This document shows positions 1-64,000 of a DNA stretch of 64,000 bases, one piece after another. Numbering within the stretch: the stretch's first letter is position 1; each line of letters starts with the position of its first letter. The stretch is from Nitzschia sp. DOCU1 (taxonomy: Eukaryota > Bacillariophyta > Bacillariophyceae > Bacillariales > Bacillariaceae): positions 4,464,001-4,528,000 of the forward strand of contig OX595985.1 of assembly GCA_951394045.1 (NCBI GenBank), given 5' to 3'. Below the pieces are notes generated by a model. It made no database searches, was not told where the DNA came from, and saw only the letters and a list, made by a program, of their open reading frames with translations. The position numbers and the translations under genes were made by a program.

Positions 1-426
1 AAAGAGGGCGTTGCAATCCGACAGCAACATCATGAGAGCAGGGTTGCTGGCATGACCAGCACCAGTGGTGGTCAGGATATGCGGACTGGTGTGCGGAGGC
101 AACACCAAATTGGTGTCGGGCACACCCGGCGGAGGGGTGCCGAAAGGCATGCTGACACGGTTGCCATCGAATGGGGCAGGGAACAAAGTGGTACAAGTCG
201 GAGGGTTGTCTTCCATGGAGGCAAACGAGGAACCGCCACCAATGTTACCACCCTGAGCATCCGCCAAGGCATCCGCATCGACTATCATGGCCTTGCGAGG
301 CGTGTCATTGGCGACGGGAGGATCGTTCTGAGCCTTCGGAGCGGCCGCCGAACGACGGGGTTGAGCGCGCTGAGGAAGGCTGCCGGCTGCAGTTCGACCA
401 CGGCCAGGACCACGACCACGAGCCAT
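1..426 (-). CDS. RG-rich N-terminal part of an unidentified protein (leaves window)
   Basis: An open frame runs on the minus strand from an ATG at 426-424 to the window edge without a stop, about 142 codons. It begins MARGRGPGRGRTAAG, an arginine/glycine-rich basic start typical of RNA-binding tails, continues alanine/proline/serine-rich, and then reads as low-complexity acidic to neutral sequence. No catalytic motif is visible before the edge. Codons are GC-rich and the start lies in a purine-rich context. It could be a host gene or the gag of another element; I cannot identify it. The upstream region carries a GACA/GACG microsatellite at 591-629. Confidence 0.5.
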   Translation of the reverse strand, partial: MARGRGPGRGRTAAGSLPQRAQPRRSAAAPKAQNDPPVANDTPRKAMIVDADALADAQGGNIGGGSSFASMEDNPPTCTTLFPAPFDGNRVSMPFGTPPPGVPDTNLVLPPHTSPHILTTTGAGHASNPALMMLLSDCNALF

Positions 427-590
427 CGTAACGGAACCAAAAAAAGAGGAAACAACAACGAAAGCGATGAAAAGGGCTTCACAACCTGTAGTGATGAAGA
501 ATGTGAGACTAGGTTTATGCTCGTCTACTCACTATCATCCTGCGTCATTGGTGGCAGATCCATCAGCGGATGGCGACGTCATCGAGGTCA

Positions 591-629
591 TAGACAGATA
601 GACGGACAGACAGACGGACAGACAGACGA
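591..629. repeat. GACA/GACG microsatellite
   Basis: A short tandem array of the tetranucleotides gaca and gacg lies just before the first unit of the 2-kb array, in the presumed upstream region of the minus-strand gene at 1-426. The interval 427-590 holds no recognised feature. Confidence 0.8.
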
Positions 630-630
630 C

Positions 631-853
631 ACCTGCTATTTACTTGACTGCAACCTTTCAACAATTCAAATTTCACTTTGATCACATTTATTCTCATTAA
701 ATAGCCAGCACAAGTGTTTGAGCAAATACCTGATGAGCTATTGGAAGTCTATCGTTGGATGAATTTTGGAGTGAGTGCTGAGAAAGATGAAAAGTTAAAT
801 CCTTGGAAGCAGTTGCTCAAAGGCTTTGGAAAAGATGATCTGGGTAACTCTAA
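631..853 (+). pseudogene. Fragment B remnant, 3' half only
   Basis: The reading frame gives PAIYLTATFQQFKFHFDHIY, then a TAA, then FEQIPDELLEVYRWMNFGVS. It is clearly paralogous to fragment A but lacks the motif I half, because the array breakpoint cuts through it. Confidence 0.5.
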
Positions 854-2280
854 CAACAAAAGAGTATCTTCTCTTTCTATATAGTTAAGGGTTTTTTACA
901 CAGAGGTTGCTTACAATTCTTCCTTCTTCTTCCTTGTCTACTGATAATTCTTGCTTCATTTTGTTCTGGATATTGTCAAGCTGAGTAGTCCTGATCAATT
1001 GGTCAAGAACAGCTGGTGTGCAATCTTTGTTCCTTGACTTGTAGACACTATGCTCAAAATCAGGAGGGAATGGATGAAATGTTTCAGAAGAAGCACCTTG
1101 ACATTGTTCTGGAAGTGTAACAATTTGTTCACATGACATATTGGTTGCTGAGGCACTTCTACTAATTTGGGAGGGTCAATATTCTTAGACTTGTTTCATG
1201 GTGTTGCTTCTACATCTATGATGGTGTTTTTGGAGATGTGTGGACTATTGGGTGTGGTGGTAAAATTGATAGTTGCATTTAGAAGTGCTGACAGTCATTT
1301 TTCATGTTATTTACCATTGAGATTTGCAAGGGAAAAGATGACTTGTGCTCTAAATGCATCATGCATCTAATTAAGAAACCAGATGCATTTCAGGTTATTA
1401 CTACCATCTCTGATATACAAGTTCTCAAAGCCAATCAAAGCTTCATGATAAAGCACCCATTTCTTGAGTATAGACCACTAGTTTTTGGTACTCCCTGTTT
1501 GGGTTCTTTGGAACAGTCCACTCCATCAAGCCCAAAATTCATCAGTATCCACTTTCATTGTAATATTGGAGGCTCCCCAGAATCTGTGGTAAATTATGGC
1601 TGGGGCAAGGCTGGAGCCTTAACCAGGGGTCCAGATGCATGTGGATGATTCAAATTAAGTTATGTTTAGGAAAGGGGAATTCAGATTATGGGAATGATTT
1701 TGGTGTCTAAAGAGTCTTTCCATAAAAAATTAGGAACCTTTTGAGATTTGGGTGGGAGTAAAAACATTCAAATTAGTGTAGGGGGGCTGGCTCTATTCAA
1801 ATACCTAAATGGGAAATTGGAGCATGACATTAGTTAGCTACTATAACGTAGCATTGTGTGAACAGCATCTACAACTACCTCACATGGGAGGAAACTCAGA
1901 CAACGAAGGCAAGAATTTATTCTCATGCACCACCTAGGGCCACTAAATCCTATGGTGAAGACCACTTCATGAAATCTACCCATTGTGACTATTTCAGCAA
2001 TATCTATACAGACACCTTCCATAAACAGATAGCCCAGCACAAAAAGCTCCCAATTGAGGTGGTGTTAGATGCTGTTTGCACAATGCAACATTCTAGTCTC
2101 TAACTAATGTCGAAACAATGAAACTGATCCTGGATAGCCTTCCCAAACTCCAGATAGTTTTGGTCATAAAGTTGGAGTCACAGTTGCAATCCACCTGATG
2201 ACAGTTTCCAAAGATCAGCCATGGCCAAGAACTTGGCCTGGTTCTTGTTCACCACGACCATGAATTTCTCCAAAAGAACT

Positions 2281-2653
2281 TGACCTGCACTCTGACTGCT
2301 ACAAAGGCCTGCACGGCAAATGCTACTGGTGGTTGTTCTTCAGCTTGCTGGGACTAGACTACTTAGTACACGACTTTGCTGCCTACTGCCAGCAACTGAG
2401 ACCACACTCAAGAATTGTGCTGGTGGATATGGGGGCTGCCTTGGACTTTCATGGACAATTTGTATCACCGGCAATTTACTTGACTCAAAACTTTGAACGA
2501 TTTGGATTTCACTTTGATCATATATTTGCTTACGAAATTGCACCCAAGGACCCAGTGGACATTTTTAACCAAGTTGCTGACAACTTATTACATGCCTATC
2601 ATTGGATGAATGTCGGAGTGAGTGCTGAGAAACACTCAAAGTTGAATTTTTGA
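2281..2653 (+). pseudogene. Fragment A: FkbM-like family remnant, unit 1
   Basis: An open frame reads from about 2281 through DLHSDCYKGLHGKCYWW to a stop at 2653, with no ATG near its start; an upstream TGA blocks extension. It contains LVDMGAALDFH, which resembles a Rossmann motif I, then SPAIYLTQ, FGFHFDHIFAYE and NVGVSAEK. From memory this resembles a diatom-wide hypothetical family often called FkbM-like methyltransferase; that name is tentative. Catalytic C-terminal parts are missing, so this is a fragment. A diverged paralogous fragment (B) follows about 150 bp downstream. Confidence 0.45.
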
Positions 2654-2712
2654 CATAGGCTGACATAGGGCTGACATAGGGCTGACATAAAGCCAACATA
2701 AAGCCAACATAG
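2651..2712. repeat. 11-bp minisatellite (unit 1)
   Basis: About five tandem variants of gctgacatagg / gccaacataaa directly follow the stop of fragment A. The same array occurs at 4620-4681 in unit 2. Confidence 0.75.
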
Positions 2713-2807
2713 TCACTACCTATGTTGGCAAGTCTGGAAGGTATATTTTTAATTAGAATATAATGACCAATACTTAGGTTTGCCAAGGGCATAAACCTCA
2801 CTCTTGA

Positions 2808-3083
2808 ATTTTGCTAGTGGACATGGGAGCTGCCTTGGAATTTCATAGAGCTATGAAATCACCTGCTATTTACTTGACTGCAACCTTTCAACAATTCAAA
2901 TTTCACTTTGATCACATTTATTCTCATTAAATAGCCAGCACAAGTGTTTGAGCAAATACCTGATGAGCTATTGGAAGTCTATCGTTGGATGAATTTTGGA
3001 GTGAGTGCTGAGAAAGATGAAAAGTTAAATCCTTGGAAGCAGTTGCTCAAAGGCTTTGGAAAAGATGATCTGGGTAACTCTAA
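2808..3083 (+). pseudogene. Fragment B remnant spanning the unit junction
   Basis: The frame reads LLVDMGAALEFHRAMKSPAI across the boundary between units 1 and 2 and continues to GFGKDDLG, with the same internal TAA after DHIYSH. It is the most complete copy of B. The order A then B in the same orientation suggests an older duplication of the gene before the 2-kb array formed. Confidence 0.5.
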
Positions 3084-4249
3084 CAACAAACGAGTATCTT
3101 CTCTTTCTATATAGTTAAGGGTTTTTTACACAGAGGTTGCTTACAATTCTTCCTTCTTCTTCCTTGTCTACTGATAATTCTTGCTTCATTTTGTTCTGGA
3201 TATTGTCAAGCTGAGTAGTCCTGATCAATTGGTCAAGAACAGCTGGTGTGCAATCTTTGTTCCTTGACTTGTAGACACTATGCTCAAAATCAGGAGGGAA
3301 TGGATGAAATGTTTCAGAAGAAGCACCTTGACATTGTTCTGGAAGTGTAACAATTTGTTCACATGACATATTGGTTGCTGAGGCACTTCTACTAATTTGG
3401 GAGGGTCAATATTCTTAGACTTGTTTCATGGTGTTGCTTCTACATCTATGATGGTGTTTTTGGAGATGTGTGGACTATTGGGTGTGGTGGTAAAATTGAT
3501 AGTTGCATTTAGAAGTGCTGACAGTCATTTTTCATGTTATTTACCATTGAGATTTGCAAGGGAAAAGATGACTTGTGCTCTAAATGCATCATGCATCTAA
3601 TTAAGAAACCAGATGCATTTCAGGTTATTACTACCATCTCTGATATACAAGTTCTCAAAGCCAATCAAAGCTTCATGATAAAGCACCCATTTCTTGAGCA
3701 TAGACCGCTAGTTTTTGGTACTCCCTGTTTGGGTTCGGATTAGCTCCAATGGAACCACACAGTAATTGCGGGGGTCCAGATGTACTAAAGTACTGACATT
3801 AGTTAGCTACTATAACGTAGCATTGTGTGAACAGCATCTACAACTACCTCACATGGGAGGAAACTCAGACAAAGAAGGCAAGAATTTATTCTCATGCACC
3901 ACCTAGGGCCACTAAATCCTATGGTGAAGACCACTTCATGAAATCTACCCATTGTGACTATTTCAGCAATATCTATACAGACACCTTCCATAAACAGATA
4001 GCCCAGCACAAAAAGCTCCCAATTGAGGTGGTGTTAGATGCTGTTTGCACAATGCAACATTCTAGTCTCTAACTAATGTCGAAACAATGAAACTGATCCT
4101 GGATAGCCTTCCCAAACTCCAGATAGTTTTGGTCATAAAGTTGGAGTCACAGTTGCAATCCACCTGATGACAGTTTCCAAAGATCAGCCATGGCCAAAAA
4201 CTTGGCCTGGTTCTTGTTCACCACGACCATGAATTTCTCCAAAAGAACT

Positions 4250-4622
4250 TGACCTGCACTCTGACTGCTACAAAGGCCTGCACGGCAAATGCTACTGGTG
4301 GTTGTTCTTCAGCTTGCTGGGACTAGACTACTTAGTACACGACTTTGCTGCCTACTGCCAGCAACTGAGACCACACTCAAGAATTGTGCTGGTGGATATG
4401 GGGGCTGCCTTGGACTTTCATGGACAATTTGTATCACCGGCAATTTACTTGACTCAAAACTTTGAACAATTTGGATTTCACTTTGATCATATATTTGCTT
4501 ACGAAATTGCACCCAAGGACCCAGTGGACATTTTTAACCAAGTTCCTGACAACTTATTACATGCCTATCATTGGATGAATGTCGGAGTGAGTGCTGAGAA
4601 ACACTCAAAGTTGAATTTTTGA
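4250..4622 (+). pseudogene. Fragment A: FkbM-like family remnant, unit 2
   Basis: Duplicate of the fragment at 2281-2653 in the second array unit, differing by two residues. It has the same missing start and C-terminus. Confidence 0.45.
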
Positions 4623-4681
4623 CATAGGCTGACATAGGGCTGACATAGGGCTGACATAAAGCCAACATAAAGCCAACATAG
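4620..4681. repeat. 11-bp minisatellite (unit 2)
   Basis: Copy of the 2651-2712 minisatellite carried by the second array unit. Confidence 0.75.
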
Positions 4682-4776
4682 TCACTACCTATGTTGGCAA
4701 GTCTGGAAGGTATATTTTTAATTAGAATATAATGACCAATACTTAGGTTTGCCAAGGGCATAAACCTCACTCTTGA

Positions 4777-4933
4777 ATTTTGCTAGTGGACATGGGAGCT
4801 GCCTTGGAATTTCATAGAGCTATGAAATCACCTGCTATTTACTTGACTGCAACCTTTCAACAATTCAAATTTCACTTTGATCACATTTATTCTCATTAAA
4901 TAGCCAGCACAAGTGTTTGAGCAAATACCTGAC
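4777..4933 (+). pseudogene. Fragment B remnant, truncated third copy
   Basis: Starts with the motif I half, runs past the TAA and is cut at the end of the array after FEQIP. Confidence 0.45.
4830..4933 (+). repeat. Truncated third array unit
   Basis: The first 104 bp of the unit recur here and stop abruptly after gcaaatacctga, where the sequence changes to unrelated DNA. The array therefore once held at least three copies. Confidence 0.85.
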
Positions 4934-6505
4934 TGCTGCACTGGTTGCTTTACTACTAGTTGTGTGTAGATTGGCATCTTCTTTTGCGCGGATTCCTCTC
5001 CATCCAGTGGAGAGACCATTTACAAACAACAACACACCGTGCTGCAATTGACAAGTTGAATTCAGCATATGTGGAAAACTAGAGTTCTACATCAACTTCA
5101 TTGAGGACAAACATGCAAGGACAATCACAGCAATGTCTGATCCACAAGCATTTTAGGGACAAATATTTTCACATGGATTTGGAGAAATACTTGGACACAG
5201 CAAGATTAGGCCAGCTTCAGAAATAGTTGAGCCGTTATCAGCCGGTCATTGCTGCTAGCATTCGGATTGCCAAATGCAATCTCGGACTGGCCAAACATTA
5301 CCCACCATTGTAGGCTTCACCCGGATTGCACGAACACCCCCACCAAATTATTCTCCCAATGATTTGGCTGAGGGGCCAAATCTACCTCACAAACACTCCA
5401 AATGGTGTGTTCCATATGGCGACCAAAGGTCGCTTCACGACTATTTCCAACCTCCCCAACCTCCCCTATAACCCAACTCCCTCCCTCTCTTCCCAGGTGT
5501 TACCCGCAGCGATGGTAGCTCCAAAGTAGCTGTGTTCACACACACTACTATAATAAGATTTAGAATTGATATTGATACTAGTTGTGTGTGGATTTCAGTG
5601 AGTAGCTATAGGATTAATTCGATGGAATCTACAAGTTTCCAAGGTTGCGACGTGTGAGTGTGCACTTCCCCCTTCTCAAGTTAGGACAACCTTAAGGCAG
5701 CTGATGGCAGGCAGCTTCATGTTGGATATCTCCAGCTCTCTATTTGAGATGTGTAGTCCATGATCTGGGAGATTACAGATTATCACCCATTGAGGGGGGT
5801 GAGGGGTATAAAGCTGTAATGGATACAAAAAGTATCCACAGTTACAATCTTGGGGGCCATGCTGGCCAAAATTCTCCACCTGTGCAAAACATACTTACCA
5901 AATAAATAGACATCTCTATTCTGCATGTGCACACCAGATGTCTTGAGGAAGAAATTGAAAACTCCTTGAAAGCTTGCATCAGTCACAAACTATAACACTC
6001 TGAAAAATGTAGAGGCAGGGGGGGGGGAATTGGGCACACCTACAACAGAGGCTGGAACCAGTCTTTAAACATGGATCCAGCCATTTTTAGGAGGAACACA
6101 CAGGAGAAAATCCTCCGCTGCTTTTTCATGCTTTCGGACGCTAACAACCAGACTCGGATTCACGTCAACTGCCCCCACCCCACGAAATACCCTAAAAGTG
6201 CTTTGTATAAATAAAATCACTAGAGGTAACCATAAAAGGTTCCACTTCTTATTACGATGTGATTTGTTTGGAATCAGTGACGTATCATGGATATATGAAA
6301 CCGTGTTCAACGAAGGCAAACGTATTACCAGAGCATCAGGACAAATATTTTCACGTGGATTTGGAGAAATACTTGGACACATGGTGCAAAATAAAATCTG
6401 ATTTAGGTAGGCTAGGGTAGCCCTGGTACTTAAATTATTAGCTTAGAAAAAGATGAAGTGAATGCACGTGCACATAATTTTTTTAAACTACAGTGCAACT
6501 ACAGT
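4934..6505. other. AT-rich non-coding stretch with scattered repeat fragments
   Basis: No convincing gene. A segment ggacaaatattttcac followed by tggatttggagaaatact occurs twice (around 5158 and 6341), with one base difference between the copies, so this too contains duplicated material. The stretch 5577-5622 matches a block downstream of Copia2. A run of nine G lies near 6019. Short open frames here look like chance. Confidence 0.6.
5577..5622 (+). repeat. 46-bp repeat shared with 25108-25153
   Basis: The block beginning actagttgtgtgt and ending gattaattcga matches 25108-25153 at about 42 of 46 positions. A shorter piece of it occurs at 4954-4968. Because the other copy lies in the 3' flank of Copia2, these may be remnants of that element's LTR; this is inference. 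Confidence 0.55.
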
Positions 6506-7063
6506 CTATCCAGCTACATGAGCCTCTCGCTTCATGGTTTTTGCCCTCTTCTTGTCATCTAACCTATCTTGAGAGTCTTGCCTCCTTTTGGTGGTTGAGG
6601 ACTGTAGGGTGAGTGTCTTGAGCTGGTCTATTTCCGTCTGGATCTCTTGCGATTTCATCCGTCGCAGCTCACGACAGATGCATGACTCTCTTTTCTCAAA
6701 GGATGGGATGGTTGAGAAGCGAGCTCGCAGTGCCTTCAATGTCTGGTGAAATCTTTCACCAACTTCATCTGACTTATCGGCAAGTCCCCCAAACGTCCGG
6801 ACTTGAGCAAGAAGATGGCCATCAAACGTTAGGTGCCATTTTGGTTGCTTCGTGGTCAGCCCCAGCTCGACCCAAAGTTTTTTGCCCTTGTTCAAGGCAA
6901 TCTCTAAATGGGCTGATTGTTGCACAGTAGTCATCAATCCTGCATCAATTCCTCGGATGCTGGACCAAATAGCATCCAGAAGACCAAGTAGCTGTCCAAA
7001 ATCACGGCACTTGGTTGTAATGACTTCCTCGCTCACCCCAGGATTTTTTTGCTCCAAGCACAA
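6506..7063 (-). pseudogene. C-terminal fragment of an unrecognised repeat-associated protein
   Basis: Open frame of 185 codons without a clear upstream start. It has an alpha-helical look: a stretch with GLTTKQPKWHLTFDGHLLAQ, then FGGLADKSDEVGERFHQ, then a very basic, lysine/arginine-rich C-terminus likely to form a coiled coil and nuclear signal. The combination looks like the C-terminal end of a mobile-element protein, but I cannot name the family. It lies on the opposite strand to the transposase-like gene that follows, so it is probably a separate insertion. Confidence 0.4.
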
Positions 7064-7508
7064 TTATGGCTCCAGCTGGCCGTGCTTTGATGTTTTTGCA
7101 ATTCCGACTACCCCGAGCCGGCCGCGAGCCGGCCGACCCCCAGTCGGGACTCAACGGCTCTCACAATAGACCGTGCTTTTCTCAAATTTGCAAACAACAG
7201 AGGGAGAACATCAAGCCACCTCCCTCGGCTTGTAGCAAGAATTGAGTTAAACCCTCATAGCAAATGCTCAATGATACCCCAATGGAGCATATGGCCATTG
7301 GGTTTAACTCAATTTGGTCTAGAAGTGTTTAAACTAGAGGGGAAGCATGCACCTCCAGTCTCCTTGTTGGCACCTCCAGTCTCGTCGGTGGCAATGCCAC
7401 AAGTTCAAATGTGGATCGTTTGGCAGCGTGGATGGAAGATACGTGATGGTTTCCATCTTTCAACGATGTGGATGAAACAATACAACAATTACCGCTCTAT
7501 TGGCGTTG

Positions 7509-10500
7509 ACGATGGAAGAACAAGCAGATCTCTTTGTTCTTACTCATGATAGTAGCCCCGCCAAAGCCCTTGGCCGATTACTACTGGGGCTACACACTCG
7601 TTCCAAGAGTGTTCGTTGGTATATTTGGGGCAATGAAGGTGGACAGAAAAATCTTCACCATCTAATTGGTTTCGAGGATTATTCTGAATACTTTCTTTTT
7701 ATGAAGATCACCGGCTTCAAGACCAACAAATCCACAGACAGCAAGCCAGGGTTTTCAATCAAGGCCCTGCTAGAAGTGACAGAAGGTATGCTTCGAGCAG
7801 AACCTTTTAAGAAGGAGCGGCATTGGACCATTTCCATTGGCCAAATGAGCTATCAAGAGCAAGATGGAGATGGTGCAGAAAGGGACAGGCTGCGTTGCAT
7901 GTTTTGGGAAAATAGCACGGTGCAAGATTGAATCCGGCGTATCCATGCTGGAGAAACAGCTGCTGCCCCACCAACACCAACACCAACGCCAACGCCACAA
8001 CCGCTCCCAGCTTCGCCAATCAGCCCATTGCTTGACCATTCTCCCAATAGCTTTTTGCCATCTACACCTACGATGGTCACCAACCGCCCCAAACTGCCCT
8101 GATCAAGATGCAGCTTTTCAATGCGGCCGCGGAACTTTCTGCAAGAGAGAATCCGAAAGAACCCAGCAAGCTGAAGGTTCATGGACTTGGAGCTGCCGTG
8201 CGAGAAGTTGGCAAAAGGATGGTTACCCCCATGAAAAAGGGGAATCGCGCATGTAGACCCTATAATCAAAAATCTGGCAATTATGCCTCATATTGTTGAA
8301 ATTGAAGGGGAGCCAAAGCGTGGCCAAAAGTACATTGGCATGGAGTACTGCGCTGTGTCTGGCCGGCATTTTCTGGTGACAAAAGGCTTCTATTTGACAG
8401 TCTTTGATCTTCCGAAAACGGTACATAGCCCAGCGGAGCAAGTATTGCTCGCTCTTCCCAAGATGAAGTCTCTGGTCAACAAGACCCAGCAGACGCTTCT
8501 TGCAAAGAATGCCAAAATTGGCATGGGCATAAAAGCATTTGTTGATGATGCAAAAGTTTTCAACTTTTCTGATTTCGGCAAGCACCTTCTTGGTGGACTT
8601 GTGGCCTGTCTTCCCCAGATTTTGGCCCTTGGGTGGGAACAGTTGATCCCATTTGTGATCCAAGCATTCCTTGACTCCGGTGGGCTCAAGACAGATATTG
8701 AGCAGCTGATAAAGCTGTCGCCAAGCCGCAGTACGATTGAAGAGCTTGTTTTGAGGTTCGCCGTTGACACCTCACTCCTCGTTTCAAAAGCTTTGTCCAC
8801 GGCTGGTGTATTTTATCTCTCATATGACAAAGCAGATGCCCAGAAAGGATTGGGGGGCTTGTACAAGCTTGTATCATGTTGGGATTCGTCGGATGCTGCT
8901 AAGTCCAATGAATTTCCTGATGGATGAGTTGTCATCATGACACTTGATGCAGACAACTCTGGCGACTCATCGTCAGCTGTTGCAGCAGCTCTCCATCATT
9001 CGATGGAGAAGCTTGACACCACTACGAAGGCAAGGGCACGTGGACCACAGATTCTGGTGGCGGTGGCAATACTGAGTCGGGTGCACGTGCCCTTGCCAAG
9101 TTTGATCGCCTAGAGGAAAGATACCTGACTGGCAATTGCACTCTACATAATATCCATCTAGAGGGCCAGGTGCAGATGAAGATTGTTTTCTTGGCTGGGT
9201 CCACGCAAGTGACAATTGGCCCTGACCAAATCAAGCAGAATGTTGAAACATTGATGTTCTCTAGTTTCCGTTGGGAAGCTCTTGTTGGGCTACAAAACTG
9301 CATTGCAATGTGGAATTGTAGTTACAACCACTGCGCCCAATTGTTGGTAGACGACAGCATTGAAGATTTTGAAGGCATTGATGTGGAATTCGAAGAAGTC
9401 TTATTGATGTTCTCCAGGCTAGATGAGTTCAGCCTGGAAGACTTGACCCACAATCAGAAGGGAGGTGCTTTTATTCGGATGACCCGTGGATCGCAGACAC
9501 GATGGTGGACAGAGGGACAAGCAGCCGATACGTTGTATTCAACGCTCCCCATTCGCCGCTTCATGGCCAAGAATTACCTAGATATGGACAGCAAGTAGAT
9601 CATGGAAAATGATGAAGAACCCGTGACAACCGACGTTATTAGAAAGACTGCTGGTGACTTTATTTCGATGTCCAAGGAGCAGGTGCTGATTGTGGACTTG
9701 TGTTTTATCAAGTGCCAGCATCGATTCTATCATGCCCCCCACATGTCTTTTCTTCAAGGAAGAGATATACTTACACAGTCAGCAGGATGCCAGCCATTCT
9801 CGGTATTTTGTCGGGACTTTTTAATGACACGGGACTACGTCAGTATGCAGAATGGTGGCTGGAACAGCCTCAAAGCTTTCAAAGATCTTGTCCAGGAAAT
9901 GGCAAAACTCAAGGATCTTGTTCAAGCCGGTGAGCTTGGGCCTGAGGTGGTAGCTCTTCAAGAATCAAAAATTGAAAAAGCACTTCAAGTTGGCTTGGAT
10001 GAACACAACAAGATGTTTGCTTGATGGCGAGAAATTGACAAAAATGCATTCCTAGCTGTTTTTTTGGAGGCCCCTACAGGCCGTAAAGAGAGCCTGGTTT
10101 TTGACGAAGAAACTCGTTTTTTTCAGTCTCCAAATCATGGTCGCACCTTCGATCTTGTTGAGTTCCAGGAGTTCGTTGAATCCCATATTCCTGGTGATTC
10201 TTCACAGAACTCAAAGCAATGGCAAGTATCAAAAAACTGGGATGCCATCTTGGCCATTGCAAATGGTCTCGACATTTGGGATCATTCCGAAGATGCTGAC
10301 CCACGTTCGGCTTTGATCCGCACTGAGTGTTTACACCGATATGGCGCTTTCTTTACAAATCAACAAGCGGCAGAGCGGGCCAACAAAGCGCAAAACTTGT
10401 GCCATTCTTATGACAGAAAGGAAAAGAACACTTCCTATCGTGTCATGGCGACATCTCTCATCAAAGAAATGGGGGATGTCAGGGTCATTGGCAAGGATTG

Positions 10501-11032
10501 CAATGAGTTTCGGGGCCCCGCAAAGATCAAGGAAATGGCCAAAAGAATCAAGTCCTTTGACCAGAGGATCAAAGCTTTGGAATGCGAAATGGGTCCAGAC
10601 CACTTCAGAGATGCAAGGGTTTCAATGCACAAGAAGATTTGTCGTAATTTTGAACAGACCCGGGTGGCCAACTTCCAAGACCGATTCCAAAAGGCTCTAG
10701 GTGTGGTGCATGTACCCTCCGCCAAAGAGAGCGTGAAAGGTTTTGATATTGCCCCCCTATTTGAAGGCAAACTGCAACTAGGTAAGCTCTTCGCAAAGGG
10801 CAACAATATCGAGCTCTTGCGGGAAGAGGTGGCAAAGCGGCTCGAAAGCCTTCATCAACTGCCGGACAGGGATCTTGGAATGTTTGGGATCACAAAGCTG
10901 AAGGGCTGTATAAAGAAGCTCGAAAAGGAAAGAGCAGCCCACGAACAAGAAGATTACAATGAAAAGTTCTTCAAAGTAATATACACTAACATTGACGACT
11001 ACACCGATGAGCTGGTGAAAAAGAAGAAGTAA
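7509..11032 (+). pseudogene. Decayed hAT-like transposase candidate
   Basis: Six adjacent open frames join into one ancestral frame of about 1,170 codons once lesions are recognised: TGA at 7929, a frameshift near 8100, another in the A/G run near 8238, TGA at 8925, a frameshift near 9040, TAG at 9596 and TGA at 10022. After a PT-repeat linker, residues around 9043-9180 read TTDSGGGGNTESG and later GNCTLHNIHL; the Asp plus C-x2-H arrangement resembles the RNase H-fold core of hAT-type transposases, and TRWWTEGQAADTLY near 9510 fits the family. The C-terminal part contains YGAFFTNQQAAERANKAQN. I infer a dead DNA transposon; terminal inverted repeats were not found. Confidence 0.5.
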
Positions 11033-11069
11033 AACAAGCCAAACGCTGTATACTAGTAGAAAGTTGTGC

Positions 11070-11648
11070 TTAACTATTGCTCGTGTGCATTCCGTAGGAA
11101 ATGATAATAGAATAGAGCATCGTTAGCAAATGCCAACCTGCCATCAGGACGAAAACAAGGAAGTTGCAGAGGCTTAGTACAAATGACTCAATTGCATCCA
11201 TGAGAGCACGGCGGCGAGCCTTGTCGGCAATACAGCGGCTCCGTTGTATGACTTGTACCCGATCCAGTAGTTGCTGGATAGAGGCCCTATCCTCTTGAGA
11301 AATGCTATCACGGAAAAGAATGCTGATCCGTTCCTTGCATTCATGATCATGATCATCAAATGATCCGTAGACCTTGATTTGATAGCCAATGTGGCTTGAA
11401 TTTGCAGATTTATATCAAAGAATTCGGCTCGATTCCATGTTGGAACCAAGGTCCATGTATAACAATAGATCTTCTCTACCGGCCTTGGAATCCTTGAAGA
11501 TGCTTATGCTCAATCCTTCGAAGTCAAATTGCGCCGTACCTCCAACCGCAAAAGGGACTTTGTCATTGTTTCCAGCCGCCGGCTTGTCTTCATTGCTAGA
11601 AATGTTGCAATGATAGACTCACTGAAGATCAAAGCATTGAGTTGTCAT
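11070..11648 (-). pseudogene. Membrane-anchored protein pseudogene
   Basis: A single minus-strand frame from a possible ATG at 11648 to TAA at 11072-11070 is open except for TGA at 11621-11619 and another inside the sequence ILxYKSANS. It reads as a normal hydrophilic protein (VPFAVGGTAQFDFEGLSISI, then IQQLLDRVQVIQRSRCIADK) and ends with a hydrophobic segment, FVLSLCNFLVFVLMAGWHLL, a probable C-terminal membrane anchor. Each piece is too short or lacks a start to stand out alone. I do not recognise the family. It is divergently oriented to the gene at 11910, about 260 bp away. Confidence 0.5.
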
Positions 11649-11909
11649 GTCGGCATCAATTTATGCTTCTCGTCATCTAGGTAGCACCCGACAAATCCCA
11701 TGATGAGCGGAGTTGTCGAAGGATGATGACACTCCTACTTTGAACTATTTGCTAACACAGAAAGAAACTTCCCGGGAATAAAGTATAGACTAAATTTTAC
11801 AATAGTCATCATCATTCCCGCCTTTCTCAATAAATAGTGGCAAAGTAGTGGTGTCCATCTCCAATGCTGGTATGAATTGGCCGGATCATAAAATTGTTGT
11901 TTGGGCAAA

Positions 11910-12415
11910 ATGAAGTTCTCTACCGCAGTCACCTCGAAGATTTTCCAGGAGTCGGCCAACGAAGTGGCCAGGATCATTGGCAATGGAAAGAGTGGTGACT
12001 TTGTCAAGATTGAAGTCATCGAAGGTAGCAAAGGCTTGATACTTCAGTCATCTGTTGATGGCATGAATACCGATCGCACTCTCCTTTTTGAAGGATTGCC
12101 CGACCATCATGTTTCTTGTTTCGTGAAAGAACTGGAGGCAGCAATGGAAGAGTTGACCTTCAAATGCGAGGGCATTGTGGAAAGAAACTTGATGCATCTA
12201 AAGCAAGTGGCTGCAGAAGGCACATTGCACCGCGGAGAAGATACCGATGAGGATGATTGCCCCTCTCCATATGCTAGCTCTCTTTTTGCAGAGAGCCCTG
12301 ATCTGAAGGCCAAGCTTCGTCCTTTGCTTGAGTCGCCGGCTGATTCTTCCCCCCAAGGCACACACGTCATTCCATCAACGGGCAAGGCTAAGAAGGAGCC
12401 GGAAGAAGGATCGGA
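11910..12415 (+). pseudogene. 5' part of a gene split by Copia1
   Basis: Starts MKFSTAVTSKIFQES and continues about 168 codons. The middle has RIIGNGKSGDFVKIEVIE and LQSSVDGMNTDRTLLFEGLP, which vaguely recalls sliding-clamp-like folds, but the similarity is too weak to name. The tail is acidic and serine/proline-rich. At 12412-12415 the coding sequence reaches CGGA and the Copia1 LTR begins. The 3' part resumes in frame at 18901. ATG 11910 was chosen; a TTG nine bases upstream is also open. Confidence 0.6.
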
Positions 12416-12580
12416 CATTAAATCTAGCAAGGAGTGGCGGACGATTCAAGCACAAACACACATACGATGGATGGTGATTCAACAATTGGACGAAACAAAA
12501 TTGTGACCTTACTTTATATCGCGGGCATTTCCAGCCCCGCCTGAGTCCCTAATCTTGGCGACTATCACGGGGAATTAACG
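12416..12580 (-). repeat. Copia1 3' LTR (165 bp)
   Basis: Matches 18732-18896 at 164 of 165 positions. Bordered on the gene side by CGGA. Confidence 0.85.
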
Positions 12581-12735
12581 GTCCCCTCAATGCTACTCGG
12601 ATACTATATGATCCGATGGCATTGTCATCTCTTGCCTAAGGGTTACCACCTCTTTGGATGGACGTCTAACTCCAACAGATCCCTCGCGAAAGGTCACTGC
12701 CACCCTGCGGAGCCAAACGCATCTTCGACATCAAC
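12581..12735 (-). other. Copia1 3' non-coding region
   Basis: 155 bp between the end of pol and the 3' LTR; no coding signal. It should hold the polypurine tract, but none is obvious at the LTR border. Confidence 0.5.
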
Positions 12736-14052
12736 CTAAAACATAACCTTCGAACATAATCTCTTTCTCTCCGGTCCAGTTTGAATCTTGGTCAGCATAT
12801 CAGCCAGGTTCGATTGTGTAGACTCATACCCAATACGAATGATATCGGCCGCAGCCTTTGAACGAACGTAGTGATACGCAATGGAATTCGACTTCTTCTT
12901 CAGCATCGATTCGGGGACGCTTGTATTCTTCACGACGGACATGTTGTCAACTCTAACATTGGCATAGCCCTCAATAGGGATGCCCATCATTCTCAGCTTG
13001 TAGCGCAACGCTTCCAACAACTCAACTCCGGTTTTTAAAGCCATGAACTCGGAGCCAAACGAACTTGTTTCAACACTGTTCTGTTTCTTTGAGTACCAAA
13101 CAATTGGCGCTCTGTTCAAGAAAATCAACACACCTGTGCGCGACTGTCGAGTAACAAGGTTAGCAGCATGCGAAGCATCAACGAACATAGTAATTACCAC
13201 TGGTTTTCCTAATGGTTTTGGTGTGTCCGGCGGCCATTCATCTTTAGCCCACGGATAGAATTCCGACCAATCGCATTTGGGTAACTCTTCCCACTCCATG
13301 TAGGCGTCATCCATAACAAGTTTTGATCGATCATGAGACTTCAAATATGCAAAAATGTGTAGCACCGCATCCAGATGCCCTTTCCTCGGGCACGCATTAT
13401 ACGCTGACAGCATCGAAACCTCTCCGCAGATGTCAATTCTCCCCAACTCAACAATCCAACGCAAAATTCCAATACATTGCATGTAAAATGATACACCGTC
13501 GTCATTCAGTAGTGGCGACGAATCCAGCTCTGGTCTGTAGCCATTCGGTAGTACAGAGCTGACCTTATTCTTCAGGGTCCCATCGATCCGTAATTGGATC
13601 ACGCGGATTGCTTCTTTCACGTACTCCTCTGAACCAATGGCCCATTTAAAATTAGCATCACCGTCAATCCAATATTTGGAGATTGAGGCTCCTAGATAGG
13701 ATGTTGGCTCTCCCACTGACTCTGGTTTCAATAGGAACCGATCATTAAGATCGTTCAGGATTGACTTTGGATCGTGAGAGACACACAGCAAGTCGTCAGT
13801 ATACACAAGTAAATACTCATAATATTTTTCGCCGTTCGGGTGCAATGCCTCACGACGCCAAACATCCATATCAGCACGGCATGGAATAAATTGCAATTCC
13901 TCCCTCAAAACCTTTGCACAATGAGACCTCCATGAAAATCCTGCGGACGATAATCCATAGAGTGCCTTAATGATCACAGCTCTCCGACCCTGGAGAGAGC
14001 CAAACTCCGGACCTAGGATTGTGTGAACCTTTTCTGCGCAAGGCGCATGCAA
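12736..14052 (-). pseudogene. Copia1 pol, RT-RNase H remainder
   Basis: Resumes at HAPCAEKVHTILGPEFG in another frame, with the RT box YTDDLLCVSHD, palm/thumb sequence including YLGASIS, and RNase H with TMFVDASHAANLVTRQSRTG and SSFGSEFMALKTG. It ends normally before the 3' LTR. Catalytic residues in this half look intact; only the deletion near 14050 disables the enzyme. Confidence 0.85.
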
Positions 14053-16748
14053 GTAAGCTCCCGCGTCACAACCGACGCATATGTAATCGATGACGGCGCC
14101 TCGGTCTGATCGCCTCTTGCGCAGATCCGGGCCTTTCTTGTCAGATCCATTTTAACATCAAAAATAATCATCAGGTCGATCTGCTGCGACCCTACTGGTG
14201 GTTGTTCACTGTCTTCAAGGACTTTTAAGGCAGGCAGCACAGTTTTAACTTCCTTGGCCATTGCCTTCTCCCACAGGTCAGTACCGGTTTCAGCATCAAT
14301 AGCTCGTGCCCGGGCCACGTCCATGGGCCCCGGGACTTCGATTCCAAATTTCTCATTTTTGCGACGAATCGCGCGACGTTTGACTGCTTTCAAAATCCGA
14401 TCACGTTTTCGGAGAGTATAGGGAACCCACCAAACAAACACCGGTTCTTCAACAAGTTTATTTGCGACAGCATACTCCGCCAGTTGCACTGGATAGCCCT
14501 CTTTCGCATCCTTCAGCAAGAGCCATTCAGTTGATCCATCGACCATTTCGGCACAAACTTTCCATCCTTTCGTTGTTCTCTTGGGTATTCTCTGGCCATG
14601 ACGCTCAATCCAAGCATCATCTTTCGACAAGGCACTCCCATCACGCTTGTGGTCGACGAACTCTTTCAAATGCATGACGGTGTAGCCTTCATCATCAACT
14701 GTGGCATAAATTGCTTCCGCGATCTGGTTAGCATTGTACGCTTCAACATGACCATCATCAAATTCAACTTCGTAGATGCTCGTGTCAAGGATAGGATTGT
14801 CATGGTAGAAACCAATGAATTTCCCATCAGGGCCACGCTTCCGGCCCTTTACGATACCTGTGAAAAACGAATTACCGTCACCCGAGGCCATACGAACTTT
14901 TGATGACACATATTTGTCAAATGCAAGCTGGTCCTCTTCCTCATCAACTGGAGGCGGTTCCCATTGGTGGAATTTCCGCTCCCTTTCTTCTTCATCGTCG
15001 TCGTATCTCTCATATTCCGGAACGGTTGCCTCGACACGGATAAACCGATCATCATCTTCTTCCGGCTCGACAGAAATTCCTTTTATTCGGTTACCAAGCG
15101 ACACCTTTAACTTTTCAGTGAACTCCTTTTTCGTTTGCTTAATGTCCTCGGAGCGATGCTCCTCGGGCAACAGCGGAATGACTGAAGTACGATGCAAAAT
15201 TGTCCCCTTCGAGGTCAGCACGGCGAAGCAGAGCTCGTCTCCAACTTCAAAGCTTGGGCCAAGCCAGCGAGTGAGCTGCTTTTTCGGTTGGGTTGATTCT
15301 GCCGGCGACCGAGACCAACACCAATCGTAGAACGCAAAGTCCACGAGATGTGAAATATCTGCAGTATTACCTGTAATAATTGTAGTGGCGCATTCACCTT
15401 CTTGCTCGGGGTGATTTAAAACAGTGTGAGATCGTTGTTCGCAACAAGTCATAAAGCATCTGTCCCACAAAACAGCTGGTACGTTACGTGAGGTCATCGT
15501 CCTCTCATACAATCGGGTAACTTCCCGAATCGTGTCCTCCGCTCTTGCTTGGTTATGCATGTAAGGCTCCACCGGATAAATAGGAACCTGCGCCTTTTGA
15601 CAGCGCCTCAAGAATTCTCCTTGCGTTAAGGTAGTAGCCGAATCCGGAATAATCGCTTCAGGAAATCCGAATGCACGAAATAATTTATCCAGCGATGTAT
15701 GAGCATCTTTTTCTTGTCGCAACGGGAAAGCTCGGCACCATTGAAATGTCGTAGCATAAACTTGGAGGCAAGTAGTCCCCTCAAGCGATGTGCAGGGACC
15801 AAACTTCGTGTCGGTATACATAGCACATTTCAACCTTGGATACCGGAGCTGATAATGGGAGGGCCGAAATAAACGGTCCCCTGAGACCTTGCTCCAGTCT
15901 CTGACGGCACGTTGAGTCGTTTTGTTAAGCGTTCGTTGCGCAGCTTCAATTGAGATTCTCCAACGACGCGCCAGGGCATCTGCTTTAACCAACGTAGTTT
16001 TTGCAGTGGTCTTTACTCCCGATAAAGTAGCCGAAACTTTGTTCCCTAGAAATGCCGAAAGGGCCTGATTTTGTATCATTGACGCAACATTGAAAGCCGA
16101 CACAAGACGCTTCGCCACGACAGAGTCGAGATTGTGAAAATTGTTACCGCCGACCGTTTGTCGCAGGTGTTCCTCTGCATTGTTGCAATGAGGATCGGAC
16201 GGTTTCCATTCTAATTCACTCGTCATTCGAACATGAATATTGTTCACCGGATCGGTGGCCTCTTCTCTCGAGGGCTTTCTGCACGGAAAGAACGAAAAGG
16301 GTTTGTCATACTGCAGAGGGATCCGCAGGTCAGCAGTCCCCTCAATGATACAATGGTCCGTTGACTTTCGCTGAGCCGACGGAATCCTCAACAACGGGAC
16401 ATCATTAACAATCAGCTGGTTTTCTCGCAATTGATCCGGGCATAGCAGATGGCAACCCATACCCGGAACGACCAAAACATGGTCAAACAACAAAATAAAA
16501 GTTTGATAGGTGAGAGGGCAGTCGTACCCAACAGCGACCAAACACTCGCGAACTTTTGAAATTGGGCCCATCGAAGCATGAAACCCATTCACTTCAATAT
16601 CATATTGGTAGACATATAACACATAACATCCGCTCTCAGAGAAAGCGCAAGTATCCGCATGAGAATCGAGCTCACATCTCCACACCTGAACCACAGCTCC
16701 AGACGACGACGATGCAATCCGGTGCAAGGATGCAGCTCTTCTTCCTAG
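14013..16748 (-). pseudogene. Copia1 pol, protease-integrase-RT start
   Basis: Continuous with gag after the UGA. The aspartic protease motif CELDSHADTC lies about 25 codons downstream. The integrase core shows MYTDTKFGP, IPDSATTLT and an ARAEDTIREV region consistent with D,D,E. The RT N-terminal region (FDVKMDLTRKARICARGDQT) is present, but after VVTRE the sequence jumps directly to AYLHAP. About two dozen codons carrying the first catalytic Asp are missing and the frame shifts by one, ending this frame at 14013. Confidence 0.85.
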
Positions 16749-18242
16749 TCAGTTGCTCCCACCATTGTTTCGATTTCCATTATTATTTCGCCTGGTCATA
16801 TTGTCCCCCATGTTGTTGTTGTTATTATTATTGTTCGTCGCTGGGGTGGTCGATGCTTCATTCTGATTCGAGGTAAAAGTAGTTCCACCGGAAGATTGGG
16901 TAGAAGAAACATTTCTTTCACGATTACGGGCACGCTGTTCATTCACATAGTCTCGTTCCTCCCTGGTAAAAGTAGCCCAGATAGTTGGAGGGTACGACCC
17001 GTTGTTCAGCAGGTGTCCTGATTCAGAGAAGCGACCGCCGCCGCCACGACCACGACCTCCGCGACCGCGCCCGCCGCCACGGCCTCTCCCCTGATTCCTG
17101 CTCCCTCTTCCGCCTCTTCCTGAGGCATTGTATCCTCGGCCACCTCCACGGCCTGAATTATCATTTTGTGACATGGACGAAATATTACGAGGCAAGGGGT
17201 TACGCGAAGCCGACGATTCATTGGCAGCGAGTTGCCCGCCCAAGAAATCAACGGCAAGCTGATAGTCGTTCGAGCGACGATCATCCCCAGCAATTAATCC
17301 TTTTGCGACCTGGAGCTTCGGATCGGTGATAGCATCCAGGAGAGTACGAACTTTGGAGTTTTCACTCCTAGCCTCACCATGGTCAGCTAAATCGGTGAAG
17401 GCAGAAGTTAGACGAGCAACGAAGCCCTGCCAGGTAAAGTTGCGTGCTTTACCATTCCAGAACGTTGTGGCGATAACACGATCGGCTTCCAATTTCACTT
17501 GATTAACGTGGCTTGCCCCAGTATACTGGGACTTGATGGCATGGTAAGCGGCCCGACCATTCTTGGTCGAGGCATTGCCTTTCACGAAAGACCACGCCTC
17601 GGTCCCATGAGTAACATGGCGGACCATGAGCCATAGTTTCTCATTGTTGGCAGCATAAACAGCCCCGTTGTGAGACGCACGACGAATAAGCTCCTCGTGG
17701 AATGAGGGCTGGCCATATCCAAGCGGGTCATTTGCGGGATCCGGAACATCGACAACGGTACGAACGAGGTAAGCCAATGGAAGTCTCTCCAAGCCATAAG
17801 ACGAGTGGACCCACGCTTCCATGTTTTCGATAGTTTCACGCGCTTTCTTGGAAGTAGTGAACTTTTCGGGGAAGTCGGGATTCCCGGCAGCAATCACCTC
17901 ATCAATCTGCAGCTTGTACTGCCACAAGGTTCTCAAAACGTTACGAGTTGCAGCAGCAGCGTTCCAAGGGCGACCAACAGCATACAAATAACGAAGATAA
18001 TAGGCGAGTTGTTTCAAACGCAAAGCATGGTTCTGGCCAATGAGGACCCCGGGATTGGGGTTGCCACCAACCTGTCCCCCAGGACGACGAATGGTAGCAC
18101 ACAAACGATCAACATCATCATCGGTCAGTTGGCGAAACTCCTCAGGGTCATCAAAACCTTGGTCGGTGACAGCCGTGGACTGGGTCCCATCAAAACCAAG
18201 GGTGGCCTCAAGGTAATTACGAAAAGCGACAGCAGCAGCCAT
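16749..18242 (-). CDS. Copia1 gag
   Basis: 497-codon frame starting MAAAVAFRNYLEATLGFDG. The N-terminal half is helical capsid-like sequence (FHEELIRRASHNGAVYAANN, AYHAIKSQYTGAS). It lacks a CCHC zinc knuckle; instead residues about 355-400 form a long RGG/GRG-rich RNA-binding region. The C-terminus is asparagine-rich. The frame ends at UGA (16751-16749), immediately followed by CUAG, and the pol frame continues without a shift. This suggests that Gag is the main product and Gag-Pol arises by stop-codon readthrough. Confidence 0.85.
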   Translation of the reverse strand: MAAAVAFRNYLEATLGFDGTQSTAVTDQGFDDPEEFRQLTDDDVDRLCATIRRPGGQVGGNPNPGVLIGQNHALRLKQLAYYLRYLYAVGRPWNAAAATRNVLRTLWQYKLQIDEVIAAGNPDFPEKFTTSKKARETIENMEAWVHSSYGLERLPLAYLVRTVVDVPDPANDPLGYGQPSFHEELIRRASHNGAVYAANNEKLWLMVRHVTHGTEAWSFVKGNASTKNGRAAYHAIKSQYTGASHVNQVKLEADRVIATTFWNGKARNFTWQGFVARLTSAFTDLADHGEARSENSKVRTLLDAITDPKLQVAKGLIAGDDRRSNDYQLAVDFLGGQLAANESSASRNPLPRNISSMSQNDNSGRGGGRGYNASGRGGRGSRNQGRGRGGGRGRGGRGRGGGGRFSESGHLLNNGSYPPTIWATFTREERDYVNEQRARNRERNVSSTQSSGGTTFTSNQNEASTTPATNNNNNNNNMGDNMTRRNNNGNRNNGGSN

Positions 18243-18731
18243 GTTGATCAGAAACGAACGTGGTACGAGGGTACGGTAACGAAAGATCCTTTTGATATCT
18301 TTTTGGAGGATTTTTTTTTCAGCATTGGTGAAATCGGCACATCACCTTGCTCAGTCACACATTCTGTCGAGCAAGACCGCAGGTACCATGTGCTAACGAC
18401 AATCGCTGATCAGGCGATGCGCTCCACAAGGTTGCTTAAAAGGGTATACTTCGTGCATTGCACATTTTTCTCTCTTAAATACCCGTGCCGTTAACCCCCG
18501 AACGCAGGGTTTGTATTTAGGTGCGTCCACCTAGTTGGCGCGCGCATACCAGCCCGTATGCGAGCATGGCAGTATGATCGCCAGTTTTGCCGCGTCGGAT
18601 GCAAAACACGAAGCGACGACCATGGGCTTTCCTTTTTGCCTCTTTGCGCCGAATCTCCTCATCATCTTTATGGAGAAACAGATATTGTCGTAGCCTTCCC
18701 AGGCTGTACGGAGACTCTGGGTCTGATAAAC
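18243..18731 (-). other. Copia1 leader between 5' LTR and gag
   Basis: 489 bp without coding potential. Its LTR-proximal 120 bp recur at 51216-51329. The gag-proximal half has no visible features beyond a T-run near 18310. Confidence 0.7.
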
Positions 18732-18896
18732 CATTAAATCTAGCAAGGAGTGGCGGACGATTCAAGCACAAACACACATACGATGGATGGTGATTCAACA
18801 ATTGGACGAAACAAAATTGTGACCTTACTTTATATCGCGGGCATTTCCAGTCCCGCCTGAGTCCCTAATCTTGGCGACTATCACGGGGAATTAACG
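18732..18896 (-). repeat. Copia1 5' LTR (165 bp) with adjacent primer-binding site
   Basis: 5' LTR in element orientation. Directly internal to it the element reads TGGTTTATCAGACCC, which begins with TGG as expected for pairing with a tRNA 3' CCA end. The same LTR-leader junction is kept in the 51049-51329 fragment. Confidence 0.8.
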
Positions 18897-19096
18897 CGGA
18901 TGGTGGCAACATGAACGACACCAGCACCGAAGTGGATAGTCCAGCACCAGCTCCTATCCGGCGCATGACCAGAGGGTGCCAAAAGAAACTCGTCACCCAT
19001 CAAGTCGACAACAGCGGGGATGAGGGATCTTTGGACGACATGGAGTGCTACAACAATTTGTCGCAACAAGTTGGCCTCCCCAAGGCGAAGTATTGA
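18897..19096 (+). pseudogene. 3' part of the gene split by Copia1
   Basis: Begins with the second CGGA (18897-18900). If the element and one CGGA are ignored, the frame passes from GSD directly into GGNMNDTSTEVDSP and runs to a TGA at 19094-19096, giving about 234 residues in total with no indel. The tail contains APAPIRRMTRG and SGDEGSLDDMEC, the same acidic/proline style as the 5' part, supporting one original gene. The disrupted copy would now end in LTR sequence. Confidence 0.6.
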
Positions 19097-19247
19097 AACT
19101 TGGTGTTGGCATCAGCATTTGAATGGGTACTATGACATAACACCATAAACTAGCATGCCAGCAGGCATTTATTTTATACATATCTATATAAATATATTCG
19201 CTGCCGTTGCCCGACGAGGTCTGAGCTCTCGTTTAAAAAGTGCAAAA

Positions 19248-20292
19248 ACGTCCGCCGCGGTACCCTGGAATGGTGTGAGGTACTGTTCTCTTGCATACAT
19301 TGCTCATGATAGGGTTGCCCCTTTGGTGTATCGTGATGAGGATCACCGTCGCATGTACGAGATTCAGATGGAAGGTATGGAGTTTGAAAGGGACAACAAC
19401 AACTTCTTTGATCTTTTGAAGGCTTGGTTGATGGATAGTCCTGGGTACACTTGGATTCGTTCTTATGAGGCATCCAGGAATGGAAGGAAGGCATGGTTGG
19501 CTTTTACTGATCACTATAATGGTGATGGTGAGAAGAACAACAGGACGGTGAAAAGCTGATGCTGATATTGCAAAGCTTCACTATTCCAATGAAAGGGCTT
19601 TGCCCTGGAACAAGTTCTCTGAACGTCTTAGCAATGCCTTCAAGGTAGTGGACAAGGATCCTGCTAGGCGTTATACTGCTGAAAGGAAGAGGGACATCTT
19701 GTTGGACAAGATCAAGATTGACCACAAGGAACTGGCAGCCGCGAAGCTTTTCATTTCTGAGCTGCCCAGGGACCCTGAGGACACGCTCTTTGAGTGTTGT
19801 ATCAACAAGTTTGGGACTTATGTCTCCAAGGCATTCCAGAACCTGAAGGCAGATGAGCAGCATGTGAAGAGGCATAAGATCTCTTCGGCTAGCTCTAACC
19901 GAGGTGGAAGAGGAGGTAGAGGAAGGGGTGGAAGAGGATACTCTAGTGGAAGAGGCAGCCGGTTTGGCCGTGGCCGTGGGAATGGTTCCAGGAACAGCAA
20001 CGTTACTTTTAATGGTGTTGACTGTTCTGATATCAACCGTGACTTCAATGCTGATGAATGGCAAAAGATGGGTCCGGTAGGACGCAAGTTCATTCATGAA
20101 CAGCGTGAGTGGAAGAAGAACAATGGAGGAGGACAGAACAATCAGAGGAATGTGAGCTCGGTCAATTACAGTGACCAGCAGACGTCTGTGTCAGAAGTAA
20201 CAGCGTCGACACCCTCCAATAATGAGGGACAACGTGGATCCCAAAATGGGCGTGGGTTTGGACGAGGTGCAGCAAGGAGTGAGGGCAATTGA
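19248..20292 (+). pseudogene. Copia2 gag, truncated and frameshifted
   Basis: Reads AAVPWNGVRYCSLAYIAHD, then FFDLLKAWLMDSPGYTW, then loses frame near 19551 (one base in a gaaaag run) and resumes ADADIAKLHYSNERALPWNK. As in Copia1 there is an RGG/GRG box (SNRGGRGGRGRGG). It ends at TGA 20290-20292, followed by CTC, with pol continuing in the same frame. The N-terminal third is absent. Confidence 0.8.
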
Positions 20293-21940
20293 CTCCTAGG
20301 AGGGATTTGGCTGCTGTTGACAGCATTTTACCGCTGGCTTTTGCGTAATTGGCAGCCACCTCCAACTCCAATCACATTGAAAATAAACGCATTCTGGATG
20401 AGAACTGTGAAATCAGCAGGGAGAAAAGGAAGAAAGGGACCTAGTCATGTGACGACTCCAGGTACATATGGAAGGAATGAAATGGATTCCCATGCCGACA
20501 CTTCGTGTGCAGGCAAGAACTGGAGGCTTTTGGAAGTCTCAAATGAAGTTTGTGAAGTATTGCCATTCTTGGAAAGTTACGGTCCAGTACAAGACATCCA
20601 GGTTGGTCGCTGTGGTACTGTCTGGACGGATGACTATGGGAATGATTACTTGCTAGTTGCTGACCAGATGCTCTGGTTTGGCGAGCTGATGGAGAACTCA
20701 CTCATCAACCCCAATCAGATTCGAGATTTTGGTATTGCAGTCAATGATAACCCCTACATTGATGTGGACTTTGGCCTGACAACTGATTCCGTCTTCATCC
20801 CATTCGATGTAACGGGGACAATCGTGCACTTTGATTCTCGGGTTCCCACCGAATGGGAAGAAAAGCATCTACCTGTCATTTTGTTGACGGCAGAAGTATG
20901 GGACCCGCCCAGAGTTCGTCCGGGGAACAGAGGATCGGCTGAAGGCTTGGCCATGGCTTCAATTCAGAGCCTGGCTAACGAAAGGAAGAAGCTTGGAATT
21001 TCATCTGTGAGTTCACAAACTGAGATTGCTGGGGAGACAGCCAATGTGCTTTCTGGTGTGTCATCAGCGTTTGACGAGAGAGAGTTCTGCCAGAGGCTTA
21101 TTGGTGCCGTCAAGATAGCAAGTTATGACAGGAAGCAGGAAGATGAAGAGGAAGAACAAAGGAGGATAGCTGGCGTGCTGTCAACCGACCGGCATTCAAG
21201 GATTACGGCAGAAGAACTATCAAGGAAGTGGAACATTGGTCTAAAGACAGCAGAAGCAACCATGAAATGTACAACCCAGCGTGGTGTACGTACTGCCACC
21301 AGACCATTGTCAAGAAGAGTACGTGTGGACCACCTGGACTTGCATCGCAAGAGGCTTCTGGGTGTATGGTATTGTGACACGTTACTGGCTAAGGTGAAGT
21401 CCCTTCTAGGGAATACTGTTGCAAATGTATTTACAAATGGGAAGTTCACAAAGGTTGTGCCATTGGAGGCAAGGCGTTTTGCCGGGGACTCTCTGGTGAG
21501 ATTCTTTGATGATGTGGGAGTTCCAGAGTTGATGGTGACAGATGGTGCTACTGAGTTCACCAGCAAACAGAAGGACTTTGGTAAGCATGCAAGGAGGATG
21601 AGAATGAAGCTCCATGTCACGGAGCAGGGGAGGTCAAATCAGAATCATGCAGCAGAGCGTGAGATTGGATATCTTTCTCGTCGCTGGAAGATGGAAATGG
21701 GCAGAAAGAAAGTTCCCAAGCGTCTACGGGACTTTGGTTTGGTCTATCAGTCTGAGATAATCAGCAGGATGGCCAGAGGTAAGAATGGGCGTTCCGGATA
21801 TGAAGAAGTTACTGGTGAAACACCCGAGATAGGAGAGTGGTTAGACTTTGAGTTCTATGAGCTCGTATGGTGGTGGGATCGTCCAGGAAAGCCAAATGCA
21901 ACTGATGACCCAAAGCGTCTTGGTCGCTGGCTGGGCATTT
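20293..21940 (+). pseudogene. Copia2 pol: protease and integrase
   Basis: In frame with gag after the UGA. Protease motif EMDSHADTSCAGKNW lies near 20480. The integrase shows VWYCDTLLAK, MVTDGATEF and HAAEREIGYL, matching the D, D, E core. The frame is lost near 21938, in a ttttagc run, at WLGI. Confidence 0.8.
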
Positions 21941-22655
21941 TAGCCACAATGTTGGCTCGGATATGTGCTACTGGATTGTGACTGAATCCGGGCACTTGAT
22001 CTCGAAGTCATCAGTGCAGCATGTGACAAGGGAAGATCGCCTCAATGATGAGGTAATGGGAAGGATCACAGCATTCAATGCTAGGCTGGAGGAAAGGATG
22101 AACGATGACAACTTCCAAATGCAGTGGGAAAATGATGGTTTACCTGATGACTTGTTTCTTGAAGATATTGATGAAAATGAAAACTATGGTGTGACGTGTG
22201 GGGAAGTTCCACCAGATGAAGATTATGGAGAAATGTTGTTGGAAGAAAGACCAGAAGATGATGAGGTGGAAGATCAACTTGATAAGTATATTGGCATGGA
22301 TTTGATATTTGGTGTTGGAAGTGGTGAAGAAAGAAGAGGTCGTGTCGTCAAGAGGTCCCGGGATAACTGGGGACGGCCTGTTGGGCGTGCTCACTCAAAT
22401 CCTATCATGGATACAAGTGAGTATTTGGTGGAAATGTCCGATGGGACAACAGAGAAGTATCGTGCAAATGTTATTGCCGAGAATATGTTCGCACAGGTGG
22501 ATGAAGAGGGTAGTCAGTTCCAACTGCTATCTGAGATTGTCGATCACAAAAAGGACGGGAGTGCCATCCCTATATCAGAGGGTAAGATCAGGTTGAAGGA
22601 TGGAGGTGAAAGGTTGAAGCCCACAACAAGAGGCTGGTCGTTACTAGTGGAATAG
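21941..22655 (+). pseudogene. Copia2 pol: integrase C-terminus and linker
   Basis: Continues SHNVGSDMCYWIVTESGH in the shifted frame, through a strongly acidic linker to TTRGWSLLVE. It stops at TAG 22653, where Copia1-like sequence would need a non-stop codon, and a second shift follows within 20 bp. Confidence 0.75.
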
Positions 22656-24571
22656 AAGGATGGGAGTGGGTCGCTTTGAAAGACCTGAAAGCTTCATACC
22701 CTGTCAAAATTGCCGAGTATGCAGTTGCAAATCGTCTTGTGGACGAACCAGCGTTCAAGTGGTGGGTACCATATACACTTAAGAAGAGAGGAAGGATCAT
22801 AGCAAAGGTAAAGAAGAAGTATTGGAGGCAGACTCACAAGTTTGGAGTCAGGATGCCAAAGTCAGTTGAGGAGGCTCTCCAATTCGACCAGGAGAATGGA
22901 AATCATCTATGGAAAGACGCTATAAACAAGGAGATGTCAAAGGTAAAGATATCGTATCAAGTGAAAGAAGGACTGTCACCACAGGAAGTAAGACAAGGGA
23001 GAGTTCCAGAGCTACTGGGACATACTGAAATTGGTTGTCATGTTGTGTTCGATGTTAAGATGGATTTCACTCGGAAGGCACGTTTCTGTGCAAATGGTAA
23101 TGAAACTGGAGCACCAACATCTATGACGTACTCTAGTGTTGTGTCAAGGGATTCTGTGCAACTTGCTTTCTTGATTGCAGGTTTGAATGACTTGGGTGTC
23201 ATGGTAGCTGACTTGGAGAATGCCTATCTCAATGCACCATGTGCAGAGAAGATTTGGTTTGTGGCTGGTCCTGAGTGTGGAGAGGATCAAGGAAAAGTTT
23301 GTGTGCTAGTAAGGGCACTCTATGGTTTGAAATCTGCAAGTTCCAGTTGGAGATCTACTCTTGCAGCAGCTTTGAGGGAGTTGGGATTTGTTTCTTCTAG
23401 AGCAGACCCCGATGTTAGGCTGAGACCTGCTGTGAAGGAAAATGGGGTGGATTACTATGAGTATGTTTTTGTTTATGTGGACGACTTGCTGGCTTTGTCA
23501 GTGAGACCAGAGTTGGTAATTGAGTCAGTCGGAAAGTTCTTCAGAGTGAAACCTGGAAGTGACCGAGAACCGGATAGGTATCTTGGCGGGGACATTGAAA
23601 AGTTGACTCTGGAGAATGGGCATACAATTTGGGCAACATCGTCCAGATCTTATGTTGAAAATGCCATCAAGACGGTGGAAGGATTGTTATTGGAAGATGG
23701 AGAAGGGTATACGTTAAAGACGCAAGTGAAGAATCCGTTACCACAAGGTTACCATCCAGAGCTGGATGTGACGCCTGAGTTGGATTCAGATATGGCATCA
23801 CGGTATGTGCAGTTGATTGGGATCTTGAGATGGGCTATTGACCTTGGCTGGATCGACATCTTTCATGAGGTTTCGATCTTGTCCCAGCATCAGGCAATGC
23901 CAAGAGAAGGGCATTTGGAGGCAGCATATCACATCTTTGCTTATCTCAAGAACAAGGATCATCGGAAGTATGGTTGCATAGGGTTTGATCCCAGTAACCC
24001 AAATGTTGATCTTTCTGAGTTTGAAACCAACTTTGATTGGAGCGAGTTTTACGGGGATGTGGAGGAAGAGATACCAAGAGATCTGCCAGAACCAAGAGGG
24101 AATGGAGTGAAGGTTTATTGTTTTGTTGATGCAAATCATGCAGGTAATGTTGTGACACGTCGGTCACATTCTGGGGTGTTGATATTTGTGCAGAATGCAC
24201 CAATCATATGGTATTCGAAGCGGCAGAACACAGTTGAGTCGTCAACGTTTGGATCCGAGTTTGTCGCATTGCGTATTGCCAAAGAGTTGATTGTTGGATT
24301 GCGTTACAAGTTGAGAATGTTTGGCGTTGCTGTGGAAGGTCCAGCATATGTTTTCTGTGATAACCGAGGTGTGGTAAAGAATGCAAGCATGCCGGAGTCT
24401 GCATTACAAAGGAAGCACAATGCTATCAACTATCATGCAGTTCGGGAAGCAGTGGCAGCTGGTATCATGCATGTTGGGAAGGAAGATGGCGAGACGAATC
24501 TGGCGGATCTACTAACGAAGTGTCTCATTGGGTCAAGGAGGTACAATTTGTGTTCGAATATTTTCAGGTAA
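22656..24571 (+). pseudogene. Copia2 pol: reverse transcriptase and RNase H
   Basis: Long open frame with FDVKMDFTRKARFCANGNE, MVADLENAYLNAPCAEK (the segment deleted from Copia1), YVDDLLALSVRP, YLGGDIEK and RNase H motifs CFVDANHAGNVVTRRS and SSTFGSEFVALR. It ends at TAA 24569-24571. Catalytic residues appear intact, although gag and integrase are broken. Confidence 0.85.
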
Positions 24572-25392
24572 TGCCTTGGCTTTGGCGGCATTGTTGTGTT
24601 GCCATGACCACCCAGGCGATGTGTATCATCGGGCTAATACCTGGGTTCGGCATCGTGTCTGCGGAGGATGTAGCGATTGTCAGGGAGAGAAGAGTTGAGT
24701 TCTTGAGTTGTAAGAGAGAAGAGATTTGAGGTGTGAACGAGGGCGAATGTGTGAATGGAAATTTGTTCCGTTGCACTATCGTCGGAAAAATGTTCTGTTG
24801 GCTCAGAGCAGAATTTTATTCCGTTACGTGTTATTGCGTGTTATCGGGATGCTCATGCTACTCACATGGAATGAATTCCATAGCAAGTGGGTGAAATCGC
24901 CCAGTGCTGTATGGGCTTATATCGATGTCTGGTTTTTCCCTAAATGACCCTTTGGTGGCATATGTCAGGGTCATTGATAATCTGTTGGGCATGTATGAGG
25001 TGGCATGCGTTGCATTTGCACCACGGGAGTTCTATCGCAGGGATTGGCACGGGAGAAGTAGTATAATCTTTCTCCGTTTGAGTTTGACTGTTGTTTGTTG
25101 CTCTACGACTAGTTGTGTGTTGATTTTGGTGAGTAGCTATGGGATTAATTCGAAAGGGACTGTTCGAATCCGGATGTGCCGTGTCAAATTAGTCAATATT
25201 CAATCGGCTTCACTCACGCGCGCAGTGCGCGACATGGTAGATGCAGCGGTCATCGGAACAAGGAAATCAGCGATACGTAAGCCAACAATGGCACAATCTA
25301 ATCTTGGTTCATCTCGGATACGGTTGTCTTTAGTTTTACGTCTGCTTATCATCATAAGGATACAAGTAAGTTACAGGAAGATTCACACACAT
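24572..25392 (+). other. Copia2 3' flank and Gypsy1 5' truncation zone
   Basis: No gene. It holds the probable 3' LTR of Copia2 (limits unknown) and the 46-bp repeat at 25108. From roughly 25200 onward the sequence becomes GC-richer and leads into Gypsy1 gag with no recognisable 5' LTR. Confidence 0.5.
25108..25153 (+). repeat. 46-bp repeat shared with 5577-5622
   Basis: Second copy of the 46-bp block, located about 540 bp after the end of Copia2 pol, where its 3' LTR would be expected. Confidence 0.55.
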
Positions 25393-27045
25393 GTTAACCC
25401 TCCTCCGATTCCGTTCCGTCATGAGAAACCGAAAGAGGACGACGAGATCGTTGGAGAAGACAAGAAGGTCAAGAAGATCAAGATCAAACTCGACCCCAAG
25501 GATAAGGACTCGGAAGCGTTCGAAAGCCGCTGCTTCATCTTCGAAAGCGGCGACGCGGAGCGATGGGCCAAATGGCGGATTCAGTTTGAGGAACTCATTC
25601 GTGATGTCCCCCTGGACACCGGCGAGAAGAAGATCAAGTACGCCTAGATGTTGTTGGGTGGAACGGCAAGGGAGAAGTTCACGAACAAGGTTGCGGACCT
25701 GCGATTCAAGGACCCGAACGAGAAACCCAAAGACACATTCAACGAAACGATCCAAACGATGTCGAGAGATTACTTCGGGTCGGAGCACACCTACAGGCGC
25801 CAAAAGCAGTACCTCCGCTACCATGTCTTCATGATGGAGATGTCCCTAGCCGACTTCCGCGCTGAGCTCCTACGTCAGAACAGGATGTTGGCCCACTTCC
25901 CAATCCCTGAGGACAAGACCACATGCGAGCCGTTCGACGACGACGAACTCGTGGAGATACTCGATCGGGCGAAGAGGATCAAGTGGCAGAGAGACCTACT
26001 CACCTCTAACATCGACCCTTTCGCTATGAGCCTCGATGACTACTATAAGTATCTCGAGAAGCTCGAAGCCAAGCACGTCTTCGACGATGCGATGCGGCAA
26101 AAGAAAAAGAACAAAGAAAAGAAAAAAGAAGCCAGCAAGTCCGAAGGCGAGAGCAAGGACGGCGGCAAGAAACGAAAGCAAGGCAAAGACCGCAAAAAGA
26201 GCGAGAAGGGGGACCGAAAGGAACCCTGTAAGCATTGCGGCAGGTTCCATCCGGCCCCTGACGACAAGTGTTGGAATCTCCCTGGCAATGCCAAAGATCT
26301 TCCGAACAAGCGTCCGAGAGGCAACGGTGAGAACATGTTCTCGGCGCTCCAGATGGAGACTGTCGTCAAAGCCCTCGCCACGAAACAGTCTAAGAAAGAC
26401 AAAGGTAAAACCAAAACCAAAAGGCAAGTAAGCTTCCAGCTGAACAAACAGTCAGACAGTAGCAGTAATGAGACTAGCGATTCCGATAGCGACTACATGG
26501 ACTGCAATAGCGAAAATGAACATAGTTTTGCCATTCAAACGTCGCGCCCTGGAATAGAGCCGAATAGGAAAATTGCCGGGCGGCTAACTACAGAAATAGT
26601 CGTCGAAGCGGTAAATCCTAGAGGTGAATCCTACGTCCTTAGAACTCTTCTAGATACGGGTACTAGTCGTTCCATTGTTCTTAAGAACTTTGTGACGCTT
26701 AGCCAGCTCGTTCCCACTGGAAAACGAGTTACTACTTGGACTACAATGGGCGGCAAATTCAAGACGGACAAAGTCGGAATGATTCGCTTCAGGATCCCCG
26801 AACTCTCGTCTAGTAAAGAGATACACTGGCCATGTCACGTCGACGAGCACACAGATCGCGAAAGCTCACCTTACGACCTGATTCTAGGACTTGACCTATT
26901 AGCCGAACTGAAGTTTGTACTCGATTTTGAGAAACGAACGATTCGGTGGGGCGATAGCGAAGTCGAAATGAAGGAAAGTGGTCTCGTGACGGATCCGGAA
27001 GCGCTACAGCTTCTGTACGAGATGTCTCAAGACTCGACTACCTAA
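25393..27045 (+). pseudogene. Gypsy1 gag-protease
   Basis: Gag reads FHxEKPKEDDE then FIFESGDAERWAKWRIQFEE, as in Gypsy4 (YVFESGTPEQWCRW). TAG at 25645-25647 interrupts it in frame (CAG to TAG is the simplest explanation). A lysine-rich stretch precedes a zinc knuckle CKHCGRFHPAPDDKCW. The aspartic protease follows in the same frame: RTLLDTGTSRSIV, later LILGLDLLAELKF. The frame ends at TAA 27043-27045. The RT begins in the -1 frame, with that frame already open upstream of the stop, so either -1 frameshifting or an old indel is possible. Confidence 0.8.
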
Positions 27046-29250
27046 CTAAGGAGCAACGAGACGAGCTACTAGCTGAACTAAAGCAGCACCCTACACTATT
27101 CGGTGGCGGATTAGGTAAACTAAAAATAGATCCTATTCGTCTAGAGTTAAAAGAAGGAGCAAAGCCGTATCATGCTAAGCCATTCGGCATTCCTCATGCA
27201 TACGAACAAACGACGCGAAAAGAGATCGAACGATTCGAGAAACTTGGAATCTGGAAGCGTGTCAACCAATCCACATGGACGGCCGGCACGTTCATTCAAC
27301 CGAAGAAAACGGGCGATGTGCGCGTACTTACGGATTTTCGGAAACTCAACGAATATCTTGTACGCAAGCCGCACCCACTGCCAAAGATCAACGAGTTATT
27401 GCAAAAACTCCAGGGCTTTAAATGGGCAACGGCTATTGACCTCAGCATGGGCTATTATCACATTCCAATGGATAAGTACAGCCAAGGCCTCCTTGGTACT
27501 GTAATGCCGTGGGGGTTGTATCAGTACCAGGTGCTGCCGATGGGTATATCCAATGCCCCTGATATTTTCCAAAGTATCATGATGTGTCTCCTTGGTGACC
27601 TGGAGTACGTACAAGTATACATGGATGATATTCTGATCACGAGCAAAGGCACATTTAGCGACCATGTCGCAAAGCTCAAAGAGGTTCTCGCACGACTCGA
27701 ACAAGCCGGATTCCGCGCTAACGTACGCAAATGCAAATTTGCTGCCGACCGCATTGAGTACCTAGGCTACGAGATTTCCCGTAAAGGTATCCATCCCCAA
27801 CCTAAGAAAGTGGAAGCGATACTAAAGATGCAGCCGCCGCAAACGAAGCGACAACTGAGACGTTTCTTAGGCATGGTAAATTACTACCGTGATATGTGGC
27901 GGAAGCGATCGCACATACTGGCGCCGCTAACGGCGTTATGTTCCAAGTCAGTCCCGTGGAAATGGACTACCGAATGCAATGAATCATTCGAATCGATTAA
28001 GCGAGCAGTAGCGCGAGAGACGCTGTTGAACTTCCCCGACTTCAACAAAGAATTCCACATATATACGGATGCTAGCGATTATCAATTGGGCGCCGTAATT
28101 ATGCAAGATGGCAAGCCATTGGCGTGCTATAGTCGGAAGTTGAACTCCGCCCAAAAGAATTATACAACAGGCAAACAGGAACTGCTAAGTATAGTCGAGA
28201 CGCTTAAGGAATTTAGGAATATTCTCCTTGGTCAAAAGCTGGTAGTACACACGGACCACCTAAATATTCTGTACAACAAGATGCCGAGTTCCCGTGTGGT
28301 TCGCTGGCGTCTTCTGTTGGAAGAGTACGGTGCTAAGTTCGTGCATGTCAAAGGCGAAGACAACGTAGTCGTGGACACACTGTCACGACACCCGAATAGT
28401 GACCCAGACGACAAGGCGACAGATGATGTCCCCATTGGGAAACAGATGTCGTATTGTATGTTGCATCACCCAAGAGATGACGACGACTATGAGATCTCCT
28501 ATGCCGACCTCGTGACCCCGGAAGATATTGCGGCAGAAGAAGGATTCGCACTGAGTCCAAAGGTAGTAGCCTACTACCAAAACAAAGACCTCGATCTAAT
28601 GCGAAAAGCCAGACGAGCTCCCTCTAAATACACCAAGATCAAACTAGAAGGTGTAGAGGTTATAGCTAAGTACGGAAAGGTAGTAGTACCGGCTGCACTA
28701 CAAGATAGGATAGTCGAAAGCTACCACGACTTGCTACAACACCCAGGCATGACTCGAATGGAAGCGACAATACGCCACGTATTCGATTGGCGAGGATTGC
28801 GAGAGAAAGTCGAGCAACACTGTCGCACGTGCAAGATATGTCAGTTGACGAAGAAGCAACGGAAAGAATATGGCCATCTGCCGCCAAAAGAGGTGGAGAC
28901 AATACCATGGAAGCGCGTGAACGTAGACATGGTAGGACCATACACCGTGCGAACTCCGAAAGGAGTACGCGAGCTCTTAGCGATGACCATGATCGACCCA
29001 GTCACGGGTTGGTTCGAAATAGCACCACTGCCTAAACCTGATAGCTACGAATGCCAGAAGGCATTCGACGCTTATTGGCTGGCAAGGTACCCGAGACCTC
29101 AACAAGTGGGCGTAGATAATGGGTCAACATTCAAACGCTACTTCAACGACTTATGTAAGAACTATGGCCTGGAGAGGAAGCCCTCGACAGAATACAATCC
29201 CCAAAGTAACGGCGTAATAGAGCGTGTACACCAAGTATTAGGAAACGCCT
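27046..29250 (+). pseudogene. Gypsy1 pol: RT, RNase H, integrase core
   Basis: The coding frame begins at KEQRDELLAELKQHP, before the first Met. RT motifs: TDFRKLNEYLVRK, IDLSMGYYHIPM, VYMDDILIT, FLGMVNYYRDMW. RNase H: IYTDASDYQLGAVIMQDGK and VHTDHLNILYNK. Integrase: an H-H-C-C finger (HPGMTRME to CRTCKICQL), VNVDMVGPYTV, GVDNGSTFK and NGVIERVHQ. After GNALRRL about 70 residues are missing. Confidence 0.85.
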
Positions 29251-29520
<270 letters not shown>

Positions 29521-29545
29521 CCGAGCTGTTCCATAGGGAAGCGGG

Positions 29546-30136
29546 TGCCATACCCCACAGAGACGCATAAATAGTTTAGTCATATTAGTCCTACACGCTG
29601 GTAGTCTTAGTAGTCGTAGACGAACGGAGTCGTCCGCCGGACGGACGACGTACAGACGGCTAACGGACATGGACACGAACGAACGGTGACGTCGTCGCGG
29701 ACGGCGCACCGGCGCAGCGATCCAAGGAGTCGCAGCGTTGCACATGAATGCGTTCTGTAGTATATTGCATAATAACATTCGATTAACTCATAAAGTCCCT
29801 TGCCAATGGCATGCCTACAATCTAAGTAGTAAATATTCATGACAAGGAAATAATTCAGACCATGGGTATCGAGGAGTCGTAGCTAGCCAAGACTTGGGAC
29901 GCCTAGTTACAGGCGATGCTATTGGCGAATTGACATATTTGAATAAATAAATATATGCATGTTATTTACGCGCGGGGAAAGTCGTTCACAAAATGAACGA
30001 CCGGTTGCAAATATTTGAAAGACGAAAATCTTTCCTCTCGTCAATCTTGTTGTTGGAAGTTCATCTAATAGAAGTAACATAGGTCTCACAATTATCATCG
30101 TCTTTATTTCATTATCGTCACCCCCGGGATAGGGCA
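29546..30136 (+). repeat. Gypsy1 3' LTR (about 591 bp)
   Basis: Preceded by a purine tract (agggaagcggg). It starts TGCCATACCCC and ends GGGATAGGGCA, imperfect inverted ends like those of the other Gypsy LTRs. It shares the block TCTCACAATT about 50 nt before its end with the Gypsy3 3' LTR and the Gypsy4 LTRs. With no 5' copy, the limits are inferred. Confidence 0.65.
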
Positions 30137-30498
30137 CCGACCCTGGCACGACCACGGCATGCACCACACCGATACAATGAACCCCAATATGGAAAAAAGG
30201 TTCAAACGATCGACCCACTGGACACCACCCCGCGGCTTACCAAGGATGAAGTCACTAAGATCAGGCAGATTGTTGGTACAGCGCTATTTTATGGATGAGC
30301 CGTCGATCCCACACTTTTGATGCCCCTCAGTGAACTGGCATCCCAACAAGAGAAAGCCACCGAACTGACCAAGGCGGATGCACGCCAACTTTTGGCCTAT
30401 TGGGCCACCTATCCCGATGCCTGCCTTCGCTACCAAGCCAGTGACATGGAATTGAACAACCACAGCGACACCAGTTATCTCACTGCCCCACAAGCCCG
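30137..30498 (+). pseudogene. Copia-type RNase H fragment
   Basis: Frame reads RHAPHRYNEPQYGKKVQ, then GTALFYG, TGA (30296-30298), AVDPTLLMPLSELASQQ, and ends RYQASDMELNNHSDTSYLT APQARS. This is the RT/RNase H connection of a different Copia-like lineage. The TGA sits where relatives have arginine (YARAVD). It is cut at 30498, exactly where antisense YR sequence begins. Confidence 0.7.
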
Positions 30499-31581
30499 GA
30501 GCATCTTCCGCCATTCGAGCGCGGACCTGGTTCCCAGAGGGTGCTGCTCGCCCATCCCGAAAGCGGCGCATGAAAATTTGGAGGATGGGGACTGGATCGG
30601 CTCGGTCCGTGAGCATGTGGTCGAGGTGGTATCGTTCGCAGAACTCGGTCCACCGGTCCCAGTGGGAGCGCTGCGCCTGGGAACGTCGTCTAGAGACACC
30701 GCCTTGCACTTCTTCTGCAACAAGGCGGATGTCAGTCTCGAGTTCCAATCTTTCGGCACCTTGCAGAGTTTCCAGGAGGTCGCCTGAGGGTAAGTAGAGT
30801 TAAAATAGGTGAGAAATTTGGAGTCATCTAGATTCCATAGCCGGCTGGCATCGTCCGCCATCTTGTTGTCTTCCCAGGCAATGTGGTTCCAAGTGAACAC
30901 GACGCGATGTTGCCTAGTGAGCAATGCTGCTTGTCGGAGTAGATAAGCGGCCGGCTTGGTAGTAGTCGTGGACCCCTTTACCCTCCAGGCGACCGCATTA
31001 GTGTTATCGACGAGACTGTGTAGTGTCTCACCATAGATATCACTTTCTTGGGCTCGCACCGCTTGATGGGCGATCGTGGAGGTCGTTTCAAGGTCAGAGA
31101 TGGTGACCGTACCCCTTCGGTTACTGCTAGATATTAGTTTCCTTTGCACCTCTAGTGGGAAGGGCTGTCGCCAGACAATAGCGGTGCCCTCCGCTAGGAA
31201 CCAGACGCCTCCCATCCCTTTCTTTGCAGCGTCGCTGGCACCGATGACTTCAGGAGTGCCCGGGACGATTTCTTCCAGTAGTGTGGGCTCATGATCCCTG
31301 AGTAGGTCCTGAAACGTCCTGAGTTGTTCTCGGACCGACTCCGTGATCCGGACTCGGGTGTCATCACCTTGGTGTCTCGCTGTGCGCAAGAGAGAAAATT
31401 GTCCGAGGGCCCCGGGCATGCCAGGTACCAGGCTTTGTAGTTGCCCGGTAAGGCTGTCCCATTTAGTGTGGCCCACTCTATTGGACGACATGGCTTCTTC
31501 GATTGCTTGCAGTGCCTTGTCTCGGCGATGCGCTGCCTTGTGCAGGGTTTTAGATTTTGTTCCAAAATCCCATCCTAACAA
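30475..31581 (-). pseudogene. DIRS1 RNase H region
   Basis: Starts LGWDFGTKSKTLHK and contains VIGASDAAKKGMGGVWF (first Asp), TISDLETTSTIAHQ, SLVDNTNAVAWR and WNHIAWEDNKMADDASR, the RNase H-like succession seen after RT in DIRS-type elements. The last 90 or so codons overlap the recombinase frame. Confidence 0.75.
30497..30770 (-). pseudogene. DIRS1 tyrosine recombinase, N-terminal fragment
   Basis: In a second frame overlapping RNase H: SRRRSQAQRSHWDRWTEFCE, then PILQIFMRRFRDGR and VRARMAEDA, where it is cut. The end aligns with VRSRTVEDALRSIG in the recombinase at the right edge of the window, so both elements carry the same kind of enzyme. No catalytic residue remains. Confidence 0.65.
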
Positions 31582-32789
31582 TCTTTTTTGTTTTGTGTCG
31601 CCGCATCTCCTTTGTCCAGCTTGCTTTGGGAGATGGGCTCCTTTCGAAAGGCCGGGTCGTCTTCATCGTTCGGCCTGAACACTTTGTCGATGCAGTGTAG
31701 GACCGTCCGACGCTGGTTTGTTATCGGGTTGCTCGGGTGATCCTGACCGACGCCGCAGAAGTCGTCCACAAACACGTCCGCTGTAGCTAGGGGTCGCTTC
31801 TTGAGTAGCTTACGATGCGACCGAGGCGTCTGTCGTCACGGGTAGTCATCGTCCCCTATGTCTTTGCTGGGTAGGAAGTCTTCCTTTCCGGCTTGAAACT
31901 CCAATCGATGCGGTGGGTAGCGCTTGCCTTTTCGAATATCGGCATTTGCAAGATCGCACGCCGTTTCGGTGAACGAGCAAAACCACGGCGGCGATTCAGT
32001 CCAGCCCATGGGAAGTGTTAGGGGGAACGCGACCATGGATTCCTCCCCAACTACGCCCGGGGGCAATAATACTCCCAACTTGATGGAGCCGGTGTTAGCC
32101 ACCGGTATATGGTAAAATCCATCAGAGATGTCGATCGTATAACCGTACACCGGGCCAAAAGCCGGGTTCGAGAACGCAATATGTTCAGTTAGCCGCTCGT
32201 GGGCCTTTCCGAATTGCATTGCCTCGGGCGGAGCTTGTCGCACCGTCTCATCATTTAGACCATAAAAACTATAGTCTACGATAATTCGGGGCCTCCGCTC
32301 TCGTTGCGGTACTACCCCTAGTGGTGATAGTCGTAGGCCGGGTTCGTCCTTGACCAAGTCGTAGGGTAAGATCATCCAGAAACCTTTCTTGCAAAAGTCC
32401 AGGAATTCTTCCCTCAGGAACTCGGCATGGTCAAGGGCCGACCGGTGGGGACCCCGTAGTAGGCGGGCGTCCAGAACCTTGTGACTCCATATCGCAGTCT
32501 GTATCGTGACCGGGACGCCGTTTCGTCGTATTCGTCCTAGCAGCAGTGCTGCCGGGTGGGGGAGACTGTTGATGGTACTAGGTAGGTCGGAACGCCCACG
32601 CATTTTGTTGCATGCCCGCTGCCAGCCGTGTTCCCTGTACCATTTGGTTGCCCTGTCAACATACTCACCTAATTCGTTTACGTAGCTACCTAGGATAGCT
32701 TCATTTGAGGAGTTAGTGCTTGTATGTTGGCTGGGCGGTCTACAAACAGTGGTGCCCCTGACGGGGGAATCCACTGGTCGACCGCCGCC
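31580..32789 (-). pseudogene. DIRS1 reverse transcriptase
   Basis: Continues from gag after the UGA. RT motifs: LSPLGVVPQRERRPRIIVDY, YTIDISDGFYHIPV, LPMGWTESPPWF, then TGA at 31836-31834, then ADVFVDDFCGVG with the FVDD box. The frame ends at a TAG where a one-base change in an A6 run moves the coding sequence to the RNase H frame. Broken by one stop and one frameshift. Confidence 0.75.
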
Positions 32790-34496
32790 TCAAGCGCTGC
32801 CTCCAGTAGTAACGCCCCCACTAGACCTCGCACGCTCATCGCGGAGCGCGATCCCCGCGTTTAGCCAGCCGACAAGCGCAGCCTTGCCTTCTGCAGTCAG
32901 GGGTGTGTGGGCATGTGCCGCGCGTCCGCAGGTGTCATAGCACCCCCCTTTGATCTGCCAGGAGAGGCATGCAACCTTCCCATTGGATACTTTCGGTGGC
33001 ACGGCCGAATCGCCCCCCGTGGGGGCAATGGCTCGGAGAAAGGTTTGGAGCTTTCCGACCTTCCGGCCGAGCTCTTGAAGTTCGGGATCGGCGACGTCAT
33101 TTCGGACAAAGGTCTGTTCTCGGGGCGAAGTTGACGAGCTGTGGGCCGGCGAACTGGCCAAGGAAATCAGATCGGCCCGGGTGCCACTCCCCTGGCCCGC
33201 CACTGGGCCCACCAAACGGGAGGCCCCAACTTCGAGTCCCGAAGGCCTATAGGCCAAGGGCAAGGTAGGTGGGGTCCAGGCCAAGCGACGTATGTGGCTT
33301 TGCAAGTCAAAGAACCTGGGTACGTCGACATGGCCTCTCTGCGTGGCCACACAGGGCTCCCAATAATCTTGGAGCTCACTGCGGATGGCGCAGAGATACT
33401 TCACGTAAATCCACCTCTTACCGCCGTGGTCCCCATCCAGGTCTCCCAAGCGATTCTCCACCTTTCTCCAGCCTTCCACAATTTCGCGATTGAAAGTCTG
33501 GAAGATGGCAGAGTTTCGGCCCGCTACCACTGCCAGCAACACGGCGAAGGCTTCTAGTGTCTTGTGAGCGGATCTCTCAGTAGTCGGGAAGTGAATGGTC
33601 TTGGCCTTCTGCAACTCCCTCACGTCACTGTGTTGTGCTGCGTTTGAGCCGCCTTCCAGCAACATCTGTTGCTCTTCCAGCATGCGACGTGCTTGGGTGC
33701 CCCGCTCGTTACCAGCCAGGACAAGAAAGGGGTTGATCCCGCGTTCTGGGACAAAGTCCGTGGGGGCGCGGAACTCTAGACGCTCCAGTGTTCCCCAGAT
33801 CTCCGAGGTCGCTAATGGTGTCTCGTAGTGGAGTTCGTTGGCCGCTGTTTCGAGCAAAGCTTGGAGAACTGCCAATCTCTTGCTCTTGCCTGCGTTCGCC
33901 ATGGCCCCGTAGAGTCGTGGCAGCTGGTCCTCGGTCTCGCACCTGGTGAGGCTCAACAGGGTCTCCAGAGTAAGCTTCCACTTACTGCTGGGCTTCTTGG
34001 TGGCGTCGGTTTCTTCGGTTCTTCCTTGGGGTTGCTGCGCCGCCATGATTTCCGCCCAGATCCGAAGCATCTCGACGCTGGTGTCAGTTCCACCCGGAGG
34101 GCCACGTTCGGCAGTACCGGGCGCTGGCGCAGCCGCCGGGAGGTTCCATGCGGCCAAGTCGGAGGTCACGACAGCAACCGACCGATTTAGGAGTTCAGAG
34201 TCTACGTTGACAGGCGAAGGTAGCATGGAGCATTCGACCCGGCCGCGACCGCCAGCGGTGCCAACGACACGTAACCAGTTCTTGAAAGGGTCAAAGTCCC
34301 CACGCTGGTCCTCCGGTAGCGTCTGGAGGTAGGCGTCGAACAGTACAATCAACTCCCCGACTCTCAATTCCGAGCGGCAGAGGTTGGCGGCGATCTGGGG
34401 GGGGCAGGTACATTCCATGACGTACTCGGACCGTATCGAAGACAGTAGCGGGGGCGTCGTTCGGCACGGCTTCCAAGGGAGTGTCCGCGCCATCAT
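32790..34496 (-). CDS. DIRS1 gag-like protein
   Basis: 568-codon frame without known enzymatic motifs. The middle part is helical (GAMANAGKSKRLAVLQALLE, RRMLEEQQMLLEGG). Near the C-terminus is a cysteine/histidine cluster CLSWQIKGGCYDTCGRAAHA with a further H, a CCCH-like finger. It ends at UGA (32792-32790), and the RT frame follows in the same register, so readthrough could give a Gag-RT fusion. Confidence 0.7.
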   Translation of the reverse strand: MMARTLPWKPCRTTPPLLSSIRSEYVMECTCPPQIAANLCRSELRVGELIVLFDAYLQTLPEDQRGDFDPFKNWLRVVGTAGGRGRVECSMLPSPVNVDSELLNRSVAVVTSDLAAWNLPAAAPAPGTAERGPPGGTDTSVEMLRIWAEIMAAQQPQGRTEETDATKKPSSKWKLTLETLLSLTRCETEDQLPRLYGAMANAGKSKRLAVLQALLETAANELHYETPLATSEIWGTLERLEFRAPTDFVPERGINPFLVLAGNERGTQARRMLEEQQMLLEGGSNAAQHSDVRELQKAKTIHFPTTERSAHKTLEAFAVLLAVVAGRNSAIFQTFNREIVEGWRKVENRLGDLDGDHGGKRWIYVKYLCAIRSELQDYWEPCVATQRGHVDVPRFFDLQSHIRRLAWTPPTLPLAYRPSGLEVGASRLVGPVAGQGSGTRADLISLASSPAHSSSTSPREQTFVRNDVADPELQELGRKVGKLQTFLRAIAPTGGDSAVPPKVSNGKVACLSWQIKGGCYDTCGRAAHAHTPLTAEGKAALVGWLNAGIALRDERARSSGGVTTGGSA

Positions 34497-34947
34497 TGCC
34501 AGTATAGTGGAGCACGTAGTTGGTCCAAGGATGGACTTTCACGTCTCCGGCTAGGACGTCGAACAGCTTGGCTGGCAGGTACACAGCCTGCGGCACTTGC
34601 GCCCCCATGACGTCCATCTTGAACATCACGACTTTGTCATGCCACTCACGTGCCGCTGGGTTCCCCATGGCTTGCGGGAAGACCATAGCGCGATGGTAGA
34701 ATATCACCGGTGCGACGTCCTTCGTGACGGACACGTAAACGTGAGGCATTTCGTCCCAGGTACACTTGACCTCATCGTACAAGGCGGTACCGGACTTCCA
34801 AGTAGTTTCGTCAGCGGAGCTGAACGACTGGTAGATACCAGCTTGCTCCCCAAAATGTGCATCACGCCAGTTGACGTTCTCGTAAAGAGAATGGTAAGTG
34901 GCCGGAGCCTCGGCTAGTAGAGCAGCGGCTTCGGAGAAACGGACCAT
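34291..34947 (-). CDS. DIRS1 first ORF, unknown function
   Basis: 218-codon frame starting MVRFSEAAALLAEAPATYHS. Middle part reads VHPWTNYVLHYTGNDGADTP. It overlaps the next ORF by about 200 bp in another frame, and beyond roughly residue 150 it becomes arginine/proline-rich, suggesting the genuine protein may continue in the gag frame after a shift. Not recognised; could be the true gag N-terminus. Confidence 0.5.
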   Translation of the reverse strand: MVRFSEAAALLAEAPATYHSLYENVNWRDAHFGEQAGIYQSFSSADETTWKSGTALYDEVKCTWDEMPHVYVSVTKDVAPVIFYHRAMVFPQAMGNPAAREWHDKVVMFKMDVMGAQVPQAVYLPAKLFDVLAGDVKVHPWTNYVLHYTGNDGADTPLEAVPNDAPATVFDTVRVRHGMYLPPPDRRQPLPLGIESRGVDCTVRRLPPDATGGPAWGL

Positions 34948-35676
34948 GATAGAGTTAATCGAAAACTATTTGTCTGCTAGTGTCAGCTTGTTAGTCAAGC
35001 GTCCTCTTCCCAGTTCTTGCTATTCGATAGCAAGATGAAAAAGTTTATGCTGGTGTCGTTCAACACGTAGTGTCGTCTGCTCTCTCAGCTTCCTCCTTTC
35101 TTCTTCTTTTAGTAGTTCGGTAGCTGGTAGTTCTAAATTCTCATCCGGGTTCCCTGGACCTTGTTCTCTGGTCCCTTCGCCGTCCAACCTCTCCGCGGTT
35201 ACTAGCAGTGTGTTGATCTTTCCGCCCCGTGAGCAAGAGGCATCCAGCGCAAGCCGAGCATTGGGCATTGCCGGTGCGCCAGCCCGCCAACGGCTCTCTC
35301 GCCCCCAATGCCAATCTGCTATCACTCACGCGTAGCAATCCAAATTGGACGCAAAGAGAGCAACACCGGCGGTGTCTTGACTGGAGCTGTGGCTTCTTTC
35401 AAGCGCTTTGAAGCGTAGGATGAAGAGAAACTGCATTAAAGGTTGGCATGATAGCAGCAAATGGAAGGACAAGATGACAACCGATTGTGAATCACAGTGC
35501 ATCTCGATGCCATGATGCATTGTCTTCGTCGTTTTCGCCACACATACGTCAGTCTTTTCGTTGTTCGGATGGGTCTAACTGGCATTCGAATGTGTCGATC
35601 ATTGCCATGGCGTACGCGCGCGCATGCACGCCCGAATCGAGATGTTTTGGTAGGATGTGAGTCCCATAGATTCCCT
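34948..35676. other. DIRS1 leader and LINE-flank region, no clear gene
   Basis: A minus-strand frame at 35020-35325 (101 codons, charged C-terminal half) may belong to the DIRS1 leader but shows no recognisable domain. The stretch 35330-35676 is non-coding; by the nested logic, 35676 leftwards should be the continuation of the LINE 3' flank beyond Gypsy2. Confidence 0.45.
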
Positions 35677-35859
35677 TGCACTACGCTAGCGATGAAAAGT
35701 AGATGTAGGTGAAAATAATGAGTCTATTGTAAAGGTAGATCTATCGAGCCCTTCTAGCTGGACGGATCTTTCTATAGATATCGGCATTGGGTCGCCACGT
35801 CAGGGGCGACGAATGTTGAATCGTGCGTCCAGTCCCGAGGGGACAGCGGGTGTATTGCA
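35677..35859 (-). repeat. Gypsy2 3' LTR (183 bp)
   Basis: TG...CA bordered; one difference from 40072-40254 (gcgggT against gcgggC). Confidence 0.9.
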
Positions 35860-38800
35860 CTCGCTTCCTTCCAAGGCACGATGTGCGAGGGGAAAATGGG
35901 TGAAGGAGTCGTATATTTACGCGTTGCTTAACGCGGCTGTCACGAGCAATGGTTACGTTGCCATTGGAATGCACGTGGGTGATCGTAAATGGGCCATCAT
36001 ATGGGCAATTGTGTTTTGCTGTTTTGCGTCATCGGTACAGTACTTGGTCACCGACTCGGTAGTCGTGGTATTTTCGTTTTTTGTTTTTTCGTGTGTTGTT
36101 GTCATTAATTAATTTTTGCTTTTGTCGTCTGATGTCGTCCCAGTTGGCTTCGAATGATCTCTCCATGATCGTATCGCGCCCAAAAACGAGTTCAGCCGGC
36201 GTGGCTTTAGTAGTGGTGTGGTATGTGCTGCGAATGGCGAACGCAACGGCGGCAAGGTAGCCAGACCAGGGATCAAGGGGGTCCATATCGCGGACTTGGA
36301 GGTCGAAGGTGCGTAACATGTTATGCAGTGTGAGGTGAACGCGTTCGACGACACTGTTTGACTGAGGGTTTCTGCTTGTCGCTGGCTTTGCCTTTATTCC
36401 GTAGCTGTCAAGCAGTTCCTGGAATTCTTTCCCAGTGAATTCTCCGCCTTGATCGGAGGTAATGTAAGTAGGTCGAGGGTATCAGCATAGCCATTGCCTG
36501 TCGAGTGCCAACGCAACTGTCTCACTTTCTTTGTTTTGTATTTCGCATATCTCGAACCATGATGTCGCGGGGTCGATCATGGTCAGAGCCAATAGTTCGT
36601 GGACGTGTCCCTTGCCGTCTTGAACTTTGTAAGGACCGATGAGGTCGACACATAATTTTCTCCATGGCACGTACTCTGCTTTTTTTGCGGGTAAGTGGCC
36701 ATACTTTGTCGTTTTTGTTTTCAAACGTTGACATTCCTCACAATTCTTTGTGTGTCGGCGGACGTCTCGACGAACGTTTTTCCATGTGAAGCTGCGGCGG
36801 ATTGTTTGCTCTGTCCGGTCCGTCCCCGGATGGCATAGGTTTGTGTTGTACCATTCAATTAGTGGTCGCCGCAGTGTTTCAGGTACGGGAATTTTGTCGT
36901 CTTTGAAGATGAGACGGTGCTTTCCCTTGTTTCTCACCGTGTAATTACTCTTCGTTTCTAGTTTTTGCAGCAACTCGGCGCCTTTCCATTGGCGAGCGCC
37001 GATGATGTCGTAGCGGATGGGCACCACTTGTTCCAAGGTGACTTCTGCCGATGCTTGCTTTGTCTTCTGTCGCTTACTCGGCCTTTCTTTTTCTTTTTCT
37101 TTCAATTGCTCGAAAAAGGTTCTGGCTTTCTCCGTAAGCTTCCTTTCTCGTCGAGTTTGGATAGCATGTAAGGTCGGCGCAGCCACGGAGACCTCGGGCT
37201 CGTCCGACGAATTGGTGTCATCGCGCGCGTTGCCTCCTTGGCCTTCGGCATCCTTAGCCGGTATCAGCGTCATCCGACTCAGTGCGTCGGCGACGATATT
37301 TGCCTTCCCTTTGATATAGTGGATGGCGGGTCCAAACTCTTCGACGTACATCCGCCAGCGATGAACGCGGTCGGAAGTGAAACTTTCAAAGGTAAGGTTT
37401 TTGTGGTCGGTGTAAATTTCGATTTCGTATCCTAACAGGATGCTTCTAAACTCCCGAAGGGTTTCGACGATGCTGAGCAGCTCCCGCTCGGTCGTCGTGT
37501 ATTTTTGCTGCGCTTCCGTGAGCTTTCTGCTGTAGAAGGCGATTGGTTTGCCGTCCTGCATGATCACCGCGCCGAGCTGATAGTCGCTCGCATCGGTATA
37601 GATCACGAACTTCTTCGAGAAGTCGGGATAGGCTAAGATCACGTCTCGCGCGATCGCTTCTTTCATGGCGTTGAAGGCAGCTGTATGTTTTGGCAGCCAT
37701 TCAAACTTTTTAGATTTACTTGAGGTAAGTTCGGCCAATGGCGCAAGAATGTGCGACCGATGGCGCCACATGTCGCGATAAAAATTCACCATGCCAATGA
37801 ACCGTCTCAACTGTTTTCTGTTCTCCGGTACAGCGATGTCCATTATTCCTTGTATTTTCTTTTTGACTGGTGTGATGCCTTGTCGCGTCAGCCAGAAGCC
37901 TAGGTATTCGATTTGGTCCGCGTAGAAGGTACTCTTTGCGGCATTGACTTTCAGTCCTGCCTTTTCGAGCCGTCTCAACACGGTCTCCAAATCTCGTAAG
38001 TGGGCTTCGAACGTGTCTCGTCCGATCAGTAATAGATCGTCGAGGTAGGTGCGAACAAAGTGTTCTAACCCTTGCATCAATTGCATCATTTTAGATTGAA
38101 AGATATCGGATGATGATGAGACGCCCATGGGTAGCCGTTGGTAGGCGTACTTGCCCCACGGCGTGATGATAGTGCACATTTCTTGTGCTTTCGGGGTAAG
38201 TCGGACTGTGTAATAGCCCATGTTGAGATCTAGCGACGTCGCAAATTGGAATCCTTCCAAATTGTGGAGGATGTCGGCGATCGTCAGTGGAGGTGTATGC
38301 TTTCGCAAGAGTTTCTCGTTGAGTTTGCGGAAATCACTCACGAAGCGTACTGTTCCATTCTTTTTAGGTATGATGAATGTTGGGTAGGCGTGCCGGCTAT
38401 TTTCGGTGCATCTTAGAACGCCCAGTTCTTCGAGGCGATCGATCTCCTTTTTGAGAGTCGCTCGATGAATGTGGGGTTCGGCGAAAGCCGATTTCGCGTG
38501 GTAAGGTTCGTCGTGTCCGGGCTTCACTAGGAAGTCAGCCGGGTCACATTCGAAGTCGCCAAGTGTTCCGTCGAACAATGGCTCGTATTTCTTCAGTAGC
38601 TTCAATAGAGCTTTCTTCTGTTTAGACGAGACAAGAGAGGCATTGATAAAGCTACTCGATGAGCCCGAGTCTAGTAACGCATTGGCACTAGCTGGGTCCA
38701 TCCAGTGGTCCTTCTCCGGTAGTATGCTGACTGTGAGGGCCGCTTTTCTGCGCCTCTTCGTCGTTTTTAACCGTCCTGGTTGGATCGGGTTGGCGTATCG

Positions 38801-39202
38801 TGTGTGCCGTCGGCTTATGGCGTAACAGCGTTCACGTTCCAAGACTTGGGGTAAAAACTTTTCTTTTAGGGCGCTGAAATACTTATAGTACGAGGATTCA
38901 GAATCGTCACTAGAATAGTTAGACTCACTATTTGAGTCGCTAGTACGGTTTCTCTTGTGGGCTGGGTTACGGCGTTTCTTAGCGCATCCCGCCGATCGTT
39001 TGTGGTTAGACGAACAAGTCGAGTTCGAACTCTCGCTTACCTCATCGTCTTCGTGATCCTTTTCCTCGATGTCGTGCCTGTGCCTGCCACGGTCACGGTG
39101 AATTTTTCTGTCTTTATTATTATATTTGCTTCCGCCCTCAACGCGCTGCTTCTTTTCGCATCGGGCGTTGTAACCACAGTCAGAGGTATTATGGTTGTCC
39201 AT
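35860..39202 (-). pseudogene. Gypsy2 pol with protease deletion and two TGA
   Basis: Protease starts LLDSGSSSSFINAS but passes straight into SLVSSKQKKALLKLLKKYEP; about 100 residues of the protease are gone without a frame change. RT is complete: VSDFRKLNEKLLRK, LDLNMGYYTV, YLDDLLLIG, FIGMVNFYRDMW; RNase H has IYTDASDYQLGAVIMQDG; integrase has the H-H-C-C finger, CVDLIGPYKV, SDQGGEF and VVERVHLTL. TGA at 36481-36479 replaces the Arg of the conserved RYPRP, and a second TGA lies after GDQVLYR near 36029. The tail ends QRVNIRLLHPFSP close to the LTR. Confidence 0.85.
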
Positions 39203-40022
39203 ATTTACCTTTGCGACTATTATCAGAGTCGCGGTCCTGCCGGGTTCTTTTCTTTTCCGGGTGGCCGCTTCCAGAATCCTTGGGTCGCGACGGAAATCTG
39301 TTTCGATCGCGTCGCTCTTTTTGTTCCATGCGTCGGAACCGTTTCTTCAGGTCGTTGACCGGGATTTGCTTTGGGTCCGCCCCATTGGAGGTCAACTTGT
39401 CGTACCACGCTTGGGGTGCTGAACGCAGAATCAGTTTGCGGTACGCCTCCTCGGAGAGCGTGGGTTGGTCGTTTTCGGCAATCTGGTTTCCTTCGGCGTC
39501 CAGATCAAGGGGGAAATATTTCAAGTCGGCAATCATCCGGTCGATTTCCGAGATGAATTGGTTGAAGGTTGCGCTTGCGGGCTTCCTCAGGGTCTCGAGG
39601 TAATCCACTTGGTCGGACCTTGGGGTGTCGCCGTTAAAGATATAGGCCTTGAGGTCCGCTAGGGTTGCCTCGAAGGCTGCGTCATCAACGTAGACGTACT
39701 CGTCTTTGTACCGCTCGAAATCGTCCAGTGCCTTCCCAGACAAGCAACTGGCGGTCACTCCGAACTTGCTTGGGCCATTACCACATGGCTTGCGAAGGAA
39801 AACATCTCGCAATCGGGCTTCGAATTGGCACCAGAAGCGGGCGTTGTCGTCACCGTACTTGCCATCGTATACGGTGACTTTTTTCTCATGGGTCCCTCCA
39901 TTCGGGTTGGCTGGCTCGTCCCTCAACTCGAACTTGACCGTAGGACCTTTCAGAGTCTTGCGCTTGCCGTTGAAGTCGGTGCGCATCACTATGCTTGGGA
40001 TCGGAAGTTGTTTGGGGGCCAT
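39189..40022 (-). CDS. Gypsy2 gag
   Basis: Start chosen at ATG 40022 (MAPKQLPIPSIV); upstream codons lie in LTR-proximal sequence. Capsid-like region: YGDDNARFWCQFEARLRDVF, ASATFNQFISEIDRMIADL, ILRSAPQAWYDKL. The C-terminus is arginine/lysine-rich and ends KGKYGQP at the overlap with pol. Only the C-terminal half of a zinc knuckle (DNHNTSDC) is readable, and it lies in the pol frame, so the knuckle looks split or deleted. Confidence 0.8.
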   Translation of the reverse strand: MAPKQLPIPSIVMRTDFNGKRKTLKGPTVKFELRDEPANPNGGTHEKKVTVYDGKYGDDNARFWCQFEARLRDVFLRKPCGNGPSKFGVTASCLSGKALDDFERYKDEYVYVDDAAFEATLADLKAYIFNGDTPRSDQVDYLETLRKPASATFNQFISEIDRMIADLKYFPLDLDAEGNQIAENDQPTLSEEAYRKLILRSAPQAWYDKLTSNGADPKQIPVNDLKKRFRRMEQKERRDRNRFPSRPKDSGSGHPEKKRTRQDRDSDNSRKGKYGQP

Positions 40023-40058
40023 GGTGGGCAACAAAGAAGGTTTTGAAAGAAACCCGTG

Positions 40059-40070
40059 CGTGAATTCACG
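40059..40070 (-). promoter_or_regulatory. Gypsy2 palindrome at primer-binding position
   Basis: CGTGAATTCACG, one base inside the 5' LTR. Confidence 0.7.
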
Positions 40071-40071
40071 G

Positions 40072-40254
40072 TGCACTACGCTAGCGATGAAAAGTAGATG
40101 TAGGTGAAAATAATGAGTCTATTGTAAAGGTAGATCTATCGAGCCCTTCTAGCTGGACGGATCTTTCTATAGATATCGGCATTGGGTCGCCACGTCAGGG
40201 GCGACGAATGTTGAATCGTGCGTCCAGTCCCGAGGGGACAGCGGGCGTATTGCA
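40072..40254 (-). repeat. Gypsy2 5' LTR (183 bp)
   Basis: Partner of 35677-35859. One nucleotide inside it, at 40059-40070, lies the perfect palindrome CGTGAATTCACG at the primer-binding position. Confidence 0.9.
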
Positions 40255-40299
40255 CCCCTCCATCTTTTAGCGAATTTTGAACGGTTTGTAAGATCCAGA
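40255..40299 (-). pseudogene. LINE 3' end between Gypsy2 and Copia3
   Basis: These 45 bp carry the last codons of the LINE frame (SYKPFKIR then TAA) when joined to 46969 across Copia3. They end at the Gypsy2 LTR. Confidence 0.65.
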
Positions 40300-40622
40300 T
40301 GTTAAAATAACCGGTTCGTAAACAGGTTATGGGCTTGCTTTTAGAACGTTTGGTTCTTAGTATTATTTTTATTATGAGCTCATTTGAGCATCTACTTTGT
40401 AATCTTGCGATCCTTTGATCGTGCATTTTCTGATCTTACGGAAGCTAGTCTGAGTCTTGACGGAAGTCTTTACGATCTTGTCGCTTCCGCAAGACTAGCT
40501 CTCTTCCTGATCCTAGTCGTCCTGCGAATAGTACTGAGTCGTGAGACCCAGTCGATTCGAGTCACTAGTCGACTCGTCCGAATGGCCTTCAAACCATTCA
40601 TTCGAATCGCCGTAATCGAACA
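40300..40622 (-). repeat. Copia3 3' LTR (323 bp)
   Basis: Ends TG...CA; differs from the other LTR at two places (around 40510 and 40605). Confidence 0.92.
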
Positions 40623-40657
40623 CTCCCTCTTTTGATTGCCATGAGTCGAGTCGCCTC

Positions 40658-43600
40658 CTACCAACCCATTATGATCTTTCGGAACTTTGCTACAGCATCT
40701 TCGTTCAGCGGCTTCGTCAATAGGTCTGCAGGTTGATCCAAGGTATCAATCTTGTGGATTGAGATCTCGCCATTGTCGACGTATGATCTGAAGTGGTGTA
40801 GCCTGCAATTAAGGTGCTTCGTTCTTGGTCGGAACTTTGCTACCTTCGCAATCTCCAATGCTCCAGTATTGTCCTCGAATACCCTGCAATGTACCCTTGC
40901 TGCCGTCACGTCGATTGGTATGCCTTCGTTTAGCATTTCCTTAAATAGGCTGATGATTGGAATTGCGTCTCGTAGTGCGTAGGAAATGCCCGTGTATTTG
41001 CTTTCCGTGCTTGATAGTGCCACTTCCGTTTGAAGTTGCGATTTCCAGAGGATTGGGCATCCGGCATACATAATTAGGTAGCCATGTCTGGATCGCGCCG
41101 TATCTCGGTCATCTGTTTCTTCTTGGTCCCAGTTGCCTGCAAAGTCTGCGTCGACAAAGACTTCCAATCCTCGTTCTGCCGTTGGTTTCAGAATCATTCC
41201 TTTATCCCTTGTTCCCTTCAGATAACGTGCAACCCAGCGTATCGCTTCTCCGTGCTCTTTCTTAGGGCAGGTGGAGAATCTCATGCATTGATGTGTTATG
41301 TACGCAATGTCTGGTCGAGAACCCTTTTCGAGATAATTCAACTTACCGATGACCGATCGATAATTGAACGAGTTGTCGAAGTCCTCCGATTTGGAATGTC
41401 TTGATAATAACTTTGATGATGCAGCTGGTGTTGATCGCGTACCCGTGTTCTCCGGCATCTTGAGGTCCTGAATGATTTGATCGATCAAATGAGGTTGAGT
41501 CAAATGAATCGATCCATCTGGTTTCCTGTCGATGTTGACGCCTAGAAAGTCTTGGATGTCGCCTTCGATCGTGATGTTGAGTTTGGCACGCTTGATGTCC
41601 TCTATCGCCTTGTTCACCTCGTCCAGGTCGGGACCAGCGAGGATCGAGTCGTCGGTGTAAAGCACGTACATCACGTTGCCGCGATAGAACACGCACTCGT
41701 CGACTTCGGATCGTTTGAATCCCACCTTGTTGATGAGAATGTCCGAAAGGTACTTATACCAGACACGACTTGATTGCTTTTGCCCATAGACGTTCCTATG
41801 CAGTCGCAATACGTAGTCCTTGGTGTTCCCTTCTCGAATACTGAATCCTCGTGGTATCTCCATGTAGATCTCCCTCTCGACGGGTGCTTGGGGAAAGGCC
41901 AGCACGTAATCAATTTGCCGCGTGTGCCAATTGTGGAGCGCAGAAAGTATCAATAAGGTCCTAATGGAATTCCAGCTTGCGACAGGGGCATATGTTTGGT
42001 CATAATGCTGTCCGTACTTCATCCGTGAACCATCGATGTTGAGTCGTGCCTTGTACTTCTTGATTTGTCTCGTTCGAATGTCACGCTTGCGCTTCATTTG
42101 CCACACGGCAGGAAGTACTGGTACTCCCTCTCGAACCTCCGATCTATGAATGACCGTGAAGTTTCCATTTTGTAGTTGATCGTCCCATTCCTTCTGCATC
42201 GCTTTCTTGAACTGCGCCGCATCCGGTTCCTTCATCGCCTGGTGGTGGTACATGGTATCCGGATCCGCCGTCGCCTTGAAAACTTGGAGTGGGTCTAGTT
42301 CCGGCAATCCTGCGTAGTTAGGAAACATCGCCTGTAGAACAAATATTTCGCCTTCTATATTCCCTGCAGTGGCTTTGGATAGTTCAGCCATCATCACTTC
42401 GATGATCTGCGTCGGAGTAGTCTGCTGGGTCCCGTCGGCTCGGGATTCGTCCGCTGGTCGTTCGTTGTCCGACGTCGCGTTCGGTTTGTTGTCCGTCGTC
42501 GTTCGTTCCTGCTGACGGCCAGACTGATCTGGTCTTTTAGAGTCTTCTTGTGTCGCCAGGTGACTATCATTGGCATGTACTCGAGTATTCCCTGCCTCTT
42601 CGTTCGTGGCAGGGACTTCAGCTTCACTAGCTGGATCCAACGTCTTACGCCTCTTAGCTGGTCTCGAAGTAGTCGAGTCTCCTTTAGCTAGGGCTCCCTC
42701 TGGCTCTTGTAGTACCTCGTTTCTCCTGAATATAGACTCTGATGAAGGGCGTTTCTTCTTTGCTGATGACGCCGTCTTCTTCGTTGCAAGGAAACCGGCC
42801 TTCTGTTGCCAGGTGGTGTGGAACTCATCTTCCCTCACTGTTCGAAAGCTTGGGTCGAATGCCACGTGGAATTGTGGCGATACCAGTCCTGTCATTCGAT
42901 CCAGTACCAGTGCCACATTCCTTCCATGGTATGGTGACCTACCGAGGTATATACCTACCTTCGATCGGTACTCTCACTTATGGTGTATTCCTCTTCCTGT
43001 CTGGAGAGCGTTCTCCAACACATAGACCGGACATCCGAATGGCATCCAGTGTTTAGTGTTGGTCTGAACTGATGACCCTGAGAATAATTGCAGTGGGGAT
43101 AGCCCGTCCTTGCGCTTTAAGTTGGGCGTCTCATTAATGGCTTCGCAGGACATTCGTAGCGCGTAGGGCCATAAGTTCACCGTTGCCTGCGTTCTCCATC
43201 ATCTGTCCATATGTATGAGCTGCGACCTTGTTAGGTCTTGCAGCGACCGTATGCGTCTTTCCGCCAGTCCGTTCGAATGGTGTGCGTTGACTCCCGCAAA
43301 TGTGAGCGTCTGCCGATTTGCTCGGCATTCATCTACCCATTTATTGGCTCGGAAGATTCCGTTGTCCGCGTGGTATGCCAACACCTTAACTCCAAATTGG
43401 CTCGCATATGCTTCAAACGCCTTCTTACCGGCTATTGTTTCATCCGCGTCGGGCGTCTTCTGTAAGTAAACATAGGACAGTCCTGAGTATTGATCGACAT
43501 AAACCGTTGCATAACGGTATCGCTTTGTTGTCAGTTTTCCAGTCATTTGCGCAATGAGTCCAGGTGTCCGCGAGACAAGCTGGTCGACTGATATGACTTG

Positions 43601-45052
43601 TCCTGGTGCAGTCGCATTATTCGTAGAAGTCCAATCTCGCCTTCGCTTCGAGCGCCACTGTCGTCTTGTAGCTTTGGTGAATACTTGACATTCAGCTAGT
43701 CGTCTTGGGATGATATTCTGCTTAGCCATGTTCAGAAGTTTCGCGAAGCTGACGTGGCCAAAACGGTGGTGGTATCGTAGTAACTCAGAGGCCGCTGTTG
43801 TAGGCTGCCGATCCTCCTCCTCCTCGATTACCACTGGTGGTTTGGTATCAGAGCGCGTAGGTCCATTCAAATTGAAATTCGTCGTAGTTGGAGCTTCGGC
43901 ATCGTCCTGTGCCTCCTCCTGTGCGCGTCGCCGTCCGATTGGTAGTCCAGTTAGTCGTGACCAAAAGGTCGGTTTGCGTTTGACCGTCGTCCGGTCGGGG
44001 GATTCGGTGACGTCGATGTCGTCGTCTTCATCGTCGCTGACGACTTGCGTGTCGCATGCGCGGATTGGTGACTCAATCGATTCGTTGTAGTCAATCCTCC
44101 ACTCCTGGCAGAATAGCGCGAACTTGTTGAAACCTGGTGCCAAGTAGAAGGTGGCACAGTTATCTCGCTCGCTGATTATGACGTCGAGTTGGTTTGCGCC
44201 ATTGTTCCAGAAGAGAGTAGATTTGGTCGCCGTAGTAGTCTCGCCTGTACCCGCTGCATGCTTGATCTTGGAACCCAGTTGCGTTCGCGCCCAGTGCTGA
44301 GGGCTGAGTAGTCGAACGTGTCCTTTAGGGACATAGTAGGAATTCGGAATCCGGAATTTGTGAATTTGTCCGTCATTGTCGTACCAATGCCAAACTATGG
44401 TTCCTTGGTACACTTCGTAGGTATTCTGTCCCCCGAATCCTTTGATCACACGGTTGACCTTTCGAAGTGGTCCATCGAAGTCGTTGATGTCGTGCGATAT
44501 GCACGCACTGCACCGATTGTCGATTCCTATCGATCTTGATTCGGCGTCAGTATCGAAGTGCGCCACGTTCACTCGAATCCTTTCTCCCTCTGAATTCGTC
44601 TTCGTATCAGAGAGAACTTGTTCGACACATAGTTGTCTTGATCCATGCCATGGAGGTGGTCGGCACCACCATCGCGTCTTGTCGTTAGTAGTCGGTGTTC
44701 CTTCCCTTAGTAAGGTAGCTACCTTGATCGCCTGTTGATGCCACCTCCTCCTAGCACATTTTGCTTTGTACTCATGCCAAGTCGTTTCCCATGGAGTCCA
44801 TCGCTGACTCCACTGAGTGAGCATAGCTATGAGCAGAACTTGCATCGCCCGTAGGCGATTCCACCTTCTTGCCTTCGGTACGTAGGTATGTGCATACCCA
44901 TGCCTCGGGCTTGTCGTCGCGTCTTGCATCGTCGGGGTTTGGCCCAACATGATAACAAATAAGGTCACGAGTATACACAGAATAATCCGTGTTATATACA
45001 TTACGTGTACCTTCATGTAGTTCCATGCATCAGAGAGCCCAACCCGTCTCCG
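40658..45052 (-). pseudogene. Copia3 pol with two internal TGA
   Basis: One frame from the gag UGA to TAG at 40660-40658. A hydrophobic stretch YITRIILCILVTLFVIMLG follows 15-20 codons after the UGA. Protease: SIGIDNRCSACIS. Integrase: HHRFGHVSFAKLLNMA (the following Cys pair looks partly deleted, ECQVFTK), VYVDQYSGLSYVY, YHADNGIFR, HHSNGLAERRIRSL. TGA near 43197 replaces Arg (HMDR-TGA-W) and TGA near 42986 replaces Trp (HHK-TGA-EYRSK). RT: QIDYVLAFPQAPVE, YTDDSILAG; RNase H: FVDADFAGNW, STESKYTGIS, QPADLLTKPL. Confidence 0.85.
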
Positions 45053-46606
45053 TCAGACATCAGCCGACTCGGACATTTCGTCGTAGTCGTAGTCGCTCGT
45101 ATCGTAACCATCGTCCTTGTAGCCACCTTGCAACTTGGCTCTCGCCTCGTTGATGGTGATTGCTTTCGGATTGATCCTGGTCTTCTTAGTCGGTTTGTCG
45201 CCGTTGGCATCATCACTCTTGGAGGATCTCTTCTTGTCTTTAGCCGTGCCTTTGCATTCGGAGGGCTTGTGGCAGCGCCAGCGACCGTCGCATTTGCCTC
45301 CAGTAGCTACGCCGCACCAGTACCAATCCTTTCCATTGTGCTGCTTGGCTTTCTTGAGTTCGTCCTTCTTGGGTTCTTCGTTGTCGGCGAGCCACTTAGG
45401 GCGCTTATCGGTCTTCAAGGAGTACTTCCCGTTCTTCTTAAGTGCGGGCTTCGGGGATTCCTTTGCCTTCTGCTTTTTGTTCCCGCCTTCGCGGTTCTTC
45501 TTAAGCATCTTGCTCAATTTGGCCTGCATAGCCATGATTTGTTCAACCTCAGGGTTCTGGGCCTCCCAGATTTCCTTATCTTTTCGTATTTTGTACCTCG
45601 TAGCTGCGAGGTCCATTAAGAGTTTGGGTGTCATCGGCTTCCCTTCTTCCCAGTCACTTTGTTTGTCGCCAATATAGCGAACGAACTCCCTGTCCGAGCA
45701 TGCCGAATAGCCCTTAAATAAGTGCGATAAGAGGTCGCTGGACGTCTCGCCACGTGCGTTCAGTCCCTCGACCATCGTCTGGACATAAGCGTTGAACTTG
45801 AGGATGTCGTTTCCGACCTGAGTGATGTAATCGTCAAGGTTCGAGAGCTTGGTTCGAATCATGCCGGTGGTGGCGTTTGAGTCTAAGTAGGACTCTCGGA
45901 TGAGAATCTTGAGGAACACAATTCCTGATGGGAGAAGGGCGCAGTCTTCAGACCTTTGAAACATATAGAGGTCCTGGTATTGGTTGACCTTCGCCTTCGC
46001 GCTTGTGCTCAGTGACTTACTGATGCACTCATAGAGCATTCGGTCGTCCTGTGCCTTGCGCGTCTTTGTGGTCACAAAGAGTTCAGCAACGTCCCTCACT
46101 CGGTTCAAGGTGATTTGACCATAATCGTTGAGGATGTTGAGAGGGCTTTGGTTCAAACCAGGTCGCATCCATAGTATCCCGTCGTTGCGATCCCAACCGA
46201 ACTCGTTCGCTCGTTCACCCAGCAACTTCATAAACTGCTGGAAGCCTTCGGGGGTTCCATCGTAGAGCTCTTCATGGAGCTTCTTCGTTGCGTCCCTGTA
46301 GTGATGGTAGTCTTCCTTCTTGATGTAGTCGAGTAGCCTCGCCGGTTGGTAGGTTCCCGGCGTAAGGCTGAACCCTGCCCACGAATCCATAACTTCTTCG
46401 TCGAGGGGGTTTTCGACCTCCGACTCCTCGGACTGCTTTGTTTCTTCCGACTCGTTCGGCTCCTCCGACTCCTTCGATTCTTCGACTCCTCCGCGTCGTA
46501 CCGCAGGCGGCGGTGGCGGGGGGTCATCTGGAGCGGGAGCTCCTTGTCCTTGGGCTGCGGCTCGACCTCTCCTTTGAGCCTGGCGGTTGCTTGAGCGACT
46601 GGCCAT
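45053..46606 (-). CDS. Copia3 gag
   Basis: 517 codons starting MASRSSNRQAQRRGRAAAQG, with a poly-proline and glutamate/serine-rich N-terminal region (EESKESEEPNESEETKQSEE). The middle part is capsid-like (LNDYGQITLNRVRDVAELFV, YVQTMVEGLNARGETSSDL). Towards the end is KDWYWCGVATGGKCDGRWRC with HKPSEC, a CCHC-type finger of long spacing. It ends at UGA 45055-45053 followed by CGG; pol continues in the same frame. Confidence 0.85.
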   Translation of the reverse strand: MASRSSNRQAQRRGRAAAQGQGAPAPDDPPPPPPAVRRGGVEESKESEEPNESEETKQSEESEVENPLDEEVMDSWAGFSLTPGTYQPARLLDYIKKEDYHHYRDATKKLHEELYDGTPEGFQQFMKLLGERANEFGWDRNDGILWMRPGLNQSPLNILNDYGQITLNRVRDVAELFVTTKTRKAQDDRMLYECISKSLSTSAKAKVNQYQDLYMFQRSEDCALLPSGIVFLKILIRESYLDSNATTGMIRTKLSNLDDYITQVGNDILKFNAYVQTMVEGLNARGETSSDLLSHLFKGYSACSDREFVRYIGDKQSDWEEGKPMTPKLLMDLAATRYKIRKDKEIWEAQNPEVEQIMAMQAKLSKMLKKNREGGNKKQKAKESPKPALKKNGKYSLKTDKRPKWLADNEEPKKDELKKAKQHNGKDWYWCGVATGGKCDGRWRCHKPSECKGTAKDKKRSSKSDDANGDKPTKKTRINPKAITINEARAKLQGGYKDDGYDTSDYDYDEMSESADV

Positions 46607-46645
46607 GGTGGATGTTGATTTAGTTGCGTTAGCGCAGAGGAAGCG

Positions 46646-46968
46646 TGTTAAAATAACCGGTTCGTAAACAGGTTATGGGCTTGCTTTTAGAACGTTTGGT
46701 TCTTAGTATTATTTTTATTATGAGCTCATTTGAGCATCTACTTTGTAATCTTGCGATCCTTTGATCGTGCATTTTCTGATCTTACGGAAGCTAGTCTGAG
46801 TCTTGACGGAAGTCTTTACGATCTTGTCGCTTCCGCAAGACTAGCTCTCTTCCGGATCCTAGTCGTCCTGCGAATAGTACTGAGTCGTGAGACCCAGTCG
46901 ATTCGAGTCACTAGTCGACTCGTCCGAATGGCCTTCAAACCATTCATTCAAATCGCCGTAATCGAACA
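46646..46968 (-). repeat. Copia3 5' LTR (323 bp)
   Basis: Partner LTR next to the gag leader. The leader just inside it (46626-46645) reads on the plus strand like the D-arm region of initiator tRNA-Met. Confidence 0.92.
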
Positions 46969-49160
46969 TCCAGATGCCAATCCGAGGCTCGATTCGACGC
47001 GGGAGGCCCACTCTTGGTGGTTTCTCGCGATGGGGATCCATTTTTGGAGTGCGTCGTCCAAGTTCAGCTCTTCGTTTAAGGTGTGAGCATATGAGTGCCG
47101 CACGGTTTGGCGGGGCTTTCCAAGGGTTCGCGGGTTTGGCATCCAGGCAACAGTAATCTTTCGGGGGTTTCGGGTCTCGGGCATTTGCCATCGGGATCGG
47201 CGGAGTTCCATATGCTGCACGAGAGTGTAGCTGCCGAGTTCTTCTCTGATTTGTTCAATTTGGATGTGGAATTCTTTCACATCGTAAATATTCATGTTCA
47301 ACATCCATCGGAGGAAGCGGTGGTGGCATGCTTCGAGTTTGCGTCGGTCGCACTGTTTAAGAGCCCAGCTTTCGCAGCTGAAGAGAAGGATATTTAATAC
47401 CGTGGCCTCGTATGCTCGGAGCCGAAGTTTGTGGGGGAGCTTCGGGTCTTTGAGAAGTTTGGCCATGGCGGCAAATGCTCCGGTTGCTTTCTGGATTCTT
47501 TTGTTTACATTGGTGCTGTCTTCAAGGGAGCTTGTGAAGATAGTGCCGAGGTATTTAAAAGCATCACAGAATCCGAAAAAATTCATGTTCGTTCAGCATG
47601 ACATCGGCTGTGTCTTCTGGTCGTGTTTCATGCCCTGCTGCAGGGATGAACATGACTTCAGTCTTCGAGGCATCATTGTTTCTTTTGTCGCCGCAATGGA
47701 CTGTGAGTCCGAATTGGCGGAAGTGGGAGACAATAAGTTTTGAGGCAGCAATCAGCTCAGCTCGGGTTTGGAGGACGAAGGCAGCATCATCCACATAGTG
47801 CGAGTTTGTGATGGAGAACTTTTTACCAGCTGTTCGAGAGCTGGTTTCTTTGCATAGTTTGGGATTGGATCTTCGGTCTATTGTTCCATTTTCCTTCATT
47901 CCGTCACTGCGTTGATGAGAATTATAAATAGGATTGGCCCAAGGTTGTCGCCTTGTTTCACTCCTACTGTGCCGGCAATTTTTGAAATCTTAGCTCCCAC
48001 TTTAATTTGGTATGTCACATTTCGATGAAGCTTCTTGATGACATTGGTAAATTGCTAACACTGTCCAAAGTAATTCTTGGTTGGCCGAGTCAAATGCTTT
48101 GACGGGGTCTACAAACAGGACGTATGCTGACACGTTGTGCTCCTTCATCGTTTGGAGTGCTGTTTTCAGAGAGAAGGTTGCATCGGTGCTTCCTTTTCCG
48201 AGTAAGCAGCCACATTGTTCATCGATTCCAAAGGTGTTGAGGTGGATGGTCAGCCTCCGTGCTAGGATGGATGCGATCGTTTTTGCCGCGATGTCTCCCA
48301 CTGCGATTCCTCGCCACTTGTTGGGGTTGGTGAGGTCGCCTGTTTTGGGGAGTACTTTTAGCTTGATTTGCGTCCATTCCTCGGGAAGAAACTCCGGATC
48401 GTTCCAGAATTTCAAGATGAGATTCTGGAGTTCCGTGAATCCTGCACCAGAGAGGTTTTTGAAGGCCTCAATGGGGATTTTATTGGGCCCCGGTGGCTTG
48501 TCCTATTGCATTTTCGCAAGGGTCTTTCTGATCTCTGCTGCACTTGGTGGAGTGCCTAGAGGTTGGCATCTTCGGGGATGGGGTCGAGTTCTTCGAGCAC
48601 TGTGGGGTCATAGCTGGTGGCTTCAGTCCTGTTGTAAAGGTCACCGAAGTGTTCTACAAACCACACTTGTGCATTTTCGGTGTAATTTGTGGCAAGGTTT
48701 CCGTCACTTTTTCGCATTTTCATTAGAGTGGCTTGTTGGTGGTGCCCATAAAGTCCTGCTGCGAGTTCTTTGGGTCGCTGTCCATTGTACCAAGTTCATC
48801 TAATTTATTGCTGAGCCATGATAATTTTTTGCTGAGCCATGATAATTTTTTGCTGAGCCATGACTGCTTGGCGTTTTCTTTCTTTCTTTCGCAGTAGTTT
48901 CTGTCGTGCTTCCCGGAGGGTTTGTTTTGATCTCTGATCTCGCTTGCTCTTCATTTAATTACGGAGAGCTATATTGCATTCTTTGATCCTCTCCAGGATG
49001 TTGTGTTTTGAGTCAGGGTCAGTGTCGAACCATGCTGGTCTTTTGTGGGCCTCCGTCTCAATAGTGCTGGTTGCGGCACTATGGATCGCATTTGCAAGTT
49101 TGGAGTAAGATTCCCTGCATTCTGGGGTTTCTACCGGGATCCACAAAAGACAAACCATCT
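46969..49160 (-). pseudogene. LINE-type non-LTR retrotransposon, 5'-truncated
   Basis: From 49160 downwards: a linker (AWFDTDPDSKHNILERIKE), then RT pieces in several frames: WRGIAVGDIAAKTIASILAR, FVDPVKAFDSANQELLW, GVKQGDNLGPILFIILINA, HYVDDAAFVLQT, YLGTIFTSSLEDST, and the C-terminal YEATVLNILLFSCESWALK and CHHRFLRWML. No LTRs. The endonuclease is missing. Frameshifts lie near 47575 (T6 run) and 47890, with several stops. The last codons are at 40299-40270, across Copia3. Confidence 0.85.
48812..48870 (-). repeat. 21-bp triple repeat inside the LINE
   Basis: Three tandem copies of tgctgagccatgataattttt encode repeated KLSWLSK in the LINE frame. The 21-bp period keeps the frame, so the expansion may predate inactivation. 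Confidence 0.7.
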
Positions 49161-49308
49161 AGCAGGCAACAAGTGCATTCATTTTTTGGATAGTAATGCG
49201 CTGGAGAGACTCTTTGGAATGAAAAAAAGATCATGTGGCCTGCCCAAATTGCAATGGATGCTTACTCTGACTAAAGCCCGTGCCCACCTTGCCATGAAAC
49301 AGAAGTGA
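49161..49308 (+). pseudogene. Unidentified coding remnant
   Basis: Frame GNKCIHFLDSNALERLFGMK ending THLAMKQK-like at TGA 49306 reads as ordinary protein but starts at the LINE truncation point. Too short to classify; it may be the end of the gene into which the LINE inserted. Confidence 0.3.
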
Positions 49309-49581
49309 GTAAATGTTATTGATGAAAGATCTGATTGTCAATGCCATAAAGGTTCTGCTCATCACTGCAATTTGGCAGGTTTGTACAGTTGTCCACTCTA
49401 CTAGAGGGCACACAGGTGCTGGTAACTTTGGAACAACAGGTATTGACTCGCATACAACATTATTGGTAAAGTAAAGTTGTGGATGGAAATGGAATTGATT
49501 CTTCTACTTGTTCTTATTATTGTCATTAAGGGGTAGGACTGGCAGGGGATGGGTTTTTTGGGCTCACAGGGGATGGGTTTG
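49309..49581. other. No gene seen; 3' flank of the proline-rich gene
   Basis: On the minus strand, 49515-49575 continues the Ser/Pro repeat in another frame (NPSPVSPKNPSPASPTP), so the repeat domain extends past the stop at 49582 as out-of-frame sequence. Confidence 0.5.
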
Positions 49582-50274
49582 TTACGATGGGCTGGTAGGG
49601 GATGTAGGACTGGTAGGGGCTGTTGGACTTGAAGGTGCTGACGGGGATGATGGGCTGGTAGGGGATGTAGGAGCAGTAGGGGTTGTTGGACTCGAAGGAG
49701 CTTTTGGTGCTGAGGGGGATGATGGGCTGGTAGGGGACGTTGGACTGGTAGGGGATGTTGGACTTGAAGGAGCTTTTGGTGCTGAGGGGGATGAAGGACT
49801 GGTAGGAGATGTTGGACTCGAAGGAGCTTTTGGTGCTGAGGGGGATGAAGGACTGGTAGGGGATGTTGGACTCGAAGGAGCTTTTGGTGCTGACGGGGAT
49901 GAAGGATTGGTAGGGGATGTTGGAGCTACCACACTCACAATAGGTGCTCTCGCAGGCACTGGGGCTTGAGGAATTGGTACTGTAGGTGTTCCTCCTCTTG
50001 ACAGTGCAAGGGGCCTCAATTCACGGTTGTTGTTGCTGTTAGTTTCCCCCATGCTTCCTGGGATGTTTTGCTCACTCCTAACAGAGCCGGCTGCCTTAAG
50101 ATTGAAAAGATCTCTGTCAACATTAACAACCGACAAAAGGATGATGGTACCAACAGCAATCAAGATAAACATGTTGGTCAATGAGAACAAACCAACAGGT
50201 CTTCGATGGAGGGTTTCTGGTGAAATCACAGCACCCCCCTTTCCTCCTAGTGCTTTATCCTCGTCAATCATCAT
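49582..50274 (-). CDS. Single-pass membrane protein with Ser/Pro/Thr-rich repeat stalk
   Basis: ATG at 50274-50272 (MMIDEDKALGGKGG) gives about 230 residues. A charged N-terminus is followed by one hydrophobic segment, NMFILIAVGTIILLSVVNVD (about residues 33-52), with basic residues before it, a type II anchor. The rest is a stalk with four to five copies of SPSAPKAPSSPTSPTSP. This layout is typical of Golgi or surface enzymes with a glycosylated stalk, but no catalytic domain follows: after the stop the repeat continues out of frame, so the gene may be truncated. It is one of very few plausible host genes here. Confidence 0.65.
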   Translation of the reverse strand: MMIDEDKALGGKGGAVISPETLHRRPVGLFSLTNMFILIAVGTIILLSVVNVDRDLFNLKAAGSVRSEQNIPGSMGETNSNNNRELRPLALSRGGTPTVPIPQAPVPARAPIVSVVAPTSPTNPSSPSAPKAPSSPTSPTSPSSPSAPKAPSSPTSPTSPSSPSAPKAPSSPTSPTSPTSPTSPSSPSAPKAPSSPTTPTAPTSPTSPSSPSAPSSPTAPTSPTSPTSPS

Positions 50275-50367
50275 GGTGAAGTGTTGTCTTATGAGACAAT
50301 TGTTATCAATGTGATCTTTGTTTGAGAGATCCAAGAGGATAAATGAAAATTCTGAGCAAATTGCGAA

Positions 50368-50530
50368 CGTGGCATCACATACATCTTTTGGGATTCAACC
50401 AAAAATGTGTAAAAGCTGGTAGGAAGCCTACATAGAAGTTGTGAACACTTTCCATTGAGTGGCATCACACACATCTTTTGGGATTCAACCAAAAATGTGT
50501 AAAGGCTGGTAGGAAGCCTACGTAGAAGTC
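50368..50530. repeat. Two direct repeats of about 70 bp, 91 bp apart
   Basis: The block from ggcatcacatacatcttttg to ggaagcctacatagaagt recurs at 50461-50530 with a few changes. It lies 100-250 bp upstream of the minus-strand membrane protein gene, in its possible promoter region. Confidence 0.75.
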
Positions 50531-51048
50531 AACTCCGATTGGGATTGCGAACGGGAGCTACTGCATTCTCGTGGGGATATCAACGCCCAAAAAATGGCCC
50601 TACAGGCCAAAAATAGTATGCCCTTTAGATTTTTTGGGATCGTTGTACCACTAGAATTCGCCGAAATCTTACAAAATTCGCAAGTACGTTGCATCATGTG
50701 TGAGACAGATACATTTAGCATGATGACCCTAATCGCAGACAAAATGTCCTGCGACATCGCCTGCAACCACCAAATATTTCGTCAACGGAAAGAATGGACA
50801 AAACGGTTATTACCGGCAACAAAACGACGTCATCACACTACGTCATGTAATTTTGCAGAACCCCTGATGTGACCCCCTTCACCTCCCCCTCTATTTTATT
50901 AAATTTTTGCCCTTGCATTCCAACCTTCTCACCACTCAAAAATTCATGGAGGCATCCGTGTCATGATGGAATGTTCAAATGTTCAAACGTTATCATTAGG
51001 CATTGTGGCAGACATTGCCTCTTGTCTCTCCCCACAGCAAGGGAAGAA
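50531..51048. other. Non-coding stretch before the Copia1-type fragment
   Basis: No supported gene; short frames only. Confidence 0.5.
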
Positions 51049-51329
51049 CGTTAATTCCCCGTGATAGTCGCCAAGATTAGGGACTCAGGCGGGACTGGAA
51101 ATGCCCGCGAGATAAAAGTAAGGTCACAATTTTGTTTCGTCCAATGTTTGAATCACCATCCATCGTATCGTGTGTTTGTGCCTGAATCGTCCGCCACTCC
51201 TTGCTAGAATTAATGGTTTATCAGACCCAAGGTCTCCGTACAGCCTGGGAAGGCTACGACAATATCTGTTTCTCCATAAAGATGATGAGGAGATTCGGCG
51301 CAAAGAGGCAAAATGGAAAGCCCATGGTC
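51049..51329 (+). mobile_element. 5' end of a Copia1-family element (LTR plus leader)
   Basis: Reverse-oriented relative of 18896 down to about 18610: the LTR (51049-51215, with 1-2 inserted bases), the TGGTTTATCAGACCC primer site and about 115 bp of leader. It ends abruptly at the B2 repeat of the YR element, which presumably inserted into or truncated it. Confidence 0.8.
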
Positions 51330-51493
51330 GCGGCTGCCGCCCCTTTGGCCAGTCGCGTGGCGCACGTAGTTAGTGGTAGGTAGGTGACACAGGTAGTGGT
51401 GGTATGTAGTAGTAGGTAGTGGTGGTTTCGGGCCTAGTTACTGAGCAGTCGCTCGGCCCAAACCACACCGATGAAACCATGGTGAGATGGTTA
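51330..51493 (-). repeat. YR2 repeat B2 (164 bp)
   Basis: From gcggctgccgcc to gagatggtta. It matches B1 (51699-51794 joined to 62962-63029) along its length with few changes and contains the uninterrupted version of the Gypsy4 target site. Confidence 0.85.
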
Positions 51494-51698
51494 AAGGGTG
51501 GGTTGGGCGGGTATTTGAATAATAACTACTAGTCTTGGGCGACTATTAGCTTCAGCACATCCAGCAATATGAGCAGTTGCTCATCGTTGCGGTGCTGTTG
51601 CCAACGGCCGCTCAAGGCTCGAAAATGACTGGCTTGGATTTAGTCATTTCGGCTTTTCACGGGGGCCGCTTTCCTGACGTCACGCTTCCCGGCCTGCA
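51494..51698 (-). repeat. YR2 segment A2 (205 bp)
   Basis: Single-copy in this window, between B2 and B1. By analogy with Ngaro-type elements it should equal the terminal A1 repeat at the element's other end. Confidence 0.6.
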
Positions 51699-51794
51699 GC
51701 GGCTGCCGCCGCTTCGGCCAGTCGCGTGGCGCACGTAGTTAGTGGTAGGTAGGTGACACAGGTAGTGGTGGTATGTAGTAGTAGGTAGTGGTGG
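51699..51794 (-). repeat. YR2 repeat B1, part cut off by Gypsy4
   Basis: First 96 bp of B, ending in GTGG at the Gypsy4 LTR. The remainder is at 62958-63029, beginning with the duplicated GTGG. Confidence 0.85.
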
Positions 51795-52314
51795 TGCAGT
51801 AGGCACGATAATGCCTGGAATGGCGTGACAGGACTAACAGGACTAATGTAGACTAACAGGACTGGCTATAACGCATAGCATATAACCTAACATACGTACG
51901 TACAAATACATACTGCCGACGGACGGACACAGAGGCCACGTGACGTCGTCGAGCATGCCGGATGGCGCGCTTGCGCACAGAAAGTGCGACACACATATAT
52001 GGTCGGAGCGAGGCGACGACTATGTCTATCTTGATGCTAGTCTTGATGCTAGGCGTCAGGACCTAGGGTCATGCTATAGGTGTTAGAAGGTCATAGGATG
52101 CTAGGCGTCACTAACTAGAGCAGTCACACAGAAACACAACACTGCTAGTTAGGGACGGGCATGTCTTACCTTCTTGACAACTATCTTGTCTACTAAGATA
52201 TATAGTCGTGATCACGATCAGATGGGAAGATGGAGTCGATGCAACGATAGATCTAACTTTAAAATAGTCTCACAATTTCCAAAAACAATTTACTGCAGTT
52301 TCTAGCCTAGTGCA
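51795..52314 (+). repeat. Gypsy4 5' LTR (520 bp)
   Basis: Starts TGCAGTAGGC and ends GCCTAGTGCA. Contains TCTCACAATT at 52268. Directly followed by the palindrome CTTTGATCAAAG. Confidence 0.92.
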
Positions 52315-52326
52315 CTTTGATCAAAG
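52315..52326 (+). promoter_or_regulatory. Gypsy4 palindrome at primer-binding position
   Basis: CTTTGATCAAAG, perfectly self-complementary, begins at the first base after the 5' LTR, where a tRNA-primed element would have a TGG-initiated primer site. Confidence 0.7.
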
Positions 52327-52352
52327 ACTTGTCAGTCTAGAGGATAAGTATC

Positions 52353-53326
52353 ATGCGTCTCGCTTTCAACTCGTTCGTTGCCGCTCGTGGCGTCATCCCG
52401 TTGTACCCGCCTTGCAAGTGGAAAACTGGCTCGACGGGCTCGTCTGACGGCGCCGACGAGGATGGCTTTCGTTCGGTGAAACTCGAGCTTCGTTCCGTTC
52501 CTGGGGATGCGACCTCCCCAAAATACTCCGAAAAGTTCTATGTGTTTGAGTCGGGAACCCCCGAACAGTGGTGTCGCTGGAATGACGATCTCGTTAAGGT
52601 TTGGACTTGTTTGAGCCTCACCAATGGCCCCGATCGTCGCGCTATGACTCTTACGCTTCTCGCGGGTTCGGCGAAGGACACGTTTGAAGAGTATTTCGCT
52701 CGTCCCAGCGTCACTGCGACTGTCGATCATGTGTCTCGTGCGTTGCGTTACGTCGCTGCTCGGTTCTTCCCTGATTATGCCGCCCAGAATCAGACGTCGT
52801 ACCTCCGCTACGAGGGTCGTAAGCCTGCAAAGATGTCTGCTCGCGGATTGGCTACTCGCTTGCGCCAGGTCAATAAGTGGTTCGATTACTTCCCCAATGA
52901 TGGTGGCAATCGTACTGACGTGGTTGATCGCCTGAACGAGACCGAACTGCCCCTGATCTACGAGCGCATGTTGCCTGCCGCGTGGCTGAGTGTTAAGGAG
53001 TTGATGTTCCACGATTATCGCCAGAACCGCTTCAACTTCGAGAAGCAGATTGATTATGCGGAGCAACTTGAAGTGTACGAGATGCGTCATGGTGTCACCG
53101 GACTGCTTGCCTTTGGCTCGAGCAAAGCCAACAAAGGGCGTAAACCCGGGGAAGCTGGCGTCGCCAGTGGAACCAATGCAGGACCCGAATTGGGAACCCT
53201 GAACCGCGGTCGGAAGACGAACCGTGACTCCCCTTCTAAGAAGGGCAATAATGGTAACAACTCAAAGAACTGCCGCTTGCACGGAGAAGGCTGTGGACAC
53301 AGCGACTCTGAGTGCAAGGTCTGGCT
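52353..53326 (+). pseudogene. Gypsy4 gag, 5' part
   Basis: ATG at 52353 (MRLAFNSFVAARGVIP). Contains FYVFESGTPEQWCRWNDDLV, shared with Gypsy1 gag, and helical capsid sequence to LEVYEMRHGVTG. Near the break is a Cys/His cluster, CRLHGEGCGHSDSECKVW, aligning with CLYHGANNTHATHDCLIL in Gypsy3. Gypsy3 enters after TGGCT; the frame continues at 58681. Confidence 0.85.
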
Positions 53327-53528
53327 TGCAGTATACCGGAATATAGTGGGCTATGGAATAGCGCACTAATTCAACAATATGTAATTCCCCGCACTCTCAT
53401 GCAAGAGAGCTCCAGTAGCGCAGTGGTACTGCCTACAATCACCTTCTAAGCAAGGTCGAGGGTTCGAGACCGAACTCCTCAATCCCCTTTTTCGCGCGCA
53501 TACGCCGACTAGCGCACGGCATAGTGCA
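53327..53528 (+). repeat. Gypsy3 5' LTR-like end (202 bp)
   Basis: Bounded by TGCAGTATACC and CATAGTGCA and followed by a palindrome and gag. It contains box A-like TAGCGCAGTGG (53416) and box B-like GGTTCGAGACC (53461) at tRNA-like spacing, but the sequence does not fold as a tRNA. It does not match the 3' LTR. Confidence 0.55.
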
Positions 53529-53531
53529 TAC

Positions 53532-53543
53532 AGTGTTAACACT
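53532..53543 (+). promoter_or_regulatory. Gypsy3 palindrome at primer-binding position
   Basis: AGTGTTAACACT, three bases after the end of the 5' LTR (53528). Confidence 0.65.
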
Positions 53544-53567
53544 CCACGTTACACGCGTGAGCTAAAG

Positions 53568-54752
53568 ATGAAGATTGCAAACAGCATCCCGAAGAAGACC
53601 GCTGCCGAGAAGCAGGGCTTCAAATCAGCACCGGTCAGTGTCGAAAGACCCGAGCCAAAGGAGCTCAAAGATGGGGCGTACAGTCAATACGACTTGCGCA
53701 TTGATCCAAAAGATAAAAAGTCGTTGACGCGACGCGTCAAACAACCGCATTTCACGGACGGAACGCCCAAAGAGTGGTTCCTTTTCCTTATCGGACTTAA
53801 GGATGTGATCGCGGGTCAGGACTTGACTACGGGACCTCAGAAATTTGCGTTAACACGCAATTTGCTGAAAGGCCAGGTATTGGCTGCGTTCAACGCGAAG
53901 GCCTCGGAACTCGAAGCCGAAACTCCTGAGAGTTTTGAGAACAGTTTGCACGCGGTTACGGCGTATGTCCTCCCAAAACGCGCAGTGCAACTTCAAAAGC
54001 GCTATATGCGTCGGATCTGCCGAAAGCCCCCGACGATGACAATGAAGGCGTATGTGGCTCGGCTCCGCGAGCTAAACGATTACCTCGCGCTATTCGACGA
54101 GAAAGGCGAGAAAAACAAAATTCCCGACGACGAGCTCATGGAGAATTGCGAGTTTGGAATCCCCGCCAAGTGGCGCAAAGAGATGATCCTACAGGGATTC
54201 GAGCCCGTGGACCATACGGTTCAAGACTTTGTAGACTTCTGCGAACGGCTGGAAGCTACTGAGGAGATCAATGAAGCCCTCAGCAAGAAGGCAGACAACA
54301 ACGGCAAGTCGAATGACGAAAAACCCTCGAAGAGGAAGCGCGGAGGCCCGAGAGCGGGAACCGACGGTAAGGCCAAGTATGATTGTCTTTATCATGGCGC
54401 TAACAACACCCATGCTACCCATGATTGCCTTATTTTGAAGGATCAAGCAAAGAAGATGGCGGCTGCCCATTCGAACGTCGCAGGTCGTTTCAAAAAGGCC
54501 CGCTTCGAAAACAAAACTTGGCGCCGCAGCGACAGCGATGGCGATGGCGAAAAGAAAAAGAAAACAGGCGAGCTTCATGCCTACATCAAGTCGATGGTCG
54601 AGAACGCGGTCAAACAATCCGCAAAGAAACGCAAGGCCGAAGATCCTCCCTCGATGGATAATTTCAATTACGATATGGATGATCTCGACGGTATCGACTT
54701 CGACAAACTCAGCGTCAGCGACGGCAGCAACAGCGACACCGAAACGGATTGA
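53568..54752 (+). CDS. Gypsy3 gag
   Basis: 394 codons from ATG 53568. Contains FTDGTPKEWFLFLIGLKDVI, capsid helices, LQKRYMRRICRKPPTMTMKA and a finger CLYHGANNTHATHDC. The C-terminus is acidic (DLDGIDFDKLSVSDGS). It ends at TGA followed by CGA, and the protease frame continues in register, open for the 19 codons to the next ORF and beyond. Confidence 0.85.
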   Translation: MKIANSIPKKTAAEKQGFKSAPVSVERPEPKELKDGAYSQYDLRIDPKDKKSLTRRVKQPHFTDGTPKEWFLFLIGLKDVIAGQDLTTGPQKFALTRNLLKGQVLAAFNAKASELEAETPESFENSLHAVTAYVLPKRAVQLQKRYMRRICRKPPTMTMKAYVARLRELNDYLALFDEKGEKNKIPDDELMENCEFGIPAKWRKEMILQGFEPVDHTVQDFVDFCERLEATEEINEALSKKADNNGKSNDEKPSKRKRGGPRAGTDGKAKYDCLYHGANNTHATHDCLILKDQAKKMAAAHSNVAGRFKKARFENKTWRRSDSDGDGEKKKKTGELHAYIKSMVENAVKQSAKKRKAEDPPSMDNFNYDMDDLDGIDFDKLSVSDGSNSDTETD

Positions 54753-55528
54753 CGATGTGAGCCGGCGACTACGTGTGAATATGAATACAACAGTAATAAT
54801 AGTGGTGAATTGAACGATTACACTAGTTTTACCCAAAGGGACGATGTCCAACAGATGGAATCATTTTACAATAGCGATAGCGTTACAAGCGCAACACAAA
54901 ATTCGCAAAAATCACACGCAAGTCGAAATTTCGTTAAACTAACGAAATCTCGAAGTTTCAGCTCTCTCGACGCATGTCTGGCGGAAGCACAGCGCGAGCG
55001 CGAGCTTTACTTATTGAACACGATTCGAGGTAGTCGAACTGTAGGCTCAAACAAACGACAAAAATCCAGTCATCTAGTACCGATCACGTTTGCACGTGTT
55101 AACCAACGCGGCGGACGTCGGCAACAAGTAGTAACCGTCAAAGCGCTTCTTGACTCTGGCGGTAGTGGCTGTCTCTGGAAGAAGAGCAGTGCTAGCAAAC
55201 TAAAAATAAAGACCCAAAAAGCGACTACTGTATTCACAACTATGAGCGGTAGTTATAAGTGCACTGAACGCGTGACCACGCAACTCAGTCTACCGGAACT
55301 ACACGACGATCGATTGATCGAGTGGGACTTTCACCTAGCAGATGATCTAGGTAACTACGACATGATTATAGGCAGAGACCTCCTGCAAGAGCTAGGTCTA
55401 GTGATCGACTTCAAGACTATGGAAGTAGAATGGGACGATGCACGTATGCCAATGAAAGAAATAGATGCGACGACGGCGACGTCGTATCATGTACATGAAC
55501 GCGGACACGTCGACGAGATGTCGGACCG
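54753..55528 (+). pseudogene. Gypsy3 protease region
   Basis: In frame with gag after UGA: RCEPATTCEYEYNSNN..., then the aspartic protease VKALLDSGGSGCLW and MIIGRDLLQELGLV. After SDRVKK the coding sequence continues in another frame (ILDAKYEKADARSIAREQ), a one-base shift near 55526; Gypsy4 has gag-free continuity here, so this looks like a lesion. Confidence 0.8.
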
Positions 55529-58189
55529 CGTCAAGAAATTCTCGACGCCAAGTACGAGAAAGCCGATGCACGTAGCATTGCTAGAGAGCAAGCTCACCTT
55601 AGTAAGGATGAGCAGAGTAAGCTAGAACAGCTACTAGCAAAATACCAGACACTATTCGACGGTACCCTCGGCCGATGGCGTGGGGCCCCCTATGACATTG
55701 AACTAGTAGAAGGTGCCAAGCCGTACCATGCTAGAGCGTACCCTGTACCGAAAGCGTACGAGCGTACCCTGCGCGATGAAGTCGAACGACTCTGTCAAGT
55801 CGGAGTACTCAAAAAGGTGAACCGCTCCGAATGGGGTGCACCCACCTTTATCATCCCCAAAAAGGATGGAACAGTTCGATTCATCAACGACTTCAGAGAG
55901 TTGAACAAACGGATTAAACGCAAGCCGTATCCAATCCCGAAGATTCAGGACTTACTGATGAAGCTAGAAGGCTTTCAGTACGCGACGAGTCTCGACCTCA
56001 ACATGGGTTACTACCACATAGAGTTAAGCCCAGACAGTAAGAAGCTATGTACTATCGTACTCCCTTGGGGTAAGTACGAAATGCAACGCTTGCCGATGGG
56101 GCTCTCGAATAGTCCCGACATTTTCCAAGAGAAAATGGGCACCCTCTTTGAGGATCTAGAGTACGTACGAGTGTACATCGACGATCTACTAGAACTAACT
56201 ACAGGCGATTTTGATGACCACCTAGAGAAACTAGAAGTCATTTTCAAACGTCTAAAAGACACCGGTCTTAAGGTGAACGCCCGAAAGTCGTTCTTCGCCC
56301 GTGGCGAACTAGAATACCTTGGGTACTGGATAACGCGAGACGGAATCCAACCAGTCGCAAAGAAGGTAGAGGCTATTCACGCTATGAAAGCACCTACCAA
56401 TAAACGCGAGCTACGTAAGTTCATAGGCGTAGTTAACTACTACCGCGACATGTGGATTCGTCGCTCTGAAGTTTTAGCCCCTCTGAGTGCGCTAACTTCT
56501 AAAGAAGCCAAATGGCAATGGGGTCCGGTCGAGCAGAATGCCTTCGACACGATGAAACGAATTATAAGTAAGCAGACACTACTAACATACCCCGATTTCA
56601 ACATACCATTCGAAATACACACCGATGCTAGTCATACTCAGCTAGGTGCAGTGTTATCGCAACGCGGGAAACCGATTGCGTTCTATAGTCGAAAGCTGAA
56701 CCCAGCGCAAATGCGCTATACTACGACGGAACGAGAGCTTTTAGCTATCGTCGAAACACTTAAGGAATTTCGCAATATCCTTTTGGGACAGCGAATCAGA
56801 GTCTTCACAGACCATAAAAATCTTACGTATAAAGAATTTAACACGGAGCGCGTCATGCGTTGGCGCCTCTTAATCGAGGAGTTTGGCCCCGAACTCGTCT
56901 ATATCAAGGGCGAACACAACGTCGTTGCGGACGCGCTTAGTCGACTCGATCTCGACGATAGAGCTTTCCCCGAATCTCACTTAAATGAGTTTTTGGCGGG
57001 CAACGAATTACCGCGCGATGCATTCCCCCTAACTTACAAGAACATAGCGCGCATGCAGAATGCCGACCGCGCCTTATTATCTAAAGTACATACAAACCCG
57101 CGATATTCAGTCAAAGTCTATCGTGGGGGCGGAAAGAAGCGAGAACTAATAGTACGCGAGGACAAGATTGTTCTCCCAACGAGTCTCCAGAAGCGGTGCG
57201 TCAAGTGGTATCACGAGATGCTCTGTCACCCAGGAGAAACGCGTACCGAACAAACGATTCGACAACACTTCTACTGGAAGAACATCCGCGGCGATGTCGA
57301 GCGGATCTGCAAGTCCTGTCCGACCTGTCAGCTGACAAAGCGAAAGACAATCAAGTACGGGCATCTTCCACCCAAGGCGGCAGAAATAGACCCTTGGGAT
57401 ACGCTATGTGTCGACCTGATAGGTCCATATAAGATAAAACAACTAGGTAGTAAGAAGACACTGCAACTATGGTGTCTCACGATGATAGATCCCGCAACCG
57501 GATGGTTCGAGATGGTACGTATAGCAAATAAAGAAGCCTTTTCGATAGCCAGTGCGGCCGAAATGGCGTGGTTTACGAGATATCCGTGGCCACAAAAGAT
57601 TATTTATGACCGCGGAACTGAATTCATGGGAGAATTCCGAAGAATGGTGCGCGAAGACTACGGCGTAATGACCAAGCCAATCACAGCGCGAAACCCGCAG
57701 GCTAATTCAATTATCGAGCGAGTTCACCAAACCATAGGGAACATGATTCGCACTTTCGAGTTGCAAAACTCCGAAGACACGGAGTCACTGGACGGAGTCC
57801 TTGCAGCCACTATGTTCGCAGTACGCGCAACGTATCACACAACGATGCAAGCGACGCCAACACAGCTAGTGTTTGGCCGCGACGCTATCCTAAATACCCG
57901 GTTCGAAGCCAACTGGAAATTAATTAAGGAACGAAAGGAATCTCGTATTATCCAAAATAACACAGCTGAAAACAAGACACGAAGAGTTTACCGGTATCGC
58001 GTAGGACAGAAGGTAATGGTCCGTAATGAACAATCCCGTAAGTATGGGACGAATCCTTATAGCGGTCCGTATGAGATCGTGCACATTAATGACAATGGCT
58101 CTATTCGCATCAGAAAAGGAGCGGTGCAACAAACATACAATATCCGGAATCTGCATCCGTACGAGGAACGCGATGCTGCCGAACAGTGA
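55529..58189 (+). CDS. Gypsy3 pol: RT, RNase H, integrase
   Basis: Uninterrupted frame. RT: FINDFRELNKRIKRKPYPIP, LDLNMGYYHIELS, VYIDDLLELT, FIGVVNYYRDMW. RNase H: IHTDASHTQLGAVLSQRGK, FTDHKNLTYKE. Integrase: HPGETRTEQTIRQH and CKSCPTCQL, CVDLIGPYKI, YDRGTEFMGE, NSIIERVHQT, then TYHTTMQATPTQLVFGRD and the tail NIRNLHPYEERDAAEQ, TGA. No lesion is visible in this part, making it the best-preserved pol here. Confidence 0.85.
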   Translation, partial: RQEILDAKYEKADARSIAREQAHLSKDEQSKLEQLLAKYQTLFDGTLGRWRGAPYDIELVEGAKPYHARAYPVPKAYERTLRDEVERLCQVGVLKKVNRSEWGAPTFIIPKKDGTVRFINDFRELNKRIKRKPYPIPKIQDLLMKLEGFQYATSLDLNMGYYHIELSPDSKKLCTIVLPWGKYEMQRLPMGLSNSPDIFQEKMGTLFEDLEYVRVYIDDLLELTTGDFDDHLEKLEVIFKRLKDTGLKVNARKSFFARGELEYLGYWITRDGIQPVAKKVEAIHAMKAPTNKRELRKFIGVVNYYRDMWIRRSEVLAPLSALTSKEAKWQWGPVEQNAFDTMKRIISKQTLLTYPDFNIPFEIHTDASHTQLGAVLSQRGKPIAFYSRKLNPAQMRYTTTERELLAIVETLKEFRNILLGQRIRVFTDHKNLTYKEFNTERVMRWRLLIEEFGPELVYIKGEHNVVADALSRLDLDDRAFPESHLNEFLAGNELPRDAFPLTYKNIARMQNADRALLSKVHTNPRYSVKVYRGGGKKRELIVREDKIVLPTSLQKRCVKWYHEMLCHPGETRTEQTIRQHFYWKNIRGDVERICKSCPTCQLTKRKTIKYGHLPPKAAEIDPWDTLCVDLIGPYKIKQLGSKKTLQLWCLTMIDPATGWFEMVRIANKEAFSIASAAEMAWFTRYPWPQKIIYDRGTEFMGEFRRMVREDYGVMTKPITARNPQANSIIERVHQTIGNMIRTFELQNSEDTESLDGVLAATMFAVRATYHTTMQATPTQLVFGRDAILNTRFEANWKLIKERKESRIIQNNTAENKTRRVYRYRVGQKVMVRNEQSRKYGTNPYSGPYEIVHINDNGSIRIRKGAVQQTYNIRNLHPYEERDAAEQ

Positions 58190-58219
58190 GCTCTTAGAAG
58201 CCCTTGTCATGGGGGCGCA

Positions 58220-58676
58220 TGCAGTACACTAGAATACCCCTCTAGATCTAACAAGTAGTTAGAACGTTAGAATGTTGTAACATTGGAATGTTAGAATGTT
58301 CGAACGATGAGTACACACAATGGCCTACGTGTAGTACCAACATACCTCAGATACATACCTGGCTGACGTCGACTTGGTCGAACGTCTGTGGACGCATGGA
58401 CGGACGGGCAAGGCCGGCGCGGCTGACGAGCAATGACGACGACAACGGCGAGCGCGGCGAGCCGTCGACGTCTACTACTGGAATAGAACTTCCAACGGTA
58501 TCTAGCTATGGACCTTGAAGAGATTCGAGGAGCTAGATCGGTGGGAGTTGTATCCAACGCATGTAGGATGCGTTGAGGAAAGACCCTGGTGGTCTAGGAG
58601 CGATAGAATCAGCGATAACTTAGATCTCACAATTATTTCCACTACAACTTTTTCATCGTACTTTCAGCGTAGTGCA
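58220..58676 (+). repeat. Gypsy3 3' LTR (457 bp)
   Basis: Preceded by the purine-rich atgggggcgca. Starts TGCAGTACACTAG, ends AGCGTAGTGCA, and has TCTCACAATT at 58625, as in the Gypsy1 and Gypsy4 LTRs. Confidence 0.8.
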
Positions 58677-59014
58677 GGCTCAATCATGCGTCTAAGGTCG
58701 CTGCGGTCCGTAAGCCCCAGCACCCCAGTACGCTCAAGAAGGCGCCCCACAAAGGGCGCACAACTCACAACAAGACTTGGCGTCGCGGAGAATCCAATGG
58801 CGCGAACCGCGGAGAACGCACCTACACTTCCAAGGAGGTCCTGGCCATGGTTAAGGCCGCGCGTGCCAGCGTGGAAAAGAAGGCCAAGGAAGACTCCGAC
58901 GAGGAGATGGAACTTAACAACATTGAAGAAGACGAGGATGGAATCTTCGAAGAATTAAGCCCCGAAGATGAGGCTCAGCTTGAGGCCTTCATCAACGAGA
59001 ACACCAACGAATGA
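58677..59014 (+). pseudogene. Gypsy4 gag, 3' part
   Basis: After one copy of GGCT is removed, the frame runs CKVWL into NHASKVAAVRKPQHPS with no indel and contains THNKTWRRGESNG (NKTWRR also in Gypsy3 gag). The C-terminus is strongly acidic. It ends at TGA 59012-59014 and the protease frame continues in register. Confidence 0.85.
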
Positions 59015-60654
59015 TCACACTACATATGTAATAGCGACTTAATTAATAGGAAACGAATAGCCGCACAATGCCCCGCCGAATGTCACATTCTCTCTAGCCT
59101 ACATAGGCCCAAGAAGCGACAGAAAACGCAGCGTTCGCCAGAGGTGCTAATCCTGGTCCCGTCTACGGTACCAGGAGGCGCGCCAATGGTGTTACGTGGG
59201 CTTGTTGACAGTGGTTGCACAGGAACCATCATCCTAAATGACTTCACAGCTCGGCGCAAAACCTGGAAGGATCGCACCGGACAGTGGACGACAAAGGGTG
59301 GTACATTCTGCACCACAAAGAAGGCAAAGATACCACTGATATTCGCAGACTTCACAAGACAGAAGCAAATAGAATGGGAGTGCCACGTGGACACCCAGTC
59401 TAAGTCCAAACGAGAGAACTACGACATTATACTCGGTAAGGACATACAACAATACATGGGCTTAGATATACTAAATAGTAGCCTCACCCTCAAATGGGAT
59501 GGAATAGAAGTACCCATGCGAGAGTTCGGAGCGCTACGCGACCGTAGCAGAGCTATGGAAGTATACAATCTCTCACAAGAGGCGGAATCTACCGCCGAAT
59601 TAGCCAAGCGCACCACCGAGATTTTAGATGCGCACTATGAAAAAGCTAACCTAGAACAACTGTGCAAGGAGCAGTCGCACTTGTCAGAGGCAGAACAAGG
59701 CGACTTGCTACGACTACTTCGCAAATATGAAACACTATTTGACGGTACACTCGGCGAGTGGAAGGGAACCGACATTGAGTTAGAACTAAAAGATGATGCA
59801 AAACCATATCATGCACGTCCTTTCCCCATACCGCAAGTACACGAAGGCGCTATGCGACGCGAAGTGGAACGACTCTGCGTGTTAGGCGTCTTGGAAGAAG
59901 ATAATGATAGTGAATGGGGGGCACCCTCATTTATTATCCCCAAAAAGAATGGAACCGTACGATTCATAAGCGACTTCAGAAAGTTAAACACGATGCTCAA
60001 GCGTAAGCCGTATCCTATCCCTAAGATTCAGGACATGCTACTGAAGCTGCAAGGCTTCCAATATGCGAGTTCCTTAGATCTGAACATGGGGTACTATACC
60101 ATACGTTTAAGCCCTGCGGCGTCAAAGCTATGTACTATTGTGCTGCCCTTCGGCAAGTACAAGTATAAACGCTTACCCATGGGAGTGGCTGGTTCGCCAG
60201 ATATCTTTCAAGCAAAAATGTCCTCCCTGATGGCAGGACTCGAATTCGTACGAACCTATCTCGATGACGTACTCATAGTCAGTTCAAGTACCTTTAACGA
60301 TCACCTCACCAAGCTAGAGAAAGCCCTAGCGCGTATAGCCAAAGCCGGGCTCAAGATCAATGCGCAGAAATCCTTCTTCGGACGAGGCGAGATCGAGTAT
60401 CTTGGATACTGGGTAACTAGGGAAGGTGTCCAACCTCTCCCCAAAAAGGTTGACAGCATCTTGGCAATGAAGGCGCCGAAGAACAGAAAGGAACTTCGAG
60501 GCTTTATTGGTCTCGTCAACTATTACCGCGACATGTGGAGACGTCGTTCACACGTGCGCGCACCATTAACGTCTATGACATCCAAAAACGTCCCTTGGCG
60601 ATGGGGCGAAGAACAGCAAAAGGCCTTCGATGAGGCGAAACGTATAATCAAAAA
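59015..60654 (+). pseudogene. Gypsy4 pol: protease, RT, start of RNase H
   Basis: Same frame as gag, open from the codon after TGA. Protease: RGLVDSGCTGTIIL and IILGKDIQQYMGL. RT: FISDFRKLNTMLKRKPYPIP, LDLNMGYYTI, YLDDVLIVSS, FIGLVNYYRDMW. The sequence leaves the family consensus after DEAKRIIKK at about 60654, where the foreign segment begins. Confidence 0.85.
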
Positions 60655-61035
60655 AAACCCCAAGCCTATTTGTTAACCGATTAGATGTTGGAAATGAGCT
60701 ACCTAGTTATGCTAGTCCAGCCCCCTGAATCACAACGGACGGGTGGCACCCGCCCGCCGCTCATCAGACATACATACCCGGCGCGGGCACCCGCGAAAGA
60801 GCGCGCGCACTCGTGTTGCTTAGCACCTCCGAAACGACATGGAGATAAGCCCCGCACGAAAAACCCCTCAACCCAGGGAAGGGAACAACAGAGGGGGAAA
60901 GTTACGAAGCCGACACACCCGGCTCAACCGGCGTAACGCAATTTTTGGGAAAGACAAGGCCCTATGCCGGGAATCGAACCCGGCGCCTCTCCACAGTTAG
61001 CTTACCATGTGCCAACTAAACTACACTGGACCTCG
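60655..61035 (-). mobile_element. SINE-like insertion replacing Gypsy4 RNase H
   Basis: About 380 bp that do not fit pol. On the minus strand it begins at 61031 with a tRNA-like head and ends at 60655 in ggggtttttttt. Roughly 90 codons of RNase H (the TDASxxQLGA region) are missing at the same place, so it either inserted with a deletion or a deletion followed. No target duplication seen. SINE identity is inference. Confidence 0.45.
60959..61031 (-). other. tRNA-like sequence (73 nt)
   Basis: Minus strand: box A-like TAGTTTAGTTGG and a perfect T-arm, CCGGG-TTCGATT-CCCGG. The acceptor pairs 6 of 7 with wobbles. U8, A9, A14, GG18-19 and A21 fit. D and anticodon stems do not pair properly, so it is a tRNA relic or SINE head rather than a working tRNA gene. 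Confidence 0.5.
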
Positions 61036-62409
61036 ATCTATACAGATCACAAGAATTTACTATTTAATGATCTCAAGACGGATCGCGTGTTACGCTGGCG
61101 TCTACTAATTGAAGAATATGGTGCCAACATTGAGTACATCAAAGGCGTCAACAACGTCGTCGCTGACGTGCTCAGCCGCTATCCTCGTTCTGATACTCCA
61201 GTCGTTCCGGTCAGTGCGCCGACGCGAGAACAAGCGCACGAGCTCTTCGCGGGAGAAAGGCTTCCAGCCGACCTCTTCCCTTTGAGCTTTCGCGTCATTG
61301 CTGAGTATCAACAACGGGATTTGCAAATGCAACAGCTCATGGAATCTCACCCGGACGTCACACGGAAGATATTCCGTGGGGGCGAACAGCTGATTTGCTA
61401 CAAAGATAAGATTTACATTCCACGTATACTACGGAACCATGTCATCAATTGGTACCACGAATACTTAATGCACCCAGGAGAATTGCGAACGGCAGAAACA
61501 ATTGCCCAGCATCTCTATTGGCCAGGTATTAAAGCCGACGTTAAGAAAGTAGTTCAACGTTGCGACCCATGTCAAAAGGGTAAAACAAAAAGGCTTAAGT
61601 ACGGGAAGCTTCCAGAGAAGCTCGCAGAGGCCCAACCATGGGAACATTTGTGTGTCGACACGATTGGACCCTATAAGATCAGACGAAAAGGAAAGAAGCC
61701 GCTAGAGTTCATGGCACTAACGTTTATTGATCCTGCGACCGGATGGTTCGAGATGACAGAGATCAAGAACAAACAAGCCGACAACATCGCGAACATGGTA
61801 GAGAAGCAATGGCTCTCGCGATATCCTTGGCCGGAGCTCATCACATATGATGCAGGCCCCGAGTTCAAGGCCGAATTTCAAGAGTTAATTAAGAAAGAAT
61901 ACGCGATCAAGGCGAAGCCTTCATCAAAGCGAAATCCCCAATCGAACGCCATTCTCGAGAGAGTACATGGTACTATTGGGAACATGATTCGCACCTTCAA
62001 CTTCGACAACGTCGACGACGACGAACCGTTCGCCGGACTGGTGAGCGCCGTATGCTTCGGGATTCGGAGTACTTATCACACGACACTCAAGGCGACACCA
62101 GGACAATTGGTGTTCGGCAGAGACATGATCTTTCCGATCCAACATCAAGCGGATTGGCAGATGATCGAGGAACAAAAGCAGCGACGAATTGCTGAAAACA
62201 ACAAAAGAGAAAATGAACGACGCGTCGAACACGACTATGCAGTGGGCGACCGCGTGCTGAAGCTAGTAGCTGACCCAAACAAGGTAGAACCCAAACGTGA
62301 GGGTCCTTGTACTATTGAACGGGTACATGCAAATGGCACGGTCACACTACGCTTCGGTAACATCATCGAGAGACTTAACATAAGACAGATCGTCCCATAT
62401 AAGTCGTAG
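61036..62409 (+). pseudogene. Gypsy4 pol: end of RNase H and integrase
   Basis: Resumes at IYTDHKNLLFNDL, then VLRWRLLIEEYGANIEYIKG. Integrase: HPGELRTAETIAQH, CDPCQKGKTKRLK (H-H-C-C), CVDTIGPYKIR, TYDAGPEFKA, NAILERVHG (D, D, E), TYHTTLKATPGQLVFGRD and the C-terminal AVGDRVLKLVADP. Ends at TAG 62407-62409. The integrase itself looks intact. Confidence 0.85.
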
Positions 62410-62437
62410 GATTAACGGCTTCGATCAGGGGGGCGAG

Positions 62438-62957
62438 TGCAGTAGGCACGATAATGCCTGAAATGGCGTGACAGGACTAACGGGACTAATGTAGACTAAC
62501 AGGACTGGCTATAACGCATAGCACCTAACCTAACATACGTACGTACAAATATATACTGCCGACGGACGGACACCGAGGCCACGTGGCGTCGTCGAGCATG
62601 CCGGATGGCGCGCTTGCGCACAGAAAGTGCGACACACATATATGGTCGGAGCGAGGCGACGACTATGTCTATCTTGATGCTAGTCTTGACGCTAGGCGTC
62701 AGGACCTAGGGTCATGCTATAGGTGTTAGAAGGTCATAGGATGCTAGGCGTCACTAACTAGAGCAGTCACACAGAAACACAACACTGCTAGTTAGGGACG
62801 GGCATGTCTTACCTTCTTGACAACTATCTTGTCTACTAAGATATATAGTTGTGAACACGATCAGATGGGAAGATGGAGTCGATGCAACGATAGATCTAAC
62901 TTTAAAATAGTCTCACAATTTCCAAAAACAATCTACTGCAGTTTCTAGCCTAGTGCA
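62438..62957 (+). repeat. Gypsy4 3' LTR (520 bp)
   Basis: Preceded by the purine tract caggggggcgag. Same length as the 5' LTR, about 2 percent different. Confidence 0.92.
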
Positions 62958-63029
62958 GTGGTTTCGGGCCTAGTTACTGAGCAGTAGCTCGGCCCAAACC
63001 ACACCGATGAAACCATGGTGAGATGGTTA
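62958..63029 (-). repeat. YR2 repeat B1, remaining part
   Basis: Starts GTGG (target duplication) and continues tttcgggcctagtta to gagatggtta, matching B2. One copy of GTGG removed, B1 is 164 bp like B2. Confidence 0.85.
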
Positions 63030-63081
63030 GCCAGTCAACGGACCGTTGAAGGTTGGGAGGGAGCAACGCGTGGGAGGCATG

Positions 63082-64000
63082 TCAGTGGAGGGGAACATGG
63101 TGGTTGGGATGCAACGAGAAAGCACCGTCACGCAGCATGCGGGAAGAAAAGTTGTGCATAACAGGGGCAGCCTGGACATGCAGATAACGGAGCATTTCAT
63201 CGGACCGCCAGCGTCCGATGAGGCGGATGGTATCATGATCAACGTCGGCGCAGAGAAGCGCCATGGCGCCGGAAGCGCGGAGGGATCGAGCCGAGATATC
63301 GGTAGCGAGGAAGCCGTACGTTGGTCCAAGAAAAAGAGCCGAGGCGCGTAGAGCATCGGTGACATCGGCGGGGCGGACAGGTTGCCATGCAGTGTTGTGC
63401 CGGTACATGGCAAGGTTGGTGGTTCGTATGGCATTGTGGAGTCTAAGGTGGAGGACTCGGCGGATGAGGGCCGCCACGGGACAGAAATTGGGGTCGCCAC
63501 TACGACCCAGACCAATGACTTCACCTCGGACACCGTTTTTTTGTGTGGTAAATTCGAGCGTGGCAAAGGTAGCGGTGGACAGGTCATGATCGGTGGCAGT
63601 TTCCAGATTGAGCCGAACGGCCCCAATTTGTAGGCCGACATCACATAGGCGAAACGGGGTGGTGTCAGTGGGAGTGCCTGTGTATTCTCCCGGGCGCAGC
63701 AAGAAAAAGAAAGCAATGGTGATCATGTCAGAAACGGCAATTGAGGCAGCATCATTGGACAGAATAGCCGTCTGCGAGATGCATTGAAGCAGGGGAATGG
63801 GAATCGGTTTGACACGTTGAGGCGGTGGATCTAATTTGGCATAGGCGGCAAGTTGGCGCTGGATGCGGAAGTCGATGTTGCCTTGGGTGGTGAGACGTGG
63901 GTCCGGGGTCCCCACACTGGCGAACGCCTGTCCAATGCTGCGTAGGGCATCCTCCACCGTTCGAGATCGGACGGGGAGGTTACGGGGGGCAATTTCTCCT
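63082..64000 (-). CDS. YR2 tyrosine recombinase (5' end outside window)
   Basis: Open to the window edge, about 306 codons visible, ending at TGA 63084-63082. It reads VEDALRSIGQAFASVG, then the catalytic-domain landmarks: FFFLLRPGEYTG (first Arg), FTTQKNGVRGE (possible catalytic Lys strand), ISARSLRASGAMALL (second Arg box; the usual His of HxxR is not evident) and LIGRWRSDEMLRYLHVQA (Trp and nucleophile Tyr). These proteins integrate circular cDNA by site-specific recombination instead of DDE integration. It appears intact as far as seen, unlike the DIRS1 copy. Confidence 0.8.
   Translation of the reverse strand, partial: GEIAPRNLPVRSRTVEDALRSIGQAFASVGTPDPRLTTQGNIDFRIQRQLAAYAKLDPPPQRVKPIPIPLLQCISQTAILSNDAASIAVSDMITIAFFFLLRPGEYTGTPTDTTPFRLCDVGLQIGAVRLNLETATDHDLSTATFATLEFTTQKNGVRGEVIGLGRSGDPNFCPVAALIRRVLHLRLHNAIRTTNLAMYRHNTAWQPVRPADVTDALRASALFLGPTYGFLATDISARSLRASGAMALLCADVDHDTIRLIGRWRSDEMLRYLHVQAAPVMHNFSSRMLRDGAFSLHPNHHVPLH

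Follow-up and report, generated by a model that had tools for sequence, protein, structure and literature searches.

Six retroelements in the window, the stretch of 64,000 nucleotides of Nitzschia sp. DOCU1 analysed here, each place a single UGA between an upstream frame and Pol, which raises the question of whether these codons are marks of decay or sites of programmed readthrough. Gammaretroviruses are known to use stop-codon readthrough, and it has been proposed for a few yeast retrotransposons. An earlier note on this DNA had located the UGAs in Copia1 (16749..16751, minus strand), Copia2 (20290..20292, plus), Copia3 (45053..45055, minus), Gypsy3 (54750..54752, plus), Gypsy4 (59012..59014, plus) and an element called 'DIRS1' (32790..32792, minus), and a TGA triplet is found at exactly each of these positions, in register with the open frame that precedes it. 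The open codons upstream and downstream of the UGA in the window copies number 530 and 911 in Copia1, 246 and 562 in Copia2, 539 and 617 in Copia3, 455 and 290 in Gypsy3, 113 and 553 in Gypsy4, and 582 and 317 in 'DIRS1'. The window copies bear additional breaks downstream of the UGA.

The upstream ORF of Copia1 (16752..18341, minus) has no Pfam match and is assigned as Gag by its position and its Gly/Arg-rich end. The first part of Copia1 Pol (14016..16748, minus) is followed by an RT part in a different frame in the window copy (12739..14151, minus; RVT_2 E 2.9e-5, under the Pfam cut-off). In Copia2 the Gag ORF (19552..20289, plus) precedes the first part of Pol (20293..21978, plus), which shares 27% identity with Copia1 Pol over 516 aa, and an RT part (22610..24568, plus; RVT_2 E 7.9e-16); no integrase was detected in the Copia1 and Copia2 copies. 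The Gag ORF of Copia3 (45056..46672, minus) is followed by the first part of Pol with a weak gag_pre-integrs match (43202..45052, minus; E 4e-4, under the Pfam cut-off) and then by RVT_2 in the RT part (40661..42973, minus; E 4.7e-40), which is the Ty1/copia (CoDi-like) order of integrase ahead of RT. Homologues carry PF13976 and PF07727, and some of them belong to named diatoms. The host, too, is placed among the diatoms by rbcL; 18S gave no assignment. The Gag ORF of Gypsy3 (53385..54749, plus) shares 23% identity with the Gag region of another Gypsy element at 25648-27042; its Pol starts with a protease (54753..55622, plus; Asp_protease_2 E 4.4e-5), and RT and RNase H lie ahead of integrase in one ORF (55499..58186, plus; RVT_1 E 6e-25 and others), as in Ty3/gypsy. 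Gypsy4 has the same order of RT ahead of integrase across two ORFs, namely Pol with a protease region followed by RT (59015..60673, plus; RVT_1 E 3e-25) and an integrase part (60937..62406, plus; Integrase_H2C2 E 7.5e-17, rve under its cut-off). Its protease region is assigned by likeness to the Gypsy3 Pol start (27% over 171 aa). The Gag frame of Gypsy4 is broken in the window copy, where only its end is open (58673..59011, plus) and the ORF at 58506-58958 uses another frame; another copy is open over all 233 codons read ahead of the UGA.

The sixth element is Ngaro-like rather than DIRS. A relative, L168, has split direct repeats in the order A1-ORFs-B1-A2-B2 (161-404 with 5841-6084, and 5712-5846 with 6102-6236); no such repeats were found for the window copy within 28800-36500. 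DIRS elements proper have inverted terminal repeats, a feature not seen in L168, which contains no inverted repeats of at least 25 nt. The upstream, Gag-like ORF (32793..34538, minus) is an open frame with no Pfam match, the UGA is followed by the first part of an RT ORF (31839..32789, minus), whose counterpart in a relative matches Mayamaea protein P0183, and a candidate tyrosine recombinase ORF scores E 4.6e-4 and 20.4 bits against PF00589, under the cut-off of 27.1. A search of solved structures with the Ngaro ORFs gave no useful match.

If the UGAs were ordinary inactivating mutations that happen to co-occur in dying copies, other copies in the same genome should differ at the site. TGA is kept in 106 of 107 other copies read, at 62-100% identity, and in the remaining copy the site is deleted. 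The counts are 28/28 other loci for Copia1 (29/29 including its own copy), 3/3 for Copia2 (4/4), 19/19 for Copia3 (20/20), 20/20 copies read out of 39 other matches listed for Gypsy3 (40 of 69 candidates scored), 19/20 copies read, with one deleted, out of 31 other matches listed for Gypsy4 (some of them fragments), and 13/13 Ngaro-like relatives at 62-71% identity plus 4/4 more, with the listed relative C2:2490546 standing outside these 13 and 4. These numbers exclude the window's own copies L004, L033 and L039 as well as L032, L037, L038, L059, L060 and L127, which end short of the site; L061-L068 are a separate family and are counted there. Six further Copia families, named by the length of their Pol frames, have UGA in 34/34 aligned sites (F1404/F1405 10, F1396 5, F1432 10, F1489 3, F1507 4 and F1315 2). 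Decay stops do occur nearby, since the window copies have other breaks such as the TAG at 25645 and the TGA at 36479-36481, and in family F1484 a TGA is private to one copy, with GGG in the two others that aligned; the conservation test was thus able to fail. Nevertheless, the next stops upstream and downstream differ from copy to copy, and no sense codon occupies the site in the otherwise open copies read. Conservation across copies rules out chance stops, and an origin by inactivation is extremely improbable.

The sequence around the UGA is less uniform than the codon itself. The earlier note had proposed conservation of the next codon as a check, and this codon varies between copies in Copia1 (CTA 24, CTG 5), Copia3 (TGG 12, CGG 8, with CGG in the window copy), Gypsy3 (CGA 15, CGG 4, CAA 1; CGA in the window copy) and the Ngaro-like relatives (GAG 9, GAA 4), while it is TCA in 19 Gypsy4 copies and CTC in Copia2. 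The suggestion of known leaky contexts is right only in part, with CTA/CTG in Copia1, CTC in Copia2 and variable or different codons elsewhere. Nor do the six elements count as independent cases, since RT identities of 64% between Gypsy3 and Gypsy4 and of 50% between Copia1 and Copia2 leave about four lineages.

In most families the frame that follows the UGA behaves as coding sequence. As the earlier note had stated, this frame is open: across 130 nt, or 90 nt in Ngaro, frame 0 is free of stops in all distinct aligned rows of five families and in 13/15 rows of Gypsy4. Frame +1 is open in no row of four families, in 5/13 of Copia1 and in 1/12 of Ngaro, and frame +2 in no row of five families and in 10/12 of Ngaro. 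The pN/pS ratio over codons 1-40 is 0.34 in Copia1, 0.41 in Gypsy3, 0.35 in Gypsy4, 0.50 in Ngaro and 0.16 in Copia2 (three haplotypes only), and in Copia1, Gypsy3 and Gypsy4 it is below 0.5 over codons 1-20 as well; Gypsy3 reaches 0.70 in codons 41-50. In Copia3 (3.7 in codons 1-10, 1.25 in codons 1-40) and Ngaro (0.86 in codons 1-20) the early ratios are high and pS is low, so that the case for coding comes from the open frame and from constraint at later codons (0.28 in codons 41-100 of Copia3). Between two Ngaro subfamilies, pN/pS over 70 codons is 0.33 in frame 0 against 1.15 and 3.37 in the other frames, and between F1404b and F1405a it is 0.29 against 3.97 and 0.82; comparisons of F1489 with F1507 and of F1432 with Copia3 do not set frame 0 apart.

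These data bear on a rival reading in which Pol synthesis is independent of Gag: ribosomes would terminate and then reinitiate at a start codon close by, or Pol would have an internal promoter or an mRNA of its own. An in-frame ATG does lie 5-17 codons past the UGA in seven families (Copia3, F1404a, F1396, F1432, F1489, F1507 and F1315), the families F1381/F1371 with TAG after Gag retain a downstream ATG, and promoter activity was reported at the Tca2 junction (PMC2194720). However, the first in-frame ATG comes only at codon 35 in Gypsy3, 58 in Gypsy4, 60 in Copia1, 63 in Ngaro and 72 in F1404b and F1405 (36 in Copia2), and up to that ATG frame 0 is under constraint in Copia1, Gypsy3, Gypsy4 and F1404b/F1405. 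In Copia1 this ATG comes after DSHADT, which starts at codon 28 and which we take to be a protease-like motif. Reinitiation, moreover, requires neither a shared frame nor a 3' stem, and separate production of Pol is unlikely, although reinitiation may occur where an ATG lies close behind the UGA.

Stem-loops 3' of the UGA, another check that the earlier note had proposed, are supported by covariation in Ngaro and F1404/F1405 and by folding with constraint in Copia3, but were not found in Gypsy3 and Gypsy4, where folding is no better than in shuffles (z -0.2 to +1.3). Synonymous divergence right after the UGA is the lowest of all windows along the alignment in Copia3 and Ngaro, and drops in Gypsy3. 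The predicted long compound stem of Copia3 (44936..45045, minus), 7 nt from the UGA, has an alifold energy of -42.7 kcal/mol over 12 distinct rows, with one-sided changes only, a folding z of -0.6 to -3.4 depending on length, and a pS of 0.035-0.059 in this region. The Ngaro two-part stem-loop (32734..32785, minus), 3-4 nt past the UGA, has a z of -3.2 to -4.7 and 92.6% of cells paired; its paired share and its covariation score are each reached in 0/500 shuffles, and its four pairs changed on both sides in 106/500. Its stem-arm pattern occurs at 18 places against one for the reversed control, all of which, the window's own aside, fall within matches already listed. The F1404/F1405 stem is 97.4% paired, with a covariation score reached in 0/500 shuffles; 8/23 pairs are changed on both sides, against at most 1 when the stem is slid, and this number is reached by 18/500 shuffles, over five distinct rows from two clades. 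The F1489/F1507 stem score is reached by 32/500 shuffles, and structure is weak in Copia1 and Copia2, Copia1 folding being barely above shuffles (z +0.6 to -2.0); with folding run at several lengths on 18 sequences, a lone z near -2 means little. As judged from aligned copies, constraint at the RNA level is established in three families and covariation in two.

Could UGA instead be a sense codon in this host, used once per element? Diatoms have selenoproteins, and yet other retroelements in the genome have open frames of 1484-2118 codons and every UGA family places the codon at the Gag-Pol border; the absence of Rfam matches in the window at gathering cut-offs is weak evidence against a selenocysteine element. 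Such a reassignment hardly merits belief. Two further Gypsy copies in the window provide a contrast. One (24895..29270, plus) contains a frame change as well as a TAG at 25645-25647, and its family would have a single frame of 1484-1488 codons, other copies being assigned by equal integrase scores without alignment. The other (36485..40118, minus), with a frame change and the TGA mentioned above, would belong to a family with a single frame of 1538-1567 codons, assigned likewise by near-equal integrase scores. In F1381/F1371, TAG follows Gag in 4/4 aligned copies; gaps past the TAG that are not multiples of three and the kept ATG suggest a separate Pol start, and UAG readthrough is possible, the TAG being in frame with Pol in L142-L144. 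Gag is open in a different frame in F1548 and F1462, by either frameshift or damage. Scans revealed no relatives in viral contigs.

Taken together, the kept UGA, the open and mostly constrained Pol frame and some 3' RNA signals make it very probable that programmed UGA readthrough gives Gag-Pol beside Gag in these families; the passage of ribosomes, its frequency and the amino acid inserted are what we infer from sequence. The parts of the earlier proposal that do not stand are a fixed context and a host-favoured strategy, the latter being unproven, as the genome also has families with a single long frame and families with TAG after Gag. Normal termination at a leaky UGA would yield Gag, and readthrough of the same codon a smaller amount of Gag-Pol. 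The 3' stem probably aids readthrough in the Ngaro-like element, F1404/F1405 and Copia3, and a short context alone may suffice in Gypsy3, Gypsy4 and Copia1.

In many Copia families, Pol starts just past the UGA with a transmembrane-like segment, found in 60/71 homologues; in many cases a basic PKSKRW-like motif lies between it and the enzymes. In Copia3 it spans codons 17-35 past the UGA (44948..45004, minus; 19-residue hydropathy 2.55), and the early ATG of the seven families named above precedes it or sits within it. A tentative idea, somewhat less likely to be right than wrong, is that in a large group of diatom Copia elements the UGA serves both as ratio control and as a membrane switch that puts the helix on read-through Gag only. 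Gag-Pol, and not Gag, would then be membrane-anchored during particle assembly, and in Copia3 and F1404/F1405 the stem stimulating readthrough would share the bases that encode the helix. Such a segment, if real, would be an unexpected part of retrotransposon Pol.

One algal genome thus appears to have readthrough in Copia, Gypsy and Ngaro-like elements together, with testable RNA signals, making diatoms a place to study the repeated evolution of Gag-Pol ratios. The diatom Ty1/copia and Ty3/gypsy elements CoDi and GyDi are of the same kinds, and their published account, in its sections on these elements, does not treat the stop as programmed (PMC2806351). The Ngaro elements of Cafeteria share the split direct repeats A1-ORFs-B1-A2-B2 and have Gag-like, RT/RNase H and tyrosine recombinase ORFs, and the main text of that report never uses the word readthrough (PMC8547959); the element here differs in having ORF1-UGA-ORF2 in one frame and a covarying stem. 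Moloney murine leukaemia virus and its kin likewise have an in-frame gag stop, a short spacer and a 3' RNA structure, but the virus uses UAG and a pseudoknot, whereas here the stop is UGA and the predicted structures are plain stems (PMC2194720, in its background on retroviruses). Tca2 of Candida albicans has a UGA between gag and pol with a potential 3' pseudoknot, and its junction directed no readthrough in the S. cerevisiae assays described in that report (PMC2194720), whereas the present evidence consists of conservation, constraint and covariation. The Ty3/gypsy elements Tj1 of Schizosaccharomyces japonicus and Tosmo/Tcry likewise have a TGA between Gag and Pol, conserved with its flanking bases; according to the sections of these reports on Tj1, its Pol has no AUG, Tj1 lacking the stop shows virtually no integration, and readthrough was proposed for this fission-yeast element (PMC4600332, PMC10085805). 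Tj1, Tosmo and Tcry, as described there, belong to a single clade in which an 8-base core surrounding the TGA is fixed, whereas the elements here comprise about four lineages and three element types, with variable next codons and, in some, a covarying 3' stem.

The six UGAs that an earlier note placed between Gag and Pol of six window retroelements are all found where it located them, each following an upstream frame that is open in frame and followed in turn by an open frame. The window is 64 kb of contig 1 in a 52-Mb genome. Copies were gathered by similarity to the 601 bases around each UGA, the site was then read and the window's own copies were left out, and TGA is present in 106 of the 107 other copies of the six families pooled. 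The counts are 28/28 for Copia1, 3/3 for Copia2, 19/19 for Copia3, 20/20 for Gypsy3 (20 of the 39 further matches listed) and 19/20 for Gypsy4 (20 of 31), the remaining Gypsy4 copy having a deletion over the site. TGA is also found in 13/13 relatives of the Ngaro-like element ("DIRS1" of the earlier note), plus 4/4 more, these relatives being 62–71% identical to the window element. One relative (L168, 161–6236) has Ngaro-type split direct repeats plus a tyrosine-recombinase-like ORF. Many retroelement matches lie at about 2.9–5.8 Mb of contig 1 of the host assembly, and five Copia1 sites in this part, the window's own included, are identical over 601 bases.

An RT census of the genome, in which 150 of 425 candidates were scored, shows Copia families with frames of about 1400–1500 codons and others with 1871–2118 codons in a single frame. 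Junctions read in 20 pieces and then in 20 more reveal an in-frame UGA at 34 of 34 aligned sites in six more Copia families, named by Pol frame length: F1404/F1405 (10 sites), F1396 (5), F1432 (10, eight of them L061–L068), F1489 (3), F1507 (4) and F1315 (2). The upstream frames of these families were read to the piece edge, covering 45–158 codons, and four pieces intended for F1489/F1507 (L158, L159, L160 and L163) gave no alignment across the UGA site. F1484 was rejected as a UGA family, since one copy carries TGA where two others read GGG, L166 giving no alignment; this private TGA (L146, L165 and L167) is a decay stop at a comparable position. F1381/F1371 have TAG in 4/4. In these Copia families (L142, L143, L144 and L145) the conserved TAG after Gag is followed by gapped sequence with an ATG kept, which may reflect UAG readthrough or else a start codon of Pol's own. 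F1548, with F1462, has Gag in a different frame from Pol (L140, L141), by either frameshift or damage. A conserved UAA was not seen among the junctions read.

Instead of by programmed readthrough of the UGA, Pol could be translated by reinitiation at an ATG downstream of it. An ATG at most 17 codons past the UGA in Copia3, F1404a, F1396, F1432, F1489, F1507 and F1315 is compatible with this, the Copia3 ATG being at codon 13. However, the first in-frame ATG is reached only at codon 60 in Copia1, 36 in Copia2, 35 in Gypsy3, 58 in Gypsy4, 63 in Ngaro and 72 in F1404b and F1405, and such late ATGs, at codons 35–72, argue against reinitiation save in the families with an ATG within 17 codons. In codons 1–40 after the UGA, the ratio of nonsynonymous to synonymous change (pN/pS) is 0.34 in Copia1, 0.16 in Copia2 (3 haplotypes), 0.41 in Gypsy3, 0.35 in Gypsy4 and 0.50 in Ngaro (0.86 for codons 1–20). 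The value of 1.25 in Copia3 arises because pS collapses there, to 0.035–0.059 in windows starting at codons 1–31 against at least 0.071 in all others, and this collapse points to constraint on the RNA itself. The two lowest pS windows of Ngaro (0.241 and 0.246) lie directly after the UGA, and pS of Gypsy3 falls there from 0.32–0.48 to 0.11–0.22. Copia1 has a dip after the UGA that is not its minimum, and no dip was found after the UGA of Gypsy4.

The search for stem-loops 3' of the UGA, which the earlier note had proposed, gives a divided result. A two-part stem of 18 pairs in Ngaro, with 92.6% of 216 cells paired, has a covariation score reached in 0/500 shuffles and folding z of −3.2 to −4.7; both sides are changed in 4 pairs, a count matched by 106/500 shuffles, and when the structure is predicted freely, the outer stem moves and two more pairs that vary appear. 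In F1404/F1405, an 18-nt spacer precedes a 23-pair stem (97.4% paired), whose covariation score is likewise reached in 0/500 shuffles (5 distinct rows only); 8 pairs are changed on both sides (18/500 shuffles), and at most 1 when the stem is slid, again over 5 distinct rows. By contrast, Gypsy3 and Gypsy4 show no 3' structure by folding against shuffles (z −0.2 to +1.3). Copia3 has a 7-nt spacer and a stem closing about 110 nt later with one-sided changes only, z being −0.6, −2.2, −3.4 and −1.8 at 60, 90, 120 and 150 nt. F1432 has the 5' arm of this stem in common, and two of its copies give z of −3.2 and −2.4 at 120 nt with no such signal at 60. The F1489/F1507 hairpin, 7 nt past the UGA with an exchanged inner stem, has a score reached by 32/500 shuffles (4 distinct rows). 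Folding z ranges from +0.8 to −2.6 in Copia2 and from +0.6 to −2.0 in Copia1.

Within about 60 residues past the UGA, Copia3, like the six additional Copia families, carries a transmembrane-like stretch with a 19-residue hydropathy of 1.6–2.6. By hydropathy, the segment lies at 44948–45004 of the window (minus strand) in Copia3, and segments are present in L128, L129, L130, L132, L134, L136 and L147 of the further families. No such stretch is found in Copia1, Gypsy3, Gypsy4, Ngaro or F1484 (19-residue hydropathy at most 1.32), and the post-UGA hydropathy of Copia2 reaches 0.98. Among the matches listed, 120 of 262 Copia3 Pol homologues were examined, and 71 have at least 120 residues before a loosely defined protease-like motif. 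The first 150 residues contain a transmembrane-like stretch in 60 of these 71 listed homologues, compared with 0/71 in each of the next four 150-residue blocks and at most 3/67 in later ones. Of the 71, 46 carry a PKSKRW-like motif under a loose definition; in 44 it follows the hydropathy peak, and at residues 150–300 it is present in 0/71. The first residue of these proteins is chosen by the gene caller, and an upstream UGA is not visible from the protein.

Two other window Gypsies are broken copies, one at 24895–29270 with a TAG plus a frame change and one at 36485–40118 with a frame change plus a TGA in the integrase region. Copies whose integrase scores are the same or nearly so, the basis, rather than alignment, on which these families were assigned, have single frames of 1484–1488 and 1538–1567 codons, respectively. 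The two broken copies are probably members of one-frame families lying among UGA families, and so one-frame and UGA families seem to coexist in the genome. RT identity is 64% between Gypsy3 and Gypsy4, 47–56% between these and the other two Gypsies, 50% between Copia1 and Copia2 and 22–24% between Copia3 and either of them, so the six UGA elements represent about four lineages. The earlier proposal of a shared, host-favoured strategy is upheld in part: the UGA arrangement likely arose repeatedly across element types, but that the host favours it is an inference. In the parts of the open-licence literature consulted, no report of programmed readthrough in diatom elements was found. Copia and Ngaro protein homologues bear the names Fragilaria crotonensis, Cylindrotheca closterium, Chaetoceros tenuissimus and Mayamaea pseudoterrestris, and an rbcL on contig 63 is a close match to Rubisco large subunits in the PDB, which are diatom entries; the host is accordingly regarded as a diatom. 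Gag-pol stops of diatom elements are mentioned in passing in PMC2806351. Tj1 and its relatives (PMC4600332, PMC10085805) and Tca2 (PMC2194720) are precedents.
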